Shown in pieces: positions 1 through 64,000 of a stretch of DNA of 64,000 nt. This DNA comes from Terriglobus saanensis SP1PR4 (GTDB lineage: Bacteria; Acidobacteriota; Terriglobia; Terriglobales; Acidobacteriaceae). The translations under genes were made by a program, and so were the position numbers. Every line of letters begins with the position of its first letter. The first letter of the stretch is position 1. A model generated the notes under the pieces. It saw only the letters and a list, made by a program, of their open reading frames with translations, was not told the origin of the DNA and searched no databases. The stretch is from the NCBI RefSeq assembly GCF_000179915.2, contig NC_014963.1:1674001-1738000 (forward strand), in the 5' to 3' direction.

Positions 1-3000
1 CAGTACGCGAGTCTCTTGCAGCAGGCCAACCGTATGGAGCAGGCAGCGGGGCTTTATCGGCAGGTGCTGGTCGCGGATCCTTCGAACGTTCCTGCATGGC
101 AGGGACTGGTACGGGTCGAGCACGCGGCACATAGCGATGCGCTGGCGCAGCAGACGCTGGAAACCATGCCGCCTACGGTTTACGACCAGGCTCTTCGCGA
201 TCCCGGCTTCATGACCACTGCGGCTTCGGTGTATCAGGCTCAAAACAAGTACGACGTGGCGCAGGCCCTTCTGGAGAAGGCAGTCTCGCAGCAGACCACG
301 GCAGGGCAGAAGCCCTCTTCGGCGCTGATGACGCAGCTTGCGGGTCTCTACCTGCAGCGCAACGATGCTCAGAAAGCGTATCCAATCTACCGCCAGATCC
401 TGTTGGAAGATCCCAGCCGCATCGATGCGTGGAAGGGACTTCTGGGGGCGTTGCACACAAGCGGACACGACCGTGAGGCGCTGGCGCAGATCCAGCAGAT
501 CCCGGTCGAAACACGCAAACATCTCGAAGGCGATGTCGATTATCTGCAGACGGTAGGGGCGGTCTACAACGGCCTGAACCAGCCCGCACAGGCGATGGTG
601 TTCCTGAACCGCGTGCAGCAGAAGTATGCGGCGGCACACTCGCAGGCCCCCGCGGATATCGATATCCAGAATGCGTATCTGCTGTTCAACGGCAACAACG
701 ACACGGGTCTCTACAGGCAGTTGATGGTGCTGGGCAGTCGAGGCGATCTGACGGATGAGCAGCGCCGTTCCGTCCAGACGATCTGGGCTCTATGGGCCGT
801 TCGACGGGCCAACCAGGCATCGGCGCAGGGCTACGTGAAGCGTCCCCTCGCGATTCTGAATGCAGCAGCGCGTGCTTTTCCTGATAATCCTGGTGTGATC
901 AAGGCGCTGGCGAGCGGGTATCTGCGTGCTGGCCTGCCAAAACAGGCGACCGCAATTTTTAAGGCGCAGGATATGACGTCCGCCACAGCTTCGGACTACA
1001 AGTCCGCTGTGGGCGCGGCGATTGCTTCGGGCGATCTGAAGGACGCGGAGACGTGGCTGCGCTTCGGTCTGGAGCAGTATCCGAAGGACTCGCAGATGCT
1101 GACGCTGGCGGCAAAGTTTGAGCAGGCGCGCGGCGATAGCGGACGCGCGGCGGATTACTATCGCGCCTCGCTGGCGGCGATGCCCCCGGCGGATCCGGGA
1201 GCGGAACTCGCCGATGAGTTGAGTCGGCCTGTAGCCGCACTGAGGCCTCCTACGGTTGCACAGCAGCAAGACCTGGCAACGCTCCTCGCGCCTGGAACGG
1301 ATGCTGCAACCGGTCCCGCTGGAGTCGCGGTAGTCGAAACGGTTCCGGAAAAGCCCTATCTTCCCAGCTACGGAAACGCGTACGGACAAGCACCCGTCGT
1401 ACTGACCCCCGATGGAACGCCTGCAGGCGGAGCACTTGTTCCGCAGTATATGGTGAATCCGCAGTATCAGCAGCGGATGCAGCAGCAACAGTTACAACAA
1501 CAGCAGCAGACGCAGCAGCCGGGAAAGCCCCGCAATACGCGGCTTGGAGACTACGTTCCTACGGCAGGCCTGGAGCAGCCCTCGGTGGGCGCCGGCTCGA
1601 CGGATGAGGTTTTGACGGCGTCCAGTGTTATGGGTGATCCGCAGTCGCTGGCGTACCAAAGAGAGCAGATTCGGCGGCTCACGCAGCAGGCCCAAGATTC
1701 GGCTTTCAGGGGACAGGTTCCCGGGGCGGTGATCGCCTCCAACGCCGGAGATGTCTATGGGCCGTACATTCCCTATAACTCGCCGGACAATTCCAATCCC
1801 GTGCCGATGTTCAACGCAGTGGCCGCACCGGTGCAGCTCGCGGGAACACAGTCTGCGCCGGTGGAGATGTACAACGCTGCGACGACGGATGTGCTGCCTT
1901 CGACGCGAAATGTTCCCAATGCAAAGGGAAGTCGCAAGGGACGGTCTTCGCATCCAGAGATCGCAGCGGCGGAGGCGGCGGAGGAGCGTCGTCGCCAGTC
2001 GGATCCGGGTTCCCGTACGCTTTCGAGCTCTCCAGTCAGCATGATGGGGCAGAGCAGCCCGCCGGAAGATGTCGACGTCGCGCCGGTGCAGCAGTCGCAG
2101 TATGCCCCCAATCAGACAGGGAGGCCCGCTGGTCTGCCTGCGATGGAGACGACGAACGGCGTGTCCGGACAGGGCTACCCGACGCAGAGTCAGTATTCGA
2201 CCACGGTGCAGCGTCAGGCTACGGACAGCTACGGACAGCAGTATCCCCAGCCACGACGCGGCCAGACGGCAACAAGACAGTTGCCTCGACGGATTGTGCG
2301 CAGAGCGCCTGTCGCGTCCAGCACCTCGCCAGGACCGGCGTATGCGCCGCTCTATTACCCCGCCGTTCCTACGGCCCTGAGCGGACAAGGATACCCGGCG
2401 CTTGGAGCGCCTTATCCTCTCGGCACGGTGCCAACGGACGCGCAGCTCGTGCAGAGAAATCTGCCCCCTTTGCGCGGAGCGTTCAATCCGAACGGAACTC
2501 CCGAGGTGGGACCTCCGCTTAACGAGCGTCAGCAGGCTGAACTGGATTTGGCTACGCTGGAGGCTTCGTATAGCGGATGGGCGGGTGGCTCGCCCAGCGT
2601 TCGTTTTCGCAGCGGAACACCGGGCATGAATCGCCTGTTGGATTTTGAAGCGCCGATCGAAGCGACCTTCGTCGCAGGAAAGACGGTTCGTTTCAGCATT
2701 ATTCCCAAGGCGATTTTCTTGAATTCGGGCACCCTCGATGTAGCCAGTTTCGCAAACACTACAGGAACGATTCCTATTCTGGGAACGCTGCCTGCGAACG
2801 CGGTCAACCAGCCTGCACAGCAGGTTGCTTCCGGTGTGGGCGGCGAGATCCAGATGACGGCGCAGAACCTCGGCCTGGCGGTCGGCTATACGCCTTATGA
2901 GTTTCTTGTAAGGAACGTCACGGGGCGGGCTCGGTGGCGTCCAGGGGGCGGACACTTCACGCTCTTTGGAGAGCGCGATTCGGTTAAAGACACGCAGCTC

Positions 3001-3759
3001 TCTTACTCGGGTATGTACGATCCGGGTTCGACGACAACTGTCTTTGCAGGAAATATCTGGGGCGGTGTGATCTCTACCGGTGGTGGAGCGCGGTTTGATT
3101 TTGGTGACGAGAAGGCGGGTTTCTACCTGAGCTTCGACGGAGCCGCCGTTACCGGATTTCACGTCCTGGACAACAAGAAGTTTGAGGGCACGGGTGGAGC
3201 TTACTTCCGTGTGGCGCAGTTCCCTGGATACGGAACGCTGAATGTCGGTGGGACCCTCTTTGGAATGCACTACGACCACAACGAGCGGGGACAGACCTAC
3301 GGCCTCGGTGGATATTTCAGCCCGGATGCGTATTTTCTTGGCGCTATCCCGATTACGTTCAATGGTTTCCACGGGACGAACTGGCACTATGTCCTTGCCG
3401 GAGCAGTGGGCATTCAGACCTTCCAGGAAGATAGCGCCGCGTACTATCCGCTGGACACATCGTTGCAGACGGGCGCTTTGAGCGGATGCACATTGCCCGC
3501 GATTGCGGCGCGCACCTGCGGATACTATCCGGTTAACTCCGGAACAGGCGCGAACTTCGACATCAGCGCGCAGGCTTCGTATCGCGTGAACGAGCACTGG
3601 TTTGTGGGTGGGTTTGCCAAGGCGAACAATACGAACAACTACAACACCGGCACGGTAGGCTTCTCAGTCCATTACATGTTCCGTCCGCAGTACGCGACGG
3701 AAGATTATCCGACGGGCCTGTTCCCAGTCGACGGATTGAGACCTCTGCGGGTACCGTAG
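1..3759 (+). CDS. bcsC: BcsC-like cellulose synthase subunit C, 5' end missing
   Basis: Outer-membrane component expected to export cellulose or a similar exopolysaccharide across the outer membrane. The frame is open from base 1, so the true start lies upstream; about 1252 residues are visible, close to a full BcsC. The first ~390 visible residues are tetratricopeptide-like helices (for example the AYPIYRQILLEDPSRIDAW unit). Then comes a long Gln/Pro/Ser-rich linker (~395-850) with a glutamine run near bases 1475-1520, and a C-terminal ~390-residue beta-barrel region rich in Gly and aromatics that ends in FRPQY, typical of the BCSC_C domain. TPR plus barrel is the known BcsC architecture. 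The linker is unusually long. No other bcs gene follows; they may lie upstream. A weak 9-base inverted repeat (3765-3773 and 3819-3827) follows the stop. Confidence 0.85.
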   Translation, partial: QYASLLQQANRMEQAAGLYRQVLVADPSNVPAWQGLVRVEHAAHSDALAQQTLETMPPTVYDQALRDPGFMTTAASVYQAQNKYDVAQALLEKAVSQQTTAGQKPSSALMTQLAGLYLQRNDAQKAYPIYRQILLEDPSRIDAWKGLLGALHTSGHDREALAQIQQIPVETRKHLEGDVDYLQTVGAVYNGLNQPAQAMVFLNRVQQKYAAAHSQAPADIDIQNAYLLFNGNNDTGLYRQLMVLGSRGDLTDEQRRSVQTIWALWAVRRANQASAQGYVKRPLAILNAAARAFPDNPGVIKALASGYLRAGLPKQATAIFKAQDMTSATASDYKSAVGAAIASGDLKDAETWLRFGLEQYPKDSQMLTLAAKFEQARGDSGRAADYYRASLAAMPPADPGAELADELSRPVAALRPPTVAQQQDLATLLAPGTDAATGPAGVAVVETVPEKPYLPSYGNAYGQAPVVLTPDGTPAGGALVPQYMVNPQYQQRMQQQQLQQQQQTQQPGKPRNTRLGDYVPTAGLEQPSVGAGSTDEVLTASSVMGDPQSLAYQREQIRRLTQQAQDSAFRGQVPGAVIASNAGDVYGPYIPYNSPDNSNPVPMFNAVAAPVQLAGTQSAPVEMYNAATTDVLPSTRNVPNAKGSRKGRSSHPEIAAAEAAEERRRQSDPGSRTLSSSPVSMMGQSSPPEDVDVAPVQQSQYAPNQTGRPAGLPAMETTNGVSGQGYPTQSQYSTTVQRQATDSYGQQYPQPRRGQTATRQLPRRIVRRAPVASSTSPGPAYAPLYYPAVPTALSGQGYPALGAPYPLGTVPTDAQLVQRNLPPLRGAFNPNGTPEVGPPLNERQQAELDLATLEASYSGWAGGSPSVRFRSGTPGMNRLLDFEAPIEATFVAGKTVRFSIIPKAIFLNSGTLDVASFANTTGTIPILGTLPANAVNQPAQQVASGVGGEIQMTAQNLGLAVGYTPYEFLVRNVTGRARWRPGGGHFTLFGERDSVKDTQLSYSGMYDPGSTTTVFAGNIWGGVISTGGGARFDFGDEKAGFYLSFDGAAVTGFHVLDNKKFEGTGGAYFRVAQFPGYGTLNVGGTLFGMHYDHNERGQTYGLGGYFSPDAYFLGAIPITFNGFHGTNWHYVLAGAVGIQTFQEDSAAYYPLDTSLQTGALSGCTLPAIAARTCGYYPVNSGTGANFDISAQASYRVNEHWFVGGFAKANNTNNYNTGTVGFSVHYMFRPQYATEDYPTGLFPVDGLRPLRVP

Positions 3760-3920
3760 AGGCTCAATCCTTCCTGTTCTGGGGCGGAAGTAATGCTTGG
3801 AATGGTTTTTCCTGAAGAGAAGGATTGCCTCCAGCGCCGATTCGTTATATCACTTTCCTACACCATCATTTGACCCGGTCTAAGATGTCTCTCTGTCCGG
3901 GTATTTCCCTGTGAGGACAG

Positions 3921-5957
3921 TTGTTTCCCAAGTGGTATTTCCGTCCGCAGAGCCATCGGAGCGCTTCGGCGTTTTGCGATGGTTTGGGCAAAGTGCTGTT
4001 CTGCCTGACGTTATGCACTGGCTTCTTTGAGAGCCAGGCTTTTGCAAAAGATAAGATGGTCGCGCCGGACTGGGTAAAGCAGGCTTCCGCACAACCCATG
4101 CGCGCGTTTCCACCGAAGACCGATGCCGTTGTCCTGTTACACGAGGTGAATGTCTCTGTCAATGCGCAGGGGCGCGAGGTCACGCATGAGCGCGAAGTCA
4201 TTCGCATTCTGCGCGCGCAGGGTAGGCGAGGATACGGCTCTCCGGCAGTCTATTACAACGATACCGTCTCCAAAGTCACGTCAATGAAGGTCTGGTCCAT
4301 CGGTGCGGACGGACACGAGTACGCCGTGAAAGACAACGAGATGATCGACCGATCGTCGGGCGAAGGGTTCGAGGTGTACACCGATTCGCGGATGCGTTAT
4401 GCCTCGCCTCCATCGGTCGATGTCGGTTCCGTTGTGGCCATCGAGTCCGAGATTGAGACAAGACCGTATGTCACCGAGATTCTCTTTCCGGTTCAGCGTG
4501 AGATCCCTGTGCGGCGCGAACGGCTGACGATCACGATGCCGCCGGGCTTCATCTACAAGGCCGTGTGGAAGGGGCCGGATCGCACCAAAAGCGTGGACAT
4601 GGAACACGGGACGACGTTGTGGGAGATGGAAGACGAGCCTGGAATCGACCTGGAAGATGTGCCGCTGTCCGGCAGCGCCTGGGCACTGGTCTCCCGCTTG
4701 AGCGTGCACTACACGGGGCCAGGGATGCCCACACCGACCCTGGGGGAGTGGAACGGGATTGGCGCGTGGTATGCCGAGCTGGCAGCCGGCAGAAATCTTC
4801 CCAACGATGCGATTACAAAGCAGGCACAGTCGCTTGTGCAGGGGAAGACCGACTTTGCCGAGCGTGCGCAAGCCATCGGCGAATACGTCCAGCAGAGAAT
4901 TCGTTATGTCGCGGTGGAGATCGGTGTTGGTGGGCAGCAGCCCCACGCTGCCGGAGATACGTTCTCCCACCAGTATGGCGACTGTAAGGACAAGGCGACG
5001 CTTGTGAGCGCCATGATGAACGCTGTGGGCATGCGGGCAACGTGGTTGATGGTCGACAGCAGGCGCGGTGTGATTGCGCCGGAAGCGCCCTCCATCGCGG
5101 CGAATCACATGATCGTCGCCATCGATATTCCCAAGGGGTACGAGTCTCCTCTCTTCCAGAGCACGGTCACGCTGAAGAACGGCAAGCGATATCTTATTTT
5201 CGATCCCACGTCGGAGAAGACCCCGTTCGGCCAGCTGGAAAGCGGGCTTCAGGGCAGCTATGGCCTGTTGATGGAAGGCAAGGAGAGCGAGGCGATTCTG
5301 CTGCCTGTACTCAAGCCCGGTGCGAATCAGGTAAATCGCAAAGCGAGCTTTACCTTGAGTTCGGACGGCGATCTGAAAGGCCATGTGAGCGAAGAGCGCA
5401 GTGGAGACATTGCGGGTTATCGACGGCACATTTACAGCGAGTGGAACTCGAATCAGCAGAGCCAGTTTCTCCACGGCATGCTGGCCAGAGATTTCACCAG
5501 CTTCGAGGTCGCGGAGGTCAAGGTATCCAACGTGGAGGATCTGCAGAAGACCTTGTCGATTTGCTATGGGCTGGAAGCAACTCACTTTGCACGGGTCACC
5601 GGACCCTTGCTCATGGTGCGGCCACGTGTGCTCTTCACGGATGGGATGCGTGTGGACCGCAAGGCGCGCTTTTCTCCGATTGACCTGAACGAGACGCGTC
5701 GTGTGCATGACGAGTATGACATCGCTCTACCCTCCGGTTACGCGGTGGAGGAGATGCCGGAGCCGGTAAAGCTCGATTTAGGTTTTGCGAAGTACGAGAG
5801 CTCCAGCAGCGTGAAGGACGGCAAGCTGCATTACAGCCGTACCTACGAGGTACGTGAGGTCACTCTACCCGCTGAACGCTACGACGAAGTGCGCAAGCTG
5901 GCAGGTGTGATCGAGGCAGACGAGCAAAGCAATGCAATTTTGAAGCGGATTCCTTAG
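3921..5957 (+). CDS. Secreted DUF3857/transglutaminase-like protein with intact triad
   Basis: Exported protein of 678 residues with an N-terminal DUF3857 region followed by a transglutaminase/cysteine-protease fold. The likely start is TTG, since no better in-frame start with a signal peptide is visible; a hydrophobic segment around residues 24-42 ends in QAFA and looks like a signal peptide. The papain-like triad can be read: Cys355 in YGDCKDKATL, His396 in ANHMIV and Asp428 in FDPTSE. The family is common in Bacteroidetes and Acidobacteria; its substrate is unknown. The next gene, 17 bases downstream, encodes the same architecture but lacks Cys and His. The two genes are probably one operon and may make a functional pair (inference). 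Confidence 0.85.
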   Translation: MFPKWYFRPQSHRSASAFCDGLGKVLFCLTLCTGFFESQAFAKDKMVAPDWVKQASAQPMRAFPPKTDAVVLLHEVNVSVNAQGREVTHEREVIRILRAQGRRGYGSPAVYYNDTVSKVTSMKVWSIGADGHEYAVKDNEMIDRSSGEGFEVYTDSRMRYASPPSVDVGSVVAIESEIETRPYVTEILFPVQREIPVRRERLTITMPPGFIYKAVWKGPDRTKSVDMEHGTTLWEMEDEPGIDLEDVPLSGSAWALVSRLSVHYTGPGMPTPTLGEWNGIGAWYAELAAGRNLPNDAITKQAQSLVQGKTDFAERAQAIGEYVQQRIRYVAVEIGVGGQQPHAAGDTFSHQYGDCKDKATLVSAMMNAVGMRATWLMVDSRRGVIAPEAPSIAANHMIVAIDIPKGYESPLFQSTVTLKNGKRYLIFDPTSEKTPFGQLESGLQGSYGLLMEGKESEAILLPVLKPGANQVNRKASFTLSSDGDLKGHVSEERSGDIAGYRRHIYSEWNSNQQSQFLHGMLARDFTSFEVAEVKVSNVEDLQKTLSICYGLEATHFARVTGPLLMVRPRVLFTDGMRVDRKARFSPIDLNETRRVHDEYDIALPSGYAVEEMPEPVKLDLGFAKYESSSSVKDGKLHYSRTYEVREVTLPAERYDEVRKLAGVIEADEQSNAILKRIP

Positions 5958-5974
5958 AGGCCCAGGAGAAAGTA

Positions 5975-7990
5975 ATGAAGATGCGCGCAGGTTGGTGTGC
6001 GGTTTGGATTGCAGCGGTATATTTCGTTCCCGCGGTGGCGAAGGCCGATCAATGGACGGCGCCTACGCCGGACGAGTTGAAGATGACCGCCCAGCCAGAG
6101 GTTCCTGGAGCGGCGGCGGTGTATCTTCAGCGCGAAATTCTGACGGACGACGCATTGCATATGTATAGCTACTATGTCCGCTTGAAGGTCTTGACGGAAG
6201 AGGGCAAGAAATATGGAGATGTGCAACTCTCCTTCCTGAAAGGCAATGAGGGCGTGAATACGACTGTGACGGATATCGCTGGCAGGACTATCCAGTCAGA
6301 TGGGACGATCGTTCCGTTTACCGGGAAACCTTTCGAGAAGATGGTAGAGAAGACGAAGGACGTGAAGGTAATGTCCAAGGTCTTCAGCATGCCAGCGGTG
6401 CAGGTGGGCAGCATCCTGGAGTATCGCTACAAGTTGCGATGGGACGATAACTATTACCTCTCTCCGGACTGGTATCCGCAGGAAGAGCTGTTTTCGCGCA
6501 AGGCACATTACGTCTGGAAGCCGACGGACAAAATGTTGACGAGCAAGAGTAACGGACACGAATCGCTGTCGAACAGCATTGCGTGGTCGCCCATCCTGCC
6601 CGACAATGCCAAGGTAAAGGACACGCTGTTGCCTGGTGGGAATCAGCACATCCTCGAGCTTTCCCTGGAAAATGTTAAGCCCATGCCGCAGGAGCCCTTC
6701 ATGCCTCCAATCGCGAACACCTCCTACCGTGTGAACTTTTATTACACGTCCTATCGCACGGCGGATGAGTACTGGAAAGGAGAAGGCAAGTACTGGTCGA
6801 AGGAACAGGACAAGTTCATCGGACAGGGGTCTGCGGTTTCTGCAATGGTGCATGCCACCATCGTGCCGGGCGATACGAGCGACCAAAAGTTGCGCAAGCT
6901 CTACGCCGCAGTGATGGAGTTGGAGAATACCGATTACACGCGTCAGCACACCTCTGCTGAGGAACGGATGGCGGGTCTGCGGGAGATCAAAAACGCGGAC
7001 GACGTACTCACGCGCAAGCGTGGATCGAGCGATCAACTGGCTGAGCTCTTCGTCGCTATGGTGCGGTCCGCGGGCATGAAGGCGTACGTCATGATGGTCA
7101 CCAACCGCGAGCGCCGCATGTTCAATCCGAATCTGTTGTCGCTATACCAGTTGGACGATGCGATTGCGGTTGTGAATGTGGATGGCAAGGATCTTTTTCT
7201 GGATCCCGGTACACGCTACTGTCCCTATGGTCATCTCGAATGGAGACACTCTCTGGCGGCAGGACTTCGACAGGTAGAGGGCGGGGTGGCTCTTGCCAAC
7301 ACCGCCGCAGAGCCGTATACCTTTGCCTCCACCGGCCGCGTTGCGGACCTCAAACTCGACGAGGAGAGAGTTCTGAAGGGCAAGGTCACGGAGTCGTTCG
7401 AAGGGGATCCGGCGATCACGTGGCGTCACGTAGCGCTGCGCGGAGACGAGGCCAGCTTGAAGGACGACCTGAAGAAGCACCTGGAAGAAGAGCTTCCGGC
7501 TGGCATGGAGGTGACCGTCAATACCGTCGAAAATCTGACCGCCTATGAGAAGCCTTTGAAGGTATCTTTTACCGTGAGCGGAAGGGCAGGGACTGCGACG
7601 GCAAGCCGGCTACTTTTGCCGGGAGATATCTTCCTGGTCAACAACAAGCCGACCTTCACCCAGGAGAAGCGCGAGACCGGCGTTTACTTTCAGGAAGCGG
7701 CGATGTACCGGGACGCGATGCGGATCATCTATCCCGCGACCTACACCCTCGAGTCTGCACCGGCAAAGAACAGCTGGAAGTTCCAGCAGCGTGCCGCTTA
7801 TACGATCGAAAACAAACCCGTTGCAAACTCCGTGACGGTCTACCGCAATCTGACCATGGGAGACTTCTTCTTTGCGCCGAAGGATTATGCCGAGCTTCGG
7901 GCCTTCTACTCAAAGTTTGAAGGGGCCGATCAGGACGCCATCGTCCTCAAAGTCGGCGCGGCTTCTGCTCCGGCGAAAGCTGGCAGCTAG
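5975..7990 (+). CDS. Secreted DUF3857/transglutaminase-fold protein lacking catalytic Cys and His
   Basis: 671 residues with a signal peptide (AVWIAAVYFVPAVAKA), a DUF3857 N-terminal half and a transglutaminase-like second half. The ATG has a good ribosome binding site, AGGAGAAAGTA. At the place where the upstream paralogue has GDCKDK this protein has GSSDQL (Ser352), and the position of the catalytic His is Asp395 in QLDDAIAVV; only the Asp (D410 in FLDPGT) is kept. It should therefore be catalytically inert as a cysteine transamidase or protease and may serve as a partner or binding protein for its neighbour. The stop codon overlaps the stop of the convergent gene: both TAGs lie in the CTAG at 7987-7990. 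Confidence 0.85.
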   Translation: MKMRAGWCAVWIAAVYFVPAVAKADQWTAPTPDELKMTAQPEVPGAAAVYLQREILTDDALHMYSYYVRLKVLTEEGKKYGDVQLSFLKGNEGVNTTVTDIAGRTIQSDGTIVPFTGKPFEKMVEKTKDVKVMSKVFSMPAVQVGSILEYRYKLRWDDNYYLSPDWYPQEELFSRKAHYVWKPTDKMLTSKSNGHESLSNSIAWSPILPDNAKVKDTLLPGGNQHILELSLENVKPMPQEPFMPPIANTSYRVNFYYTSYRTADEYWKGEGKYWSKEQDKFIGQGSAVSAMVHATIVPGDTSDQKLRKLYAAVMELENTDYTRQHTSAEERMAGLREIKNADDVLTRKRGSSDQLAELFVAMVRSAGMKAYVMMVTNRERRMFNPNLLSLYQLDDAIAVVNVDGKDLFLDPGTRYCPYGHLEWRHSLAAGLRQVEGGVALANTAAEPYTFASTGRVADLKLDEERVLKGKVTESFEGDPAITWRHVALRGDEASLKDDLKKHLEEELPAGMEVTVNTVENLTAYEKPLKVSFTVSGRAGTATASRLLLPGDIFLVNNKPTFTQEKRETGVYFQEAAMYRDAMRIIYPATYTLESAPAKNSWKFQQRAAYTIENKPVANSVTVYRNLTMGDFFFAPKDYAELRAFYSKFEGADQDAIVLKVGAASAPAKAGS

Positions 7991-9537
7991 GGCGTCGGGC
8001 GAGGCACGCGGCAGACCTTCGCGACGTCGTTCTGGTAGTCACAGGGAAACGACGTCGCGGAGGCCTTTGGCAGAACCATCCAATCCACGTGCAGGGGAGC
8101 AAGACGTGCGAGACGGTTCGCATCGCCCATGCGGTTGAGTCCCGTCTGCGCAGCCATCCCGACGAGCCAGTCCGCGGCGAGTGACGGGGAGACGGAGGCC
8201 ACACCGCCGTCTTTGGAGTAGTCCGGGAGAGAACTCCGCAGAGCGATCGAGCGGAAGTTCTGTGCGTCTTCTCCTTCGACCGTGATGTAGTGAGCATCGA
8301 GCGCGAAGAGGTCGCCTTGCGCAGTATGTTCACGGCACCAGACGAAGGCCCGAGCCCACCCATTGGTACGCGGCCTCCGGGAGAACTCCAGGTGCTGGGA
8401 TGCAGGGTAGATCTCTAATTGCGCGACAAAAAGAGGTGTAGCGATGCAGGACGCGAGCGTCGCCCAGGCAACGAACTCTCGCTTTCGAGAGTTCATTGTC
8501 TCGTGGAGAAAATCTCCGATCCAGCCCCCAGCCACGATGAGAAAGACCGCATAGAGGAGATGAAGCGCCCGAAGTGGCTGCATCCGTGCGATGAAAAGAT
8601 GGGCTGCTGAGGATCGCGCGAAGAGAAGGGCGATCAACAGGCACAGTAGGGTCGTGGCTGCGTGGGCGTGGATGAGGAGGCGTTCTTCCGCGCCTGCACC
8701 GCGCGTCTTTTCGTGACGGGAAAGAATCCATAGCAGGAGAACAGGAGGAGCAAGGGCGCCGAGGACCTCATACCATTCCCACTGTCCGAGGAACCAGTAA
8801 GACCGCGTCGCGGCCAGCACACGGAGCGCTCCCTGGTCGACGGGAGAGAGAAGATAAACCATGAGACAGATCAGTAGGGCCGCACCTGAATAAGATGCGA
8901 ATGTCCGCATGGGATGCCTCCGCTGAAGCGCCCACACGGAGCAGAGAAGCAGCGCTCCCCAAAGCGCCATGACCGGATGCAGGACAAAGGCGGCGGCAAG
9001 CAAGAGCGCGCTGGCGAAGACACGGCGGCGAAGCAGATGTTCCAGTGCGAAAAGAAGCAAGGGCAGTGAGATGGATCTTGCGGTGCAATAGGGGTCCGTC
9101 AGATAGAGCGCCGTACCCGCCACGGGCAGTGAGAGAGAGAAGGCCATGACGAGCACCGCGCCAAAGCGTGCCGATCCCTGGCGAAAACAAACTTTCGCCA
9201 CTTCGGACGAGGCCCACAGCGTGGCTGCGATGGCTGCGAGTTGCAGGAGCGCCAGGCAGGACGTTACCGAGAGGTGAATGAGCGCTGCGAGGCTGCTGAC
9301 CGTCCAGGCGAAGACCCCATTGCCCACGTGCGCGGCGACAAAGGCGTGATCGTGGGGGAAGAGCCATGGGTGCACGCGCTGCTGTATCGCTGCGGCATAG
9401 ATGCCCCCGTCTTCGGCGTCGGGGTGATATCCGAGGATGCAGAAGGAAAGAAGGCTGAGCGCGAGAAGTGCAGGCAGCGAAAGAAGTTTTTCTGTTTTCC
9501 AGGGAGAAGCCGATCTGACCACTTTCACACAGTACAA
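7987..9537 (-). CDS. Polytopic membrane protein, possible GT-C-like fold
   Basis: 516 residues with roughly ten hydrophobic helices and short soluble loops. Acidic residues occur soon after the first helix (HPDAEDGGIY), an arrangement seen in the first periplasmic loop of GT-C glycosyltransferases, where an acidic motif binds the lipid-linked donor. A periplasmic-looking C-terminal portion (~390-516) contains CREHTAQGDLFALDAHYITVEGEDA-type sequence. I do not recognise a characterised family, so the glycosyltransferase idea is only structural analogy. It is convergent with the DUF3857 pair and overlaps its last codon; a 120-base gap separates it from the divergent flippase-like gene, so the two may share a control region. 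GTG or ATG starts near the N-terminus are both possible. Confidence 0.7.
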   Translation of the reverse strand: MYCVKVVRSASPWKTEKLLSLPALLALSLLSFCILGYHPDAEDGGIYAAAIQQRVHPWLFPHDHAFVAAHVGNGVFAWTVSSLAALIHLSVTSCLALLQLAAIAATLWASSEVAKVCFRQGSARFGAVLVMAFSLSLPVAGTALYLTDPYCTARSISLPLLLFALEHLLRRRVFASALLLAAAFVLHPVMALWGALLLCSVWALQRRHPMRTFASYSGAALLICLMVYLLSPVDQGALRVLAATRSYWFLGQWEWYEVLGALAPPVLLLWILSRHEKTRGAGAEERLLIHAHAATTLLCLLIALLFARSSAAHLFIARMQPLRALHLLYAVFLIVAGGWIGDFLHETMNSRKREFVAWATLASCIATPLFVAQLEIYPASQHLEFSRRPRTNGWARAFVWCREHTAQGDLFALDAHYITVEGEDAQNFRSIALRSSLPDYSKDGGVASVSPSLAADWLVGMAAQTGLNRMGDANRLARLAPLHVDWMVLPKASATSFPCDYQNDVAKVCRVPRPTP

Positions 9538-9671
9538 CGAAACGGCGGCCGATGCCGGGGGCCGAGGCGGCGAAACGTATAATGACGGCTGGTCATGATG
9601 ATTTCAACGCTACCTTTTAACCGCATCTTGAATGTGCGCTCTCACTATTTCTCGCTGTGTCAGGTGGTCGT

Positions 9672-10724
9672 TTGAGCGAGCAAAAGAAAAAACGCAATCT
9701 ATGGAAGACGCTGCCGGGATTTGTGATCAGCGCATTCTTCCTCTGGCGGACGCTCACCGGAATTCACTTCAAAACGATCCAGTCCATCCGGTTCGTGGAT
9801 CGTTGGTGGTTTGCGGCTCTAGCCATAGCGTTGATTACCGGGTACACCTTGCGCGTCTACCGTTGGTGGCTGATGCTGCGCGCCAGCGGAGCGCCTGGAT
9901 TTGGCGTCTGTGCGCGGGTACTTCTCACCAGCTTTGCGGCGAATAATGTGTTGCCGTTTCGTATCGGCGATTTTCTGCGCGTGTTTGGCTATGCGGAAGA
10001 ACTGGGCTCGTCCTCTTCCTCCATTCTCGGGACGGTGATTCTGGAGCGGCTGCTTGATATGTTCATGCTGCTGTCCTTTCTGACTGCGGCCGTCGCGACC
10101 TCCACACACGTCCTGACGTTTCCAATGTTTGGGCACGATGTACGCATTTTGTCGTTTGCCCTTCCTGTCCTGGCCGTGGTCACGCTGGGAGTCGCCGCTT
10201 TTCTCCTCTTTGCGCGGCAGATGGAGACGCTGGTCCGTGGTTTGGTAGGTGCGCTGCCCGCTGGCAGGCTCGTGGATAAGGCCGAAAGCTGGATCCTGCT
10301 TGCGTTTGACTCTGTGAAGAAACTCAGTCTCACCGCGAAGCTGATGCTTCTGTTCACTTCGCTTGGGGCGTGGTTCTGCGAGGGAATCATCTTCGTCGCG
10401 GCTTCGCGGGTGATGGGATTGGTCGTAGGGGCGCGCGGCCCATGGCTGGCGCTCTCACTGAGCAATCTGTCGTACCTGATTCCAAGTTCGCCGGGTGCGA
10501 TTGGGACGTTTGAATACTTCTGCAAACTGGGAATGGTCAGCCAGGGTGGCAAGCCTGATTTGGCCGCAGTGTATGGACTTCTGGTCCATGTGATCGTATT
10601 GTTGACGATCACTGTAGCGGGTGGCATCGCGTTCTTCATGCATCGCGCGGGACGTGCCCGCGTAATCGCCCGCGCCGATAGGGCGGAAGTTGCGTCGGAA
10701 CGCAAAACCCCAGTTAGAAATTGA
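9672..10724 (+). CDS. Flippase-like / lysylphosphatidylglycerol synthase TM-region family protein
   Basis: Integral membrane protein of about 350 residues belonging to the UPF0104/LPG_synthase_TM group, whose members include the membrane half of MprF and putative lipid flippases. Motifs that support this are RVYRWWLMLRASG near the N-terminus, TSFAANNVLPFRIGDFLRV and the C-terminal SNLSYLIPSSPGAIGTFEYF, which is typical of the family. There is no soluble synthase domain, so aminoacyl-lipid synthesis itself is unlikely. The start is taken as TTG at 9672 because AGGTGG lies four bases upstream; a GTG at 9657 in the same frame would add five residues but has no such site. It ends 12 bases before argS and is likely co-transcribed with it. 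Confidence 0.85.
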   Translation: MSEQKKKRNLWKTLPGFVISAFFLWRTLTGIHFKTIQSIRFVDRWWFAALAIALITGYTLRVYRWWLMLRASGAPGFGVCARVLLTSFAANNVLPFRIGDFLRVFGYAEELGSSSSSILGTVILERLLDMFMLLSFLTAAVATSTHVLTFPMFGHDVRILSFALPVLAVVTLGVAAFLLFARQMETLVRGLVGALPAGRLVDKAESWILLAFDSVKKLSLTAKLMLLFTSLGAWFCEGIIFVAASRVMGLVVGARGPWLALSLSNLSYLIPSSPGAIGTFEYFCKLGMVSQGGKPDLAAVYGLLVHVIVLLTITVAGGIAFFMHRAGRARVIARADRAEVASERKTPVRN

Positions 10725-10736
10725 TCGAGAGAGACC

Positions 10737-12722
10737 ATGTATCGCACACAGCAACAAAAGATCCTGACCCATCTGGTTACCGTATTGGAGACGAAGTACG
10801 GCGTGACGCTCGCGCAGATCGCGGCGGAGCAGCCGCCCAAGACGGAACTGGGTGAGGTCGCTTTGCCTGTGGCGTTTGAGCTGGCAAAGCGTTTGAAGAA
10901 GGCGCCGCGCGTGATTGCGCAGGAGCTTGCCGACGAGATGCGCGGTGTCGAAGGCATCGCCTCGGTAGACATCGCGGGTGCGGGCTATCTCAATTTGAAG
11001 TTCGACCGTGCGTCTCTCGTGCGCGCGATGGCCGTAGGCCAGCATGCCGACGTCGGCGGATTGGGATTTCGGTTGGTGGAGCATACCAGCATCAATCCCA
11101 ATAAGGCGGCGCACGTCGGTCACCTGCGCAACGCGATTCTTGGAGATACCTTCCAACGCCTGCTGCGGAAGGACGACTTCAAGAACGGCTATGGCGTGGG
11201 TGTTCAGAACTACATCGACAACACCGGCGTTCAGGTGGCCGATGTGGTGGTGGGTCTGACGCATCTGGAAGGAAAGTCTCTGGCGGATGTGCGCTCTCTG
11301 CTCATAGATCTCAAGGCAAAAGGGCAGCGCATCGACTACTACCTCTGGGACCTGTACGCGCGCGTTTCTCGCTGGTACACGGAGGATCCGGCGGACATTG
11401 GCGCACGCAAGGAGCTTCGTCTGGCGACGCTGCACTTGATCGAAGAGGGCGGAAACGATACAGCGATCATCGCGGACATTGTTGCGACTGCCGTCATCGA
11501 ACGGCACCTCGAGACGATGCAGCGATTGGATATCGAGTACGACTTTCTTCCGCGCGAGAGCGAGATCCTGCACCTGCACTTCTGGGACGCGGCACGTGCC
11601 CTCATGATCGAAAAGGGCGTTCTCTATGAAGAGACCGAGGGTAAGAACAAGGGCTGCTGGGTGATGCGGCGTCCGGGAACGGAGCAGACCGAAGGCACAG
11701 ACGACGACGCCAAGGTGATCGTCCGTTCCAACGGTACGGTGACGTACGTCGGCAAGGATATCGCCTATCATCTCTGGAAGTTCGGTCTTCTTCCAGGGAA
11801 GGATTTTGGCTACGCGAAGTTCCACGAGTACCCCACGCATACCTGCTGGATCTCGACGGTGCATGGAGAAAACCCGCATCCCACCTTTGGCAAAGCGGAC
11901 TGGATCTACAATGTGATCGACTCACGGCAGAATGATCCGCAGGCCAATGTGATGGAAGCACTGCGTGGCATGGGCTATGAAGACGCCGCGAATCGTTACA
12001 CGCATTTGAACTACGCCATGGTGGCGCTGACGCCGCGCTGCGCGATCGATCTTGGATATGAAGTGAGCGAAGAAGACCGCGCCAAGCCGTATCTCGAAGT
12101 CAGCGGACGCAAAGGCTTTGGTGTGAAGGCGGATGACCTGCTGGATCGACTCATCGAGGCGGCGAAGGCTGAAGTGGATAAGCGGCATCCAGATCGCGAT
12201 CCTGTCGAACGCGAAACTGCGGCAACGCAGATCGCTGTCGGCGCACTGCGTTATTTCATGTTGAAGTTCACACGGAATACGGTCATCGCGTTCGATCTGC
12301 GGGATGCCTTGAGCTTTGAAGGCGAAACCGGACCTTACGTACAGTACGCCATCGTGCGTGCGGGTAATATTCTGCGCAAGGCCGGAGTGGAGCAGGATGC
12401 GTCGCTGGACGTTTTGGCTGATGTCGATGTCGCAGCACAGATCGACGGCGATGAAAACAATAGCGTGTGGGAGATTTGGCTAATGGCGTCCCGCCTGACG
12501 ACGGTGATCGAAGCGGCCATCGTGGCGGCTGAGCCAGCCTTACTGGCACGGTATGCGTTTCAGTTGGCCCAGGCCTTCAACAACTTCTATCACCGGCATC
12601 AAGTGTTATCCGAGACAGATCTCGCTCGCAAGACCGTCCTGTTGGCCACCGCTGCGGTTGCGCGGCGTGAGATGATCCGGGCACTTCGATTTATGGGGAT
12701 GGACGCGCCCTCGTTTATGTAG
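10737..12722 (+). CDS. argS: Arginyl-tRNA synthetase
   Basis: Class I aminoacyl-tRNA synthetase that charges tRNA-Arg in the cytoplasm. The 661 residues include an N-terminal additional domain that recognises the tRNA D-loop, the HIGH-type signature HVGHLRN near residue 125 within NPNKAAHVGHLRNAILGD, the core ending at the ArgS block LEVSGRKGFGVKADDL (no true KMSKS, as usual in this family), and the C-terminal anticodon-binding helices with QLAQAFNNFYHRHQVL. The ATG follows a GAGAGAGACC purine stretch. It lies 12 bases after the flippase-like gene and converges with pepA, whose stop is 17 bases away. Full length and typical. Confidence 0.97.
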   Translation: MYRTQQQKILTHLVTVLETKYGVTLAQIAAEQPPKTELGEVALPVAFELAKRLKKAPRVIAQELADEMRGVEGIASVDIAGAGYLNLKFDRASLVRAMAVGQHADVGGLGFRLVEHTSINPNKAAHVGHLRNAILGDTFQRLLRKDDFKNGYGVGVQNYIDNTGVQVADVVVGLTHLEGKSLADVRSLLIDLKAKGQRIDYYLWDLYARVSRWYTEDPADIGARKELRLATLHLIEEGGNDTAIIADIVATAVIERHLETMQRLDIEYDFLPRESEILHLHFWDAARALMIEKGVLYEETEGKNKGCWVMRRPGTEQTEGTDDDAKVIVRSNGTVTYVGKDIAYHLWKFGLLPGKDFGYAKFHEYPTHTCWISTVHGENPHPTFGKADWIYNVIDSRQNDPQANVMEALRGMGYEDAANRYTHLNYAMVALTPRCAIDLGYEVSEEDRAKPYLEVSGRKGFGVKADDLLDRLIEAAKAEVDKRHPDRDPVERETAATQIAVGALRYFMLKFTRNTVIAFDLRDALSFEGETGPYVQYAIVRAGNILRKAGVEQDASLDVLADVDVAAQIDGDENNSVWEIWLMASRLTTVIEAAIVAAEPALLARYAFQLAQAFNNFYHRHQVLSETDLARKTVLLATAAVARREMIRALRFMGMDAPSFM

Positions 12723-12739
12723 CTTGTGGTGGTTTAGGT

Positions 12740-14299
12740 CTACGGCTTCGGTGTAAGTTCGTGGACCCATTCCACAATACTGCGCACCGCTACGCCTGAA
12801 GGTCCTTTGGCGATGTACGAGCGCTGGTTTTCTACCCAGGCCATGCCTGCAATGTCGAGGTGGATCCAGGGAGTATCGCCGACGAACTCCTTGAGGAACA
12901 TTGCGCCTGATATGGCTCCGCCCCAGCGATTCATCCCTGTGTTCATGATGTCGGCGATGGACGACTTGATGTACTCCTTGTAGTCGTCGGTGCAGGGAAG
13001 CCGCCAGAAGGATTCTCCTGCACGGCGCATCGCCGTCTGAAAGGCCTCGCAGGTCGCCTCGTCGTTGGAAAAGAGGCCCGAGTTGTTGACCCCAAGCGCT
13101 ACCACGCACGCGCCGGTCAGTGTGGCGGCGTCGATGAGCTGGGTGGCTCCAAGTTGTTTCGCATAGTGCAGACCGTCGGCGAGGACGAGGCGTCCCTCCG
13201 CATCCGTGTTCATGACTTCGATGGTCTTGCCGGACATGGCGGTGAGCACGTCGCCCGGTTTGTAGGCCGTGCCGCTGGGCATATTTTCGGCGGAACAGAC
13301 TACGGAGATCACGCGCGCAGCGGGCTTCAGCTGAGCGATGGCGCGCATGGCGCCGATCATGGCCGCTGCTCCAGCCATGTCGTACTTCATCTTCTCCATA
13401 CCGTCGGCGCCCTTGATCGAAATGCCGCCGGTGTCGAAGGTAATGCCTTTGCCGACGAGACCGAAGACAGGGGTGCCGTCTGCAGGAGGCTTGGCGGGTT
13501 CGTAGGTCATCACGATGAGGGCAGGGGGTTCCGCGGAGCCCTGGGTCACGCCGAGGAAGGCACCCATGCCAAGTTCTTTCAGTTTGGCAGTGCTGTAGAC
13601 CTTGCACTGGATGCCGAACTCTGTACACATGGCCAGCGCACGTTCTCCGAGGACGGTCGGCGTGAGGACGTTTCCAGGTTCGTTTACAAGAGCCTGGGTA
13701 AAGGCGATGGATGTACCGAGGATGTTTCCTTCAGCAAAGCCCTCCTGAATCTCCAACTGAGTGCTTCGCTCCGGGGTAGACGAGACGACAGAAAGCACAT
13801 CCATGCTCTTGTCTTTGCGGTCCGTGCTGTAGGTGTCCGGATCGAAGTCCGCGATATAAGCGCCTTCGACGAGCGCGCGGGTCGTCAGGGAGCAGGGAAG
13901 ATCTTCGAGCGCCTCGTCGGAGAGGGAGCGGTCTTCGGGGAAGGCGATCGCGCAGTTCCGGATGCTCTTCAGCTTTGCCGTACGGATGGCCGTTCCGGCG
14001 CCGATGCGCACCTGATTCGGCGAAAGAAGCTTGGACTTGCCAAGGCCTACGATTAACAGGCGTTCACATTTGAGGCCGGAGGGGGCATGGAGCAGGAGTG
14101 TTTCCCCAGCCGAAGCCTTGAACTCGCCTCCGGTCAGGAAGGCGGCGGCGGCATCGCTGATCGTGTCGGAGGTGGTGAGCAGGGTCGGAAGCGGCGTTGC
14201 GTCTTTACCAATGGCAATATCGACGGCGAAGACGGTCAGCAGGGGGGAGGCAAACGTGGCGGCGTCCTGAAAAGCGATCCGGGTAATCATCCTTTTCAT
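12740..14299 (-). CDS. pepA: Leucyl aminopeptidase (cytosol aminopeptidase, M17)
   Basis: Dinuclear-metal aminopeptidase that releases N-terminal residues from peptides in the cytoplasm; PepA homologues can also bind DNA. The M17 signature NTDAEGRLVLAD is present, as are the other metal and catalytic residues in GKGITFDTGGISIK and MKYDMAGAAA. I choose ATG at 14299 because GGGAGGAAG lies just upstream; a GTG at 14314 would sit inside that ribosome binding site. This gives 519 residues, normal for the family (~500). It follows smpB by about 32 bases in the same direction, so the two probably form an operon. Confidence 0.95.
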   Translation of the reverse strand: MKRMITRIAFQDAATFASPLLTVFAVDIAIGKDATPLPTLLTTSDTISDAAAAFLTGGEFKASAGETLLLHAPSGLKCERLLIVGLGKSKLLSPNQVRIGAGTAIRTAKLKSIRNCAIAFPEDRSLSDEALEDLPCSLTTRALVEGAYIADFDPDTYSTDRKDKSMDVLSVVSSTPERSTQLEIQEGFAEGNILGTSIAFTQALVNEPGNVLTPTVLGERALAMCTEFGIQCKVYSTAKLKELGMGAFLGVTQGSAEPPALIVMTYEPAKPPADGTPVFGLVGKGITFDTGGISIKGADGMEKMKYDMAGAAAMIGAMRAIAQLKPAARVISVVCSAENMPSGTAYKPGDVLTAMSGKTIEVMNTDAEGRLVLADGLHYAKQLGATQLIDAATLTGACVVALGVNNSGLFSNDEATCEAFQTAMRRAGESFWRLPCTDDYKEYIKSSIADIMNTGMNRWGGAISGAMFLKEFVGDTPWIHLDIAGMAWVENQRSYIAKGPSGVAVRSIVEWVHELTPKP

Positions 14300-14331
14300 G
14301 GTACTTCCTCCCACGCGGCTGGGCTATTGCT

Positions 14332-14862
14332 TTAAGCTCTCTGACTGCGTGCGATGGCGGAGCGCGTTTCTTTATCTACTTCCCGTTTCCGTTCGGACTC
14401 ACGCTTGTCCCAGTCCTGTTTACCCTTGGCGAGGGCGAGTTCGCATTTGACCTTTCCGCCACGAAAATAAAGACGAGTTGGGATGAGAGTAAATCCCTTC
14501 TGGTTCGTCTTAACCTCAAGCTTGCGCAACTCCTGTTTATGAAGAAGGAGACGGCGCGTGCGTGTGGCGTCGTGATTCATCAGGTTGCCATGAGAGAAAG
14601 GTCCAATGTGCGCGTTCAGAAGAAAAGCCTCGCCGTCCTTCAGGAGGCCGTAGGCGTCCTTGAGGTTGGCTTTGCCTTCACGAATGGATTTGACCTCGGT
14701 GCCCTGCAAGGCAACACCGCATTCGAATTTATCCAGGAGAAAGTAGTTATGACTGGCCGAACGATTGATGGCAGCATCCCGGTCGCCAACGGCAATGGGG
14801 TCGCGCGGACCTGTCTTTCTGGGGGGCGCGGAGGTTGTCGGAATGGCGGTGGGACGGGCCAT
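14332..14862 (-). CDS. smpB: SsrA-binding protein
   Basis: Small RNA-binding protein that works with tmRNA to rescue stalled ribosomes. The 176 residues hold the SmpB core: ASHNYFLLDKFECG, VALQGTEVKSIREGK, ANLKDAY, FLLNAHIGPFSHG, and the C-terminal KGKQDWDKRE followed by a basic tail, the part that enters the mRNA channel. The N-terminus carries a ~30-residue Pro/Thr-rich extension beyond the usual start of the domain, and an internal start would be hard to place. pepA lies directly downstream. The 194 bases between this start and the secretin start must hold the two divergent promoters. Confidence 0.96.
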   Translation of the reverse strand: MARPTAIPTTSAPPRKTGPRDPIAVGDRDAAINRSASHNYFLLDKFECGVALQGTEVKSIREGKANLKDAYGLLKDGEAFLLNAHIGPFSHGNLMNHDATRTRRLLLHKQELRKLEVKTNQKGFTLIPTRLYFRGGKVKCELALAKGKQDWDKRESERKREVDKETRSAIARSQRA

Positions 14863-15056
14863 GGAGAATCTGATGCTAGCACGATGGAAACGATGCTCTC
14901 GGGTCCATTCCGGGCGGGTGGGGAGCGATAGGCCAGATGGTATACTTGGTAGGTCCCAGCAGGCAAAAAAATGGATTAAATGTACGTTTTGCTTGCGTTT
15001 ACAACGTGAGATCTGGATGGCGTGCAGAGCGGGTGGGTATTTTGAACAGAGGCACG

Positions 15057-17396
15057 ATGGATCGCCGGCGTAGAAACTTTTTTCTCGGGATCATTTTTTT
15101 GGCAGGCATCTTCTGCGTCCTGTCGCAGAGCGCGAAGGCGCAGTCGGCATCCACCTGGAACAAGCGCGGTCTGGCGGCGGAGCAACGCGAAGACTACGAT
15201 GCCGCTTTTGAGGCTTATCGTCAGGCGCGGCTGCTGAAGCCGGGCGACCTTAATTATAAAACCCACTTTGAGCGCATGCGCTTCCAGGCGGCTGCCGCTC
15301 ATGTGGATCGCGGACGTGTCCTGCGGCAGAACGGTGATGTGAATGCTGCGTTAGCAGAGTTCCAGCGGGCAATCGCCATTGATGGCGGAAACCAAGCGGC
15401 GCAACAGGAAATCGTCATCACGCAGCAGCAGATCTCCTCGACGCCCACGGCTTTGGACGCACCGGCTGTCATTCCTGCCGCGCCGTCCTCAATCTCCGCC
15501 GGGCCGATTGAACTGCAGCCTGTTTCGACCGATCCGATCACCCTGCACAGCGTTGAAGATACAAAGAATATTTATCAGGCGATTGGAAAGCTGGCGGGTC
15601 TGAATGTCATCTTCGATCCGGACTACACCTCCAAAAGAATCCAAGTAGATCTGAATAACGTCGGCCTTTCCGATGCGCTGCGCATCGTCGGTGTAATGTC
15701 TGGCACCTTCTGGAAGCCCGTTACGGGAAATACAATCTTTGTTGCGCAGAACACAAGAACCAAGCGCACCGATCTGGACACCATGGCGGTGCAGACCTTT
15801 TATCTCACCAATGCCGCACAGCAGAACGATGCGAACGAAGTGCTGACGGCCCTTCGGAACGTCATGGACCAGAATGTTAAAGTCTTCCTGGTTCCGAGCC
15901 AAAATGCGATTGTGATGCGCGCTACGCCGGACCAACTCCTTCTCGCGCAGGAGTTGATGAATAACCTTGATCGTGCCAAGGCCGAAGTGGTGGTGGATGT
16001 CGCGGTGTTGGAAGTAAACAAAGATCACATGACCAATCTGGGAATTCAACTGCCGGGAAGTTTCAGCATTACTCCGCAGACCTCCAATGCGACCACGACG
16101 ACAAGTACAACGACGACCACTACAACGACGACAAGTCTCACGCTGAATAATCTCGCTCATCTCAACGGAACAAATTTTGCCGTTTCCATCGGTTCCGCTG
16201 CGCTGGCGGCCACCTTGTCGGACAGTGACACACGCGTTCTACAGAATCCTCGGCTCCGATCGACCGATGGTCAGCGCGCGCAGTTGAAGATTGGACAGAG
16301 GATTCCGGTAGCCACGGGGTCGTATAACTCCGGTGTGTCCACGGGTGTTGCCAGCGTTGGCGTACAGACGCAGTTTCAATATATTGATATCGGCGTCCAG
16401 ATCGACTTGACACCTACTGTCCATCAGAATCATGAGATCAGCCTCAAAATGAAAATTGAGGTTTCGACCCATGCGAACGATGAGACGATTTCAGGCGTGG
16501 TGGAACCGGTCATCGGACAGCGCATCAGCGAGCAGGTGATTCAACTAAAAGAAGGTGAGCCTTCTATTCTTTCTGGCATTCTTACCAAGACTGAATCAGA
16601 CAGCCTTGGTGGAACGCCAGGCTTGAGTCAGATTCCTCTACTCGGAAGAATCTTTTCCAATAAAACTCGCGATCGTGCAAGTACCGAGATCGTCTTTGTC
16701 CTTGTGCCGCATATTGTGCGTGAGTCCGTTCTGACCAGAATGAATACCCGACCCATTGATACGGGAACGGGCCAGGGCATCGAGTTGCGACGTGAGGTCG
16801 TTGTTGCCCCTGTGAGCGCAGATGTGTCGACACCCGTGCGACCAACTGTTCCGCCCATGACAGCCTCTGCGGCCGCAGCCGCGCTGATCGGAGCTAATCC
16901 CGGAAGCGCCGCGGATGCCGCGAATGCGGCGCAGAAAGCCGCGAATGACGCCATAGTTGCGAAGAACGCCACAGGGAGCGGTGCGCCGGTCAACTTTACG
17001 GTGACACCGGCCACTGGTGTGCAAGCCGTCGGTAGTACCTTCCAGCTGGCCGTCGTCGCGAATAATGCGAACGATCTGTACTCTGTCCCGTTACAGGTGC
17101 AGTTCAATCCACAGGTCCTCCAGCTTGTGAACGTGGATTCGGGGGAATTGATGGGACGTGATGGGCAAGCCGTGGCAGTGGTGCATCGTGATGAAGGTAA
17201 TGGCGTGGTCACGATCTCCGCGTCGCGTCCACCCGGTGTGAAGGGTGTCAATGGCCAGGGATCGGTTGCGGTGCTCACCTTCAAGGCGATGACCTCGGGT
17301 GACTCGAACGTGGCCCTGACCAAAGTGGGAGCGAAGAACAGCGGTCAGGGGAATCTCCCTGCGGTCGGATCGCAGGCTGTGGTGCATGTGAAGTAG
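15057..17396 (+). CDS. Secretin (GspD/PilQ family) with C-terminal cohesin-like domain
   Basis: Outer-membrane secretin for a type II secretion or type IV pilus-like system. Start chosen at ATG 15057, preceded by AGAGG; it is followed by a basic stretch and hydrophobic signal peptide ending QSAKAQ. Order of domains: TPR-like repeats (~30-125), a short N-domain with LHSVEDTKNIYQAIGKLAG (~140-210), a second N-domain (~230-300), a threonine-rich run (bases 16085-16135), the secretin core with QIPLLGRIFSNKTRDRAS (~370-560), an Ala-rich linker, and a C-terminal ~130-residue cohesin-like beta domain (GSTFQLAVVANNANDLYSV to the end). TPR-plus-secretin-plus-cohesin is a combination seen in some acidobacterial and deltaproteobacterial GspD-like proteins. 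It heads a compact four-gene operon with two pseudopilins. 779 residues. Confidence 0.88.
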   Translation: MDRRRRNFFLGIIFLAGIFCVLSQSAKAQSASTWNKRGLAAEQREDYDAAFEAYRQARLLKPGDLNYKTHFERMRFQAAAAHVDRGRVLRQNGDVNAALAEFQRAIAIDGGNQAAQQEIVITQQQISSTPTALDAPAVIPAAPSSISAGPIELQPVSTDPITLHSVEDTKNIYQAIGKLAGLNVIFDPDYTSKRIQVDLNNVGLSDALRIVGVMSGTFWKPVTGNTIFVAQNTRTKRTDLDTMAVQTFYLTNAAQQNDANEVLTALRNVMDQNVKVFLVPSQNAIVMRATPDQLLLAQELMNNLDRAKAEVVVDVAVLEVNKDHMTNLGIQLPGSFSITPQTSNATTTTSTTTTTTTTTSLTLNNLAHLNGTNFAVSIGSAALAATLSDSDTRVLQNPRLRSTDGQRAQLKIGQRIPVATGSYNSGVSTGVASVGVQTQFQYIDIGVQIDLTPTVHQNHEISLKMKIEVSTHANDETISGVVEPVIGQRISEQVIQLKEGEPSILSGILTKTESDSLGGTPGLSQIPLLGRIFSNKTRDRASTEIVFVLVPHIVRESVLTRMNTRPIDTGTGQGIELRREVVVAPVSADVSTPVRPTVPPMTASAAAAALIGANPGSAADAANAAQKAANDAIVAKNATGSGAPVNFTVTPATGVQAVGSTFQLAVVANNANDLYSVPLQVQFNPQVLQLVNVDSGELMGRDGQAVAVVHRDEGNGVVTISASRPPGVKGVNGQGSVAVLTFKAMTSGDSNVALTKVGAKNSGQGNLPAVGSQAVVHVK

Positions 17397-17398
17397 TT

Positions 17399-17869
17399 AT
17401 GAAAGGGCAACCCAATTCGATCAGGAACCGCGAAGCCGGCCTGACGCTCGTCGAACTGATCGTCGTCGTCACGATCCTGGCGATCCTGGCGACGGCGGCG
17501 GTTCCAGTGTCACGCTGGCAGTTGAAGCGTCAGAAGGAAAAGGAGCTTCGCGCAGATCTATGGCGCATGCGCGACGCGATCGACCATTACAAGGACGCGG
17601 CCGAACGGGGAGCATTTCAGACGAAGGCAGACAGCTATAACTATCCTCCCGATCTTCAAACTCTTGTGGACGGTGTGGATGTGCAACTCAAGAAGGTAAA
17701 GTTTTTGCGGGCGATTCCGATTGATCCAATGACGGGGCAGGCCGACTGGAGTCTGCGCGCCATGAAGGACGATCCAGATTCAGATAGTTGGAGTGGAGAG
17801 AATGTCTTCGACGTCCACTCCCACAGCCAGGGAACAGCGTTAGACGGGACGAAGTACTCGACATGGTAA
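17399..17869 (+). CDS. Type II pseudopilin (GspG-like), first of two
   Basis: Prepilin-type protein of 156 residues. The N-terminus shows the prepilin peptidase site after Gly14 in NREAG/LTLVEL, with Glu at +5, followed by a hydrophobic helix VVVTILAILATAAVPVS. The rest is the short globular GspG-type domain, with LRADLWRMRDAIDHYKDAAE and PIDPMTGQADW, ending in YSTW. Its ATG lies two bases after the secretin stop, so the genes are translationally close. Its last codons overlap the start of the next pseudopilin as ATGGTAA. It should be processed by a PilD-type peptidase and assembled into a pseudopilus on the inner membrane. The peptidase and ATPase are not in the window. Confidence 0.88.
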   Translation: MKGQPNSIRNREAGLTLVELIVVVTILAILATAAVPVSRWQLKRQKEKELRADLWRMRDAIDHYKDAAERGAFQTKADSYNYPPDLQTLVDGVDVQLKKVKFLRAIPIDPMTGQADWSLRAMKDDPDSDSWSGENVFDVHSHSQGTALDGTKYSTW

Positions 17870-18267
17870 AGCGACGCAAATCCGAGGCGGGCTTCACTCT
17901 GCTGGAACTCATGGTGGTGATGATCATCATCGGCGTTCTGGCGGCGATTGCGATTCCTGCGTATCTGACGCAGATCAAGCGTGCGAAGGAAGCCGTTTTG
18001 CGCGAAGATCTCCACGTCATGCGGCAAGCCATCGATCAGTACACCGTGGACAAGCAGAAGGCACCGCAGTCGCTTGACGATCTGGTGCAGACCGGCTACA
18101 TGAAGACGCTTCCTACCGACCCGCTGACCAATCGAGCGGATACCTGGGTCACGGAACAGAGCGACTCGTACAGCAGCGTCGACCAGACCGAAAGCGGCGG
18201 CATGAACAACGTCCGCAGCGGTGCCGGAGGGCTCGCGACCGATGGCTCTATCTACTCGTCATGGTAG
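17863..18267 (+). CDS. Type II pseudopilin (GspG-like), second of two
   Basis: 134-residue prepilin: MVKRRKSEAG/FTLLELMVV gives a canonical cleavage site after Gly10 with Glu at +5 and a hydrophobic helix. The C-terminal part carries GspG-like features: HVMRQAIDQYTVDKQKAP, TLPTDPLTNRADTW, and a Ser/Gly-rich tail ending in YSSW. The start ATG at 17863 overlaps the previous gene by seven bases (ATGGTAA), and this gene in turn overlaps the next one by ATGGTAG. An upstream in-frame codon at 17788 would add an out-of-family leader and is rejected. It is closely related in layout to the preceding gene, so the pair is probably a tandem duplication that has diverged. Confidence 0.88.
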   Translation: MVKRRKSEAGFTLLELMVVMIIIGVLAAIAIPAYLTQIKRAKEAVLREDLHVMRQAIDQYTVDKQKAPQSLDDLVQTGYMKTLPTDPLTNRADTWVTEQSDSYSSVDQTESGGMNNVRSGAGGLATDGSIYSSW

Positions 18268-18800
18268 TAGACCAGGCTTCGGTGCTGCGCGCTTTTGTAG
18301 CGATCTGCGCCGTGCAAACAAACTGGGCAGGCAAGATCGTTCTGGTTCATGCTTTGGATGAGAAGGGTGCGGCCATCGCGATGGCCGCGACTATGGCAGG
18401 GGCCGTAACCCTTGCCATCGAAGGCGATCCCGAGCGTGCGCGTGCAGCCCTGCGTGCAGGCTGCTGCGACTTTGTCGTCAGCACACTTGATGAGGCGCTG
18501 CGAACGATGAAAAACGAGGTACGCAAGGGAGTGGCATTGAGCGTGGGCCTAGTGGGTGAAGATGCGCTTTTAATGCAAGAGATTCGCGAACGAGGTGTAG
18601 TTCCTGACTTCGATGCGGAGCGGACGCCGCTGACCGAATCTGGATTCGAGATATTGAGCTTTGTTGCCGCAAATCTGAACGAGCGGCGTGCATTCGACGC
18701 GGACCTCTTACAGACGGCAGATCCTGTACAAGCACGTTGGTTGACTGCCGCGCCGAAGTTCTTCCCGCGCGACTTAAAGCGTTCGTACTGGACGGCCTAA
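18261..18800 (+). CDS. Stand-alone urocanase-central-domain-like protein, probably non-catalytic
   Basis: 179 residues translated from an ATG that overlaps the pseudopilin stop (ATGGTAG), so it is coupled to the pilin operon. Segments AGKIVLVHALDEKG, MAATMAGAVTLAIE, LDEALRTMKNEV, LSVGLVGED and EIRERGVVPD occur in the same order and spacing as in the Rossmann-like central domain of urocanate hydratase (HutU), where the corresponding blocks are the GGMGGAQ-PLAATLAG region, the LDEAL helix, the SIGL-GN strand and the RRGV-PD turn. The glycine-rich GGMGGAQ is replaced by ALDEKGAAIA, and neither the HutU N-terminal domain nor the active-site Cys region is present, so hydratase activity is unlikely. 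The last ~60 residues match nothing I know. Identification rests on remembered HutU sequence. Confidence 0.55.
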   Translation: MVVDQASVLRAFVAICAVQTNWAGKIVLVHALDEKGAAIAMAATMAGAVTLAIEGDPERARAALRAGCCDFVVSTLDEALRTMKNEVRKGVALSVGLVGEDALLMQEIRERGVVPDFDAERTPLTESGFEILSFVAANLNERRAFDADLLQTADPVQARWLTAAPKFFPRDLKRSYWTA

Positions 18801-19000
18801 GACTCTTTTGTCTTGAAGTAGACGATACCCAGCAAGAGGGTAGCCAGAAAGACCCATACAAACTGATACGCGTAGAAAAATGGAATGCCCCAGAGGGTAG
18901 GCGTCTCGCGATTGTAGAGCTGCGGAAAGCATAATCCCACGAAAGGAAGCACCAGCAGAAGCAGCCACGGATTCCATCGAGATTCGTGCTTGGACGCCAT
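18797..19000 (-). CDS. DUF3311 small membrane protein
   Basis: About 67 residues with two hydrophobic helices separated by YNRETPTLWGIPFFYAYQFVW, the hallmark of DUF3311. These proteins are usually encoded just upstream of a sodium:solute symporter and are thought to be accessory subunits; no symporter gene lies here, so this one is an orphan. The start is set at ATG 19000 (MASKHESRW); ATG at 19012 is also possible, and neither has a strong ribosome binding site. Its TAG stop overlaps the TAA of the urocanase-like gene on the other strand (CTAA at 18797-18800). mazG is divergent, starting 69 bases away. Confidence 0.72.
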   Translation of the reverse strand: MASKHESRWNPWLLLLVLPFVGLCFPQLYNRETPTLWGIPFFYAYQFVWVFLATLLLGIVYFKTKES

Positions 19001-19068
19001 ATCTTGCAGCATAGCAAACCGTGAGTGTGTTGGCTGCGCTGCAAGACCTTCGGATACCATGAAGGTAG

Positions 19069-19890
19069 ATGGCGGAAACCACCAAAAAAGCGGAAGCAGA
19101 ACAGGCAAACTTCGATCGTGCCGTTGCGATCATGCGCCGGTTGCGGGGGCCGGACGGATGTCCCTGGGACCGCGAACAGACCTTCGATTCCATCAAACCC
19201 TACACGCTCGAAGAGACCTACGAGGTTTTCGATGCGATCGAGCGGCGCGCCTGGCCTGATCTCAAAGACGAACTTGGAGATCTTATCCTGCAGGTGCTCT
19301 TTTATTCGCAGATGGCCGAGGAAGCGGGACACTTCGGTATCCAGGATGTCTTAGAGAATCTCAATGCAAAGCTCGTTCGCCGCCATCCCCATGTTTTCGG
19401 CGACGCGCAGGCGGAAGATTCTGCTGCCGTTCTTCGCACCTGGGAGAAGGTCAAAGCCACAGAGAAGAAAGACCGCGCAGGTGGTCGCCTGGATGATATT
19501 CCGCGCACGATGCCCGCTCTGCTTGAGGCGGCAAAGATCGGTTCGCGCGCCTCCAAAATTGGTTTCGACTGGCAGCATGCTTCGGAGCTATTTACCAAAC
19601 TGGATGAGGAGCGCGACGAACTGAGAGCAGAGGTTGACGCCGACCCTCGCAACCAGGAAGCCATCGCCGATGAGTTTGGCGATCTGCTCTTCGTGGCGGT
19701 GAATCTCGCGCGGCATCTCAAGGTCTCTCCGGAGGACGCCCTGCGTGGATCAAACGCTAAGTTCCGCAGACGGTTTGCGGCAATGGAGCACTTTGCGGGA
19801 GGGCCGGAGGCGCTAGCTCTGCTCCCGACGAGCGAGATGGAAGAGCTTTGGCTTCGGGCCAAGCAAGAGGAACGGGGAAAAGAAGTATGA
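19069..19890 (+). CDS. mazG: Nucleoside triphosphate pyrophosphohydrolase
   Basis: House-cleaning enzyme that hydrolyses NTPs and dNTPs to NMPs and pyrophosphate. The 273 residues match E. coli MazG length (263). Residues ~12-120 contain the signature LRGPDGCPWDREQTFDSIKPYTLEE, followed by the Mg-binding EExxE/ExxD pattern LKDELGDLILQVLFYSQMAEE. A second, similar MazG repeat occupies the C-terminal half (IADEFGDLLFVAVNLARHL). The ATG at 19069 lies in a short divergent region with the DUF3311 gene. Its TGA overlaps the next gene's ATG (ATGA), so translation is coupled. Confidence 0.95.
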   Translation: MAETTKKAEAEQANFDRAVAIMRRLRGPDGCPWDREQTFDSIKPYTLEETYEVFDAIERRAWPDLKDELGDLILQVLFYSQMAEEAGHFGIQDVLENLNAKLVRRHPHVFGDAQAEDSAAVLRTWEKVKATEKKDRAGGRLDDIPRTMPALLEAAKIGSRASKIGFDWQHASELFTKLDEERDELRAEVDADPRNQEAIADEFGDLLFVAVNLARHLKVSPEDALRGSNAKFRRRFAAMEHFAGGPEALALLPTSEMEELWLRAKQEERGKEV

Positions 19891-20660
19891 ACCAGGAAAA
19901 GAATGCTGAGAAACAGATCGAGATCAGGCCACTGCATGACCTAGCCAGCTTTGACCGATGCGTCGAACTGCAGCTCGCCATCTGGAACTATTCTGAGGGC
20001 GACCTGATTCCGCGGCGTGTGTTCCTTGTGGCAGAGCGCATCGGAGGCCAGGTTCTGGGGGCCTTCGATGACGATATGATGATCGGCTTCACTGTGGGCC
20101 TCCCAGGCTATCGCAATGGGCATGCCTATCTTCACTCGCACATGTTGGGCGTGCTTCCTGAGTACAGAAATTACGGGATCGGACGACGCCTCAAGCTGGC
20201 GCAGCGCGAAGAAGCGCTGGCGCGCGGCTTCGACCTGATTGAGTGGACCTTCGATCCTCTGGAGATTAAGAATGCGTATCTAAACATCACGCGGCTCGGA
20301 GCGATCAGCCGCAGGTATAAGGATGACTTCTACGGCCCCTCCTCCTCGCCCCTGCAGGGCGGACTTCCGACAGATCGCTTGTACGCGGAGTGGTGGTTAC
20401 GCTCGAAGCGTGTGGAGGGTGCTTTGGCAGGTCAGTCTGTTTTGCAGGAGGCCGATGAAATCGTAACCGTGCCCGCAGAGATCTACGCGTGGAAGGCTTC
20501 GGAGGCTGGACGCGATCAAGCGCGCGAAACCCAGACGCGAAACCGGGATGCTCTAAAAAAAGCCTTTTCCGAGGGGCTTTCCGTGGTGGGGTATGACCGT
20601 GATCCCGACGGCGGGGGGCATTTCCGCATTGCTCGATGGAACGAAGATCTGCAGTACTAA
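19887..20660 (+). CDS. GNAT acyltransferase, COG3375-like, possible amino acid N-succinyltransferase
   Basis: 257 residues from the ATG that overlaps mazG (ATGA). The GNAT acyl-CoA fold is indicated by LHSHMLGVLPEYRNYGIGRRLKLAQREEAL, where the RNYGIGRRLK loop binds the pyrophosphate of the acyl-CoA, and by the following strand FDLIEWTFDPLEIKNAYLNITRLG. This is the COG3375 type, which in several genomes sits beside an N-acylamino acid racemase/o-succinylbenzoate synthase homologue; here such a gene starts 23 bases downstream. In characterised bacterial examples, a GNAT succinylates a D-amino acid, the racemase inverts it and an M20 hydrolase removes the succinyl group. No M20 gene is visible here, so function is inferred only from context. 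Confidence 0.75.
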   Translation: MNQEKNAEKQIEIRPLHDLASFDRCVELQLAIWNYSEGDLIPRRVFLVAERIGGQVLGAFDDDMMIGFTVGLPGYRNGHAYLHSHMLGVLPEYRNYGIGRRLKLAQREEALARGFDLIEWTFDPLEIKNAYLNITRLGAISRRYKDDFYGPSSSPLQGGLPTDRLYAEWWLRSKRVEGALAGQSVLQEADEIVTVPAEIYAWKASEAGRDQARETQTRNRDALKKAFSEGLSVVGYDRDPDGGGHFRIARWNEDLQY

Positions 20661-20683
20661 AAAGAGTTCTATGGAGACGACGA

Positions 20684-21805
20684 ATGAAAATTGATGCGAT
20701 TGTGATGCGCGAGGTCCAGATGCCTTTGGAGCATCCGTTTGAGACCAGCTTTGGACAGACTACCGAACGCAGGATTCTTTTGGTCGAGCTGCAGGCCGAG
20801 GGACTTACCGCCTGGGGCGAGTGTGTCGCAGGCGAACATCCATACTTCTCCGATGAGATGATCGACACTGCCTGGCACATCACGCGCACCGAACTCGCGC
20901 CGCGTCTGATTGGAACAGAGATCAAGTGTGGCCGCGATGTTCCAGCGCTTTTGAAACAGGTACGCGGCCATCGTATGGCCAAGGCTGCTCTCGAGAACGC
21001 TGTGTGGGAACTCGAATCGCAACTCAAGAAGGTTTCTCTGGCGTCACTTCTCGGTGGAACTCGCGACAAGATCGCGTGCGGTGTGTCCATTGGAATTCAG
21101 GGCACCTTGGAAAAGCAGCTCGCGAAGGTTGAAACTGAGGTTTCCGCCGGCTATCAACGGATCAAGCTGAAGTGCAAGCCGGGTTGGGATGCGCACGTAT
21201 TCGCTGCGGTGCGCGAGCGTTGGCCGGATATCCTCCTCAGCTGCGACGCCAACTCGGCGTATCGCCTCTCCGATGCGGAGCATATCGCAAGCTGGGACCA
21301 GTTCAACCTGCTGATGATCGAGCAGCCCCTCTGGTATGACGACTTCTACTTCCATGCCACGTTGCAGAAGCGCCTCAAAACGGCCATCTGTCTGGACGAG
21401 TGCATTCGCAACCGTCGTGACGCGCAGGCCGCCATTGAACTGGGCAGCGGCCGCATCATCAACATCAAGGTAGGTCGTGTAGGTGGTTTCACGGAAGCAA
21501 TCGCCGTGCATGATATTTGCCTGCAACATAACATCCCCGTCTGGTGTGGAGGCATGCTGGAATCCGGTATTGGTCGCGCACAGAACGTCGCGCTCTCCAG
21601 CCTCCCTGGCTTCACACTACCCGGAGATGTCTCCGCCTCCAAGCGTTATTGGAAGGAAGACATCATCGAACCTGTGGTCACGGTGAGCGCCACGGGAGAG
21701 ATCAAAGTTCCGACGTCGGTGGGCCGTGGATATGAGGTCAAGCCGGAGAGGATTGACGCTCTTTCCGTAAGAACGGAACGCGTCACGAGCCAGTTCGCAG
21801 AATAA
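20684..21805 (+). CDS. menC: Enolase-superfamily OSBS / N-succinylamino acid racemase
   Basis: 373 residues from ATG 20684, preceded by GGAG at a spacing of seven. A muconate-lactonising subgroup enolase fold: capping domain with PFETSFGQTTERRILLVEL, then the barrel with the KxK acid/base motif in YQRIKLKCKPGW, metal ligands in LLSCDANSAY, LMIEQPL and LDECI, and the opposing lysine in IINIKVGRVGGFTEAI, followed by WCGGMLESGIGRA. This is the o-succinylbenzoate synthase/N-acylamino acid racemase family, whose members are often bifunctional. No other menaquinone gene is near and a GNAT acyltransferase precedes it, so a racemase role is at least as likely as MenC. It converges with a secreted protein; the two stops are one base apart. 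Confidence 0.87.
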   Translation: MKIDAIVMREVQMPLEHPFETSFGQTTERRILLVELQAEGLTAWGECVAGEHPYFSDEMIDTAWHITRTELAPRLIGTEIKCGRDVPALLKQVRGHRMAKAALENAVWELESQLKKVSLASLLGGTRDKIACGVSIGIQGTLEKQLAKVETEVSAGYQRIKLKCKPGWDAHVFAAVRERWPDILLSCDANSAYRLSDAEHIASWDQFNLLMIEQPLWYDDFYFHATLQKRLKTAICLDECIRNRRDAQAAIELGSGRIINIKVGRVGGFTEAIAVHDICLQHNIPVWCGGMLESGIGRAQNVALSSLPGFTLPGDVSASKRYWKEDIIEPVVTVSATGEIKVPTSVGRGYEVKPERIDALSVRTERVTSQFAE

Positions 21806-21806
21806 A

Positions 21807-22649
21807 TCAGCGTCGTGGTTCGTCGAGCAATATGTGAATGGCATCATCCAGAGAAAGCGTGGAGGGGAGCATCAGAAAATCGCTCGCCTCCATACTGGAC
21901 TTGACCTGAATGGTTTTGACCATCAACTCACGCAGCGATAGATTCATTACGAGTTTCGAATAAGCGTACTTGCCCGGAGCGTAAGGCGCTTGTTCGAACT
22001 CCAGATGCCCGCCCGCATAGATTCGAGCGATCAAGCCCCAGGCGAAATTCGTATTGCGAATGATCGTTCCTTCCATGCGGATGACATGATGGTCAGAATG
22101 GTCGACCCACAAAATACCTTGCAGGCCTGTAAGTGCCTGCTGAGCGGTCGACGCAGGATGGAATGCAGGGTTCGGACTAAAGTCATAAACGATCTGGGGA
22201 GAAATAATATTGGGGAGCTGTGGCTGTCCGGGATGAAGCGTGAAAAGCATCGCCTGAGGCAACACCGAAACGAGCTCCGTCGTCAGCGTTCTGCTGGAAA
22301 CTTCCTGCTTGCGCTTCTTTCGTAATTCAGAGGCGGACCCTAGTGAAGCGGTGAGACGGTCGCGCTCAGCTTTATCTTCTTCAGCCGTCAGCGGCTTTCC
22401 TTCGCGGGAGATCAATCTACCGACGCTTCCGTTCGGTGTCTCAATTACGTCACGCACCACGGTGCCGTGATTGTCGCTCTTGTGGACGAGATAACGAAGA
22501 CTTGTATCGCTTCGATTGACGATCTCCAATTGTTTGCGCACGATGTCCGAGGCGACTTCGGGCGGCAGTTCGTCCTGCTTCGGCTGCGCCACAGAAAAGA
22601 GAGAGACTGCCGCCAAGAGAGTCCCCGCCCAGTAATGCTTCCAGTTCAT
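21807..22649 (-). CDS. Secreted protein with a LolA-like/outer-membrane lipoprotein-sorting fold, function unknown
   Basis: 280 residues. The N-terminus MNWKHYWAGTLLAAVSLFSVAQP is a signal peptide. The mature part contains a charged helix rich in Lys/Glu (TAEEDKAERDRLTA, ELRKKRKQEV) and beta-strand-rich segments such as LTGLQGILWVDHSDHHVIRMEG and ARIYAGGHLEFEQAPYAPGKYAYSKLVMNLSLRELMVKT, which recall the half-barrel of LolA-like and sorting-protein-like families found in Acidobacteria. No catalytic motif is visible. It stands alone, divergent from the methyltransferase-like gene with a ~167-base shared upstream region. I do not recognise a named family, so only location (periplasm) and general fold are offered. 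Confidence 0.65.
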   Translation of the reverse strand: MNWKHYWAGTLLAAVSLFSVAQPKQDELPPEVASDIVRKQLEIVNRSDTSLRYLVHKSDNHGTVVRDVIETPNGSVGRLISREGKPLTAEEDKAERDRLTASLGSASELRKKRKQEVSSRTLTTELVSVLPQAMLFTLHPGQPQLPNIISPQIVYDFSPNPAFHPASTAQQALTGLQGILWVDHSDHHVIRMEGTIIRNTNFAWGLIARIYAGGHLEFEQAPYAPGKYAYSKLVMNLSLRELMVKTIQVKSSMEASDFLMLPSTLSLDDAIHILLDEPRR

Positions 22650-22815
22650 ATTTCTCCCGGTCCTGCACGCGAGCAGCCCCGCTTTGGATCTCTACCTTTT
22701 GCAGTCTAAGCTTAAGACTCAGATGTGGATCGAAAGGTCTCGTTTGCCTGCGAGAGTAGGGTTGGCTACACTCACGCTTGAAGGCAACTTTCACAAGCTT
22801 TGCATAAGGTGGTCG

Positions 22816-23445
22816 ATGGGTCTTTTCGGAACGAAAGAAGCCAAGGAGCAGAGGCGCACAGGAATCGCTGCCAAGGTGCCGCGTCACTCCAGCGGTTGGA
22901 CACAGCTCCTCAAGGAACTCAAGCAGCAGGAAGGCCTGCGGATTCTCGACTTCGGGGCCACGTCATCCACCAATATTAATTTTGTGACCAGCCTCGGCCA
23001 CAGCATTTATACCGTGGGACTGATCGACGAGGCAGCCGATCCGAAATGGACGTTACAGTCGCAATTATTTGAACAACCTGCATTTGATACGGAAAATTTT
23101 CTTAAAGAGAATCTGGAGTTCGGCGAGCGAAACTTCGATGTCGTACTTCTCTGGGACACCGTCGCCTATCTGCCATCTCATCTAGTGGGGCCGGTAGTTG
23201 AGAGAATCTGCTCCGTCATGGCTCCCGGCGGTCGTCTTCTGGGATTTTTCCCTGTAAAGCCCGAAGGGGAATTCAGCCGATTTCATCTACGCGAAGATGA
23301 CCAGGTTGATATGCAAAAGGCAGGATCGTATTCGTTGCAAACCATTCTTACGACGCGGCAGATCGAAAATTTATTCGCCAGCTTTACAGCGTATAAATTC
23401 TTCCTGGCAAAGGACAATCTTCGCGAAGTTTTAGTCACACGTTAA
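22816..23445 (+). CDS. SAM-dependent methyltransferase-like protein
   Basis: 209 residues from ATG 22816, with AAGGTGG three bases upstream. A Rossmann-like methyltransferase fold is indicated by the motif I-like GLRILDFGATSSTNINFVTSLGHSIYTVGL, the acidic post-I region, motif IV-like FDVVLLWDTVAYLPSH, and MAPGGRLLGFFPVK, typical of class I methyltransferases (type 11). The usual glycine-rich loop (ExGxGxG) is replaced by DFGATSST, so SAM binding may be weak or changed. Substrate unknown. A near-perfect hairpin follows the stop and probably terminates both this gene and the convergent AT-hook gene. Confidence 0.7.
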   Translation: MGLFGTKEAKEQRRTGIAAKVPRHSSGWTQLLKELKQQEGLRILDFGATSSTNINFVTSLGHSIYTVGLIDEAADPKWTLQSQLFEQPAFDTENFLKENLEFGERNFDVVLLWDTVAYLPSHLVGPVVERICSVMAPGGRLLGFFPVKPEGEFSRFHLREDDQVDMQKAGSYSLQTILTTRQIENLFASFTAYKFFLAKDNLREVLVTR

Positions 23446-23449
23446 ATGC

Positions 23450-23476
23450 AGATGGGCCGATCAAATCGGCCCATCT
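23450..23476. terminator. Bidirectional terminator hairpin
   Basis: A perfect 12-base-pair stem (AGATGGGCCGAT with ATCGGCCCATCT) and a three-base CAA loop lie between two convergent genes. It is followed by AATCTTT on the plus strand and TGCATTTAAC on the minus strand, so the T tract is weak on both sides, but position and stability fit a shared terminator. Confidence 0.8.
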
Positions 23477-23487
23477 AATCTTTCGCG

Positions 23488-23760
23488 TTAGGCAGCTTTT
23501 TGCTTCCGGCGTTCTGCCCAGCGGCGCTTCTGCGCATCCGCAATTCTCTTGCGGGCATCGGGGCTGAGGTTACGCTTGCCTGCCTTCTTGGCGGCTTTTT
23601 TCGGGGTAGGGGCGGCTACGGTAACTGTGCCCTTGGGACGGCCCGGACCACGCTTTGCTGGGGCTGTTGCGGTAACAGACGTACTCGTCAACAACGCACG
23701 TGCCTGCTGCAATTTAGATATCTGTGCGTCGATCTCAATCAATATACGACTTACTTCCAT
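23488..23760 (-). CDS. Small basic AT-hook protein
   Basis: 90 residues. An N-terminal amphipathic helix (ILIEIDAQISKLQQARALL) is followed by a Thr/Ala linker, an AT-hook core KRGPGRPKG, an Ala/Lys/Pro histone-tail-like stretch (PTPKKAAKKAGKR) and a C-terminal conserved-looking block NLSPDARKRIADAQKRRWAERRK. The GRP core binds the minor groove of AT-rich DNA in known AT-hook proteins; the C-terminal block is shared by many small acidobacterial basic proteins as I remember them. A nucleoid-associated or silencing role is plausible but unproven. It is transcribed alone, with a terminator hairpin at its end. Confidence 0.7.
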   Translation of the reverse strand: MEVSRILIEIDAQISKLQQARALLTSTSVTATAPAKRGPGRPKGTVTVAAPTPKKAAKKAGKRNLSPDARKRIADAQKRRWAERRKQKAA

Positions 23761-23836
23761 AACAACATCCCTCCTGGGTAATTACATGCGAGTGTAATTC
23801 ATGTAAAGCATTAAAATCCCATATAGGCACAGAAAT

Positions 23837-23858
23837 AAAACCCGAGTTACCGGGTTTT
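23837..23858 (-). terminator. Rho-independent terminator overlapping the transporter stop codon
   Basis: On the minus strand, the stem AAAACCCG with CGGGTTTT (loop GTAACT) is followed by ATTTC. The TAA stop of the APC transporter lies within the loop, so the last codons of the gene form the 5' arm of the terminator. Confidence 0.8.
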
Positions 23859-26228
23859 TTCTGAAGATGGGGTCGCAGACTTGGGTGTACGGATGGAATA
23901 TCCGGGACGTACATCCTCACCGCGTTCAAATCGTTGCACGGATCCGAGACCACGTTTCCGGTTCGTCTCTTCAATGCTCTGCCGTAAGAGCGTAAGTGTT
24001 TCCTGCTTGTCCGCGGTGAATTCCGTCGCCATGCGCGTCAGGGCATAGGTCACAATGTCGGAGTGATGCAGGTGATGCATCCCCGGATCCAGGCGCAGAT
24101 TCAGCCAGAGACGGTGGACCAGCTGTACGTCGCTCGCAGGAATCGTGGGCGCATGCGGGCCAATATGGAAGCTCTCCGCATCTCCGGAGGAGGGCACAAC
24201 ATAAAAGGTGAACTGGCGTTTCGGCTCGGGAAGAGTTTCCCATGCCTGGCCGACGTGGTAGGCCTGCTCCTGCGCCGTGAGCTTCGTCGAAAGTCCCGAA
24301 ACCACCGCAGCGACATCGAGCGAGTTAGCCATGCGAACAATGGCCGCAAAGATATCGCCCGCTGGAACCACAAGCAGAGAAATATGTTTGCCAAAACTCT
24401 CAGCTACGGAAACAGCCTTTGTGAAGAGCATCTGCTCGTGCTCGCTGAATAATTGCTCGGAGGCATCGACATACTCCGGACCGCCAGCACCCATCATGCG
24501 GGCAGCTAGCACCACTAGATCCTGATCGTCCGTATCCGTACGGGCCAGCGCCCATTTGAGAGCATGTGGTGTGGAAGCGTCGCGCATCGTTACCAGAACA
24601 CCGCCCGCGCGAATATCGAGGTCCGACCGACCTACTTCTTCGCTATGCTCCAGTTGGAAGTGTTCCTTCATCTGTCTTTCCGTCGCTTTATGGCGTCGCT
24701 TGTTCTCGCGCTCGGAGATCGAAAAGATGATGAAGAAGACCACTGCAAAAAGAATGCCACTTACTGTTGCGACGGACTTAGTAAACAAGTTCACGATGGC
24801 AACGGTAAGCAGAACTAAAAAGACAGACATCAGACCGAAGGGAATTTCTGTCTTCCCGATCTTCAGGTTGAGTGGAACCTTCGATCCACGTTCGCCCTGG
24901 AACTTCCAACGCAAAACCAGCATCGCGAGGGCATTGAAGGTAAAACTCCAGATGACTCCGAAGGCATACGCTTCGCCGATCAGAATCACGTTACCGCGTG
25001 TGACCACAATCACGAGTAACTGAATACACGCCACCAGATTCACAATGCGGTAGCTCGTACCGAAACGCTTCTGAGGCTTGCGGAACCAATCTGTAAGAAC
25101 ACCATCTTCCGCGACGCGCATCAGGACGCCGGTCGATCCAACGATGGCTGTATTAACCGCGCCGCCGAGGATGAGGAAGCCGACGATTACGACAAAGACA
25201 CGGAAGGCGATACGCAGAGCCAGCGGTCCCACCATATACATCGCCGTGCCCGCGATCAAGTTATCGCGATAGACACTTACCCGGACGCTATCCGGGATCA
25301 ACATGACGGCAAGCAGGGAACCGATGCCCGTAAACACAGCGCTGTAGATCGCAATGACGAAAGCGGCGCGTTTGAGGTTTTTCAGCTTCGGATGTTCAAT
25401 CTCTCGATTGACCTGGGCGAGAGACTCTTCGCCGCTCATTGCGAGAACGGAGTGACCGAACGCCATCAGGATGCCGAAGAGACCGAGCATCTGCGCGAAC
25501 TTCGTTCCCTTCAGGAAACCAAGCGCAGAGTCGGAGAAGTGCAGATTGGCCGGAATGGGCGCGGGCGGTAGATGCGCACCCTGATGAATTGCCGAATAAA
25601 TACCCCAGGTAAGCAGAATCACCACCATGACGGTGGTGATCTTCATAATGCTCAGGGCTTTCTCGCTGGATTCTTCGATGCCTTTGATGTTCTGCCACCA
25701 GAAGTAACAGGTGATGACAATTGCAATACCGGCAGAGGCGTAATTGACGTCGAACTGATGCACCACACCGGAGTTGCTGACCAGGATGCGGGCCAGTGAG
25801 GGATGGTGGGCACCAATTCCGATTACCTCATTGATGAGGCCGATAACATATTGTCCCGCGGATACACCCGAGATCGGTCCAGTCAGAACGTAGTCGAACA
25901 TCAGGGCGGAGACACTGATCTTGGCAAAGGTGCCGCCAAGTGCTTCTTTCACAATCCTGTAAACGCCGCCCCTTGTGTACATGGAGCAGCTCTCAACATA
26001 GAGAGCTCGGACAGAGTATGCGAAGAGGACAACGCCCAGGATGAACCATGGAGCCGCTTTGCCGACTGCTTCCTCCGCGATTCCCCCCGCATAGAAAGCA
26101 GAGGAGCCCAGATCGTTGAGAACGATTGCGGCGGCGCGCCAGAAGGAAATGAAGGTGAGCATCACCGAAGACGCAACTACAAGGCGTACGCGGTTCGGTT
26201 GAGTCGGGACAGGGATACGTTTTGACAT
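23847..26228 (-). CDS. APC-superfamily amino acid permease with C-terminal USP-like domain
   Basis: 793 residues. The first ~500 form about twelve transmembrane helices of the APC type: FISFWRAAAIVLNDLGSSAFYAGGIAEE near the N-terminus, then SCSMYTRGGVYRIVKEALGG, and FGHSVLAMSGEESLAQVNREIEHPKLKNLKRA in the middle, typical of amino acid/polyamine transporters. The C-terminal ~250 residues are soluble; LVTMRDASTPHALKWALARTDTDDQDLVVLAARM and the ISLLVVPAGD segment resemble a universal-stress-protein fold that may regulate transport. Substrate unknown. The coding sequence ends inside its own terminator (stop in the hairpin loop). A small single-helix protein may be encoded upstream in the same direction. 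Confidence 0.85.
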   Translation of the reverse strand: MSKRIPVPTQPNRVRLVVASSVMLTFISFWRAAAIVLNDLGSSAFYAGGIAEEAVGKAAPWFILGVVLFAYSVRALYVESCSMYTRGGVYRIVKEALGGTFAKISVSALMFDYVLTGPISGVSAGQYVIGLINEVIGIGAHHPSLARILVSNSGVVHQFDVNYASAGIAIVITCYFWWQNIKGIEESSEKALSIMKITTVMVVILLTWGIYSAIHQGAHLPPAPIPANLHFSDSALGFLKGTKFAQMLGLFGILMAFGHSVLAMSGEESLAQVNREIEHPKLKNLKRAAFVIAIYSAVFTGIGSLLAVMLIPDSVRVSVYRDNLIAGTAMYMVGPLALRIAFRVFVVIVGFLILGGAVNTAIVGSTGVLMRVAEDGVLTDWFRKPQKRFGTSYRIVNLVACIQLLVIVVTRGNVILIGEAYAFGVIWSFTFNALAMLVLRWKFQGERGSKVPLNLKIGKTEIPFGLMSVFLVLLTVAIVNLFTKSVATVSGILFAVVFFIIFSISERENKRRHKATERQMKEHFQLEHSEEVGRSDLDIRAGGVLVTMRDASTPHALKWALARTDTDDQDLVVLAARMMGAGGPEYVDASEQLFSEHEQMLFTKAVSVAESFGKHISLLVVPAGDIFAAIVRMANSLDVAAVVSGLSTKLTAQEQAYHVGQAWETLPEPKRQFTFYVVPSSGDAESFHIGPHAPTIPASDVQLVHRLWLNLRLDPGMHHLHHSDIVTYALTRMATEFTADKQETLTLLRQSIEETNRKRGLGSVQRFERGEDVRPGYSIRTPKSATPSSEKTR

Positions 26229-26333
26229 CAGGTCGGTGGCAATCTCAAGCTAAAACCCTGTGGAAATGGGTGTTTGCAATGGACGCCCAGCGATGAGTCT
26301 ATGCCGTAATTGCTTCAGCGTCAAACCACAAAA

Positions 26334-26492
26334 CTACAGGCTGTCTCGTGTCGGTTCGGCAATGTCGTCGGAAGCAAACTGCTGGATGTCCAGAAACGTA
26401 GTCACCACGCAGACGACAGCAGAACCAGCCATGCCCACGAGGAACAGGGGCACCAGGATATGCGCGATAAGAGGCATCAAAAGGTCAAGCAC
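26334..26492 (-). CDS. Possible small single-helix membrane protein
   Basis: Reading frame of 52 codons from GTG at 26492 (or 47 from ATG at 26477) to TAG at 26334, bounded upstream by TAA. The product starts with a hydrophobic helix (LIAHILVPLFLVGMAGSAVVCVVTTFL) and ends with an acidic/polar tail DIQQFASDDIAEPTRDSL, the layout of genuine small membrane proteins. AGGAG lies 12 bases before the GTG, a long spacing. It reads toward the APC transporter, whose start is about 105 bases further on, so the two may be co-transcribed. Only 43 bases separate it from the divergent lnt start, leaving little room for promoters, and it is short, so the call is tentative. Confidence 0.42.
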   Translation of the reverse strand: MLDLLMPLIAHILVPLFLVGMAGSAVVCVVTTFLDIQQFASDDIAEPTRDSL

Positions 26493-26535
26493 AGGTTTAT
26501 CTTACTCCTGATCGCCCGGTCCGGAGGTAACGAGA

Positions 26536-28152
26536 GTGTTAGACTCCCGCCGTATGCACTCCATTCCAGCCCGCGCCTGGCTGCTCGCTTCATCTTCGGC
26601 GTTTTTGCAAGTCATTATTTTTCCTCTCTCCGGGCCTGTTCCTCCATGGAGGGCCGCCCTGTGCTGGGTCGCCATGGTTCCTTTTCTGCTGGCGCTTATG
26701 GGAAATAGTGGCTCCGGGGAACCTCTTCGCATCCGTGATTTTGCACTGCTCGGGTACTTCTGCGGCTTCCTTTGGTATCTCGGTAACTGTTATTGGATTT
26801 TGAGCACGATGCACCTTTACGGAGGTCTGTCTGTTCTCGCCAGTTTCGGCATCATGGTCCTGTTTTGTCTCTACCTGGGGCTGTATCACGCTCTCTTTGC
26901 CACTTTGGTCGGCCTGCTGCGCGCCTGCAAGTCGCTGCACCGCAGCGTCGTCCTGATCGCTGCACCGTTTCTTTGGGTTGCCGTGGAACTGGCTCGCGCC
27001 AGGGTGACAGGATTTCCGTGGGATCTTCTCGGCGGGGTCCAGGTGCAGAACAGCCTTTTGACCGCCCTTGCGCCCGTAGGCGGCGTCTATGCACTCAGTT
27101 ACGTCATCATGCTGGCCAACGTGGAGTTCTGTTCGGCATGGATCTTTAAGAATAAAAAACTTCGGGTGCAATCCCTCTGCGTCGGCCTGGCGATGGTGGT
27201 GGTTTTGGAGGTCGGAGGACGAATGGGCCTTGGCGCACCTCCGCCACAGCAGGGAACCGAGACGGCCGTCCTGTTGCAGCCCAATCTCGATGTCGGGGCG
27301 CTCGCCTCGCCTTCCTCAGGTGCAGCAGTGCTACAGGACGCCATGAATCTCAGTCTCCATCCCACGCGGACCGCCGCGCAGACGCAACGTGCGGTGACGC
27401 TCTGGCCGGAATCTCCCGCTCCTTTTGAAACAGATGACCCGAATCTTCGCGAGGCGTGGCTCCTGCTGGCCAGCCGTACCGGAGCCCCGGTGATCGCGGG
27501 CACTATCGGGCGAGATCCTGTCTCCACTGGTCATGAGATCTACAACTCCGCAGCTCTTATCGACCCTGATTCCGGATACGTCGGACGCTATGACAAGGTT
27601 CATCTCGTTCCGTTTGGGGAATTTGTCCCCTTCGAGCAGGTCTTCAGCTTTGCTGGAGGCCTCACACAGGAGGTCGGTAACTTCAACCGAGGGAAGTCAC
27701 GCAGCGACTTCTACGCAGGCGGTCACGCGTACGGCGTCTTTATCTGTTACGAGTCTGTTTTTGGCGACGAAGTGCGCGAGTTTGCGCGCAATGGCGCAGA
27801 GGTCTTTGTAAATCTCTCCAACGACGGTTGGTACGGAGACACCAGCGCGCCCTTCCAGCACATCGCCATGGCGCAGATGCGTGCCATCGAAAACCGCAGA
27901 TGGGTTCTTCGCGACACCAATACGGGGATTACGGCTTCCATCGATCCCTTCGGCCGCATTATCGAACGCGTGCCGCGCCACACCCAGACTGCCGCGATCG
28001 TGCACTTCGATTACGAGCACGAAACTACCTTTTATACGCGCTACGGAGACCTCTTCGCCTACCTCTGCGCTCTGATCACAACCGCCCTCTTTGCCTGGGC
28101 CATGGTCGAGCGCTATCAACTCGGCAAGCGTAGTTCACAGCGTTCTTTGTAG
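26536..28152 (+). CDS. lnt: Apolipoprotein N-acyltransferase
   Basis: Inner-membrane enzyme that adds the third acyl chain to bacterial lipoproteins. The GTG start is supported by GGAGGT eight bases upstream; an ATG six codons in lacks such a site. About six to seven N-terminal helices precede the periplasmic nitrilase-type domain (~230-510) with the E-K-C triad: Glu in TLWPESPAPF, Lys in GRYDKVHLVPFGEFVPF and Cys in FICYESVFGDEVREF, followed by NLSNDGWYG and the family's AQMRAIENRRWVLRDTNTG. A final helix closes the protein. 538 residues, normal length. It is followed within ten bases by prfB. Confidence 0.95.
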   Translation: MLDSRRMHSIPARAWLLASSSAFLQVIIFPLSGPVPPWRAALCWVAMVPFLLALMGNSGSGEPLRIRDFALLGYFCGFLWYLGNCYWILSTMHLYGGLSVLASFGIMVLFCLYLGLYHALFATLVGLLRACKSLHRSVVLIAAPFLWVAVELARARVTGFPWDLLGGVQVQNSLLTALAPVGGVYALSYVIMLANVEFCSAWIFKNKKLRVQSLCVGLAMVVVLEVGGRMGLGAPPPQQGTETAVLLQPNLDVGALASPSSGAAVLQDAMNLSLHPTRTAAQTQRAVTLWPESPAPFETDDPNLREAWLLLASRTGAPVIAGTIGRDPVSTGHEIYNSAALIDPDSGYVGRYDKVHLVPFGEFVPFEQVFSFAGGLTQEVGNFNRGKSRSDFYAGGHAYGVFICYESVFGDEVREFARNGAEVFVNLSNDGWYGDTSAPFQHIAMAQMRAIENRRWVLRDTNTGITASIDPFGRIIERVPRHTQTAAIVHFDYEHETTFYTRYGDLFAYLCALITTALFAWAMVERYQLGKRSSQRSL

Positions 28153-28161
28153 AATGAACTT

Positions 28162-29290
28162 ATGTTGAGTGATCTGGAATACGCCTACTCCCCGGTTCGT
28201 GCCCGCGTGCGCGATCTGCGGGAGTATCTTTGACTCCACCCGCCTGAAGAAAGACCTCGCCCGCATTGAAGAACAGAGCTCTGACCCAGCCATCTGGGCA
28301 GATCCCGCGCGTTCTCAGCCACTGATGCGCGAGCGTAAACGCCTCGAAGGTCTCCTCAGCGACGACGCGGATCTTGAACGTCGCAGCGGGGACATCGATG
28401 CCTACTTCGAACTCGGACGCGAGGGCGAAAATGTCGAGCCGGAACTCGCGCGTGAGATCGCGTCCATCGAGCAAGCGATCGAAAAGCTTGAATCCCGCAC
28501 CATGCTCTCCGAAGAGACCGATCCCCTGAACGCCATCGTGACCGTGCATCCCGGCGCGGGCGGAACGGAGAGCCAGGACTGGGCCGAGATGCTTATGCGG
28601 ATGTACCTCCGCTGGGGTGAACGCCAGGGGTTCAAGACGGAGATCAACGAAATTCAGGACGGCGATGAAGCGGGCATCAAGTCCGCGACTTTTACCATCA
28701 CCGGCGACTTCGCCTACGGTCTGCTTTCAGGAGAAACAGGCGTCCATCGCCTGGTGCGCATCTCTCCTTTCGACTCCGCGAAGCGGCGGCACACCTCGTT
28801 CTCCTCCGTTTTTGTTTCGCCTGAGATCGACGACTCTATCGTCATCGACATCAAGCCCGACGATCTCCGCATCGACACCTACCGTTCCGGCGGAAAAGGC
28901 GGTCAGCACGTTAATACGACGGATTCCGCCGTCCGGATCACGCATCTCCCCACCGGCATCGTCGCCGGTTGCCAGAATGAGCGCTCGCAGCACAAAAACA
29001 AGGACAAGGCGATGAAGATGCTCCGCTCGCGTCTCTACGAGTTCGAGCTGGACAAGAAGAAGGCGATCTCGCGCAAACTGGAAGACTCCAAGCTCGAAAT
29101 CAACTTCGGCTCGCAGATTCGTTCCTATGTTCTTCAGCCCTACCGCATGGCAAAGGACCTTCGCACCCGCGTTGAAGTCGGCGATGTGGACCGCGTTCTG
29201 GATGGCGACCTCGAACCCTTCATTCGGGGCTTCCTCCGGATGCGGCGCGATGGTCATATTCCTGCCCCGGTCGAGGATGATGAAATCTAA
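28162..29290 (+). CDS. prfB: Peptide chain release factor 2, expressed by programmed +1 frameshift
   Basis: Recognises UGA and UAA stop codons and releases the peptide. Two frames encode one protein of about 375 residues. The first 23 codons start at ATG 28162 (MLSDLEYAYSPVRARVRDLR) and run to an in-frame TGA at 28231-28233. Bypassing the T of CTT-TGA resumes in the +1 frame as DSTRLKKDLARIEE. The site GGGAGTATCTTTGAC includes an SD-like purine stretch, CTT, TGA and a following C, which is the classical RF2 autoregulatory signal. Later motifs are RF2-like: SPF in VRISPFDSAKRRH and GGQ in GKGGQHVNTT, with SGETGVHRLVRIS. The 5' codons are therefore part of the gene, not a separate reading frame. 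Confidence 0.96.
28221..28234 (+). promoter_or_regulatory. RF2 programmed frameshift site
   Basis: GGGAGTATCTTTGAC-type sequence. The internal Shine-Dalgarno-like GGGAG, the slippery CTT codon, the in-frame UGA and the following C are the elements that make RF2 synthesis depend on RF2 concentration. Low RF2 lets the ribosome slip +1; high RF2 terminates at the UGA. Confidence 0.93.
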
Positions 29291-29317
29291 ACGCGCCGGA
29301 GGCGCATCTGAATCCTG

Positions 29318-29818
29318 ATGGCTACGACTACCTCCACCCCGGACCTGACCTCGGAACTGCGGAAACAGCTCCTCGCCCTGCTCAAAGGCGGACAGGCGCA
29401 CGCAACCTTCGAGGACGCGATCAGAGACCTTCCCGCTGACCTGCGCGGCAAAACGCCGGAAGGGTTACCGTACTCCCCCTGGCAGATTCTGGAACACCTG
29501 CGTATCACCCAGCGTGACATCCTAGATTTCAGTACGAACCAGGAAGGGAACTACAAGGAACTCGATTGGCCCAAGGACTACTGGCCGAAAACGGCAGTTC
29601 CGACCTCCGAGGACGTCTGGAAACAGAGCATTTCGGCGTTCAGCCATGACCTGAAGGCGTTTGAGGCGCTGGTGAAAAACGAAGATCTGACTGAACCTTT
29701 CTCCTGGGATGGCAGCAAGAACCTTCTTCGGGAGGCTCTTCTTCTCGCCGACCACACCGCCTATCACCTCGGTGAACTCATCGTCATCCGTCGCCTGCTC
29801 GGCGCGTGGAAGAAGTAA
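29318..29818 (+). CDS. DinB-fold metal-binding protein
   Basis: 166 residues with the DinB four-helix-bundle pattern: a histidine in WQILEHLRITQRDIL (~60) and two more in DHTAYHLGELIVIRRLLGAW (~145-160), which together would hold a metal ion. Members include bacillithiol- and mycothiol-dependent transferases and hydrolases, but most are uncharacterised; I see no cofactor motif that narrows it down. The GTG/ATG start region is 28 bases after prfB, and the gene ends three bases before the next ATG, so prfB, this gene and the CoA-binding gene may be transcribed together. Confidence 0.82.
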   Translation: MATTTSTPDLTSELRKQLLALLKGGQAHATFEDAIRDLPADLRGKTPEGLPYSPWQILEHLRITQRDILDFSTNQEGNYKELDWPKDYWPKTAVPTSEDVWKQSISAFSHDLKAFEALVKNEDLTEPFSWDGSKNLLREALLLADHTAYHLGELIVIRRLLGAWKK

Positions 29819-29821
29819 GCC

Positions 29822-30229
29822 ATGAACGAACCGGCACTCATGCTCGAAATGCTGCGCGGCAAGACGATCGCCGTGGTGGGGCTCTCCGACAATCCGGGGA
29901 AGGCCAGCCACGGTGTCTCGCGGGTCATGCAGCAGGCGGGCTACCGTATCTTTCCGGTCAACCCCGCCGTCCAGACCGTACTCGGAGAGACCAGCTACGC
30001 CTCGCTCGCCGATCTTCCGGAGCGCCCGGATATCGTCAACGTCTTCCGCCTGCCCAAGGCAATCCCCGGCATCGTGGACGAGATGATCGCGCTCGATCTG
30101 AAACATCTGTGGGTCCAGCTGGGCATCGTCCATCTGGAAGCCGCAGAGCGCGCGGAGTCTGCAGGGATCGGTGTGGTGATGGACCACTGCATTATGGTGG
30201 AACACGCTCGACTGGCATCTGCTCTCTAG
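29822..30229 (+). CDS. CoA-binding domain protein (YccU type)
   Basis: 135 residues, single CoA_binding_2 Rossmann domain: TIAVVGLSDNPGKASHGVSRVMQQAGY carries the nucleotide-binding loop, followed by FPVNPAVQTVLGETSYASLADLPERPDIVNVF and WVQLGIVHLEAAERAESAGIGVVMDHCIMVEH. This is the YccU/YhbO-like cytosolic CoA-binding family of unknown role. It starts three bases after the DinB-like gene and converges with the MetE-like gene; the intervening 22 bases hold no clear terminator. Confidence 0.88.
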   Translation: MNEPALMLEMLRGKTIAVVGLSDNPGKASHGVSRVMQQAGYRIFPVNPAVQTVLGETSYASLADLPERPDIVNVFRLPKAIPGIVDEMIALDLKHLWVQLGIVHLEAAERAESAGIGVVMDHCIMVEHARLASAL

Positions 30230-30251
30230 AAGCGATCGGAAATAACCGCGT

Positions 30252-31292
30252 TTAGTTTTCGTTGGCGGCAAGTTTTCGATGGATCTCCAGCAGCGCCGGT
30301 ATCGTTGAAGGGTCTCGCCTGCCAAAGCCGCATTCTGTGCTCAGATCAAACTCTTGAGCATGACGCGTAGCGACCTCGATGCGCCTTCTCGACCCTTCCA
30401 GGCCATCCGAATAGTGAATTAATCCAAGGATGAGACGGGTACACGCGGGAAGCTTCCAATCTGCGAGGGGCCTGAAGTAAGTATCGTCCCTTCGGTTTGC
30501 AGGAACCGGCATGTGGATGAAGTCGATCCTGCGCCCGGTCTCCGAGAAACCATTCGCAAAGGCTACAGCGATGGCGAGATCGACAGGCTCCACAATATGC
30601 TTATGACCGAGATCTCCGTAACAGAGATGGATGCCGAGCTGTACTTCCGGTTTCACAAAACTGTTGAGATGTCCAAGGCGGCGGAGAGAACCTTCTATTG
30701 CGTCTGGATAAGGGAGCTGCGGACCGCCTGCCGCACCAAGGACTTCAAAGGTAGCGTCCCACTGAAGAGCAAGTTGCTGGGCCGGAATCGCTTTCTGGAT
30801 CTGCTCGACTTCTTTCAGCATCGCGGTTTCTATCGCCGTCTCTAGAACCAGCCTCTGCTCCGGCACGACGAAGTAGCTAAGAAGCGCCACGGGCGTTGGC
30901 AGAGAAACCTGGAAGCGTGTATTTGGTGAAATGACTCCCTCGCTGGAGAGCTTTCTGAAGATCTCAAACGACTCAAGTGCTACTTCGGCATAACCCAGGA
31001 GACCAAAGCGCACCGTAGTCGGATCGATAGAAGGGCGCACCTGGTAGAACTGCGGCGTCACTTTTCCCGGGAGACCGGTCGAGTTGACGTCGTCATGCGC
31101 CATCTCCATGTCAGGATTTGAATTGAACGTGGCGTGTTGCCATGTAATCCATTGTTGACGTTCCCCGCTCTCACCATCAGGGATGCGCGGACAATATGGG
31201 CCAAGAATGCTTGCTATCGTTCTGAAAACCGTTTCTGTATCCGAAAGACCCAGGCTGCCTACTAAATGCACTTGTCGCTTAACTTCGCTCAC
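30252..31292 (-). CDS. UROD/MetE-like superfamily protein
   Basis: 346 residues, TIM-barrel protein related to the C-terminal half of cobalamin-independent methionine synthase or to the UROD-like superfamily. Supporting segments are VHLVGSLGL near the start, the barrel strand LGIHLCYGDLGHKH, which carries a His and Cys where MetE binds zinc, and STECGFGRRDPSTIPALLEIHRKLA near the end, matching the MetE Cys-containing strand. The N-terminal half of MetE is absent, so classical methionine synthesis from 5-methyltetrahydrofolate polyglutamate is unlikely. A GTG start with AGGAG 11 bases upstream is used. A short hairpin (31313-31330, CCTGGA/TCCAGG) lies just upstream; no riboswitch is recognisable. 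Confidence 0.78.
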   Translation of the reverse strand: MSEVKRQVHLVGSLGLSDTETVFRTIASILGPYCPRIPDGESGERQQWITWQHATFNSNPDMEMAHDDVNSTGLPGKVTPQFYQVRPSIDPTTVRFGLLGYAEVALESFEIFRKLSSEGVISPNTRFQVSLPTPVALLSYFVVPEQRLVLETAIETAMLKEVEQIQKAIPAQQLALQWDATFEVLGAAGGPQLPYPDAIEGSLRRLGHLNSFVKPEVQLGIHLCYGDLGHKHIVEPVDLAIAVAFANGFSETGRRIDFIHMPVPANRRDDTYFRPLADWKLPACTRLILGLIHYSDGLEGSRRRIEVATRHAQEFDLSTECGFGRRDPSTIPALLEIHRKLAANEN

Positions 31293-31446
31293 TTTTGTTC
31301 CAACTCCTATTCCCTGGAAGCTACTCCAGGAGGGGGGACGTGTAAAACCTCGAAAGAGGTATTCCTTGGAGTTTGCTGAAGAGAAACAACAAAATTACAA
31401 ATGGGTTCAAAAGTCTCAAGACGAGACCACCTAGAATAGAAAGCAC

Positions 31447-33573
31447 ATGCGATTTTTCCGCCCCATTGTTGCGTCGGTTCTTTTTGCCTTAGGCGTGGGT
31501 GCCCAGGCTGGTTCTCAGATCACAGCTGTCGGCAACGGTGGTCCTGGTCCGTTCAAGGCCGATCACCTCACGGTCGAACTGATCGCATCGCAGCATGAGA
31601 TTGCACAGGGCGGGGAAGTTACACTTGGCCTCGTCTTTACGCTGGAAGAACACTGGCACGTCTACTGGAAGAACGCGGGCGACTCAGGTGAACCTCCGAA
31701 AGCAGTTTGGACCGTCCCGCACGACCTCACCGTAGACGAGCTACGTTTTCCCGCGCCGCAGCGTTTACCTTTGGCGCCGCTTATGGATTTTGGGTACGAA
31801 GACGCGGTCACCTTTCCCATCACCGTTCATGCCGCCAAGAACGCCAAACTCTCCACCAAACCGATTCATCTGACTGCCAAGGTCGACTGGCTCGTCTGCA
31901 GCAATCGCTGCCTCCCCGGCAAAGCCAATCTAGGCATCGATCTTAAGATCGTTCCCGCCGTGCAGGCTGAGCGAGTGAAGACCGACTCCACCGCGGCCAT
32001 GGCCGTTGGGCCTCTTGCCTCTGCGCTCTCGCATCTGCCTAAGCCGTTGCTGGCTGACTTCCGCACGGAAGTTGTCGGCACGCCCAAGGAGTTCGTCCTA
32101 ACGTTCCACACTGGCACCAAGGAGACGGATGGGGAGTTCTATCCCTTCGTTCAGGACCAGATCCTCAACGCCGCCGATCAAGAGACGGAGCCGTTGGACG
32201 ACGGTATTCGCATCCATATTCAACGCTCGCCGGATCTGAAGGAACTGCCCAAGACCCTTCACGGCCTCGTCAAACTCTCCGACGACGAATCGTACGAGAT
32301 CGATTCGCCCATTAAACCCGGCACGGCAGCACCCAAGACGTCCGCAACCTCGGCGACACCCTCCAACGCAATGGGTGCCCTGACCGCCATCGGTCTCGCC
32401 TTCCTGGGCGGCATCATCCTCAATCTCATGCCGTGTGTCTTCCCGGTGCTCTTCCTCAAGGCGCTTGCCCTGGTCAAGAATCATGGGGCTGAGCGCAAGG
32501 AGGCGTTGCGGCATGGCCTGGTCTACACGCTGGGCATCGTGGTCTCGTTCTGGGCGATCCTTGCCATACTGCTGGCATTGCGCGCGGGCGGAAGCGAACT
32601 TGGCTGGGGCTTCCAGATGCAGTCGCCAGGATTCGTCTCCATCCTTGCGATCTTCCTCTTCTTTTTCTCGCTCTCACTCGCGGGCATGTTCGATCTCGGT
32701 CTTTCGCTGACCAGTGCGGGCGGCGGTCTGGCGCAGAAAGAAGGCTATGCCGGAAGCTTCTTCACCGGGGTTCTTGCCACCGTGGTGGCCACTCCCTGCA
32801 CGGCTCCGCTCATGGGCGCGGCCATTGGCTTTGCTCTGACGCAGCCTACGTGGATCACGTTTGCCATCTTTACATCCCTCGCGCTGGGCCTTGCGTCGCC
32901 CTACCTCATCCTCAGCGCTCGCCCGGAGTGGACCAAAATCCTTCCCCGTCCTGGTGCATGGATGGAGACGCTCAAGCAACTCACCTCTGTCCCGCTCTTC
33001 GGTACGGTCATCTGGCTTAGCTGGCTTTATGCCAAGCTCTTCCCTTCAGCCTTGGGCATCGATAATTTGGCATGGCTGCTCGTCGGTCTGCTTGTGGTCG
33101 CCATTGCGGGATGGGTACTCTATCGCTGGCCCGCGGGCTGGAAGAGCACGCTGGTCGCCGCTCTTATTGCGGTCTTCGCCGCGTCTGTACCGTTCCTGAT
33201 GCGCGAGAAGCCCGAAGCCCACGCCGTCTGGCAGCCCTACTCGCACGAAGCCATCGCTGCAGCACGCGCCGCGCATCACCCGGTCTTTGTGGACTTCACC
33301 GCGGCATGGTGCCTGAGCTGCCAGGTGAACGAGCGCCTCGTTCTCAACTCCACCGATGTGCAGGAGCGCTTTCACGAACGGAACGTGACCCTGCTCAAGG
33401 CCGACTGGACACAGTACGATCCTGCCATCACGGCAGAGCTGGCTGCGGTGCATCGCAACGGCGTGCCCACGTACGTGGTCTATCCTGCAGATGCTGCGAA
33501 AGAACCAGAAGTGCTCCCCGAAGTTCTGAGCAAAGATATCGTTGTCTCCGCGCTGGATCGCAACCTGAAGTAG
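31447..33573 (+). CDS. DsbD/ScsB-like thiol:disulfide interchange protein
   Basis: 708 residues. A signal peptide and an N-terminal beta domain of the DsbC/DsbD-N type (~35-280, with HWHVYWKNAGDSGEPP) precede eight to nine helices of the DsbD beta domain. The two redox cysteines of the membrane domain are in LNLMPCVFPVLFLKAL and VVATPCTAPLMGAA. A C-terminal thioredoxin domain has the CxxC motif in FTAAWCLSCQVNERLVL. It moves electrons from cytoplasmic thioredoxin to periplasmic partners. It stands alone, and a DsbA-like protein is encoded about 1.2 kb downstream across an unrelated gene. A terminator hairpin follows the stop. Confidence 0.9.
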   Translation: MRFFRPIVASVLFALGVGAQAGSQITAVGNGGPGPFKADHLTVELIASQHEIAQGGEVTLGLVFTLEEHWHVYWKNAGDSGEPPKAVWTVPHDLTVDELRFPAPQRLPLAPLMDFGYEDAVTFPITVHAAKNAKLSTKPIHLTAKVDWLVCSNRCLPGKANLGIDLKIVPAVQAERVKTDSTAAMAVGPLASALSHLPKPLLADFRTEVVGTPKEFVLTFHTGTKETDGEFYPFVQDQILNAADQETEPLDDGIRIHIQRSPDLKELPKTLHGLVKLSDDESYEIDSPIKPGTAAPKTSATSATPSNAMGALTAIGLAFLGGIILNLMPCVFPVLFLKALALVKNHGAERKEALRHGLVYTLGIVVSFWAILAILLALRAGGSELGWGFQMQSPGFVSILAIFLFFFSLSLAGMFDLGLSLTSAGGGLAQKEGYAGSFFTGVLATVVATPCTAPLMGAAIGFALTQPTWITFAIFTSLALGLASPYLILSARPEWTKILPRPGAWMETLKQLTSVPLFGTVIWLSWLYAKLFPSALGIDNLAWLLVGLLVVAIAGWVLYRWPAGWKSTLVAALIAVFAASVPFLMREKPEAHAVWQPYSHEAIAAARAAHHPVFVDFTAAWCLSCQVNERLVLNSTDVQERFHERNVTLLKADWTQYDPAITAELAAVHRNGVPTYVVYPADAAKEPEVLPEVLSKDIVVSALDRNLK

Positions 33574-33599
33574 ATTGAAGCCCCTACGCAGAAGCCGGA

Positions 33600-33633
33600 A
33601 GAGCAGCCATGTCCAATGGCTGCTCTTTCTTTT
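33600..33633 (+). terminator. Rho-independent terminator after dsbD-like gene
   Basis: 11-base-pair stem AGAGCAGCCAT / ATGGCTGCTCT with a five-base loop, followed by TTCTTTT. It lies between convergent genes, 27 bases after the DsbD-like stop, and could also serve the opposite strand. Confidence 0.85.
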
Positions 33634-33639
33634 GTGGTC

Positions 33640-34554
33640 TTACTGCTTCACAAGTGTTGCCACGGTGATATGGGGCCAGTGAATAATCGGAGCGCCGGGT
33701 TTCGGTGGAAAGTCCAGAATGACCCGCTGTACATACTGCAGTTGCAGGAATGGCTCGCCATCTGTGGGTTGTACGGTTTCAATCCAGAAGATGGCATCCA
33801 TCTGCAACGCATTGGCATTTCGAACGATAAAGGGAATATTCAGAATTCCCGTTGAGCCTTGAGCAGCAACGGTAGAGACCTGAATCACAGTGGTATGTGT
33901 AATGTTCTGATCTTTGATCGCCGCCAGCAGAGCGAGGTTCGGATTTCGGTTGGTCGCTTTGGCATCGAGCCCCTGCGGCAAAAATGGAGGCAGTGGCGCA
34001 CTAAGATACGGCCCCACATAATCCGGATCGGTGATGATTTTCTGGGCTGGTGTATTTAATCCCGGAATGGTGTCGTCCGTGAAAGGAAAGGAATCGACCG
34101 GATTGATTGTTGGTCCCCCTTTGACTTCAGTAATGAATGTGCTCTGTGCCAGCAGCGAATTGCCGTGCGGAATGGTGGATTGGCGCACCACCGTTTGTGG
34201 TTCTTTGGGGTCCGTGGTCGCCGGGACATTGATCCACATACCTGTTTCGATATGTAGCGCTCCATGAGTCGCCCCATCCGCTACCTTCTGCAGGTAACTC
34301 AAACCGTGCACATTGATATCAACCTGCTCGGAGCCCCGATCGGGAATATCGCCGCCGATAAGTGTGAACTGGAGATCCTCAAGAGTGCTATTAATCTCAA
34401 GAAAGAATGGTTTTCCGTGCTTGAAATCTGGACGTGCAATCAGGTTGAATCCTTGTCCCATCCAGCTTCCCGGAAATTCGCGGAGTGGCCCGAGTTTGGG
34501 ATGCTCAATGTCAAAGGGTGCAGAGGCTCTAGTTGTGGGGCGATTGTTGGACAT
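33640..34554 (-). CDS. Putative heme-binding beta-barrel protein (nitrobindin-like)
   Basis: 304 residues, no signal peptide. The N-terminus IEHPKLGPLREFPGSWMGQGFNLIARP and later QTVVRQSTIPHGNSLLAQ, GALHIETGMWINVPATT resemble bacterial proteins annotated as heme-binding, a lipocalin/nitrobindin-like beta-barrel whose histidine in the IPHGN turn could bind heme; I recall this resemblance rather than having compared it. A second half (~165-304) is beta-rich with QGSTGILNIPFIVRNANAL and ILDFPPKPGAPIIHWPHITVATLV. No redox or catalytic motif is evident. AGGAGAAG precedes the ATG at a long but usable distance. It sits between two Dsb-type genes but on the opposite strand, so functional linkage is uncertain. 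Confidence 0.6.
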   Translation of the reverse strand: MSNNRPTTRASAPFDIEHPKLGPLREFPGSWMGQGFNLIARPDFKHGKPFFLEINSTLEDLQFTLIGGDIPDRGSEQVDINVHGLSYLQKVADGATHGALHIETGMWINVPATTDPKEPQTVVRQSTIPHGNSLLAQSTFITEVKGGPTINPVDSFPFTDDTIPGLNTPAQKIITDPDYVGPYLSAPLPPFLPQGLDAKATNRNPNLALLAAIKDQNITHTTVIQVSTVAAQGSTGILNIPFIVRNANALQMDAIFWIETVQPTDGEPFLQLQYVQRVILDFPPKPGAPIIHWPHITVATLVKQ

Positions 34555-34744
34555 GGCGCACTTCTCCTGGGTCGCAGTTGCGACAAGGCACTCGCAAAAG
34601 CGATTGCTGCAGAGAGAGACAAGCGGAGCGACGGTCTATTCCCGATGCAAGATGAACATCCTTCAGAACGATGAGTCTCTGTGTGATCACCAGATAAAAA
34701 GTGTCTAAACTGAGGTTGTTATTTATTCCCGCGTCGGAGTTCTC

Positions 34745-35425
34745 ATGCGTCTAAGGAATTTGTTCGCGTCATTCACACTTATCTCCGCTTTCGCTTTCGG
34801 TGCGCCCATGCAGGCGCAGTTTGCAGGTACGGGGCCAAGGGATAGCTTCCGAGATACTTCGATTCTCCGGCCGAAAGCAGGGAGCAAGGTATCGGTAATC
34901 GTCTTTGAAGATCTGGGCTGCCCCGCCTGCGCACACGCTCATCCGATCGAGATCGAGGCCACGCAGAAATATCATGTGCCTTTGATCCGCTATGACTTTC
35001 CCATTGCGGCTCATATCTGGACCTTCGATGGAGCCGTCTTTGCGCGCTATCTTCAGGACAAGGTCAATCCCACGCTTGCCAGTGAATACAGAAGTGCAGT
35101 CTTTGCCTCGCAGATGTCGATTGGGAGTAAAGACGATCTGCGCAATTTCACGACTCACTGGATGCAGCAGCACGGCCAGCAAATGCCTTTTGTGATCGAT
35201 CCTGCAGGGGAGTTAGCAGCGAAAGTAAAGGCTGACTTCGACCTGGGTCGGCGCTTGAATGTGATGTTTACTCCGACGGTGGTGGTCGTCACCAATAATG
35301 GTTATCAGGTAGTGTGCGGGACAAAAGAAGGACCCAGCGATCCCACCCAACTGTCTGCGGTGATCCAGGGTGCGATTGCGCAGACGAAGTCCGTGTCTTC
35401 TACAACCCCAGCGCATCCGCGATAA
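34745..35425 (+). CDS. DsbA-like secreted thioredoxin-fold protein
   Basis: 226 residues. A signal peptide (~1-25) ends QAQFAGTG. The thioredoxin fold begins KVSVIVFEDLGCPACAHAHPIEIEA with the redox-active CPAC, and the cis-proline loop is FTPTVVVV. An inserted helical region (~100-160) between them is typical of DsbA/DsbG/BdbD-type proteins. It probably forms or isomerises disulfides in the periplasm. The C-terminal tail is Ser/Thr-rich. It converges with rarA, with only one base between the two stop codons. Confidence 0.82.
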   Translation: MRLRNLFASFTLISAFAFGAPMQAQFAGTGPRDSFRDTSILRPKAGSKVSVIVFEDLGCPACAHAHPIEIEATQKYHVPLIRYDFPIAAHIWTFDGAVFARYLQDKVNPTLASEYRSAVFASQMSIGSKDDLRNFTTHWMQQHGQQMPFVIDPAGELAAKVKADFDLGRRLNVMFTPTVVVVTNNGYQVVCGTKEGPSDPTQLSAVIQGAIAQTKSVSSTTPAHPR

Positions 35426-35426
35426 T

Positions 35427-36764
35427 TTAGCGTCGTTCGCGCAGCCGTCGGATCTCTTCCATGCGCTGTGCCAGTAATTTCTCTCGCCCATCGTTCGTAG
35501 GGTGGTAATACCGGCGACCTGCAAGTGAAGGCGGCAGGCACTCCATCGCAGCCACCTTTCCTTCTACATCGTGCGCGTATTCGTATCCCTTGCCGTAATC
35601 GAGTTCCTTCATCAACTTTGTTGGCGCGTTCCGCAGATGCAGTGGGACAGGCTCTGCTGCTGTCGAGGCCACATCGGCCTTGACAGCAGCATACGCCATA
35701 TAGACCGCATTCGATTTCGGCGCGAGCGCCAGATAAACCACGGCCTGTGCCAGCGCAAGCTCTCCCTCAGGAGACCCAAGAAAATGCATGGCATCACGAG
35801 CGCTAAGGCAGAGGTTCAAGGCCTCAGGAGCCGCCAGGCCGATATCTTCCACGGCCATCCGTACCACGCGCCGGGCCACGTACATCGCGTCTTCACCCGC
35901 TTCGAGCATCCTCGTTAACCAGTAGAGCGCAGCGTCCGCGTCCGAGTTGCGCACGCTCTTATGCAGCGCGGAGATCAGATCGTAGTGCTGCTCCCCGCGC
36001 TTGTCGTAGAGTAGGACGCGCTGCTGCAGGGCCTCGCCAACGGTCTCCTTGGTCAATGCCCCGTCACCGCGTGCCGACGCAATGCGTGTGGCCATTTCCA
36101 GCGCATTCAGGGCGTAACGCGCATCCCCGCTGGCGTAGCTCGCAATCATCTCCAGCGAGCCTTCTGCCGTCCCCAGATGCATCGCCCCAAGGCCGCGTTC
36201 TTCATCGGCTAACGCTCTCTGCATCAGCACGATCACTTCGCTCTCCGACAATCCACGGAGCGTATACACGCGGCATCGCGACAACAAAGCCGCATTGATC
36301 TCGAACGAAGGATTCTCCGTGGTCGCGCCAATCAGCCGCAGCGTTCCACGTTCGACATAAGGTAGAAAGGCATCCTGCTGCGCCTTATTGAACCGATGAA
36401 TCTCGTCGATGAAGAGGATCGTGCGCGACCCCATCGCCGCTGCTTTCTCCGCGTCCACCATAACCTGCTTGATCTCTTTGATGCCGCTCATCACCGCGGA
36501 AAATTCGATAAAGCTGGCCTGTGTCATGCGCGCCACGATCTTCGCCAGCGTCGTCTTACCCGTACCCGGCGGCCCCCAGAAGATCATGGAAGCAGGATCG
36601 TCGCGCTCCAGTTGTAGACGTAGCGGCCCATCCTTCCCGACCAGATGAGTCTGCCCGGCAAACTCATCCAGAGTACGAGGCCGCATACGCTCCGGCAATG
36701 GAGCGTCTCGCGCAATCCGTTCTTCGGTGCGCTTCGGCTGCGTCTCTGCGCCAAAAAGGTCCAT
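35427..36764 (-). CDS. rarA: Replication-associated recombination protein A (RarA/MgsA)
   Basis: AAA+ ATPase that acts at stalled replication forks. Start set at ATG 36764 (MDLFGAETQPKR), because the longer upstream reading frame is the antisense/other-frame shadow of the methyltransferase gene. The 445 residues contain ERMRPRTLDEFAGQTHLVG, Walker A GPPGTGKTT (~64-72), Walker B LFIDEIHRFNKAQQDAFLP, sensor motif LIGATTENPSFEINAALLSRC, and the helical C-terminal cluster HYDLISALHKSVRNSDADAALYWLTRML, all diagnostic. The ATG overlaps the stop of the upstream SpoU-type gene in TGATG, so translation is coupled. Confidence 0.95.
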   Translation of the reverse strand: MDLFGAETQPKRTEERIARDAPLPERMRPRTLDEFAGQTHLVGKDGPLRLQLERDDPASMIFWGPPGTGKTTLAKIVARMTQASFIEFSAVMSGIKEIKQVMVDAEKAAAMGSRTILFIDEIHRFNKAQQDAFLPYVERGTLRLIGATTENPSFEINAALLSRCRVYTLRGLSESEVIVLMQRALADEERGLGAMHLGTAEGSLEMIASYASGDARYALNALEMATRIASARGDGALTKETVGEALQQRVLLYDKRGEQHYDLISALHKSVRNSDADAALYWLTRMLEAGEDAMYVARRVVRMAVEDIGLAAPEALNLCLSARDAMHFLGSPEGELALAQAVVYLALAPKSNAVYMAYAAVKADVASTAAEPVPLHLRNAPTKLMKELDYGKGYEYAHDVEGKVAAMECLPPSLAGRRYYHPTNDGREKLLAQRMEEIRRLRERR

Positions 36765-37537
36765 CAGGTCTGCCTCCGCTGTACTGAAGCCGCATAGAGC
36801 AGAAGCGATCCCGCGACCGCTGCGTTCAAACTCTCCACTGCGCCGGGGCAGGGAATCGTCGCGCGTTCGTCGGAGAGCGCCAGCAACTCCACGCTCAACC
36901 CGGCCCCTTCGTTGCCAATCATCACGGCGCACCCTCCCCGCAGGTCGATGGCTTCGGGAGTGCCACCTTCGCGAGCTACCGCAGCAATGAACCGCATTCC
37001 AGCGTTCTGCAAAGCGAACAGACGCTCGATCTCTACCGCAATTACAGGAATCCGAAACGCAGATCCCGCCGACGCGCGCAGTGCCTTTTGGTTCCACACA
37101 TCCGCCGTCCCCGGCAGGCAGAGTACAGCGGCAGCTCCAAACGCCTCCGCCGATCGCACCAGAGTTCCGAGATTTCCCGGGTCCTGGAGACGCTCAAGCA
37201 CAAGAAAAAGTCCGTCAGACCTCTTCGGCATGCGTGCTTCGGGGGGATACGCCAGCGCGGCGATCCCCTGGGAGCTCTCCGTCGCCACCGCGCTGGCAAA
37301 GACCTCGCGCGACAGCACCACCGCGTTCTCCTCTGCTAAATCCAGTTGAGAAAGGAGTTCCCGGGCATCCTCACGGACGAAGATGGCTTTCAGCTCCATA
37401 CCACTCCGCAAGGCCTCAGCCATCAGGTGAGGGCCTTCCATTGCGATCTGGCCTTCGGCCAGCTTTCGACGCCCTTCAAAGGCTGCTCGCAGCTGCTTCA
37501 CCCTGGGATTTGTCTTGCTCGTGACCACCGCCGTCAT
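36764..37537 (-). CDS. SpoU/TrmH-family rRNA or tRNA 2'-O-methyltransferase
   Basis: 257 residues from ATG 37537 (MTAVVTSKTNPRVKQLR). The N-terminal substrate-binding domain has KLAEGQIAMEGPHLMAEAL. The knotted SPOUT domain shows motif 1 FLVLERLQDPGNLGTLVRSAEAFG, motif 2 CAVMIGNEGAGLS and motif 3 IPCPGAVESLNAAVAGSLLLY, the three hallmarks of SpoU methyltransferases. The target RNA is not evident; 23S rRNA G2251-like or tRNA-like sites are possible. The start lacks a strong ribosome binding site and an upstream ATG at 37564 is possible. It is translationally coupled to rarA and divergent from the TsaC-like gene, with about 100 bases between. Confidence 0.9.
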   Translation of the reverse strand: MTAVVTSKTNPRVKQLRAAFEGRRKLAEGQIAMEGPHLMAEALRSGMELKAIFVREDARELLSQLDLAEENAVVLSREVFASAVATESSQGIAALAYPPEARMPKRSDGLFLVLERLQDPGNLGTLVRSAEAFGAAAVLCLPGTADVWNQKALRASAGSAFRIPVIAVEIERLFALQNAGMRFIAAVAREGGTPEAIDLRGGCAVMIGNEGAGLSVELLALSDERATIPCPGAVESLNAAVAGSLLLYAASVQRRQT

Positions 37538-37639
37538 AGCCCAGATTCTACGCTGCACGAACATCCGCCTCGGCAACACGAGACGGGCTGTATTCTAGCT
37601 GCACCGCATTACCTTCCCATTTGCCGTAGGAGCTTTTCT

Positions 37640-38284
37640 TTGACCGCAGAGATGTTACGTATCAACGCCGACGAGCCCGAGCCCGAACTCGTGCAGCACG
37701 TCGTCCGCTGCCTGGAGAGTGGCATGGTTGCCGCTATCCCGACAGACACCTTCTACGGCCTGGCCGTTGACCCGGTCAACCTCCGTGCCGTGGAACAGAT
37801 CTACGAGCTGAAGGGCCGCGCTAAGCACAAGCCACTCTCCCTCCTCATCGCAGATACCGCCCACGCCTACGAACTGGCTCGCGATGTAGACACCGCCTTC
37901 GATAAGCTCGCAGAGAAATTCTGGCCCGGTCCTTTGACGATCATCGTGAAGGCGGGCTCTCGCCTCCCTCTACGCGTCACCGCGCACACCGGCAATGTGG
38001 CTCTCCGCGTTCCTGAAGCAGCCATCCCTCGCGCCATCGTCAAGAAACTGGGTCTTCCCATCACCGCGACCTCGGCCAACCTGCGTGGTCTGCCCGAGTG
38101 CAATTACGCCGCCTGCGTGCGCGACCAACTCGGTGGCCAGATTCCCCTGATCGTCGATGGAGGGCCCACGGCCCGGTCCATTGCCACCACCATCGTCGAC
38201 CTCTCCGGCGGCGGCAACTCCTGGATGATCCTCCGCGAAGGTGCGATTCCTACGCACGAGATCGCCCTCGCCCTCCAGCACTAA
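37640..38284 (+). CDS. tsaC: L-threonylcarbamoyladenylate synthase (TsaC/Sua5/YwlC family)
   Basis: Makes threonylcarbamoyl-AMP from threonine, bicarbonate and ATP for the t6A37 modification of tRNAs reading ANN codons. Start taken at TTG 37640, with AGGAG seven bases upstream; ATG at 37652 is the alternative. The 214 residues have the YrdC-like nucleotide-binding features AAIPTDTFYGLAVDPVN, IYELKGRAKHKPLSLLIA, KFWPGPLTIIVKAG, VALRVPEAAIPRAI and GLPITATSANLRGLPE, then the typical C-terminal STIVDLSGG-like stretch. It is shorter than Sua5, so it lacks the extra C-terminal domain. The next gene starts 14 bases later. Confidence 0.92.
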   Translation: MTAEMLRINADEPEPELVQHVVRCLESGMVAAIPTDTFYGLAVDPVNLRAVEQIYELKGRAKHKPLSLLIADTAHAYELARDVDTAFDKLAEKFWPGPLTIIVKAGSRLPLRVTAHTGNVALRVPEAAIPRAIVKKLGLPITATSANLRGLPECNYAACVRDQLGGQIPLIVDGGPTARSIATTIVDLSGGGNSWMILREGAIPTHEIALALQH

Positions 38285-38298
38285 AAGGAACGGAGACC

Positions 38299-38970
38299 AT
38301 GGCCGCACGTCGCAGATATGCCGGAGAGACGAAGAAATCACATCCCCTCTGGATGTTTTTTCTATTCGTCCTGCTTCTTTGCATCGCGTGGTGCGGCTGG
38401 GTCTATTTTCAAATTAACCGCGTCGCTCGCGGGGATGAAGCCCGTGGGGCAGACGCGATCGCCGTCTTTGGCGCGGCGCAGTATCTCGGCCATCCCTCGC
38501 CGGTCTACCACGCGCGCCTGGACCACGCCGTGACCCTCTACCGCCGAAGCATCGCCCCCATCGTCATTACTCTTGGCGGCAGTGGCGACAAGCGCTCCGG
38601 CGCCACGGAGGGGGGCGTCGGCCGGGATTATCTCCTCGCCAACGGGATTCCTTTCGACCACATCATCGCGGAAACCCGCTCCATCGACACCGAGCAGCAG
38701 GCGGAAAGCCTTGCTACTATCGCCCACGTCAGAGGTCTGCATCGTATTGTCGTCGTCAGCGACTCCACCCATCTCTTCCGCATACGCGAACTCTGCCACG
38801 AGCAGGGACTGGATGTGCTGACCTCGCCACGTCCCACGCTGGGCCGGATCTCTGCCTACGACGCTTTTACCCGCACCATGCACGAGATCTTCAGTTACAC
38901 CTTCCTCCGCATGCACCTGAACATCGGCTGGCTCCATCGCTGGCTCGAAGGCAGGGAAGACGCCGGGTAG
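38299..38970 (+). CDS. YdcF/SanA-like DUF218 membrane-anchored protein
   Basis: 223 residues, one N-terminal helix (~20-38, MFFLFVLLLCIAWCGWVYF) then a Rossmann-like DUF218 domain. Motifs include ADAIAVFGAAQYLG, VITLGGSGDKRS, the acidic TRSIDTEQQAESL and RIVVVSDSTHLFRI. The family includes ElyC and SanA; roles in envelope biogenesis or vancomycin tolerance are suggested for some, but activity here is unknown. It starts 14 bases after the TsaC-like stop, with AAGGAACGGAGACC before the ATG, so it is probably co-transcribed. Confidence 0.88.
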   Translation: MAARRRYAGETKKSHPLWMFFLFVLLLCIAWCGWVYFQINRVARGDEARGADAIAVFGAAQYLGHPSPVYHARLDHAVTLYRRSIAPIVITLGGSGDKRSGATEGGVGRDYLLANGIPFDHIIAETRSIDTEQQAESLATIAHVRGLHRIVVVSDSTHLFRIRELCHEQGLDVLTSPRPTLGRISAYDAFTRTMHEIFSYTFLRMHLNIGWLHRWLEGREDAG

Positions 38971-39063
38971 CCCTCCTGTAGAGCACGCCGTCGCTGGAAG
39001 ACTTCCTGATTTACAATCAAGAGGGTTCAGACTCACGATTCGCCGCACCTCGTAGGAGCAGTT

Positions 39064-40464
39064 TTGCGTTTAGAAGTCGAAAGAAATTCGGTTGTAACAA
39101 GCTCCATCCGTGGCGCTCGTATGAGTTCATTCATCGCACGATCTGCTGGTAGCGCTGCACTTGCGGCAACCCTGCTCGCGCTCGCAGGTTGCGGAGCCAC
39201 CTATCGCCCCGTCGTGAGTGCGATCAATCCAGTTGGTCCCGCCACCCAGACGACAAAATATGCTGTCGCCGTTTCAGATCGAGGAAATGGTGCGGCGGGT
39301 CTTTTGACGATCGTCGATGTCTTTGGAGACACACTCCTCGTCAACGCCGATCTTGGAACCTACCCTAGCTATTTTGCCCTCGGCTCCTCCGGCTCGGATG
39401 GATATGTTCTTCACTGTCAGCGAGATGCGACGGGTACCCCTGTCACTGGCAAGTGCAACGACACTATCGATGCATTTTCTGTCTCCCCTACGTTGATGAC
39501 CAATGCGATTCAACATACTTCCCTGATCGTTGGCTCCAACCCCATCTCCGCAGTGGCCAACGCCAGCTTCTTGTATGCAGCTCAGCCAGGTAGTTCCACC
39601 GTTTCTTCGTCGACGATCGGCCAGCCGCCAGCCTTCCGGCAGCAGCTTCCCACTGGCTTGAATCCGATTTATGTCGTAGTCTTCCCCAGTTCCAGTGCTT
39701 CCACCAATGCGAACCGTCTCTACGCACTGGCACAGGGGGCTACGCCGGGCGTTAGCACAGGCACGGCCACAGCGATTGAATCTTCCACGAACACCATCTC
39801 AAACACCATCACCGTCGGTCGCAATCCCGTCTACGGCATCATGAACGTCGACGGTCGTCGCGCTTTCGTCGTCAATAAGACCGACGGCACCGTTTCGGTG
39901 ATCAATACGCAGACCAACGCACTCGACATCACCTCTGCGCTTCCCGCCGCAACCATTGCGGTCGGCGCGAATCCTGTGTGGGCCGATCTTGCCAACAATA
40001 TCAACGAAATGGTTGTGCTCAACGCAGGGGATGGTACAACGGCAGGCTCTCTCAGTATTTTGAGTATTCCCCTCTGCTCAAGCATCACCGCCGTTGGCGA
40101 TGTCAACTGCGACACCGCAAACCCCATTGATGCAGTCGGCTTTGGCACAGTTCTCGGAACGGTCCCGGTCGGTGTCAATCCTGTCATGGTGACTGTCCTG
40201 CAGGATGTGAATAAGGCCTACATTGCGAATCAGAATGGTACGGTTACGGTGGTTGATCTGACCACCCTGAAGGCTACTAAGACGATCACGGTAGGCGGAA
40301 CCCTGAACTGGATCGTAGCCACCAGCGGAACGCCTACAGGCAAGGTATATGTCACCGCTTCGGACACCCAGAACCTCACGATCATCAACACGAATACGGA
40401 TACCATCACCACCACGATTCCTCTCCTTGGAACAGGCGTAGCGGTCCGCGTCACGGCTCAGTAA
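39064..40464 (+). CDS. YncE-like beta-propeller lipoprotein
   Basis: 466 residues. The lipobox LALAGC in AALAATLLALAGCGATYRP marks a lipoprotein; the start is TTG 39064 with AGGAG nearby, or ATG 39121. The mature part is built of repeated ~40-residue blades of the type NPVYGIMNVDGRRAFVVNKTDGTVSVINTQTN (shown here only in part), which are YVTN/YncE-like beta-propeller repeats, rich in Asn, Thr and Gly. Such proteins bind partners or substrates at the outer face, but no enzymatic motif is visible. The SD-rich TTG start and lipid anchor both look genuine. A strong terminator follows. Confidence 0.8.
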   Translation: MRLEVERNSVVTSSIRGARMSSFIARSAGSAALAATLLALAGCGATYRPVVSAINPVGPATQTTKYAVAVSDRGNGAAGLLTIVDVFGDTLLVNADLGTYPSYFALGSSGSDGYVLHCQRDATGTPVTGKCNDTIDAFSVSPTLMTNAIQHTSLIVGSNPISAVANASFLYAAQPGSSTVSSSTIGQPPAFRQQLPTGLNPIYVVVFPSSSASTNANRLYALAQGATPGVSTGTATAIESSTNTISNTITVGRNPVYGIMNVDGRRAFVVNKTDGTVSVINTQTNALDITSALPAATIAVGANPVWADLANNINEMVVLNAGDGTTAGSLSILSIPLCSSITAVGDVNCDTANPIDAVGFGTVLGTVPVGVNPVMVTVLQDVNKAYIANQNGTVTVVDLTTLKATKTITVGGTLNWIVATSGTPTGKVYVTASDTQNLTIINTNTDTITTTIPLLGTGVAVRVTAQ

Positions 40465-40480
40465 TCAGAAAAATCGCAAT

Positions 40481-40511
40481 AAAGGGCAGGCCTCGATGAG
40501 GCCTGCCCTTT
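40481..40511. terminator. Strong bidirectional terminator
   Basis: Perfect 14-base-pair stem (AAAGGGCAGGCCTC with GAGGCCTGCCCTTT) and a three-base loop between convergent genes. The A tract on one flank and T tract on the other make it suited to both strands. Confidence 0.92.
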
Positions 40512-40527
40512 GGTATTGTTGTCTACT

Positions 40528-41427
40528 TTACTGTCCGATCATCACAATCGGAATGGTGGGAGTCTGTGCACCGCCGTCTTCTTCAATGGTTACGCCAAAC
40601 TTGCTGGCGACGATACCCTTCGGAAGATCGGAAAGAATCACGCTGGCGTATCCACGCTGGTCTGGCTTGAAGGTTCCAGCCGGGATAGGCTGCCCGCCTT
40701 CGCCAGAAGGAATCAACCACAGTTCGTAGGTCTTCTCTGCAGGGAGCGGATCAAGATTGCTTCCCTGGAAGACCAACGACCCCCGGGCGGCTAAATAGAG
40801 AACACGTCCTGTGGAAGGCGGTTTTACGTCCGTCTTCGTCAGGGTAAAGCGCTGGGTGGAGGCGCTCACGATCGTATCGAGCACCAGTTGCGCCCGCTCT
40901 GTACTTTCGCTCGCGGTAGAAAGCGCTGCAGCCTGGGTTCCTACTTTCTCCCGTAAGCTGTCGCGTTCTTTGTAGATGGACAGACTGAAGAGCGCCAATG
41001 CCGCTGCAGCTCCCCAACCTACCCAGGGGAAGACAAGGCCAAACACACCACGCTTTGGATCTTCGAATCTCTCGTCGCGCTCGAAACTCCCCCTCCCGGT
41101 CTCAAAGGAATCGCTTTCCAGTGAACGAAAGATTTGTGTCGGTGCGGCTGTCTGACGGTCGACGTTGGAGTCGAAGGCTGCAAATGGAACTGCTTTCTTC
41201 TCACGTGCTACCTGTTTTAATAATCTCTGTCGTGCTGCGGCTGGCGGCTCGTGCGCCTCGGCGCTCAGGGCAAAGGCGGCAAGATCGCCGCTGGTTCGTG
41301 CGAGTTCTTCGCGCGCTTCCGCCGACGTTGCCAGAAAAGCTTCTACGGCACGCATTTCCTCTGGCTCCAGAAGTTGCATGGCATACAGCGCCAGGTCATC
41401 GGAGGTAAATTCTCTGCGGTTTCCCAT
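40528..41427 (-). CDS. Anti-sigma factor with RskA-type domain
   Basis: About 299 residues. The N-terminal part (EFTSDDLALYAMQLLEPEEMRAVEAFLATSAEAREEL) is the usual helical sigma-binding domain of RskA-type anti-sigma factors, without the HxxxCxxC zinc motif of ZAS proteins. One helix (VGWGAAAALALFSLSIY) spans the membrane. The periplasmic C-terminal domain with YLAARGSLVFQGSNLDPLPAEKTYELWLIPSGEG and PIPAGTFKPDQRG is the RskA domain. It should hold the ECF sigma factor encoded immediately upstream at the membrane. ATG at 41427 shares one base with the sigma stop (TGATG). A strong terminator follows. Confidence 0.87.
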   Translation of the reverse strand: MGNRREFTSDDLALYAMQLLEPEEMRAVEAFLATSAEAREELARTSGDLAAFALSAEAHEPPAAARQRLLKQVAREKKAVPFAAFDSNVDRQTAAPTQIFRSLESDSFETGRGSFERDERFEDPKRGVFGLVFPWVGWGAAAALALFSLSIYKERDSLREKVGTQAAALSTASESTERAQLVLDTIVSASTQRFTLTKTDVKPPSTGRVLYLAARGSLVFQGSNLDPLPAEKTYELWLIPSGEGGQPIPAGTFKPDQRGYASVILSDLPKGIVASKFGVTIEEDGGAQTPTIPIVMIGQ

Positions 41428-41996
41428 CACTGCATAGCCTTTCTCAGCACAATCAGTGCTGCGCGTATCCGCGTCTTCACGGTGCCAAGGGGGTCCCCGG
41501 TTGTCTCAGCAATCTCAGAGTGTGTCAGACCATCGAAGAAGGCCATCTCCAGCGTATTGCGCTGGTCCATGGGGAGCGTGCCGATCAGCGCACGCACCTT
41601 TTCCATCATTAGATTGCGCTGCGAGTCCTCTGCCAGATTGAACTTTGAAGAAAGAACGACATCGTCTACCGAATCCTGCGGCTTCCGCCTGCGAAGCACA
41701 TCGATCGAGCGGTTCCGCGCAACTACAGCCAGCCATCCGCCCATACTTCCACGGCTGCTCGCGAAACTGTCGGGATTGCGCCAAATCTGCATGAAAACTT
41801 CCTGTAAAACATCTTCGGCTGCCGCCGGGTCGCGCAGTACACGCAAAGCAACGGAATAGACGATCTTCGAATATCGATCGTACAAGGCCGCCATCGCACG
41901 TTCGTCGCCACGCTGCACCTGAGACAGGAGAATAAGGTCCTCTCCCATCGGAGGGTTTGGTGGCGGCATGTCGTTGTCTCTATAGATAGAACGCAT
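41427..41996 (-). CDS. RNA polymerase ECF sigma factor (SigK-like)
   Basis: 189 residues with the two ECF domains: region 2, from QRGDERAMAALYDRYSKIVYSVALRVLRDPAAAEDVLQEVFMQIW and GGWLAVVARNRSIDVLRRR, and region 4, with ALIGTLPMDQRNTLEMAFFDGLTHSEIAETTGDPLGTVKTRIRAAL, the DNA-binding helix-turn-helix. Linked to an RskA-type anti-sigma in the same operon, it resembles SigK/SigL-type systems. Start taken at ATG 41996, with GAGGA about eight bases upstream. It lies divergent to tlyA; the intervening 184 bases must contain both promoters. The signal sensed is unknown. Confidence 0.92.
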   Translation of the reverse strand: MRSIYRDNDMPPPNPPMGEDLILLSQVQRGDERAMAALYDRYSKIVYSVALRVLRDPAAAEDVLQEVFMQIWRNPDSFASSRGSMGGWLAVVARNRSIDVLRRRKPQDSVDDVVLSSKFNLAEDSQRNLMMEKVRALIGTLPMDQRNTLEMAFFDGLTHSEIAETTGDPLGTVKTRIRAALIVLRKAMQ

Positions 41997-42180
41997 CGAA
42001 GTCGTCCTCGGATGATACGGCCATCATCTTTTCTTTTCCGAAAGTACTCTTAGCAGTGGATTGGAGACCTGAAAACAGGCATTAGATGCCTCAGCCGCGC
42101 AACATTCTATTGATTCAATAACGAATAGGCACAGTGTACCCTCAAGGGAGCGCAAGGATTTTTCTCGGCGTCTCAGTCTC

Positions 42181-42981
42181 ATGCCAGTTACTCTCAGACT
42201 CGACAAACTTATGGTGGATCGCGCCCTTGTGCCATCCCGCGAACGTGCGCAGGCACTGATCCTCGCCGGGCGCGTTCTCGTCAATGAACAGAAGATCCAG
42301 AAACCTGGCACGCCCATCGCCGAAGAGTCCGTCATTCGCCTTCTTGGGGAAGATATGCGCTACGTCAGCCGGGGTGGCCTCAAGTTGGAACGCGCGCTGG
42401 AGTACTGGAAGATCGACGTTACAGGAATCTCTGCAGTCGACATCGGGGCGTCCACCGGAGGCTTCACGGACTGCATGCTGCAGCAGGGTGCCGCCACCGT
42501 TCTCGCTGTGGACACGGGCTACGGACAGATCGCCCACAAACTCCGCGCCGATGCGCGCGTCCGCCTGATGGAGCGCACGAACGCACGTAAGCTGGGACCC
42601 TCTTCTTTGCTTCGCGAAGCTGTGTTGCCCCCGGTCTTCTTCGCTATGGATGTCTCCTTTATCGGAGCCTCGCTCATTCTTCCACCCGTCCTTGCTGCCC
42701 TTAGCGAGCCGGAACAACCCTGGCAGGGAAGCGGTGTCATCCTCGTCAAGCCCCAGTTTGAAGCGGGACGCGAACACGTAGGGAAGGGCGGCATCGTCCG
42801 CGACCCCGCAGCTCATCAGATCGCCATCGAACGCGTCCGCGCAACCGTTATCGAACTCGGTGCGAATCACACGGATGTCATCCCATCTCCGATTACTGGG
42901 ATGGAAGGCAATCACGAGTTCCTTCTGTACGTTCGCTTCGGTATAGCAGGCGAAGAAGTTACACTGGACTCGAATGCCTAA
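42181..42981 (+). CDS. tlyA: TlyA-family 16S/23S rRNA 2'-O-methyltransferase (hemolysin A homologue)
   Basis: 266 residues. An S4 RNA-binding domain (~5-65: RLDKLMVDRALVPSRERAQALILAGRVLVNEQ) precedes an FtsJ-like methyltransferase (~85-260) with the SAM loop VDIGASTGGFTDCML, the acidic AVDTGYGQI, and the catalytic FAMDVSFIGASLILPP / ILVKPQFEAGREHVGKGG (Lys and Asp of the KDKE-type tetrad). In mycobacteria TlyA methylates C1409 of 16S and C1920 of 23S rRNA and governs capreomycin sensitivity; that role is assumed here. It overlaps nadK by eight bases, so translation is coupled. Confidence 0.92.
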   Translation: MPVTLRLDKLMVDRALVPSRERAQALILAGRVLVNEQKIQKPGTPIAEESVIRLLGEDMRYVSRGGLKLERALEYWKIDVTGISAVDIGASTGGFTDCMLQQGAATVLAVDTGYGQIAHKLRADARVRLMERTNARKLGPSSLLREAVLPPVFFAMDVSFIGASLILPPVLAALSEPEQPWQGSGVILVKPQFEAGREHVGKGGIVRDPAAHQIAIERVRATVIELGANHTDVIPSPITGMEGNHEFLLYVRFGIAGEEVTLDSNA

Positions 42982-43831
42982 AGTTGCCATTATCTCGAAA
43001 CCGCAGAAACCTGAGCTTGCCACGCTCCTGCCAGAACTCCTTCTGTGGCTTCGTGAGCGCGACTACGAAGCCATCCTCGATCCCACCAGCGGCGTGTACC
43101 TCGGTATGCCGAACTGCTGCGACCGCGCCACCATGCCGGCGCAGAACCCGGAGTTGGTCATCGTCCTCGGCGGAGATGGGACGCTGCTGAGTGCCGCGCG
43201 TGCCTTCGCACGTTATGACGTCCCCATCCTCAGCATCAACCTTGGCTCGCTCGGCTTCCTTACAGAGGTCCCTCTTTCCGAGCTCTACATCACACTGGAC
43301 GGATGGATCAAGGGAAAATGCAGCATCGATGAACGCGCCATGATGCACGCCGAACTATGGCGCGGCGGCAAAATCTTTCAGCAGTGGGATGCGCTGAACG
43401 ACGTCGTCATGTCGAAGGGCGCGATTGCGCGCATGGGCGACTACACGGTGCGGCTCGATGAGCAGCTCGTAGCCCAGTTCCGCGCCGATGGCATCATCGT
43501 CTCCACACCCACCGGATCCACTGCTTACAACCTTGCGGCGGCTGGCCCGATCGTTATGGCCAGTGTAAACGCTTTAATTGTTACACCGATCTGTCCCCAC
43601 CTGCTTACGATCCGCCCCATCGTCGTTCCGGGAGACGCGGAGATCTCCGTCGCCGTGGAAGGCATCGCCGATCAGACCTACCTCACGGTCGACGGTCAGG
43701 AAGCGGTAGAGCTCAAGCTGAACGACACGCTTCACTGTCGACGTTCACAGTACAGCGTCCGGATGATCCGCCTCGGCGAACACGGCCTCTTCAGCGTCCT
43801 CCGCTCGAAGCTCAAATGGGGCCAGCGCTAA
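42974..43831 (+). CDS. nadK: NAD kinase
   Basis: ATP-dependent phosphorylation of NAD to NADP in the cytoplasm. 285 residues with the GGDGT motif in VIVLGGDGTLLSAARAF (~60), then NLGSLGFLTEV, ALNDVVMSKG and GIIVSTPTGSTAYNLAAAGPIV, all typical of the PpnK family. The start ATG overlaps the tail of tlyA, a common acidobacterial and actinobacterial arrangement (tlyA-nadK, often followed by recN). No recN follows; instead a REP-like palindrome and a PadR operon lie downstream. Confidence 0.95.
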   Translation: MPKVAIISKPQKPELATLLPELLLWLRERDYEAILDPTSGVYLGMPNCCDRATMPAQNPELVIVLGGDGTLLSAARAFARYDVPILSINLGSLGFLTEVPLSELYITLDGWIKGKCSIDERAMMHAELWRGGKIFQQWDALNDVVMSKGAIARMGDYTVRLDEQLVAQFRADGIIVSTPTGSTAYNLAAAGPIVMASVNALIVTPICPHLLTIRPIVVPGDAEISVAVEGIADQTYLTVDGQEAVELKLNDTLHCRRSQYSVRMIRLGEHGLFSVLRSKLKWGQR

Positions 43832-43849
43832 AACACGTCCCGATGTCTT

Positions 43850-43905
43850 GATTTGTCATTCCGTAGCGCAGCGGAATCTGCTGCCCCTCTGTGCTTTGAG
43901 CAGAG
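43850..43905. repeat. REP-like palindromic element
   Basis: A GTCATTCCGTAGCGCAGCGGAAT-type palindrome: ATTCCG (43858-43863) pairs with CGGAAT (43872-43877) around TAGCGCAG. A second stem follows (CTCTG...CAGAG, 43888-43906 region). Sequences of this kind recur in intergenic regions of many bacterial genomes; only one copy was noticed here, so its repeat status is inferred. Confidence 0.5.
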
Positions 43906-44001
43906 AATCCTGTTTCACAATTCTTTCTCTCAAGAAATCAGCGGCACTCAGAATTCAAAACATACCTGTTGCTTTCCCAATAAAGCTATGGCATTCTCCT
44001 G

Positions 44002-44012
44002 TTGGTAACCAA
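44002..44012. promoter_or_regulatory. TTGGTAACCAA palindrome upstream of PadR gene
   Basis: An 11-base palindrome (TTGGT-A-ACCAA) lies about 27 bases before the PadR start, where a repressor autoregulating its operon would bind. Only one such site is visible, and it differs from the dyad before the second PadR gene. Confidence 0.4.
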
Positions 44013-44038
44013 AATGAGCGTTGCACTGGACGGGTCGC

Positions 44039-44386
44039 ATGGGTCAGAAGAAAGATGTTCAGCAAGGAACCCTGGCCTTGATGGTTTTGAAGACCCTCGA
44101 TGTTCTGGGACCGTTGCACGGATATGGTATTGCGCGGCGCATTGAACAGATCAGCGGCGACTTGCTCGCGGTCAACCAGGGCACGCTCTATCCCCTCATG
44201 CTCAGGCTGGAGCAGGAAGGCGCGATCGCATCCGAGTGGGGACCTTCAGAAAGCAACCGTCGAGCGCGCTTCTACAGCTTGACGCGCGCGGGACGAAAAC
44301 TGCTGGAGGCGGAAAAACGCGATTGGGAGCAGACCGCGGCGATCATCGCGCGTTTTTTTGAAGTGAAGGCGGAGGATCTGGCATGA
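44039..44386 (+). CDS. PadR-family transcriptional regulator
   Basis: 115 residues from ATG 44039. The winged-helix domain shows GTLALMVLKTLDVLGPLHGYGIARRIEQ, NQGTLYPLMLRLEQEGAIASEWG and the wing NRRARFYSLTRAGRKLLEAE, followed by a short C-terminal dimerisation helix. PadR proteins usually repress the adjacent transporter until a ligand binds. Its TGA overlaps the start of the downstream permease (ATGA), so both are co-translated and the permease is its probable regulated target. An incomplete paralogue begins at 63668. Confidence 0.9.
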   Translation: MGQKKDVQQGTLALMVLKTLDVLGPLHGYGIARRIEQISGDLLAVNQGTLYPLMLRLEQEGAIASEWGPSESNRRARFYSLTRAGRKLLEAEKRDWEQTAAIIARFFEVKAEDLA

Positions 44387-47061
44387 GGTTCTTCCATCGC
44401 TTCTTCACACGTCTTCATAATTTGGCTACGAGACGCCGCGGCGACGCGCGGCTTAGAGAAGAGATGGAGTCTCATCTGGCGCATCAAGCAGAAGAGTACC
44501 TTCGTGCCGGGATGAGCCCCACGGAAGCTCGCCGACAGGCCCGCGTGAAGTTCGGTGCGGTAGAGACGGTTAGGGAAAACTATCGTGCGGAAGAGGGCCT
44601 TCCCTTCATAGAGAACCTGCTGCTGGATGTTCGATATGCGCTTCGCGTGCTTCGAAAGTCTCCCGCCTTTACTGTCGTAGCGTTAGCCACGCTGATGTTG
44701 GGGATTGGTGCAAACGTCGTCGTCTTCGGTGTGCTGAATGAAGTCCTGTTGCACCCGCTGGAGGTGCACGATCCGCAGAGTCTCTACCAGGTGCGCCATA
44801 AGCAGTGGATGGTCGGAAGATTGTTGACGACGTCCTACCCTACGTTCGAAGATCTCCGTCGGCGTAACACCACCTTCAGCGGAATGGCTGGGATGTACGG
44901 CTACTCAAATGCCAAGCTGAACTGGCGCAACTCGGTGAGGAAGGTCTCCGGCTATGAAGTGACTGGCAATTACTTCGACATGCTGGGCGTGCAGCCAGAG
45001 GCCGGCCACTTCTTTCACGAAGCGGATGAGCATGGCCCGAACTCAGCGCCCTATGTTGTGTTGAGCAATGCCCTATGGCGAAGCACGTTTCATGCAGATC
45101 CAGGCATCGTTGGGACCGTTGTGGAACTCGACAAGCATCCGTTTACGGTGGTTGGGGTGACGTCGGCCCAGTTCCATGGCACGGAGAAGTTTCGCTGGCC
45201 GGACTACTGGGTTCCCATGATGAACGAGCAGCAGCTGGAGAACTCTGATTACCTGCATAACCGGACATCGATCTACATCACGGTGCTTGGCCGACTGAAG
45301 CCTGGTGTGACACAACAGCAGGCGACGGAGAATCTGAATGCAGTTACGGCCGAGCTGGCGAAGGAGTATCCCGAGACCGACGACGGGCAGCCGTTGCGTC
45401 TGATCCATCCAGGACTCATCGGGGATGAAGGCGATGTAATCCGCGGATTTCTCTACAGCGTGAGCTTGCTTGCACTTCTGGTTCTGGCGGCAGCGTGTGC
45501 GAATCTGGCCACGCTGTTTGCGGCGCGTGCTGCGGATCGCAGTCGCGAGCTGGCGCTTCGTGTGGCCCTGGGATCGAGTCGGCGACGGCTGGTGCGACAA
45601 CTCCTGACCGAGGCCCTTGTCGTCTCGTTGATAGGAGGAGCGGCGGGACTTGGGAGCGCCTACCTGCTGCTGGGCGTGTTGAATCGATCCTCTCTGTTCG
45701 TGGGTAGCCTAACGGTCAGCGTGGATGTCCGTGTGTATCTTGTTGGCCTTGTGTTGACGCTCGGAAGCACGCTGCTCTTTGGTCTGGTGCCGGCGCGGCA
45801 GGCGTGGCAGAGCAGTCCCATGCTGGCGATGAAGGGCGGACAAACGGAGTCAACGCACTTGCATCGGTTTACCTTGCGAGATCTTTTACTGGGTGTGCAG
45901 ATTGCGATTTGCATGCTGTTAGTCACAGCCTCGTTCGTTGCGGTACGCGGCATGATCCAGGCGCTTCATACTCCTCTGGGGATAAAGCCAGAGGGCGCAA
46001 TGCTCGCCTATCTGGACCTGAGCCCGGTGGAACAGGCAAACGATGCTGTGCCGGAGAACGTGGCGATCCAGGACGCCACACTTGAAAAGCAGAAGGTAGT
46101 ACTTGAGGCGGTGCGGAGCATCCCCGGCGTGACGGCCGTCGGCATGGTCAACCAAACGCCTATGACAGGCGGTTTGCACGGGATCCCGATCTTCTCGCCG
46201 GGTACGACAGAGTTCAAGCTGAAAAACTCTGTGCTGGCACCGTATGTTTTTTCGATGTCTCCCGGATACCTCGGCACCGCCGGCACTCGCCTTCTGCGTG
46301 GGCGGGATGTCTCATGGCACGACACCGCGAATACACCCTACGTAGCCGTTGTGAACGAAACCTGCGCGCAGAAGATGTGGGACCGGGCGCCAGCGATTGG
46401 ACAGCGTTTCATGCTGAAGGGCAAGCTTACGGAAGTCGTCGGTGTAGCGGAGGATGGCAAATATCACGATCTGACGGAGTCTCCGCAGCCTGTCGTGTAT
46501 CTGCCACTGTCGCAAAGCGAAGATGGCGGAGCGGTCTTCGTGGTGCGTTCACAGCGCACGCCCAAGGAGATGGCGGCGGCACTGGAACACACTCTCAGTA
46601 ACATCGCGCCAAATGTGCCGATCTCGGTGTTGAGTTGGTCCGACCAGCTCGCAGGGGAGTTATTCCCCGCACGCGCGGCCACTGTGGCACTGGGCGCCAT
46701 GGGTCTGCTGGCGGCGATGTTGGCGGTGACAGGCATCTTCGGCATGGCTGCCTACAACGTGAGTCGACGAAAGAAAGAGCTCGGCATCCGAATGGCACTA
46801 GGCGCGCGGAAGACACAGGTGATGAGCGCTGCCGTGGGACGTCCCATGGGGCTGCTCAGTATCGGATCGGTGCTGGGTCTGTTGGCGGGCATCTCGGCGA
46901 GTCGCCTTCTGGGGGAGATCGTCTATCACGCAAATCCAAAGGACCCGGCTGTGGTGGGCGGCGCGGTGCTCACGATGGCTCTGCTCGGCATTGCTGCATC
47001 CGCCATCCCGGCCCGGCGAGCGCTTGCTGTGGATCCATCCAAACTCATGCGGGAGGAGTGA
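44383..47061 (+). CDS. MacB/FtsX-type orphan ABC permease (acidobacterial duplicated type)
   Basis: 892 residues. An N-terminal cytoplasmic segment (RLREEMESHLAHQAEEYLRAGMSPTEARRQARVKFG) precedes the first helix. Then comes a large periplasmic MacB-PCD-like domain (~110-330), three helices including LAAACANLATLFAARAADRSRELALRVALGSSRRRLVRQLLTEA, a second periplasmic domain and a final three-helix FtsX block with NVSRRKKELGIRMALGARKTQVMSA near the end. There is no ATPase domain and no ATPase gene nearby, as in the acidobacterial duplicated orphan permease (ADOP) family. It is coupled to the PadR gene. Substrate unknown; efflux of an antimicrobial or envelope stress is a guess. Confidence 0.87.
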   Translation: MRFFHRFFTRLHNLATRRRGDARLREEMESHLAHQAEEYLRAGMSPTEARRQARVKFGAVETVRENYRAEEGLPFIENLLLDVRYALRVLRKSPAFTVVALATLMLGIGANVVVFGVLNEVLLHPLEVHDPQSLYQVRHKQWMVGRLLTTSYPTFEDLRRRNTTFSGMAGMYGYSNAKLNWRNSVRKVSGYEVTGNYFDMLGVQPEAGHFFHEADEHGPNSAPYVVLSNALWRSTFHADPGIVGTVVELDKHPFTVVGVTSAQFHGTEKFRWPDYWVPMMNEQQLENSDYLHNRTSIYITVLGRLKPGVTQQQATENLNAVTAELAKEYPETDDGQPLRLIHPGLIGDEGDVIRGFLYSVSLLALLVLAAACANLATLFAARAADRSRELALRVALGSSRRRLVRQLLTEALVVSLIGGAAGLGSAYLLLGVLNRSSLFVGSLTVSVDVRVYLVGLVLTLGSTLLFGLVPARQAWQSSPMLAMKGGQTESTHLHRFTLRDLLLGVQIAICMLLVTASFVAVRGMIQALHTPLGIKPEGAMLAYLDLSPVEQANDAVPENVAIQDATLEKQKVVLEAVRSIPGVTAVGMVNQTPMTGGLHGIPIFSPGTTEFKLKNSVLAPYVFSMSPGYLGTAGTRLLRGRDVSWHDTANTPYVAVVNETCAQKMWDRAPAIGQRFMLKGKLTEVVGVAEDGKYHDLTESPQPVVYLPLSQSEDGGAVFVVRSQRTPKEMAAALEHTLSNIAPNVPISVLSWSDQLAGELFPARAATVALGAMGLLAAMLAVTGIFGMAAYNVSRRKKELGIRMALGARKTQVMSAAVGRPMGLLSIGSVLGLLAGISASRLLGEIVYHANPKDPAVVGGAVLTMALLGIAASAIPARRALAVDPSKLMREE

Positions 47062-47062
47062 G

Positions 47063-48025
47063 CTAACTCAGGGATTCGCAAAAGCCGCGAAACGCCTCCA
47101 AGGTCAACCCGTTTGGCGAGATCTGAAAATCGATGGTCCAGCTAAAGCTTGCACGCGGTGCAAGTTCGCAGGCGATGCCTTGCAACTGCGCATCGTACAA
47201 CGTACCAACCGGTGCGAGCGTTGGTTCCAACGCAACGGCATACTGCAGCGGATCTTCACTCCCTTCAGGCCAGCCGCCATAGCAGAGCCACACCCCAAGG
47301 TACGGAAGCTGCATGGTATCGAAGACAAGAACGACGCCCTGTTGTTTCGAGGCGCGATAAAGCCCACACCATCCTTGATTCAGGCGTGAGGTGTAAAGCA
47401 TCTCCCCGACGCCAGACTCATACGAAAGCGTCTGGCTTAGATCGATAGGCCCGGAAGATGTCTCGTTTATGGGCCAGGTCACGGTATCACCCGCTTGTCC
47501 GAGGCGATGGTTGCGAGAGTAGTTGAGTATCAGGCTTGTTACTTCTTCGGGAAGAACGATTCGGTCACCGGCCTCGACTGCAAGCAGAGGATGGCATGCG
47601 TAAAGAAATGATTCAGACTTGGCTCCAACATTTTCCACGCTATAACTCATGCGCAAAGATCGACCGAGCAGATGAATGTTCTTACGAAAAAGCAAGGGTC
47701 TACTGAAGCCCTGCGCGGAGAGGGAGAGATTCGATTTGGCGGAGGCCTCTTCCACCATCCACGGAAGCTGCCAGAAGTCTCCATGATCGGGAACCGCGCC
47801 ACCGATTGTTTCCTCATTGCACGCACCAACGCTCGGCAGACACTCTTCAATTCCAGCACAAGCTCCGTACTGGAAGCGTGCGTGAAGAGAAGGTGCCTGC
47901 GCGACACGCAGGTGTTGTGACTGAAAAAGGAATTCGAGACCCGTTGCCTGGTCCTTCAGCGATTGAACGCGGCCGCCCTCTTCCGGAACGATCGTGGCTG
48001 AGATGGAGCCGTTCTGAAAAAACAT
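47063..48025 (-). CDS. Galactose-mutarotase-like protein
   Basis: 320 residues from ATG 48025, five bases after the GH109 stop. The beta-sandwich fold of aldose 1-epimerases is suggested by NGSISATIVPEEGGRVQSLKDQATGLEFLF at the start and by a later histidine in YACHPLLAVEAGDRIVLPEE; GDFWQLPW and YLGVWLCYGGWPEG also fit mutarotase-like proteins. The usual catalytic Glu is hard to place (candidate EPTLAPVGTL). It is last in the operon of receptor, GH109 and this gene, so it may equilibrate a released sugar (inference). It ends two bases before the permease gene on the other strand. Confidence 0.72.
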   Translation of the reverse strand: MFFQNGSISATIVPEEGGRVQSLKDQATGLEFLFQSQHLRVAQAPSLHARFQYGACAGIEECLPSVGACNEETIGGAVPDHGDFWQLPWMVEEASAKSNLSLSAQGFSRPLLFRKNIHLLGRSLRMSYSVENVGAKSESFLYACHPLLAVEAGDRIVLPEEVTSLILNYSRNHRLGQAGDTVTWPINETSSGPIDLSQTLSYESGVGEMLYTSRLNQGWCGLYRASKQQGVVLVFDTMQLPYLGVWLCYGGWPEGSEDPLQYAVALEPTLAPVGTLYDAQLQGIACELAPRASFSWTIDFQISPNGLTLEAFRGFCESLS

Positions 48026-48030
48026 AGTTC

Positions 48031-49389
48031 TTATGCCTGCAGTGCGATGGCGGAGGCACTGCGATCGCGCCAGTGCCCGCGTGTGAAATCGGGCACCTCG
48101 ACCGGTGCGCTTCCAGTGCTGACAGAGCGCACGCTGAGCGGACCGATGGAAGACCATGCCGCAGCGTCATAGACGTCGATGTCGGGCGGTAGACCTTCGC
48201 GCATGCACTGCACCAACCGAAAGAGCATTAGAAAATCCATTCCTCCATGACCTCCCATCTTCTTGGCATTCTCTCCCTCATTTTTCCAGAGAGGATGATC
48301 GTATTTCTTCCAGGCTTCAAGCGAACCATATTTTTCTCCTCCCGCCTGGCCATCGACATAGATGCGGGGAGGATAGTCTTCGAAGACACCCTTGGTTCCA
48401 GCGATCGAGTTGACCCTGCTATAGGGGCGAGGATTGACGACATCATGTTTGACGGTAATAGTTCTTCCCAGGGAGGTCTTGATCAGCGAAACATTCATGT
48501 CGCCGGTGACGTATCGCTCAGCCCAACGAGGATCGCCCGCTTTGACGGCGTCTTTCCGATAAAGATCCAAGCCCTTCTGCTGCGAACTCATCGACACCAT
48601 ATGCTCGAAACGATCGCCGCGTTGAATCCCCATATAGTTGGCAACCGGGCCCAGCCCATGCGTCGGGTAGAGATTGCCATTGGCCTTTGTATGTTCCGCC
48701 CTGCGCCAGAGACCTTCACCCTGAGTGGAAAACAAGATGTTGCGGAGGTCATGGAGATACGCGCCCTCTCCGTAAAGAAGCTCGCCCAGTTCGCCTGCGT
48801 GGGTTAGGCGAAGCACGAGCGTCTCTTCGTAGCCATAACAACAGTTTTCCAGAATGAGGCAGTGTTTGCGTGTCTTCTCGGAGGTGTCGACGATCTTCCA
48901 GCAGTCCGCCATCGTGGTAACGGCGGGTACTTCCAAGGCCACATGCTTTCCGCTCTCCATCGCAGCAACGCCGATGGGCGCGTGCCAGTTCCAGTAGGTT
49001 GCAACGATGACCAGATCGACATCGGTACGTTTCATGAGATCTTCGAAGGAATGCTCATTCCCAAAGTAGATCTCCGGCTTCTTATGACCCGCTGCCTCTA
49101 CAAGGGACTGTGCATGCCTGGCCTTCTCCTCGAAGATGTCGCAGATTGCAACGATCTCCGCATCCGTGCCGAGTAGATTCTTGAGCAGCGAAGTCCCGCG
49201 TCCACCAACGCCAACGATGGCGATGCGAGGGATTTTCGCCTCAAAGGGAACATTTACCATCGTGGAACTTGCCAGAGCATGTGCGGGAATACTAGCAGTG
49301 GCACCGACACCGATCGTAGCCACTGCGCCCAGGCGGAGGAAGTCCCTTCTCGAACTATCCGCCCGAGCGCCTTCGTTGATTCGCTTCAT
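48031..49389 (-). CDS. GH109-type alpha-N-acetylgalactosaminidase (NAD-dependent)
   Basis: 452 residues. The N-terminus carries a twin-arginine signal (SSRRDFLRLGAVATIGVGATAS), so folded export is expected. The NAD-binding Gfo/Idh/MocA domain has PRIAIVGVGGRGTSLLKNLLG, VDLVIVATYWNWH and ESGKHVALEVPAV. The C-terminal domain carries NLYPTHGLGPVANYMGIQRGDRFE and YDAAAWSSIGPLSVRSV, features of glycoside hydrolase family 109 (NagA type), which cleaves alpha-GalNAc by NAD-assisted elimination/addition. A dehydrogenase of the same superfamily cannot be ruled out. It is the middle gene of a three-gene operon beneath the TonB receptor; the spacing to the mutarotase-like gene is five bases. Confidence 0.82.
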   Translation of the reverse strand: MKRINEGARADSSRRDFLRLGAVATIGVGATASIPAHALASSTMVNVPFEAKIPRIAIVGVGGRGTSLLKNLLGTDAEIVAICDIFEEKARHAQSLVEAAGHKKPEIYFGNEHSFEDLMKRTDVDLVIVATYWNWHAPIGVAAMESGKHVALEVPAVTTMADCWKIVDTSEKTRKHCLILENCCYGYEETLVLRLTHAGELGELLYGEGAYLHDLRNILFSTQGEGLWRRAEHTKANGNLYPTHGLGPVANYMGIQRGDRFEHMVSMSSQQKGLDLYRKDAVKAGDPRWAERYVTGDMNVSLIKTSLGRTITVKHDVVNPRPYSRVNSIAGTKGVFEDYPPRIYVDGQAGGEKYGSLEAWKKYDHPLWKNEGENAKKMGGHGGMDFLMLFRLVQCMREGLPPDIDVYDAAAWSSIGPLSVRSVSTGSAPVEVPDFTRGHWRDRSASAIALQA

Positions 49390-49451
49390 GAAAATCTCCT
49401 GTACCTCTGCTTGGATTAAATCTCGACCGTTACGGAATGAAAGCGGGAGCG

Positions 49452-52400
49452 CTAAAAGATAAATGCTCCCTGAAACGTGATCTGTCTAGGCTTGGCTACT
49501 TCCAGGGAACTGAAGGTACCAACCTGACTTGTGAATTGATTGCCACCCGCTACGGAGATGCTTCCACTGGGAGCGAGGAACTGAGGATGATTGAAGAGGT
49601 TCGACATCTGCGTAATGAACTGGAACTTTACACGATCGGTCAGCGCGATGTGTTTGATCAGGGAGAGGTGCGTGAGATAGAGGTTTTGGCTTTCCAGGCT
49701 ATTCGGTAAAGCGTTTCCAAAATGGCCAGCCTGCGGAACAGCAAAGGCTGCGGTATTGAACCAGTTGGTCTTGCTTTTGCCGCCTGGAATGTTATTCGGG
49801 TCGCCGATCAGATCGGGCAGGCCGCCAAAGGTATTCGTATTGGTCGGATCCGATCCCGAAAACGACGGTGAAAAGTACGTTCCTGAAGCAAGATAGGTGA
49901 TGACATTCGTTGACCATCCACCGATCACTCGGTCCATCGTTCCATTGGCTGTGCCAAGGAAGCGCTGGCCTCTGCCGAAGGGCAGAACATAAGCGAGGCT
50001 GCCGACTGCGTAGTGTCTACGCGTCAGACCGTCGTTCGCCCAGTGGCTAAGAACGTCGTAGGGGTTTTCTGTATCCAGATAATTAGCTTTGCTGCGCGCG
50101 AGAGAATAGTTGGCGTTGAAGGTAAAGCCACCGGCGCGTCGTTTCACATCGATCTGCAGGCTGTCGTATTTCGCGCCACCATCGAAGCGAAGCATCGTGG
50201 CCGTAACGAGATTCGGATAGGGCCTGCGGCTCGTCGTGAAGGGGGTTGTGCTTGGCTGAGGTTGATTGATGTTCAGAGAGTAATTCAGTCCAGTGCTGCG
50301 CGAACCGACATACGATGCGCGAAAGCCCATCTTCTTGAACTCAGTTTCATAGGTGCCACTGAACTGGTGAATATGTCCGTTCGTAACATTTCTCGGATAG
50401 CCGTTAACGCTTTGGCTGGGTACAGTCGCAAACGCGGTGCTGGACGGATAAGGATTGGGAAAGGAGAGAAGGGGAGCAGTGGTCGGGCTTGGTGTGTTTT
50501 GGAAATAGGTTTCCGAGAGGGCGAAGGGCCCAGTCGATCCTAGTTGAGGGTTGATGGGAAGGAAGTTATTGAAAGCTCCGGCGGCACCGAATCGGGAGAT
50601 ATAGATACCGTAGCCTCCCCGAAGAACAGAATGGTCCGTCAACTGATATGCGGCGCCAAGACGCGGAACAAAATTGCTTTTGGCTGCAATGGCCTGGACT
50701 GCTCCTGCCTTGACGGAGATATTGGAAGGATAGAGCGGGCTGACCTGAGCAATGGCTCCAGGGTCCACAAGGACGCTACCCGTGGCGGGATCGAAGTTAT
50801 ACAGCAGATGGTCGGGTGCGCCCGGGGTACCGTAGAGGTCCCAACGTGCGCCATAATCCAAGGTCAGTTTGTGCGTGAGCTTGAAAGAGTCCTCCACATA
50901 GAGTCCGTACTCTGTGAGGGTCTGCTCACGATCCCCGAGAGGATTGGTGCGCTGGCTTGATCGAGGCAGACCCAGGAGAAAGTCCGCGTACGCACTGCCC
51001 GTGATGGATCCGTCAAAGGTAAACGTTCCGTAGTCTGTAATTCTGCCGTAGAAGTTATCGAAGTGTTCGACGTTGCCACCGAACTTCCAGACGTGACGCC
51101 CTACCTGCCAGCTGATGGAGTCATTGATCGTGATGATACTGTTGTTTGCCTTCACACCTCCGGGAACATTCGTAAGTGCTGTCAAGCCAGTGATGCTGAT
51201 GCTTGGAAAGCCCTGACCTGTCTGCCCGCTTGGATTGGATCCGAGAAGACCGGTGGCAGTGAGAACTTTACTGCCGTCGGGGGGTGTCTGCCCAGCTTCG
51301 CTCTGCCCATCGACCATGTAATCCGTCGAATATCCGAAACGGAAGTTATTCAGCAAGCGCGGATTGAAGACGTGCGTATCGCCCGCGGCCCATTGTTGGT
51401 GGCGTCTCAGGCGGGTCCACACAAGGGCGGGAAGACCATTGTTCAAGACATAAGGAGTTTGCCGCATCAGCCAGCGCACGAAGATCGAGTTATTCTTCGT
51501 CAGGTTATGATCGATGCGCGCAAGCGGCCAGTCTCCGCGATAAAGGTCGCTATTGAAAGGGAAGTGGTAAGCATAATCATTGACCTGGGTAGTCGAAGCG
51601 ACGTTCGGCGCGGGAAGATAGTTGTTTTGAAAGGCCAGCGCAACCGCACTCATACGCTTTGTAGGGATAGTGTTCTGTGCGAAGGGCTGTCCGGTTGTAG
51701 GATCGATGATGGTGGTTGCGAAGACTCCGCCTCGCCATGCATTCGTTGGCACGCTCGCCTGATACTGCGTGCCAAGGGGAATTCTCTGGGCAAACCATTG
51801 GCCGTAGAAAAACGTTCTGTCTTTCCAGATGGGACCGCCTGCCTCAACATTCCATTCATGCTGTAGAAAAGACGTCTTCGTCGTGTCAAAGTAGCCCATC
51901 GCATTGAAGACGGAATCATAGATGCGGTAACTGGCCTGACCGTGAAATGCGTTACTTCCACGCTTCGTCACTTCGTTGATCTGAACAGGCACACTGCTTT
52001 CCGCTGGAGCGTTGAATAGAGTCGCAGAGACCTCTTCGAAGAAGTTCGCGTTATTGCTTTGTGCGCCCTGGAGATCGTTCGGAATGCCATCGAAGGTCTG
52101 TGTCTGTTGGGACTGCGTCTGCCCGTTGGCAATAGGGGACCCTGTGCCGCCCTGAACGCCGGATAAAGTCGTCAGCATCGAGTAAGTGGTGGGATAGATC
52201 GTCGCCTGGGGCGATTCGTCATGCTGCTTTCCGGTGAAGACGCCCTGGATTGTCGCGGACTCTGTCGCGATCAGTGCAGCGCCAGAGGAGACAACGATCT
52301 CATCTGCCGCCTCACCCAAAGCAAGCTGCGTATCCACGCGGCGAATCTGTCCGCTCTCCAGCAGGATGTTATTCGCTACAAACATCTTGAAGCCTTTGGA

Positions 52401-52712
52401 GGTAGCGCGAAGCTGATAGGTTCCCGGCTTCAACTCGCTGAACTCGAAGTCTCCGTTGCCGGTGGAAGTCGCCTGGCGGACGACTTGTCCCGTGGCAGGC
52501 TCAAGAAGACTGAGTTCTGCGGAAGGAACCACGCTACCGGAGGTATCCGTCACCGTTCCGCGAAGTGTGGCATTCACCGTCTGCCCGTAGAGCGCCATGT
52601 GCGTTGCAAAGCAGAGAAGCGCGAAACCAAGGAACAACCGGAGCTTATAAAAAAATAAAGCCCCACACCGGTTCGAAGAGAGTGAGAAGCCTTTTCGGTG
52701 CGAAAAATACAT
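49452..52712 (-). CDS. TonB-dependent receptor, Oar-like, with carboxypeptidase-regulatory-like domain
   Basis: 1086 residues from ATG 52712, supported by GGAGG upstream; ATG 52736 is weaker. A signal peptide ends near MALYGQT. Residues ~40-125 are a CarboxypepD_reg-like beta domain (VNATLRGTVTDTSGSVVPSAELSLLEPATGQ). A plug-like domain follows (~140-260), and the rest is an outer-membrane beta-barrel (~260-1086), finishing IFQGAFIF-type with a terminal Phe. This is the acidobacterial TonB-dependent receptor type, here probably importing a glycan or oligosaccharide. No TonB box is obvious. It heads the operon with GH109 and the mutarotase-like gene, and is divergent from the GH20 gene. Confidence 0.87.
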   Translation of the reverse strand: MYFSHRKGFSLSSNRCGALFFYKLRLFLGFALLCFATHMALYGQTVNATLRGTVTDTSGSVVPSAELSLLEPATGQVVRQATSTGNGDFEFSELKPGTYQLRATSKGFKMFVANNILLESGQIRRVDTQLALGEAADEIVVSSGAALIATESATIQGVFTGKQHDESPQATIYPTTYSMLTTLSGVQGGTGSPIANGQTQSQQTQTFDGIPNDLQGAQSNNANFFEEVSATLFNAPAESSVPVQINEVTKRGSNAFHGQASYRIYDSVFNAMGYFDTTKTSFLQHEWNVEAGGPIWKDRTFFYGQWFAQRIPLGTQYQASVPTNAWRGGVFATTIIDPTTGQPFAQNTIPTKRMSAVALAFQNNYLPAPNVASTTQVNDYAYHFPFNSDLYRGDWPLARIDHNLTKNNSIFVRWLMRQTPYVLNNGLPALVWTRLRRHQQWAAGDTHVFNPRLLNNFRFGYSTDYMVDGQSEAGQTPPDGSKVLTATGLLGSNPSGQTGQGFPSISITGLTALTNVPGGVKANNSIITINDSISWQVGRHVWKFGGNVEHFDNFYGRITDYGTFTFDGSITGSAYADFLLGLPRSSQRTNPLGDREQTLTEYGLYVEDSFKLTHKLTLDYGARWDLYGTPGAPDHLLYNFDPATGSVLVDPGAIAQVSPLYPSNISVKAGAVQAIAAKSNFVPRLGAAYQLTDHSVLRGGYGIYISRFGAAGAFNNFLPINPQLGSTGPFALSETYFQNTPSPTTAPLLSFPNPYPSSTAFATVPSQSVNGYPRNVTNGHIHQFSGTYETEFKKMGFRASYVGSRSTGLNYSLNINQPQPSTTPFTTSRRPYPNLVTATMLRFDGGAKYDSLQIDVKRRAGGFTFNANYSLARSKANYLDTENPYDVLSHWANDGLTRRHYAVGSLAYVLPFGRGQRFLGTANGTMDRVIGGWSTNVITYLASGTYFSPSFSGSDPTNTNTFGGLPDLIGDPNNIPGGKSKTNWFNTAAFAVPQAGHFGNALPNSLESQNLYLTHLSLIKHIALTDRVKFQFITQMSNLFNHPQFLAPSGSISVAGGNQFTSQVGTFSSLEVAKPRQITFQGAFIF

Positions 52713-52985
52713 GAAGAGCCTCCAGTGGTGCATCAACGGCTAGGGGTGCCAGTGTCAGAGGGGTTAGAACAGCTCAGCGATGAGGGAAGTTGACCTAGTA
52801 TGCATTACGTTTTGTATCTTGACAATGCTTTTGTAGAATTTTTGTAATCGTTTCATCTCTTTTTGTGAAGTGTCGGCAATAGAATGGAAGACAATTCAGA
52901 TCTCTCATTCCATAGCTTCGACCCCATCGAGATAGGGCACAGTTCCCGTCTGGTAGGTGCAGGGCTGGGGGTTGGCCTAAGCTGA

Positions 52986-52992
52986 AACGAAA
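52986..52992 (-). promoter_or_regulatory. Candidate DeoR/AgaR operator copy 1
   Basis: AACGAAA, the complement of TTTCGTT, within GAAACGAAAGAAAAAG, upstream of the GH20 gene. On the minus strand the flanks read TTTCTTTCGTTTC, echoing the repeated TTTC/GTTT pattern of E. coli AgaR operators as I remember them. Confidence 0.4.
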
Positions 52993-53041
52993 GAAAAAGA
53001 TCTTATGATCTAAGCTTTTGCGTTGAGAATCATCCGGTTCA

Positions 53042-53048
53042 TTTCGTT
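53042..53048 (+). promoter_or_regulatory. Candidate DeoR/AgaR operator copy 2
   Basis: TTTCGTT within TTCATTTCGTTCGGG, just upstream of the GH20 start and its GGAGGA site. Binding here could block GH20 expression directly. Confidence 0.4.
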
Positions 53049-53080
53049 CGGGAATGCCACAACTTACGGAGGAAAATAAC

Positions 53081-55156
53081 TTGCATAAGGGACACATCAT
53101 CTTCAAACGATTGCTTGCGGTACTCCTGGGTGCTGGTCTTTTCATAACGGCAGAGGTTCATGCTCACGCGGAAGACGTGCGGTTTGTGAATACACTGATG
53201 CCGCAACCTTCACAGCTGCGCCTCTCTACTGGCCCCGCAAAGATATCGCCGGAGATGAAGACGACCCTGCATGGCTCTAGCAATCCTCTCCTGCAGCAGG
53301 CCACCCGCCGCGCACTGGATCGTCTTGAAAGTATGACGCAGGTCCTGATCGACAAGAACCTGCAACCCACTGACACGGCGACCCTCGACATCGCGGTCGA
53401 AGACGTCACGGCCACACATCCTGTTCTGCAGATGGATGAGAGCTATTCGCTCGACGTACAGAGCGGCAAGGTCAGCCTCCACGCAAAGACGGTCTTCGGA
53501 GCGATGCATGGACTGGAGACCCTTCTACAGCTCGTGCAGACCCAAGGGACCGACTTCTTCTTTCCTGCTGTGCACATCGCGGACACGCCCCGCTTCCCAT
53601 GGCGTGGCTTGATGCTCGACCCAGGGCGGCGTTTTCTTTCCGTAGAGGAGATTCTTCGCACGCTCGATGGCATGGCTGCTGTGAAGCTGAACGTACTCCA
53701 CTGGCACCTCACCGAAGACCAGGGCTTTCGCATCGAGAGCAAGCGCTTTCCCAAGCTGCACGAACTAGGTTCCGAGGGCCAGTACTACACGCAGGAACAA
53801 GTACGACAGATCATCCAGTACGCCTCCGCGCGTGGAATCCGGATTGTGCCGGAATTTGATATGCCAGGACATTCCACCTCGTGGTTCGTCGGCTATCCCG
53901 AACTCGCCGCTCAGCCTGGGCCATATCACGTCGAACATGTAAACCATATCTTCAATGCGGTTATGGACCCCACGCGCGATTCCACCTATAAATTTCTCGA
54001 CACATTCTTTGGAGAGATGGCTGTGCTCTTCCCGGACGAGTACATGCACATCGGTGGAGACGAGAGCAACGGCAAGGATTGGAGTGCCAATCCAGCGATC
54101 GTCCGATTCATGCAGCAGCACAATCTGAAAGACAGCAAAGCGCTGCAGGCGTACTTCAATCTCCGTGTCCAGGTACTGTTGAAGAAGCATGGCAAGCAGA
54201 TGGTCGGGTGGGATGAGATTCTTCAACCAGAGCTCGCGCAGGACGTCGTCATTCAGAACTGGCACGGGTCCGAGTTCCTGATCAACGGTGCACGCCAAGG
54301 GCACCGCGGAATCTTCTCGAAACCCTACTACCTGGATCACATGTATTCCGCCGCAGAGATGTATGCAGCTGACCCGCTACCTGAGGGCAGTCCGCTCTCT
54401 GCTGCAGAAGCGAAGCTGGTCCTGGGTGGCGAAGCCTGTATGTGGGGCGAACAGATTGCCACGCTGACTGCGGACTCACGAATCTGGCCGCGCGCTGCCG
54501 CTGTGGCAGAGCGTCTCTGGTCTCCGATGACGATACGCGATACCGAAGATATGTACCGGCGTTTGGAGGTTACGTCTCTGCGTCTGGATGCACTGGGCAT
54601 CACACATCTCTCGACGCCGCAACGCGGCCTGAGACAACTCGCGGGAAGTGATGCGGGTGCGGCGAAACTTGCGTTCTTTACCTCGTTGCTACAGCCCGTG
54701 GATTTTCACGAGCGGGGAAAGGAGCAGCACACCTCGCCGCTCACTCCCATAGGACGTCTGGTGGATTTTACGACTTCGGACCCGCCATCACGGCGTCTCC
54801 TCGACGCGCAGATCCACGCCTATCTTCAGGCTACCGATCCCAGGATGCGCGAGATGCACCGCGAGGAGTTGATGGATACTTTCTTCCGCTGGCTGGAAGT
54901 ATCGTCGGACTTGAATACTCTGGCCGCAAACCACCCTCTGATCGCTGAAGTCAGAGTACGTCGCGAAGAGCTGCCAGCCCTTGCCTCTCTGGGAATTCAG
55001 TCCATCGGCTATCTCGAATCGCACACCATGCCTTCAGCGGAATGGACAGCCGCACAGACAGGGCTTTTGAGCAGAGCGGCAGAGCATAAGGAACTTGTGG
55101 ACTATGTGGTCCTCGATTCGCTCAGTGTCCTTTTGAACGCGACCTCCAGGCCGTAA
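53081..55156 (+). CDS. GH20 beta-N-acetylhexosaminidase, secreted
   Basis: About 691 residues from TTG 53081, preceded by GGAGGA at a spacing of seven; ATG 53054 lacks such a site. A signal peptide ends HAHAED. The small GH20b domain (~30-165) precedes the catalytic barrel with HWHLTEDQGFRIESKRFPKL, PEFDMPGHSTSW, and the catalytic Asp-Glu pair in HIGGDESNGKDW; later ligands are MVGWDEIL, NWHGSE and CMWGEQI. The family removes terminal beta-GlcNAc or beta-GalNAc by substrate-assisted catalysis. Within this locus it would act with GH109 on GalNAc-containing glycans. A C-terminal ~170-residue extension beyond the barrel has no recognisable domain. It is transcribed divergently from the receptor operon. 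Confidence 0.92.
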   Translation: MHKGHIIFKRLLAVLLGAGLFITAEVHAHAEDVRFVNTLMPQPSQLRLSTGPAKISPEMKTTLHGSSNPLLQQATRRALDRLESMTQVLIDKNLQPTDTATLDIAVEDVTATHPVLQMDESYSLDVQSGKVSLHAKTVFGAMHGLETLLQLVQTQGTDFFFPAVHIADTPRFPWRGLMLDPGRRFLSVEEILRTLDGMAAVKLNVLHWHLTEDQGFRIESKRFPKLHELGSEGQYYTQEQVRQIIQYASARGIRIVPEFDMPGHSTSWFVGYPELAAQPGPYHVEHVNHIFNAVMDPTRDSTYKFLDTFFGEMAVLFPDEYMHIGGDESNGKDWSANPAIVRFMQQHNLKDSKALQAYFNLRVQVLLKKHGKQMVGWDEILQPELAQDVVIQNWHGSEFLINGARQGHRGIFSKPYYLDHMYSAAEMYAADPLPEGSPLSAAEAKLVLGGEACMWGEQIATLTADSRIWPRAAAVAERLWSPMTIRDTEDMYRRLEVTSLRLDALGITHLSTPQRGLRQLAGSDAGAAKLAFFTSLLQPVDFHERGKEQHTSPLTPIGRLVDFTTSDPPSRRLLDAQIHAYLQATDPRMREMHREELMDTFFRWLEVSSDLNTLAANHPLIAEVRVRREELPALASLGIQSIGYLESHTMPSAEWTAAQTGLLSRAAEHKELVDYVVLDSLSVLLNATSRP

Positions 55157-55285
55157 GGTATCGTTGCGGCCGGTCATCCTGAAGTTGTGGCTGGTCTTCG
55201 CCAGCAGCTAATACGGATTCGTATACAGGGACTTAGCTAACTCTGCGTTGCCCTCAACGTCAGAGCATATGATGGAGACAACCTT

Positions 55286-56089
55286 ATGAAGAAAGCCGAT
55301 GCAAAGGTGCCAAGCGCCGCCAATCCCATGCTCATTGAGGAAAGGCGCCAACACGTTCTCGCCACGATCCAACGGGAAGGACGTGTACTGGTCTCAGAGA
55401 TAGCGGAAGAGTTGAATATCTCTCGCATCACGATCCGCAAGGATCTGGATCATCTGGAAGCCAGGGGCCTGGTGCAGCGCACCCATGGTGGAGCACTGGC
55501 GCCGCAGGTGGGATCTCTTCTCGATCCGTCGCTGCAGGAGAAAGAGCAGCATCAACTCCAGGAAAAACAGAGGATCGCATCCGCAGCGGTGAAGCTCGTG
55601 GAAGAAGGCCAGTGTGTTCTTCTGGATTCCGGCACTACCACCACGGCCATCGCGCGCGCGCTTAGAGGATTCTCCAAACTGACAGTGGTGACTAACGCCG
55701 TCAACATTGCCGCAGAACTTACTGGCACGAACTTTGATGTGATCCTGACTGGCGGCATGTTACGCAAGAACTCGTTTTCCCTCGTCGGTCCCCAGGCCGA
55801 AGATGTACTCCGAGAGATCAACGCCGACATCCTGTTTCTCGGGGTGGATGGCTTCGACCCACGCATCGGTGTCACCACGCCGAACGTGCTGGAATCGCGC
55901 GTGAATCGGGCCATGGTGAAGGCGGCCCGAAAGATTGTCGCAGTGTGCGACTCCACAAAATTCACTCACCGTAGCTTTGCGTTGATTGTTCCGCCGTCAG
56001 CGATTCATACCGTGATTACGGATTCGCGTCTCTCCGCGGAAGATGCGCAGACGCTGCGCAATGGCGGCATCGAAGTCATTCTGGTCTGA
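55286..56089 (+). CDS. DeoR-family repressor, AgaR/GlpR-like
   Basis: 267 residues. An N-terminal helix-turn-helix (~20-75) with EERRQHVLATIQREGRVLVSEIAEELNIS and RITIRKDLDHLEARGLVQRTHGGA is followed by the DeoR C-terminal sugar-phosphate sensor with CVLLDSGTTTTAIARAL, VTNAVNIAAEL and DILFLGVDGFDPRIGVTTPNVLESRVNRAMV. These repressors usually respond to phosphorylated intermediates. Position in the sugar locus suggests it controls the cluster. It converges with the kinase gene. The 130 bases upstream contain ATACG-GATT-CGTAT (about 55212-55225), an imperfect palindrome, but no TTTCGTT heptamer. Confidence 0.9.
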   Translation: MKKADAKVPSAANPMLIEERRQHVLATIQREGRVLVSEIAEELNISRITIRKDLDHLEARGLVQRTHGGALAPQVGSLLDPSLQEKEQHQLQEKQRIASAAVKLVEEGQCVLLDSGTTTTAIARALRGFSKLTVVTNAVNIAAELTGTNFDVILTGGMLRKNSFSLVGPQAEDVLREINADILFLGVDGFDPRIGVTTPNVLESRVNRAMVKAARKIVAVCDSTKFTHRSFALIVPPSAIHTVITDSRLSAEDAQTLRNGGIEVILV

Positions 56090-56096
56090 CCTTCGT

Positions 56097-57038
56097 TTAG
56101 TCGAGGAGAGCCGTTTCGGTATGCGCGGCGAAGAAGCTTTGCATGAGCTCTGCATCGCGGTAGGATTCGGTGCCGCCTGGACGGAGCGTCGAAAATGCAG
56201 CCGCAAAATTGCCCATCGCAGCGCACTCCGCGAGAGGTTTCTTCGCGAGATATCCTTTGAGAAAGCCCGCGTTGTAACTATCCCCGGCTCCAATGGTATC
56301 GACTGGCACCACTTGAGGCGGCGGAACGGACCAGCGTTGTTCGCCGGCCTGCACAATCGAACCGCGCCCGCCGCACTTCACCGCCACGATACTCACGCGC
56401 TTCGCCAGACGCGCGATGGCCTCGTCCAGATCCTCGGTCTGGGCCATGCGCTTGGCCTCATCTTCGTTGGGCAGGAGTACATCCACGCAGTCCAACATTT
56501 CGTCCAGAGGTGCGCCCCATCTGTCCTCCGGGTCGTCGTTCGTATCGAGCGAGATAGTCAAGCCTTTCCCCGAGAGCTCTCGGCACAGTGCAGGCAGACC
56601 GGCCTGCAGTCCCTTCTGTAGGAAGAGAGAAGAGACATGAAAGTGGCGACTGTCTGCTACAAAATCGACATCGACATCGCTCACCGTCATCTCTGCCATC
56701 GTTCCAAGATAGGTAAGAATATGCCGCGTCGCACCATGATGCAGCAGGAGTGTGACCCCTGTCTGCGAGCCTGAAGCGAAGGTCGTACGGGACACATCCA
56801 CGCCCGCCACACGTAACCGCTCGAGCGCGATCTCTCCCAGCGGATCGCTTCCAACACGCGTTACAAATCCTACTTTGGCACCCAGAACAGACAGATTATG
56901 CGCAAGGATTGCTGATGAGCTTCCAAGGGTCAGCCGAAAATCATTCGCGAGCAACTCTCGGTCCACAGGCATCTGCTCGGCAAGCCCGTAAAGAATCAAG
57001 TCGAGATTAATCTCTCCGGCAATCGTTACATCGAACAT
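56097..57038 (-). CDS. PfkB-family carbohydrate kinase
   Basis: 313 residues from ATG 57038, ten bases after the upstream stop. The ribokinase fold shows IAGEINLDLILYG, LGSSSAILAHNLSVLGAKVGFVTRVGSDPLGEIAL, a substrate-lid region, and the C-terminal PfkB signature DTIGAGDSYNAGFLKGYL with the catalytic Asp (in GAGD) and the anion hole. In GalNAc pathways PfkB-type kinases phosphorylate tagatose-6-phosphate (LacC/AgaC-like), but other sugars, including GalNAc itself or galactosamine, are possible; specificity cannot be read from sequence. It is third in the AgaZ-AgaS-kinase series on the minus strand. Confidence 0.85.
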   Translation of the reverse strand: MFDVTIAGEINLDLILYGLAEQMPVDRELLANDFRLTLGSSSAILAHNLSVLGAKVGFVTRVGSDPLGEIALERLRVAGVDVSRTTFASGSQTGVTLLLHHGATRHILTYLGTMAEMTVSDVDVDFVADSRHFHVSSLFLQKGLQAGLPALCRELSGKGLTISLDTNDDPEDRWGAPLDEMLDCVDVLLPNEDEAKRMAQTEDLDEAIARLAKRVSIVAVKCGGRGSIVQAGEQRWSVPPPQVVPVDTIGAGDSYNAGFLKGYLAKKPLAECAAMGNFAAAFSTLRPGGTESYRDAELMQSFFAAHTETALLD

Positions 57039-57048
57039 GCTCAAACCT

Positions 57049-58095
57049 TCAGATCGTGACAACGCGGTTGAGATTTTTCGGGTTGTCCGGATCCAGACCC
57101 TTCTCCAAACCACGATAGCTGCCGAGCAGCTGTCCCCACAAGACGTAGACGATGATCCGCGCGAGCTCTGGTACCGGCAGACTAAGTTCGATGAGAAGAT
57201 CTGCTGTTTCACGGAGCGTCTCCGAAGCAGAGTTCGCCACGGCGAAGATTGTTCCGCCTAGTTCCTTCATCTCTACCAGCACCGAAATCTCGCTCTCGTA
57301 GCCGGATTCGGAGATAAGGCCGCCCACCATCGCTTTACCGTCCACGACGGATTTCGGCCCGTGGCGAAACTCCAACGTGTGGAAGTATTGCGCATAGCTC
57401 GAAGAAGACTCCATGACCTTCAAAGCGGTTTCGGAAGCGATTGCGTAAAGAGGTCCTTGGCCGAGAAAAGCAAAATCCTCAAAGTCCTGTTTGGCGAACT
57501 GCTCAATCCGCGGTCCATAAATTTTCAGCAGGCGTTCGGTATGCTCCGGCAAGGTACGCAGAGCGAAGAGGAACGCGTCGTCGCCTGCGATAGAGGCAGC
57601 CAGATACTGAAGAGCCATCAGCATCGAGGTAAAAGAGGAGGTCATCACCGTGCTTTCCTCGATGACGGGTAGCTTCAACGTCCGAGGGCTGAGACGTTCC
57701 AGTTCGCGTCCATCGCACGTAACGGCCAAAAACTCCATGGAGCGGCCCTGAAGATACTCAGCCACGTGCAGCACTTCAGAGGTGTGACCGGAGCGCGAGA
57801 TCAGGACGGGAAAATAATTGGAAGTGTCGTCAGGAAATACGAGAGAGGGGAAGAGCAGGATTTCAGAGGCTGGTACGGCCCGGGTCTTCACGCTGAGCAA
57901 TGTGGTGAAGCTGGCAGCTGCCGCCTGCGCAAGATAATAACTGGTACCGCAACCTACGAAAACCCATTCCGTCTGGCGTGGATCTTTGCCCTGCACCAGT
58001 GAGGTCAGGTCGAAGTTTTCCAGCATGTCCAGGCAGTCTTGCCAGACCTTAGGCTGTCCATAAATCTCTAAAACCGTTTTTACATCCTGTCGCAT
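57049..58095 (-). CDS. agaS: AgaS-type SIS-domain sugar-phosphate deaminase/isomerase
   Basis: About 348 residues with two SIS domains. The first has EWVFVGCGTSYYLAQAAAASF and PVLISRSGHTSEVLHVAEYL; the second has FAFLGQGPLYAIASETALKVMES, then HTLEFRHGPKSVVDGKAMV and the C-terminal NLNRVVTI. Segments ETALKVME and EFRHGPKSVVD match E. coli AgaS (galactosamine-6-phosphate deaminase) in order as I recall it. It would convert galactosamine-6-phosphate to tagatose-6-phosphate plus ammonia. The start is ATG 58095, after AGGTG; GTG 58101 is possible. It is followed ten bases later by the PfkB kinase, and preceded by a 191-base gap holding a palindrome. Confidence 0.83.
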   Translation of the reverse strand: MRQDVKTVLEIYGQPKVWQDCLDMLENFDLTSLVQGKDPRQTEWVFVGCGTSYYLAQAAAASFTTLLSVKTRAVPASEILLFPSLVFPDDTSNYFPVLISRSGHTSEVLHVAEYLQGRSMEFLAVTCDGRELERLSPRTLKLPVIEESTVMTSSFTSMLMALQYLAASIAGDDAFLFALRTLPEHTERLLKIYGPRIEQFAKQDFEDFAFLGQGPLYAIASETALKVMESSSSYAQYFHTLEFRHGPKSVVDGKAMVGGLISESGYESEISVLVEMKELGGTIFAVANSASETLRETADLLIELSLPVPELARIIVYVLWGQLLGSYRGLEKGLDPDNPKNLNRVVTI

Positions 58096-58286
58096 GTTCA
58101 CCTGATTCTTTGAGCCTCATCGCAGAGGGAGCGGCTGCTTGTCCAGCAACGGACACCTCTGCAGCGCATCTATGATCTATCATAGCATCTATAACGAAAT
58201 GTAAAGATGTAAAAAATAACTTCTTATCGGACAAAGCATTACTTGAACGATGCCAAAACGCCCTTCTTTTCCGGGCGGAGCTGGTT
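58096..58286. promoter_or_regulatory. Upstream region of agaS-like gene with palindrome and direct repeat
   Basis: 191 bases between the AgaZ-like stop and the AgaS-like start. A perfect palindrome CTATGAT-CT-ATCATAG (58170-58185) overlaps a direct repeat GCATCTAT (58166-58173 and 58185-58192, 19 bases apart). A cluster heptamer (AACGAAA, 58193-58199) follows immediately. This suggests the AgaS-kinase pair has its own promoter and operator. No terminator for AgaZ is clear. Confidence 0.5.
58193..58199 (-). promoter_or_regulatory. Candidate DeoR/AgaR operator copy 3
   Basis: AACGAAA within ATAACGAAATGTAAAG; the reverse strand reads TTTACATTTCGTTAT. It lies next to the palindrome 58170-58185, upstream of the AgaS-like gene. 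Confidence 0.4.
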
Positions 58287-59567
58287 TTATTCGGAAGCGG
58301 GAAAACAAGCGGCGGCATACGGCTTAAGCGCTTCTCGGATGCTGTAGAGGATCAGATCCACTGGTCTTTTCGAAAGCATTCTCGCGCGGACGACTTTGTA
58401 GTGTTCGGGCATCTGCGCACTCAAGAGTGTCTCCGGTATGGAGAGGGAATTCAGATTGGAGATGAGCAGATCGGTCGCCTTCTGCACGCTCGGATGTCCC
58501 CAGTAATAACGTATGCGGTCGCTATAGCTGTACCTGCGAAGGAGCCGTTGCTCTTCCGGGCTCCCGTGGTAATGGCTCACCCAGTCCTTCGGATCGGAGA
58601 CCATGGCTTCCTCCACGACAGAGCGTAGCGAGGAGCGCCTCTTGGGCGCGATGAGTTCGTCTTCGATCGCTGCCAGAGCGAAAATCGCCTCGCGCATGGC
58701 AAACGTCAGCGCTGGCCCGACCTTCAGAATGGCAAATCCATCGAGCACGAGATCACGATAGGCTGCGGGCTTTTGATAATCCGTGGAGTGCGCCTCAAAG
58801 ACGAGGCCGTCGGCAGAGTCTAGCAGCGACTTCAACTCTTCTGCTTTAGCGGGTATGTAGTCCACAACACTGTCGTGATTGAATTCGACTCCGGGCTGTA
58901 CCACCAGGCCCACCACACGAGGCCAGACGACACCCAGGCCCTGACGGTTGAAGATCTCGTGGTGAATCCGTAGCGTGTTTTCGGCAGCGGCCCGGGTCGT
59001 TACTTCAAGTTCTGTAAGAGCCTCCGTCGCACCGCCCGGGATGGGCACTTCGGTCCCGATAATGTAGACGGGCCTTTCCCCGGTGAGAGCGGCCTCTGCT
59101 GCCAGGCAAAGTTGGGCGGCGCGTTCCGCGACCACTTCGTCGGAGAGAGGCACCGTTTCTCCTGCGCACGCCATGCTCGCGTCGAGATGCAGCTTCTTAA
59201 AGCCTGCGGCCGCATACTCGGCCATCATCTCTTTGGCTAACGCCATGGCCTCCTCTGCCGGAAGCTTCTGCCAGGCGTTGGGTCCGAGGTGATCTCCCCC
59301 AAAGATGATTCGGTCCGTGGAGAGACCCTCCTCTTCCGCAATCGCAACGACCATCCGCCGGAAGTCCGCAGGACGCAGTCCTGTGTATCCCCCGTGCTGA
59401 TTGACCTGATTCGAAGTCGCTTCGATCAACAGTGGACTTTCGTCCGAGAGAGCCTGTTGAATGGCAGCGCGGATGACCCAGGGATGCGCGGAACACACGG
59501 AGTAAATGCCTCGTGCGCTGTTTGGTGTCTTTCGATTTGCGAGCAAGCTCTCCAGTAGATTGAACAT
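58287..59567 (-). CDS. GatZ/KbaZ/AgaZ-family protein
   Basis: 426 residues, close to E. coli GatZ (420). Diagnostic segments are GIYSVCSAHPWVIRAAIQQAL, LLIEATSNQVNQHGGYTGLRPADFR, IIFGGDHLGPNAWQKLPAEEAM, FKKLHLDASMACAGE and VYIIGTEVPIPGGA. In enterobacteria GatZ/KbaZ is the partner subunit of tagatose-1,6-bisphosphate aldolase (GatY/KbaY); AgaZ has also been proposed as a tagatose-6-phosphate kinase. No GatY/KbaY gene is present nearby, so a kinase or isolated-aldolase role is open. It starts the minus-strand series AgaZ, AgaS, kinase, and is divergent from the amidohydrolase across 142 bases containing a candidate operator. Confidence 0.9.
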   Translation of the reverse strand: MFNLLESLLANRKTPNSARGIYSVCSAHPWVIRAAIQQALSDESPLLIEATSNQVNQHGGYTGLRPADFRRMVVAIAEEEGLSTDRIIFGGDHLGPNAWQKLPAEEAMALAKEMMAEYAAAGFKKLHLDASMACAGETVPLSDEVVAERAAQLCLAAEAALTGERPVYIIGTEVPIPGGATEALTELEVTTRAAAENTLRIHHEIFNRQGLGVVWPRVVGLVVQPGVEFNHDSVVDYIPAKAEELKSLLDSADGLVFEAHSTDYQKPAAYRDLVLDGFAILKVGPALTFAMREAIFALAAIEDELIAPKRRSSLRSVVEEAMVSDPKDWVSHYHGSPEEQRLLRRYSYSDRIRYYWGHPSVQKATDLLISNLNSLSIPETLLSAQMPEHYKVVRARMLSKRPVDLILYSIREALKPYAAACFPASE

Positions 59568-59650
59568 TGGATATCCTCTTTCTCCGCTTCCGTCGAATAA
59601 ACAGAAGGGCCGAACTCCTCTTCCAGCATGCGCTACAATTATCGCCTAAA

Positions 59651-59673
59651 CAAAGAAAACGAAACCAAACGAT
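59651..59673 (-). promoter_or_regulatory. Candidate DeoR/AgaR operator copy 4, 5-base periodic
   Basis: The sequence CAAAGAAAACGAAACC-AAACGAT contains AACGAAA (59658-59664). On the minus strand it reads GTTTG-GTTTC-GTTTT-CTTTG, four TTT blocks at a five-base period. This closely follows the periodic TTTC/RTTTY operator described for E. coli AgaR, as I remember it. It lies between the divergent AgaZ and amidohydrolase genes, 36 bases before the latter. Confidence 0.5.
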
Positions 59674-59709
59674 ACACAGTGCTTATAGCATGACCTGGGA
59701 GGTGGCATC

Positions 59710-60768
59710 ATGGATATGACGGACAAAGACAAATTTGTAGATATGGTCAGCGCAACGGCTGAAGTAGACCTGAGACTCAGCGATTTCCATCCCCGGTCTT
59801 CTCTGCGGACGACCGTACACGCGATTGAGCGTGGCAAGTTTCCTGTCATCGATTATCACAATCATCTCGACTCCACCGATCCCAAAGAAGTGCTGTCCAT
59901 TATGGATCAGACCGGTGTGGAGCACGTGGTCAATATCACCATGCAGGTGGGCCAGAAGGCGCTCGACATCATGGACCGTTTTCATGCCGCTGCGCCGGAC
60001 CGCTTCTCCAGCATCGGTTGGATGGATTGGAGCGGAGTCGAAGGCTCGGACTTTGTGAAGGTCACCGTCGACCGCCTGCATCGCATGATCGATCACGGCG
60101 CTTGCGGTATCAAGTTCTGGAAAGACTTCGGCCTGACCCTGCGTGATTCGGAGAACAAACTCATTCGGATTGACGACGATCGGTTCGCCCCGATCTTTGA
60201 GGCCTGCGGAGATCTCGCTCTTCCCGTTATGTTCCATACCGCCGACCCGAGCGCCTTCTTTGAACCGATCGATGCGTACAACGAGCGATACGAGGAGCTG
60301 GCGGCGCATCCCGATTGGGGATTCTCTACTTCACCCGTTTCAAAACGAGACCTGTTGGAGCAGCGGAACCGGGTCATCGAACGCCATCCTGCAACGACAT
60401 TCGTAGGCGCGCACTGTGCAGAAAGCGGGGAAGATCTCGAATATCTTGCGCAGCAACTCGATCGCCTCCCGAATCTGCAGATCGATATCAGCGCGCGAAC
60501 GCCCGAACTGGGGCGGCAGCCCTATAGCGCCCGCGCCTTTTTCCTGAAATATTGTGATCGGATCCTCTTTGGAACCGACCTTCTGCCAGATACTGAGATG
60601 TATCGACTCTACTTTCGTTTTCTCGAAACTGCGGATGAGTACTTCGAGTACCCATCGCACGCCTCACGGCAGGGAAGATGGAATATCTACGGGATCTTCC
60701 TGCCGGACGATGTCCTGCGTAAGATCTATCGAGAGAATGCTCTCAAGCTTATGCCGCACCTGCGTTAA
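59710..60768 (+). CDS. Amidohydrolase family 2 protein
   Basis: 352 residues from ATG 59710, preceded by GGGAGGTGG. A TIM-barrel metal hydrolase: the N-terminal HxH motif is in VIDYHNHLDSTDPKEV, further ligands are His in LPVMFHTADPSAFF and GAHCAESGEDL, and Asp in RILFGTDLLPDTEMY near the C-terminus. This amidohydrolase_2 type decarboxylates or hydrolyses small substrates. NagA/AgaA deacetylases belong to a different amidohydrolase branch, and none is seen in the locus, so this gene is a candidate for the missing deacetylation step only by context. A short N-terminal lead (~1-50) is unusual. It is followed 56 bases later by the MFS gene. Confidence 0.83.
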   Translation: MDMTDKDKFVDMVSATAEVDLRLSDFHPRSSLRTTVHAIERGKFPVIDYHNHLDSTDPKEVLSIMDQTGVEHVVNITMQVGQKALDIMDRFHAAAPDRFSSIGWMDWSGVEGSDFVKVTVDRLHRMIDHGACGIKFWKDFGLTLRDSENKLIRIDDDRFAPIFEACGDLALPVMFHTADPSAFFEPIDAYNERYEELAAHPDWGFSTSPVSKRDLLEQRNRVIERHPATTFVGAHCAESGEDLEYLAQQLDRLPNLQIDISARTPELGRQPYSARAFFLKYCDRILFGTDLLPDTEMYRLYFRFLETADEYFEYPSHASRQGRWNIYGIFLPDDVLRKIYRENALKLMPHLR

Positions 60769-60823
60769 TGTTGCTGTTGTCCCGCACTGCTCTAAGTAGA
60801 ATCCAAGCCCGAGGCCTCCTAGA

Positions 60824-62503
60824 TTGCCACGTAAATTGAATCCTGTTTTGTACAACCGGTACCTTATCGCAGTGGCTGGCCTGGGCGGACTTCTGTACGG
60901 CATCGATGTGGGCATTATCGCGGCGGCGCTTCTTTATCTGGGAAAGACGGTGAACCTCTCCGTCGGGCAGACCTCGACCATCGTAGCGGCGGTCCTCGGC
61001 GGAAGCATGGTCTCTTCACTGATCGCAGGGTTTCTGGCGGACTGGGTAGGGCGGAAGAAGATGATGATCGTCAGCGGCCTGCTCTTCGTCGCGAGCGTGG
61101 GCATCATCGTCATCTCGCAGGGCTTTGTGCCTCTTCTGATGGGGCGTCTTCTGCAGGGCATCAGCGGCGGTGTGATCGCCGTGGTGGTTCCTCTTTATCT
61201 CGCGGAGTGTTTGAGCGCGGATGAAAGAGGCAAGGGCTCGGCCATCTTCCAGTTCATGCTGACGGTCGGCATCGTCGTCGCGGCGGTCACCGGCCTCTAC
61301 TACACGCGCACCGCGGAAGCAGCCATCGCCGCGGCCAACGGCAACGCCGTCCTCATCCATGCCGCGCAGGACCATGCGTGGCGAGGCATGTTTTTGTCCG
61401 TGATCTATCCGGGCATCGCCTTCTTTTTGGGCACGTTCTTCCTGAGTGAAACGCCGCGCTGGCTCTTTCGCAAGGGCCGTCGCGAAGAGGCGATGACCTC
61501 GTTACGACGTGCCAACTTTGAAGACGCCGCGCTGCGCCAGATGCGCGAGATGGAAGAGTTGAGCGCCGAGAATAAAGCAGCGGATGCAGCAGTAGGTGCC
61601 GTCGGCACGCTCTTGCAGAGAAAGTACGTCATACCGTTCGTTCTTGCCTGCCTGATCCTGGGACTCAACCAGGCCACGGGAATCAACTCCGTCCTCGCTT
61701 ACCTCGTGGTTATTTTGAAGCAGGCAGGTATGACCGCGCAGCACGCCACGGAAGGCGATCTTGCGGTCAAAGTTCTCAACTGCCTGATGACGATCGTGGC
61801 CATCGCCCTGATCGACCGTCGTGGTCGCAAGTTCCTGCTCACCCTCGGTACCGGCGGCATCGTGCTCTCGCTTACCGTCGCAGCGCTCCTATTCCACGGA
61901 TTTGAATCCAACCGGACGGACGTCATGCAGCAGGTAGAAGCCGCCAGAACGGGCGACCACCTCACGCTGCCCATGTCTGCCATGCCCTCTACCGACGGAA
62001 AAGCCGCTTCGCTTACAGTGCTCTATACCTACGGAGACGGTGACCACATCGCCACGGCACTCACTACCGACCCGGATCCTGTCCTGAAGATCGCGCCAGA
62101 AAAGCCGGGTACCCAACTCACCATCGAACGCGCTTCGTTTGGTGTGCTCCCTACGGAAAAAATGGGTTGGTGGATCACGACCTGCGTTGCGTTCTTTATC
62201 GCGTTCTACTCAGTAGGGCCCGGTGTCGTAGTCTGGCTCACGCTCTCAGAGCTGATGCCGACACGCATCCGTTCCGCAGGCATGGGAATCGCTCTTCTAC
62301 TCAACCAGGGCGCATCTACACTGATCGCAGGTGTCTTTCTGCCCGTAATCGGCCGTTATGGCTACTTCGCGATGTTCGCCTTCTGGGCGCTCTGCACGGT
62401 CCTGTATTTCATCATCGCGGCGTTCTTCCTTCCCGAAACGAAGGGCAAAACGCTCGAAGAGATCGAGCTGCACTTCCAAAAGGCAGCGGGACGGAGCGCT
62501 TAG
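60824..62503 (+). CDS. MFS sugar porter with long central insertion
   Basis: 559 residues, twelve helices. Sugar-porter signatures include VGRKKMM after helix 2, GRLLQGISGGVIAVVVPLYLAE, the PETPRW-like SETPRWLFRKGRREEA at the centre, LILGLNQATGINSVLAYLVV in the second half and the C-terminal FFLPETKGKTLEEIE. An insertion of about 85 residues (~360-445), rich in Asp, Thr and Ala, separates helices 9 and 10 on the outer side, longer than in XylE- or GalP-type proteins. Start is TTG 60824, with no ATG in a better position. It would bring in the free amino sugar, consistent with a kinase in the cluster rather than a PTS. Substrate is inferred. Confidence 0.88.
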   Translation: MPRKLNPVLYNRYLIAVAGLGGLLYGIDVGIIAAALLYLGKTVNLSVGQTSTIVAAVLGGSMVSSLIAGFLADWVGRKKMMIVSGLLFVASVGIIVISQGFVPLLMGRLLQGISGGVIAVVVPLYLAECLSADERGKGSAIFQFMLTVGIVVAAVTGLYYTRTAEAAIAAANGNAVLIHAAQDHAWRGMFLSVIYPGIAFFLGTFFLSETPRWLFRKGRREEAMTSLRRANFEDAALRQMREMEELSAENKAADAAVGAVGTLLQRKYVIPFVLACLILGLNQATGINSVLAYLVVILKQAGMTAQHATEGDLAVKVLNCLMTIVAIALIDRRGRKFLLTLGTGGIVLSLTVAALLFHGFESNRTDVMQQVEAARTGDHLTLPMSAMPSTDGKAASLTVLYTYGDGDHIATALTTDPDPVLKIAPEKPGTQLTIERASFGVLPTEKMGWWITTCVAFFIAFYSVGPGVVVWLTLSELMPTRIRSAGMGIALLLNQGASTLIAGVFLPVIGRYGYFAMFAFWALCTVLYFIIAAFFLPETKGKTLEEIELHFQKAAGRSA

Positions 62504-62550
62504 AGGCGCTCCCATCTTGATGAATCGCTTCGGCCAAAGTCCGGTCTAAT

Positions 62551-62584
62551 CTTCAAGAGCGCGAGTTGTAAACTCGTGTTGAAG
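62551..62584 (+). terminator. Hairpin between MFS gene and msrB
   Basis: CTTCAA (62551-62556) and CGCGAGTT (62560-62567) pair across a GTA loop with AACTCGTG (62571-62578) and TTGAAG (62579-62584), leaving a three-base bulge. It is followed by ATTTTACGG. It may terminate the MFS transcript or shape the msrB leader. Confidence 0.5.
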
Positions 62585-62600
62585 ATTTTACGGATGAGGT

Positions 62601-63062
62601 ATGCCGATGCCGAATTACACAAAGAGCGAAGAGGCGATCTCTCGCCTCTCCCCCGAGGAGTTTCAGGTCACACAGAAGAACGGGACCGAGCGTCCTTTTC
62701 AGAATGCGTACTGGGACCATGACGAGCCCGGCCTGTACGTGGACATCGTCTCGGGCGAGCCGCTGTTCTCATCACTGGACAAGTTTGACAGCAGCTGCGG
62801 CTGGCCGAGCTTCACGAAACCCGTCGAGCCGGAAAACGTAGACGAGCTCGTCGACAGTAGCCATGGCATGAGCCGGACGGAAGTCCGCTCCCTCCATGGC
62901 GACAGCCACCTTGGCCACGTCTTCGACGACGGCCCTAAAGAGGCGGGCGGTCTGCGCTACTGCATCAACTCGGCTTCGCTGCGATTCATCCCTCTTGATG
63001 AGCTGGAAAGCGAAGGCTACGGCGACTATCTCAAACTGTTTGAGAAGAAGGTACAGGAGTAA
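62601..63062 (+). CDS. msrB: Peptide-methionine (R)-S-oxide reductase
   Basis: 153 residues. Reduces the R epimer of methionine sulfoxide. The catalytic Cys is in [15 protein letters not shown] and the probable resolving Cys in [18 protein letters not shown] is another hallmark. The two CxxC zinc-binding pairs of many MsrB proteins are absent, so it is the zinc-free type. ATG 62601 or 62607 both follow the GAGG-type site. It precedes msrA by four bases, so both are made together for repair of oxidised proteins. Confidence 0.95.
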
Positions 63063-63066
63063 CGAC

Positions 63067-63585
63067 ATGGCAACATCGAACGAACGTGCAGTGCTTGCCG
63101 GTGGCTGTTTCTGGGGCATGCAGGACCTGTTGCGCCGTCTTCCAGGCGTGATTTCCACGCGGGTCGGCTACACCGGTGGAGACGTTGTAAATGCAACCTA
63201 TCGCCACCACGAAGGCCACGCCGAAGCCATTGAGATCGTCTTCGACCCGCAGCAGATTACCTTTCGTCGGATTCTGGAGTTCTTCTTCCAGATCCACGAT
63301 CCAACGACAGTGGATCGGCAGGGAAATGACGTCGGCTCAAGCTACCGTTCCGCGATCTTTTACACGACCGACGAACAGAAGGCAGTTGCGGAAGAAACCG
63401 TCGCCGATGTCAACGCCTCGGACTTGTGGCCGGGCAAGGTCGTGACCGAAGTCGTCCCCGCAGGCGCATTCTGGGAGGCCGAACCGGAGCACCAGGATTA
63501 CCTGGAACGTATCCCCCACGGATACACCTGCCACTTCATCCGGCCGGGCTGGGTTCTTCCGAAGCGCACTGTCCAGCCTTTATAA
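63067..63585 (+). CDS. msrA: Peptide-methionine (S)-S-oxide reductase
   Basis: 172 residues from ATG 63067. The active-site Cys is in [17 protein letters not shown], followed by [13 protein letters not shown] and [13 protein letters not shown], then [28 protein letters not shown], all typical of MsrA. It reduces the S epimer and complements MsrB, which is encoded four bases upstream. Longer upstream in-frame codons overlap msrB and are rejected. Confidence 0.96.
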
Positions 63586-63609
63586 GTAATTCCGCCAACG
63601 CATCATCTT

Positions 63610-63659
63610 CTATGGACATTGCAAAGGAGCGCATGGTAGCTTCTTTGCAGTATCCATAG
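63610..63659. promoter_or_regulatory. Long inverted repeat before second PadR gene
   Basis: Two 21-base arms (63610-63630 and 63639-63659) match at 18 of 21 positions around an eight-base spacer, GCATGGTA. The right arm runs into the AGGAG ribosome binding site (63658-63662) of the PadR gene. A dimeric repressor bound here would block transcription or translation start, consistent with PadR autoregulation. Confidence 0.6.
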
Positions 63660-63667
63660 GAGCTGGC

Positions 63668-64000
63668 ATGGCAACGGACAAATCCGAGGTTTTACAGGGA
63701 ACTCTGGATCTCATGATCCTCAAAACGCTGCAGTCGTTAGGCCCACTGCACGGATTTGGCATTGCGCGGCGTATTGAGCAGTTGAGCGAAGACGTACTGA
63801 CGCTAAACGAGGGTACGGTTTACACCTCACTCCTGCGCTTGCAGCAAAAGAGCTGGATCACAAGCGAATGGGGTATTTCAGAAAATAACCGCCGCGCCCG
63901 TTTTTACAGCATTACCAAGCGCGGCCTGAAACAGCTCACTGTAGAGACGGAAAACTGGGAGCGCATCGCAGCAGTGATTGGCCGTGTGCTGGCTCTTGAG
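63668..64000 (+). CDS. PadR-family regulator, 3' end outside window
   Basis: 111 codons open to the end. The start ATG 63668 follows AGGAG at a spacing of five. The product begins MATDKSEVLQGTLDLMIL and contains LGPLHGFGIARRIEQLS, NEGTVYTSLLRLQQKSWI and NNRRARFYSITKRGLKQL, a PadR winged helix very close to that of the gene at 44039. By analogy a MacB/FtsX-type permease may follow beyond the window. A long inverted repeat covers its upstream region. Confidence 0.88.
   Translation, partial: MATDKSEVLQGTLDLMILKTLQSLGPLHGFGIARRIEQLSEDVLTLNEGTVYTSLLRLQQKSWITSEWGISENNRRARFYSITKRGLKQLTVETENWERIAAVIGRVLALE

Follow-up and report, generated by a model that had tools for sequence, protein, structure and literature searches.

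A probable AgaR-controlled GalNAc locus in Terriglobus saanensis with a predicted stand-alone AgaZ epimerase

A block of ten genes in Terriglobus saanensis SP1PR4 probably constitutes an AgaR-controlled locus for using alpha- and beta-linked glycans as a source of GalNAc and, probably, galactosamine, through a route that would start with a kinase and end with AgaZ acting as an epimerase; we give this reading a probability of roughly 0.7. The block lies in a stretch of 64,000 nucleotides of the closed genome (GCF_000179915.2, NC_014963.1, positions 1,674,001-1,738,000), referred to here as the window, whose first letter is position 1. A check of the open reading frames in the window bore out the contiguity and order of the ten genes given by the first-pass annotation, with outer limits at 47063 and 62503. 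The genes and operator-like sites are as follows:

47063-48025, minus strand: mutarotase-like protein (aldose-1-epimerase/DUF4432 type); ORF annotated to 48157, start probably at about 48025 judging from the sequence
48031-49389, minus strand: GH109 protein (NAD-dependent alpha-N-acetylgalactosaminidase family), from the family domain and structure matches
49452-52736, minus strand: TonB-dependent-type outer-membrane receptor (CarboxypepD_reg and OMP_b-brl_4)
52846-52865, plus strand: AgaR-type operator-like site with 3 mismatches, among successive TTTTGT-like repeats in the gap separating the receptor gene from the divergent GH20 gene
53054-55156, plus strand: GH20 beta-N-acetylhexosaminidase, from its domain; hydrophobic N-terminal signal by eye
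55286-56089, plus strand: AgaR, DeoR-family repressor (NF040755)
56097-57038, minus strand: PfkB-family sugar kinase; ORF annotated to 57212, start probably at about 57038 judging from the sequence
57049-58101, minus strand: double-SIS sugar-phosphate deaminase/isomerase (PF01380), initially called AgaS
58287-59567, minus strand: AgaZ/GatZ/KbaZ protein, predicted tagatose-6-phosphate 4-epimerase (TIGR02810, signature residues)
59645-59674, minus strand: AgaR-type operator-like repeats between AgaZ and Amidohydro_2, which are transcribed divergently; the best 20-mer is 59650-59669, with 1 mismatch
59710-60768, plus strand: Amidohydro_2 protein (Amido2), ACMSD/lactonase clan, from its domain, predicted fold and metal-ligand pattern
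60824-62503, plus strand: MFS sugar porter for inner-membrane uptake (TIGR00879)

The gene content, the motifs, the operator-like sites, the recurring gene set and the lack of a class II aldolase were all seen directly. The first-pass annotation had proposed GalNAc/galactosamine catabolism, a reading supported by the AgaR model and operator-like sites, AgaZ, the recurring GH109 and GH20, a canonical-type AgaS in the same context elsewhere and a melibiase-type neighbor; its identifications of AgaZ and the DeoR regulator (TIGR02810 and NF040755, both over cut-off) and of GH109 (PF21252) also held, and that of AgaS was not supported. The block is not one operon, since it contains two divergent pairs (receptor/GH20 and AgaZ/Amido2). 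The PfkB gene starts about 11 bases past the SIS gene, and the mutarotase-like gene is probably co-transcribed after GH109. Profile searches placed the kinase in the PfkB family (162.5 bits), the porter under TIGR00879 (249.8 bits, cut-off 237.8) and the receptor under OMP_b-brl_4 (623 bits), while the mutarotase-like protein gave weak matches, both below cut-off, to Aldose_epim (25.2 bits, cut-off 27) and DUF4432 (21.9 bits, cut-off 32.5).

AgaZ scores 619 bits with TIGR02810 (cut-off 568.8), is 54% identical to KbaZ and is the only such protein in the genome. Its residues C20, E44, D87, H88, E171, H257 and K279, in the GatZ numbering of PMC11907403 mapped by alignment, are kept in all 24 aligned sequences, the window's and KbaZ included. 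GatZ/KbaZ proteins were reported to have tagatose-6-phosphate C4-epimerase activity, the residue roles in GatZ resting on a predicted model (PMC11907403); a review (PMC12118421) proposes GatZ, KbaZ and AgaZ as tagatose-6-phosphate kinases, and TIGR02810 is named as a non-catalytic aldolase subunit for the same three proteins. A search for class II aldolases (PF01116; AgaY/KbaY/GatY), which found matches in 11 of 14 control genomes, returned none in the whole closed genome, so that the catalytic subunit required by a two-subunit tagatose-bisphosphate aldolase is missing genome-wide by PF01116. Of 150 family genomes sampled, 31, this one among them, carry AgaZ, and 26 of the 31 have no PF01116 match; 25 of the 31 have a completeness of 90% or more with contamination of 5% or less, and absence from a draft can reflect incompleteness. 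The culturable relatives Bryocella elongata (L012) and Granulicella rosea (L014) also have AgaZ within the locus. As judged from sequence, the locus AgaZ is most likely a stand-alone tagatose-6-phosphate 4-epimerase feeding fructose-6-phosphate. Its occurrence without a class II aldolase, in a closed genome and in most AgaZ-bearing genomes of the family, offers a chance to test epimerase function in a catabolic context found in nature. Two genomes that retain AgaS-PfkB-Amido2, G128 and G148, gave no AgaZ, and of these G148 has a class II aldolase match and G128 none; their pathways must therefore end in another way.

The locus might instead follow the classical tagatose route, with the PfkB protein as tagatose-6-phosphate kinase, a class I aldolase encoded elsewhere splitting tagatose-1,6-bisphosphate and AgaZ as an accessory. 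The PfkB family includes tagatose-6-phosphate kinases, and PfkB is kept in loci where AgaZ was not found. We nevertheless regard this route as unlikely: class II aldolases, the type searched, are missing as partners here and from most AgaZ-bearing genomes, a further kinase would be needed without a PTS and the locus has none, and the activity reported for GatZ/KbaZ is that of an epimerase (PMC11907403).

The SIS protein (PF01380, 77 bits in two stretches) ranks higher with the GlmD (129.6 bits) and GlmS (122.8 bits) models than with the AgaS model TIGR02815 (105.3 bits, cut-off 529), of which the ranking alone is informative because canonical-type acidobacterial AgaS proteins also miss that cut-off (283-294 bits). 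The closest relative of known structure, 1j5x, carries the name glucosamine-6-phosphate deaminase, and the SIS protein is 24% identical to the E. coli deaminase. By these comparisons it is a double-SIS deaminase nearer to GlmD and not a clear member of the AgaS family. A FRHGPK-like motif was also considered as an AgaS/GlmD discriminator and fails, as solved GlmD-type chains carry similar motifs. Activity on galactosamine-6-phosphate is predicted by analogy, canonical-type AgaS filling the same gene context elsewhere.

A better AgaS is in fact encoded elsewhere in the genome, at a second locus (G000, C1:about 3045998-3054414) with GH109, canonical-type AgaS, NagX-like and AgaR-like proteins. 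The two loci differ in that AgaZ belongs to the first, and the canonical-type AgaS and an N-acetyltransferase-like protein to the second; between them, GH109 is 65%, AgaR 44% and the receptor 26% identical. Given that canonical-type AgaS, the SIS protein of the first locus could act on another sugar. The core (MFS porter, PfkB, Amidohydro_2 and SIS) might represent a general or GlcNAc-type amino-sugar pathway, in which the SIS protein makes fructose-6-phosphate from glucosamine-6-phosphate, AgaZ is an add-on and GalNAc is handled mainly at the second locus with its own AgaS, GH109 and AgaR paralogue. The affinity of the SIS protein to GlmD and 1j5x fits this alternative, as do the cores without AgaZ in G128 and G148 and the genome's lack of a clear NagB, its three PF01182 matches being a 6-phosphogluconolactonase and a pair of NagB-like proteins that score below cut-off. 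The AgaR-type regulator and operator sites, the adjacency of the genome's only AgaZ to the core and the canonical-type AgaS found in the same context at 12 of 33 Amido2 places argue against it, and glucosamine-6-phosphate could be served by L212, a further SIS protein encoded in this genome, which scores as GlmS/NagB-II type; we consider the alternative improbable, to about the same degree as the classical route. The PF01182 match at C1:627840 was ruled out as NagB, since it is a 6-phosphogluconolactonase beside zwf and glucokinase genes.

Catabolism of fructosamines (Amadori products), as in frl/fra systems, was considered for the arrangement of SIS, PfkB and porter genes, the SIS protein then serving as deglycase and the PfkB protein, 30% identical to FrlD, as its kinase. 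This reading was rejected as extremely improbable because the SIS protein is unrelated to FrlB, matching neither FrlB at E 1e-3 nor the FrlB NCBIfam model, unlike the deglycase of the fructoselysine (frl) system; AgaZ, AgaR, GH109 and GH20 have no known role there either.

Control of the locus by AgaR is indicated by the regulator and by its putative sites. AgaR exceeds the NF040755 cut-off by a narrow margin (266.6 against 260 bits) and is 39% identical to E. coli AgaR. The operator pattern searched, which we take to be the E. coli AgaR consensus, recovered 9 sites at E. coli aga promoters against 0.52 expected. The AgaZ/Amido2 promoter region carries the 1-mismatch site listed above, and in 61 loci, counting the window, 14 of the 16 clusters of sites fall at most 300 bases upstream of pathway genes; column-permuted patterns (n=60) gave a mean of 1.0 upstream and a maximum of 9. 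Predicted AgaR-type operators thus sit near pathway promoters, by likeness in sequence, and the sharing of an AgaR-like operator suggests that Proteobacteria and Acidobacteriota have retained a common regulon logic.

Amido2 (Amidohydro_2, 89.9 bits, cut-off 26.4) has the metal-ligand pattern HxH...K...H...H...D, of which HxH, H176 and H235 are kept in 53 of 53 aligned sequences, and no signal peptide by eye. No solved relative was found by sequence at 1e-5; the predicted model (pLDDT 75) reaches Z of about 20 with members of the ACMSD/lactonase clan, and no NagA-type chain is among the fold matches listed. The function cannot be read from the fold, because many ACMSD, lactonase and decarboxylase clan members match about equally. 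At the 33 Amido2 places outside the window, PfkB lies within 10 kb in 20, and PfkB together with a deaminase in 17; 12 of these have a deaminase of the canonical AgaS type and 4 one of the window type, the last (26% identity) being assigned to neither, so that the two types look interchangeable. Overlapping sets of the locus genes recur in other Acidobacteriota, and the regulator, kinase and amidohydrolase types are found with canonical-type AgaS elsewhere. It could still be argued that the genes are neighbors without a shared job and the GalNAc reading an artefact of family names, given that accessory hydrolases vary between genomes and that PfkB, AgaR, either AgaS type and AgaZ are all absent within 10 kb at 9 of the 33 places. 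Yet the set recurs with common operator-like sites, and AgaZ lies within 20 kb of an Amido2 homologue in 14 of the 31 AgaZ genomes, which leaves mere coincidence very unlikely; given this recurrence, the locus is more than a chance neighborhood. The recurrent Amido2 is a concrete candidate for an amino-sugar step in soil-type bacteria. Two unusual points go beyond those raised in the first-pass annotation, namely that the genome lacks a class II aldolase and that Amido2 recurs. A further recurring protein, F656 (about 655-690 residues), matched nothing in Pfam, NCBIfam or PDB at the thresholds used.

The GalNAc/galactosamine reading is well supported; within it, we infer the substrates, the order of the steps, the choice of kinase and the role of the amidohydrolase as follows. 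The outer-membrane receptor would import glycan fragments, from which GH109 and GH20, both apparently export-signalled, would act in the periplasm to free GalNAc (and GlcNAc), and the sugar would be carried inward by the MFS porter. No GalNAc PTS genes were found among the locus proteins scanned, so phosphorylation of the sugar must fall to a kinase, most plausibly the PfkB protein. Either NagA, encoded elsewhere (C1:2033752-2034876), or Amido2 in the locus may remove the acetyl group. Galactosamine-6-phosphate would be deaminated and isomerized by the SIS protein to tagatose-6-phosphate, which AgaZ alone would convert to fructose-6-phosphate by C4 epimerization, so that tagatose-1,6-bisphosphate would never be needed. 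Such a route would be shorter than the textbook one and would end with an enzyme long classed in other bacteria as a helper subunit. A bolder version, in which Amido2 represents a novel kind of deacetylase acting on GalNAc or GalNAc-6-phosphate and is combined with a PfkB GalNAc kinase and the AgaZ-only end, without PTS or tagatose bisphosphate, is speculative and unlikely; if true, the acidobacterial GalNAc route would have two replacement enzymes.

The lack of AgaA noted at first is borne out in that no NagA-type deacetylase (no Amidohydro_1 or NagA match) occurs among the locus proteins; it is not decisive, because agaA and nagA substitute for each other in E. coli (PMC3668189) and nagA is present here. 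The lack of a PTS, in turn, is not new: according to a review (PMC12118421), an outer-membrane transporter, the permease AgaP and the kinase AgaK take its place in Shewanella, much as a transporter, permease and kinase would here. The present locus departs from that system, AgaP and AgaK being compared by description, in its MFS sugar porter and PfkB kinase, and also in GH109, GH20, Amidohydro_2, a GlmD-like deaminase and the lack of AgaA in the locus. The Shewanella non-PTS GalNAc regulon of Leyn et al. 2012 reportedly shares AgaR-type control and the AgaS and AgaZ steps. With E. coli K-12 aga/gam, the locus has AgaR, AgaZ/KbaZ and the operator consensus in common, but it has no PTS, its deaminase is distant and the genome encodes neither KbaY nor another class II aldolase. 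AgaZ resembles the GatZ/KbaZ-family tagatose-6-phosphate 4-epimerases (PMC11907403) in the seven named residues and the missing aldolase partner, and differs in that its predicted activity falls within an amino-sugar locus. A literature search, judged mostly by title and with most subscription papers outside its coverage, found no description of this locus.

The capture and hydrolysis genes are an accessory block, since hydrolases and receptor are missing beside the core genes in the closest relative (L009). GH109 matches PF21252 (166.8 bits) and the structures 6t2b (E 1.5e-113) and 2ixa (E 7.3e-78), with a GGHGG loop at residue 379, which we take to be the catalytic loop, and a twin-arginine-like N-terminus by eye; the GH20 catalytic domain scores 328 bits (cut-off 22.3). 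Both recur beside AgaZ/Amido2 in another genus (L118), and GH109 lies near AgaZ or Amido2 in L110, L118, L119, L162, L177 and L186. A 65% identical homologue of the receptor adjoins GH109 in another genus (L214), and a 47% identical homologue of the mutarotase-like protein adjoins a GH35 protein in L118. In other genomes, a melibiase-type (GH36-like) protein is found near the cluster; the one tested, from L114, is about equally well matched to an alpha-galactosidase (8x1b, 6.6e-73) and to a blood-group-A galactosaminidase (9awt, 1e-70).

The genome of Terriglobus saanensis SP1PR4 is a single contig of 5.1 Mb, 99.99% complete, in which the window occupies positions 1674001-1738000, and all ten genes that the first-pass annotation had placed at 47063-62503 were recovered there by gene calls and family profile searches. 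The receptor, GH109 and mutarotase-like genes are all encoded on the minus strand, apparently as a single operon; the receptor and GH20 genes are divergent, the AgaR gene is convergent with the SIS/PfkB pair, and the AgaZ gene is divergent from the amidohydrolase and MFS genes. Judged by eye, the N-terminus of GH109 carries a twin-arginine-like signal and that of GH20 a hydrophobic one, so both proteins are probably exported; no signal was seen by the same inspection in the amidohydrolase. A MacB/FtsX-type permease gene (44383-47061), ending at 47061, is convergent with the mutarotase-like gene ending at 47063, and overlapping ORFs for methionine sulfoxide reductases of msrB and msrA type (62601-63585) lie directly 3' of the MFS gene.

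AgaZ scores above the TIGR02810 cut-off and shares 54% identity with E. coli KbaZ. A search of the entire host genome for class II aldolases (PF01116, the family to which AgaY, KbaY and GatY belong) returned nothing, but was positive in 11 of 14 control genomes. In a sample of 150 genomes of the family, AgaZ occurs in 31 (in G059 as a fragment only), which include incomplete drafts, 25 of the 31 being at least 90% complete with at most 5% contamination. PF01116 is likewise present in 31, and the two coincide in five, including G071, whose aldolase match is fragmentary; they are statistically unlinked (Fisher P 0.62), and AgaZ is therefore not coupled to a class II aldolase in this family. Conversion of fructose-6-P to tagatose-6-P by GatZ and KbaZ is reported, from E. 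coli deletion and expression experiments, in passages of Palur et al. 2025 (PMC11907403), which also give a citation for the reverse reaction. On the basis of a predicted model, the same paper identifies His88, His257, Glu171, Asp87, Cys20, Glu44 and Lys279 as metal-binding, catalytic or family-specific residues. By alignment, their counterparts in the window AgaZ are H93, H260, E173, D92, C25, E49 and K282, and all seven are conserved in 24 of 24 aligned sequences, the window protein and KbaZ included. A review lists AgaZ, in the portion consulted, as a proposed tagatose-6-P kinase (PMC12118421); because the seven residues are kept, GatZ/KbaZ activity is reported and a class II aldolase is missing, we favour a predicted role as tagatose-6-P 4-epimerase.

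The SIS protein (57049-58101) does not bear out its earlier label of AgaS, scoring higher with the GlmD model (129.6 bits) than with AgaS (105.3). Among solved structures it is closest to 1j5x (E 6.7e-37), which is named as a glucosamine-6-phosphate deaminase; the AgaS-like chain 3odp scores less well (E 4.7e-18). Its identity to E. coli AgaS is 24%, and it gave no match to FrlB. Genomes G128 and G148 retain the AgaS-PfkB-amidohydrolase set with no hit to AgaZ in either (G148 has a class II aldolase match, G128 none), so the protein may instead act on glucosamine-6-P. The host genome lacks a clear NagB: of its three PF01182 matches, one is a 6-phosphogluconolactonase and the other two are NagB-like but below cut-off; another of its SIS proteins (in L212) scores as GlmS/NagB-II type. 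The best argument, though not proof, that the window protein would also be active on galactosamine-6-P is the gene context that window-type deaminases share elsewhere with canonical-type AgaS (283-294 bits with TIGR02815 in acidobacteria). Outside the window, 33 places encode better amidohydrolase homologues (at least 55% identity, fragments excluded), and 17 have PfkB and a deaminase within 10 kb, the latter canonical-type in 12, window-type in four and ambiguous in one (26% identity).

The amidohydrolase (59710-60768) belongs to PF04909, with homologues (E up to 1e-30) in 79 of the 150 family genomes. At least one of PfkB, AgaR, either AgaS type and AgaZ lies within 10 kb at 24 of the 33 places, and at least two at 21; the nine with none include a 4.8 kb contig. 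A homologue occurs somewhere in 25 of the 31 AgaZ genomes and within 20 kb of AgaZ in 14, distant homologues included. Its predicted fold (pLDDT 75, modelled from ten aligned sequences) resembles the clan of ACMSD, lactonases and decarboxylases (Z about 20), and among 53 aligned sequences both HxH histidines, H176 and H235 are invariant as metal-ligand residues, with K135 and D290 in 52. The first-pass annotation had noted that proteobacterial aga loci usually include AgaA; none is present here, which makes it tempting to regard the amidohydrolase as a putative deacetylase. NagA is, however, encoded elsewhere in the genome (321.7 bits against a cut-off of 225.65; over cut-off in 120 of the 150), and in E. 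coli nagA can replace agaA, according to part of PMC3668189.

The DeoR-type regulator exceeds the AgaR equivalog cut-off (266.6 bits against 260) and shares 39% identity with E. coli AgaR. Scanning with what we take to be the E. coli operator consensus gave nine sites at up to three mismatches in the E. coli aga cluster (0.52 expected), all nine in the agaR/kbaZ and agaA/agaS gaps. The window holds five operator-like sites against 0.38 expected, a count reached in 0 of 100 shuffles: three overlapping in the AgaZ-amidohydrolase gap (best, one mismatch), one in the receptor-GH20 gap (three mismatches) and a fifth, at 27598, beyond the locus. Across 61 loci, 14 of 16 site clusters at up to two mismatches fall in the 300 bases upstream of pathway genes, against a mean of 1.0 and a maximum of 9 for 60 column-shuffled patterns, a comparison that yields no probability because the loci were picked for carrying pathway genes and are mutually related; many individual loci lack a site at two mismatches. 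In G066, from another genus, the receptor-GH109 pair (L214) is preceded, at a distance of about 260-350 bases, by a three-mismatch site. The host genome has two AgaR-type loci and only one AgaZ, present in single copy; 19 stretches outside both loci (108 kb) gave one site at three mismatches. The second locus is:

G000 C1, about 3045998-3054414 (L211, C1:3038001-3056000, about 7998-16414): AgaS, GH109, NagX-like N-acetyltransferase, AgaR paralogue and receptor

Its AgaS is canonical-type (TIGR02815, 283.8 bits), its GH109 is 65% identical to that of the window, and its AgaR paralogue, at 246 bits, falls below the model cut-off. Three-mismatch sites precede its AgaS and receptor genes, with one more inside an unrelated gene.

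The first-pass annotation had set the locus apart from known proteobacterial aga loci, which use a PTS or other permeases. The non-PTS character is not new, since the consulted part of PMC12118421 describes GalNAc regulons of Shewanella that have an outer-membrane receptor and no PTS. Relative to Shewanella, the acidobacterial locus differs in deaminase type, in its attached GH109/GH20, in the recurring amidohydrolase and, as judged without direct comparison, in kinase family and porter; the clearest difference is AgaZ without any class II aldolase.

The accessory genes vary among relatives. In the closest named relative found, a Terriglobus sp. MAG (L009; SIS protein 92% identical), the core genes stand without GH20, receptor, GH109 and mutarotase-like genes alongside, whereas G066 (L118, L214) clusters AgaZ and the amidohydrolase with GH20 (62%), GH109 (63%) and receptor (65-66%). 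In L009 the homologue of the window's MacB/FtsX-type permease gene directly follows AgaR, marking the presence/absence point of the hydrolase block. L110, L119, L162, L177 and L186 likewise have GH109 in the vicinity of AgaZ or the amidohydrolase. In other genomes, melibiase-type (GH36-like) proteins occur alongside the set; those of L113, L114, L115 and L121 form one group (56-75% mutual identity), and the one copy tested, from L114, matches alpha-galactosidase (6.6e-73) and blood-group-A galactosaminidase (1e-70). Sulfatase and GH35 accompany the set in L112, and GH88 and an alginate-lyase-like protein in Granulicella rosea (L014). Variation of this kind at the front end would fit a range of GalNAc-containing glycans. 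In L113, L114, L115 and L121 the melibiase-type gene adjoins a more distant Amidohydro_2 homologue, near an AgaS-PfkB pair. One further protein, some 655-690 residues long, recurs mostly next to AgaS, PfkB or Amidohydro_2 genes and is not encoded in the window locus; at the thresholds applied it had no match in Pfam, NCBIfam or PDB:

L012:7766-9817: recurring protein
L118:10730-12694: recurring protein
L112, L117, L161, L162, L166, L170, L173, L176, L178, L179, L183-L185: relatives of it

In L119, a fused NanE epimerase and ROK kinase (7470-9113) lies near AgaZ, Amidohydro_2, PfkB and GH109, a hint that ManNAc or sialic acid use is connected with these genes there.
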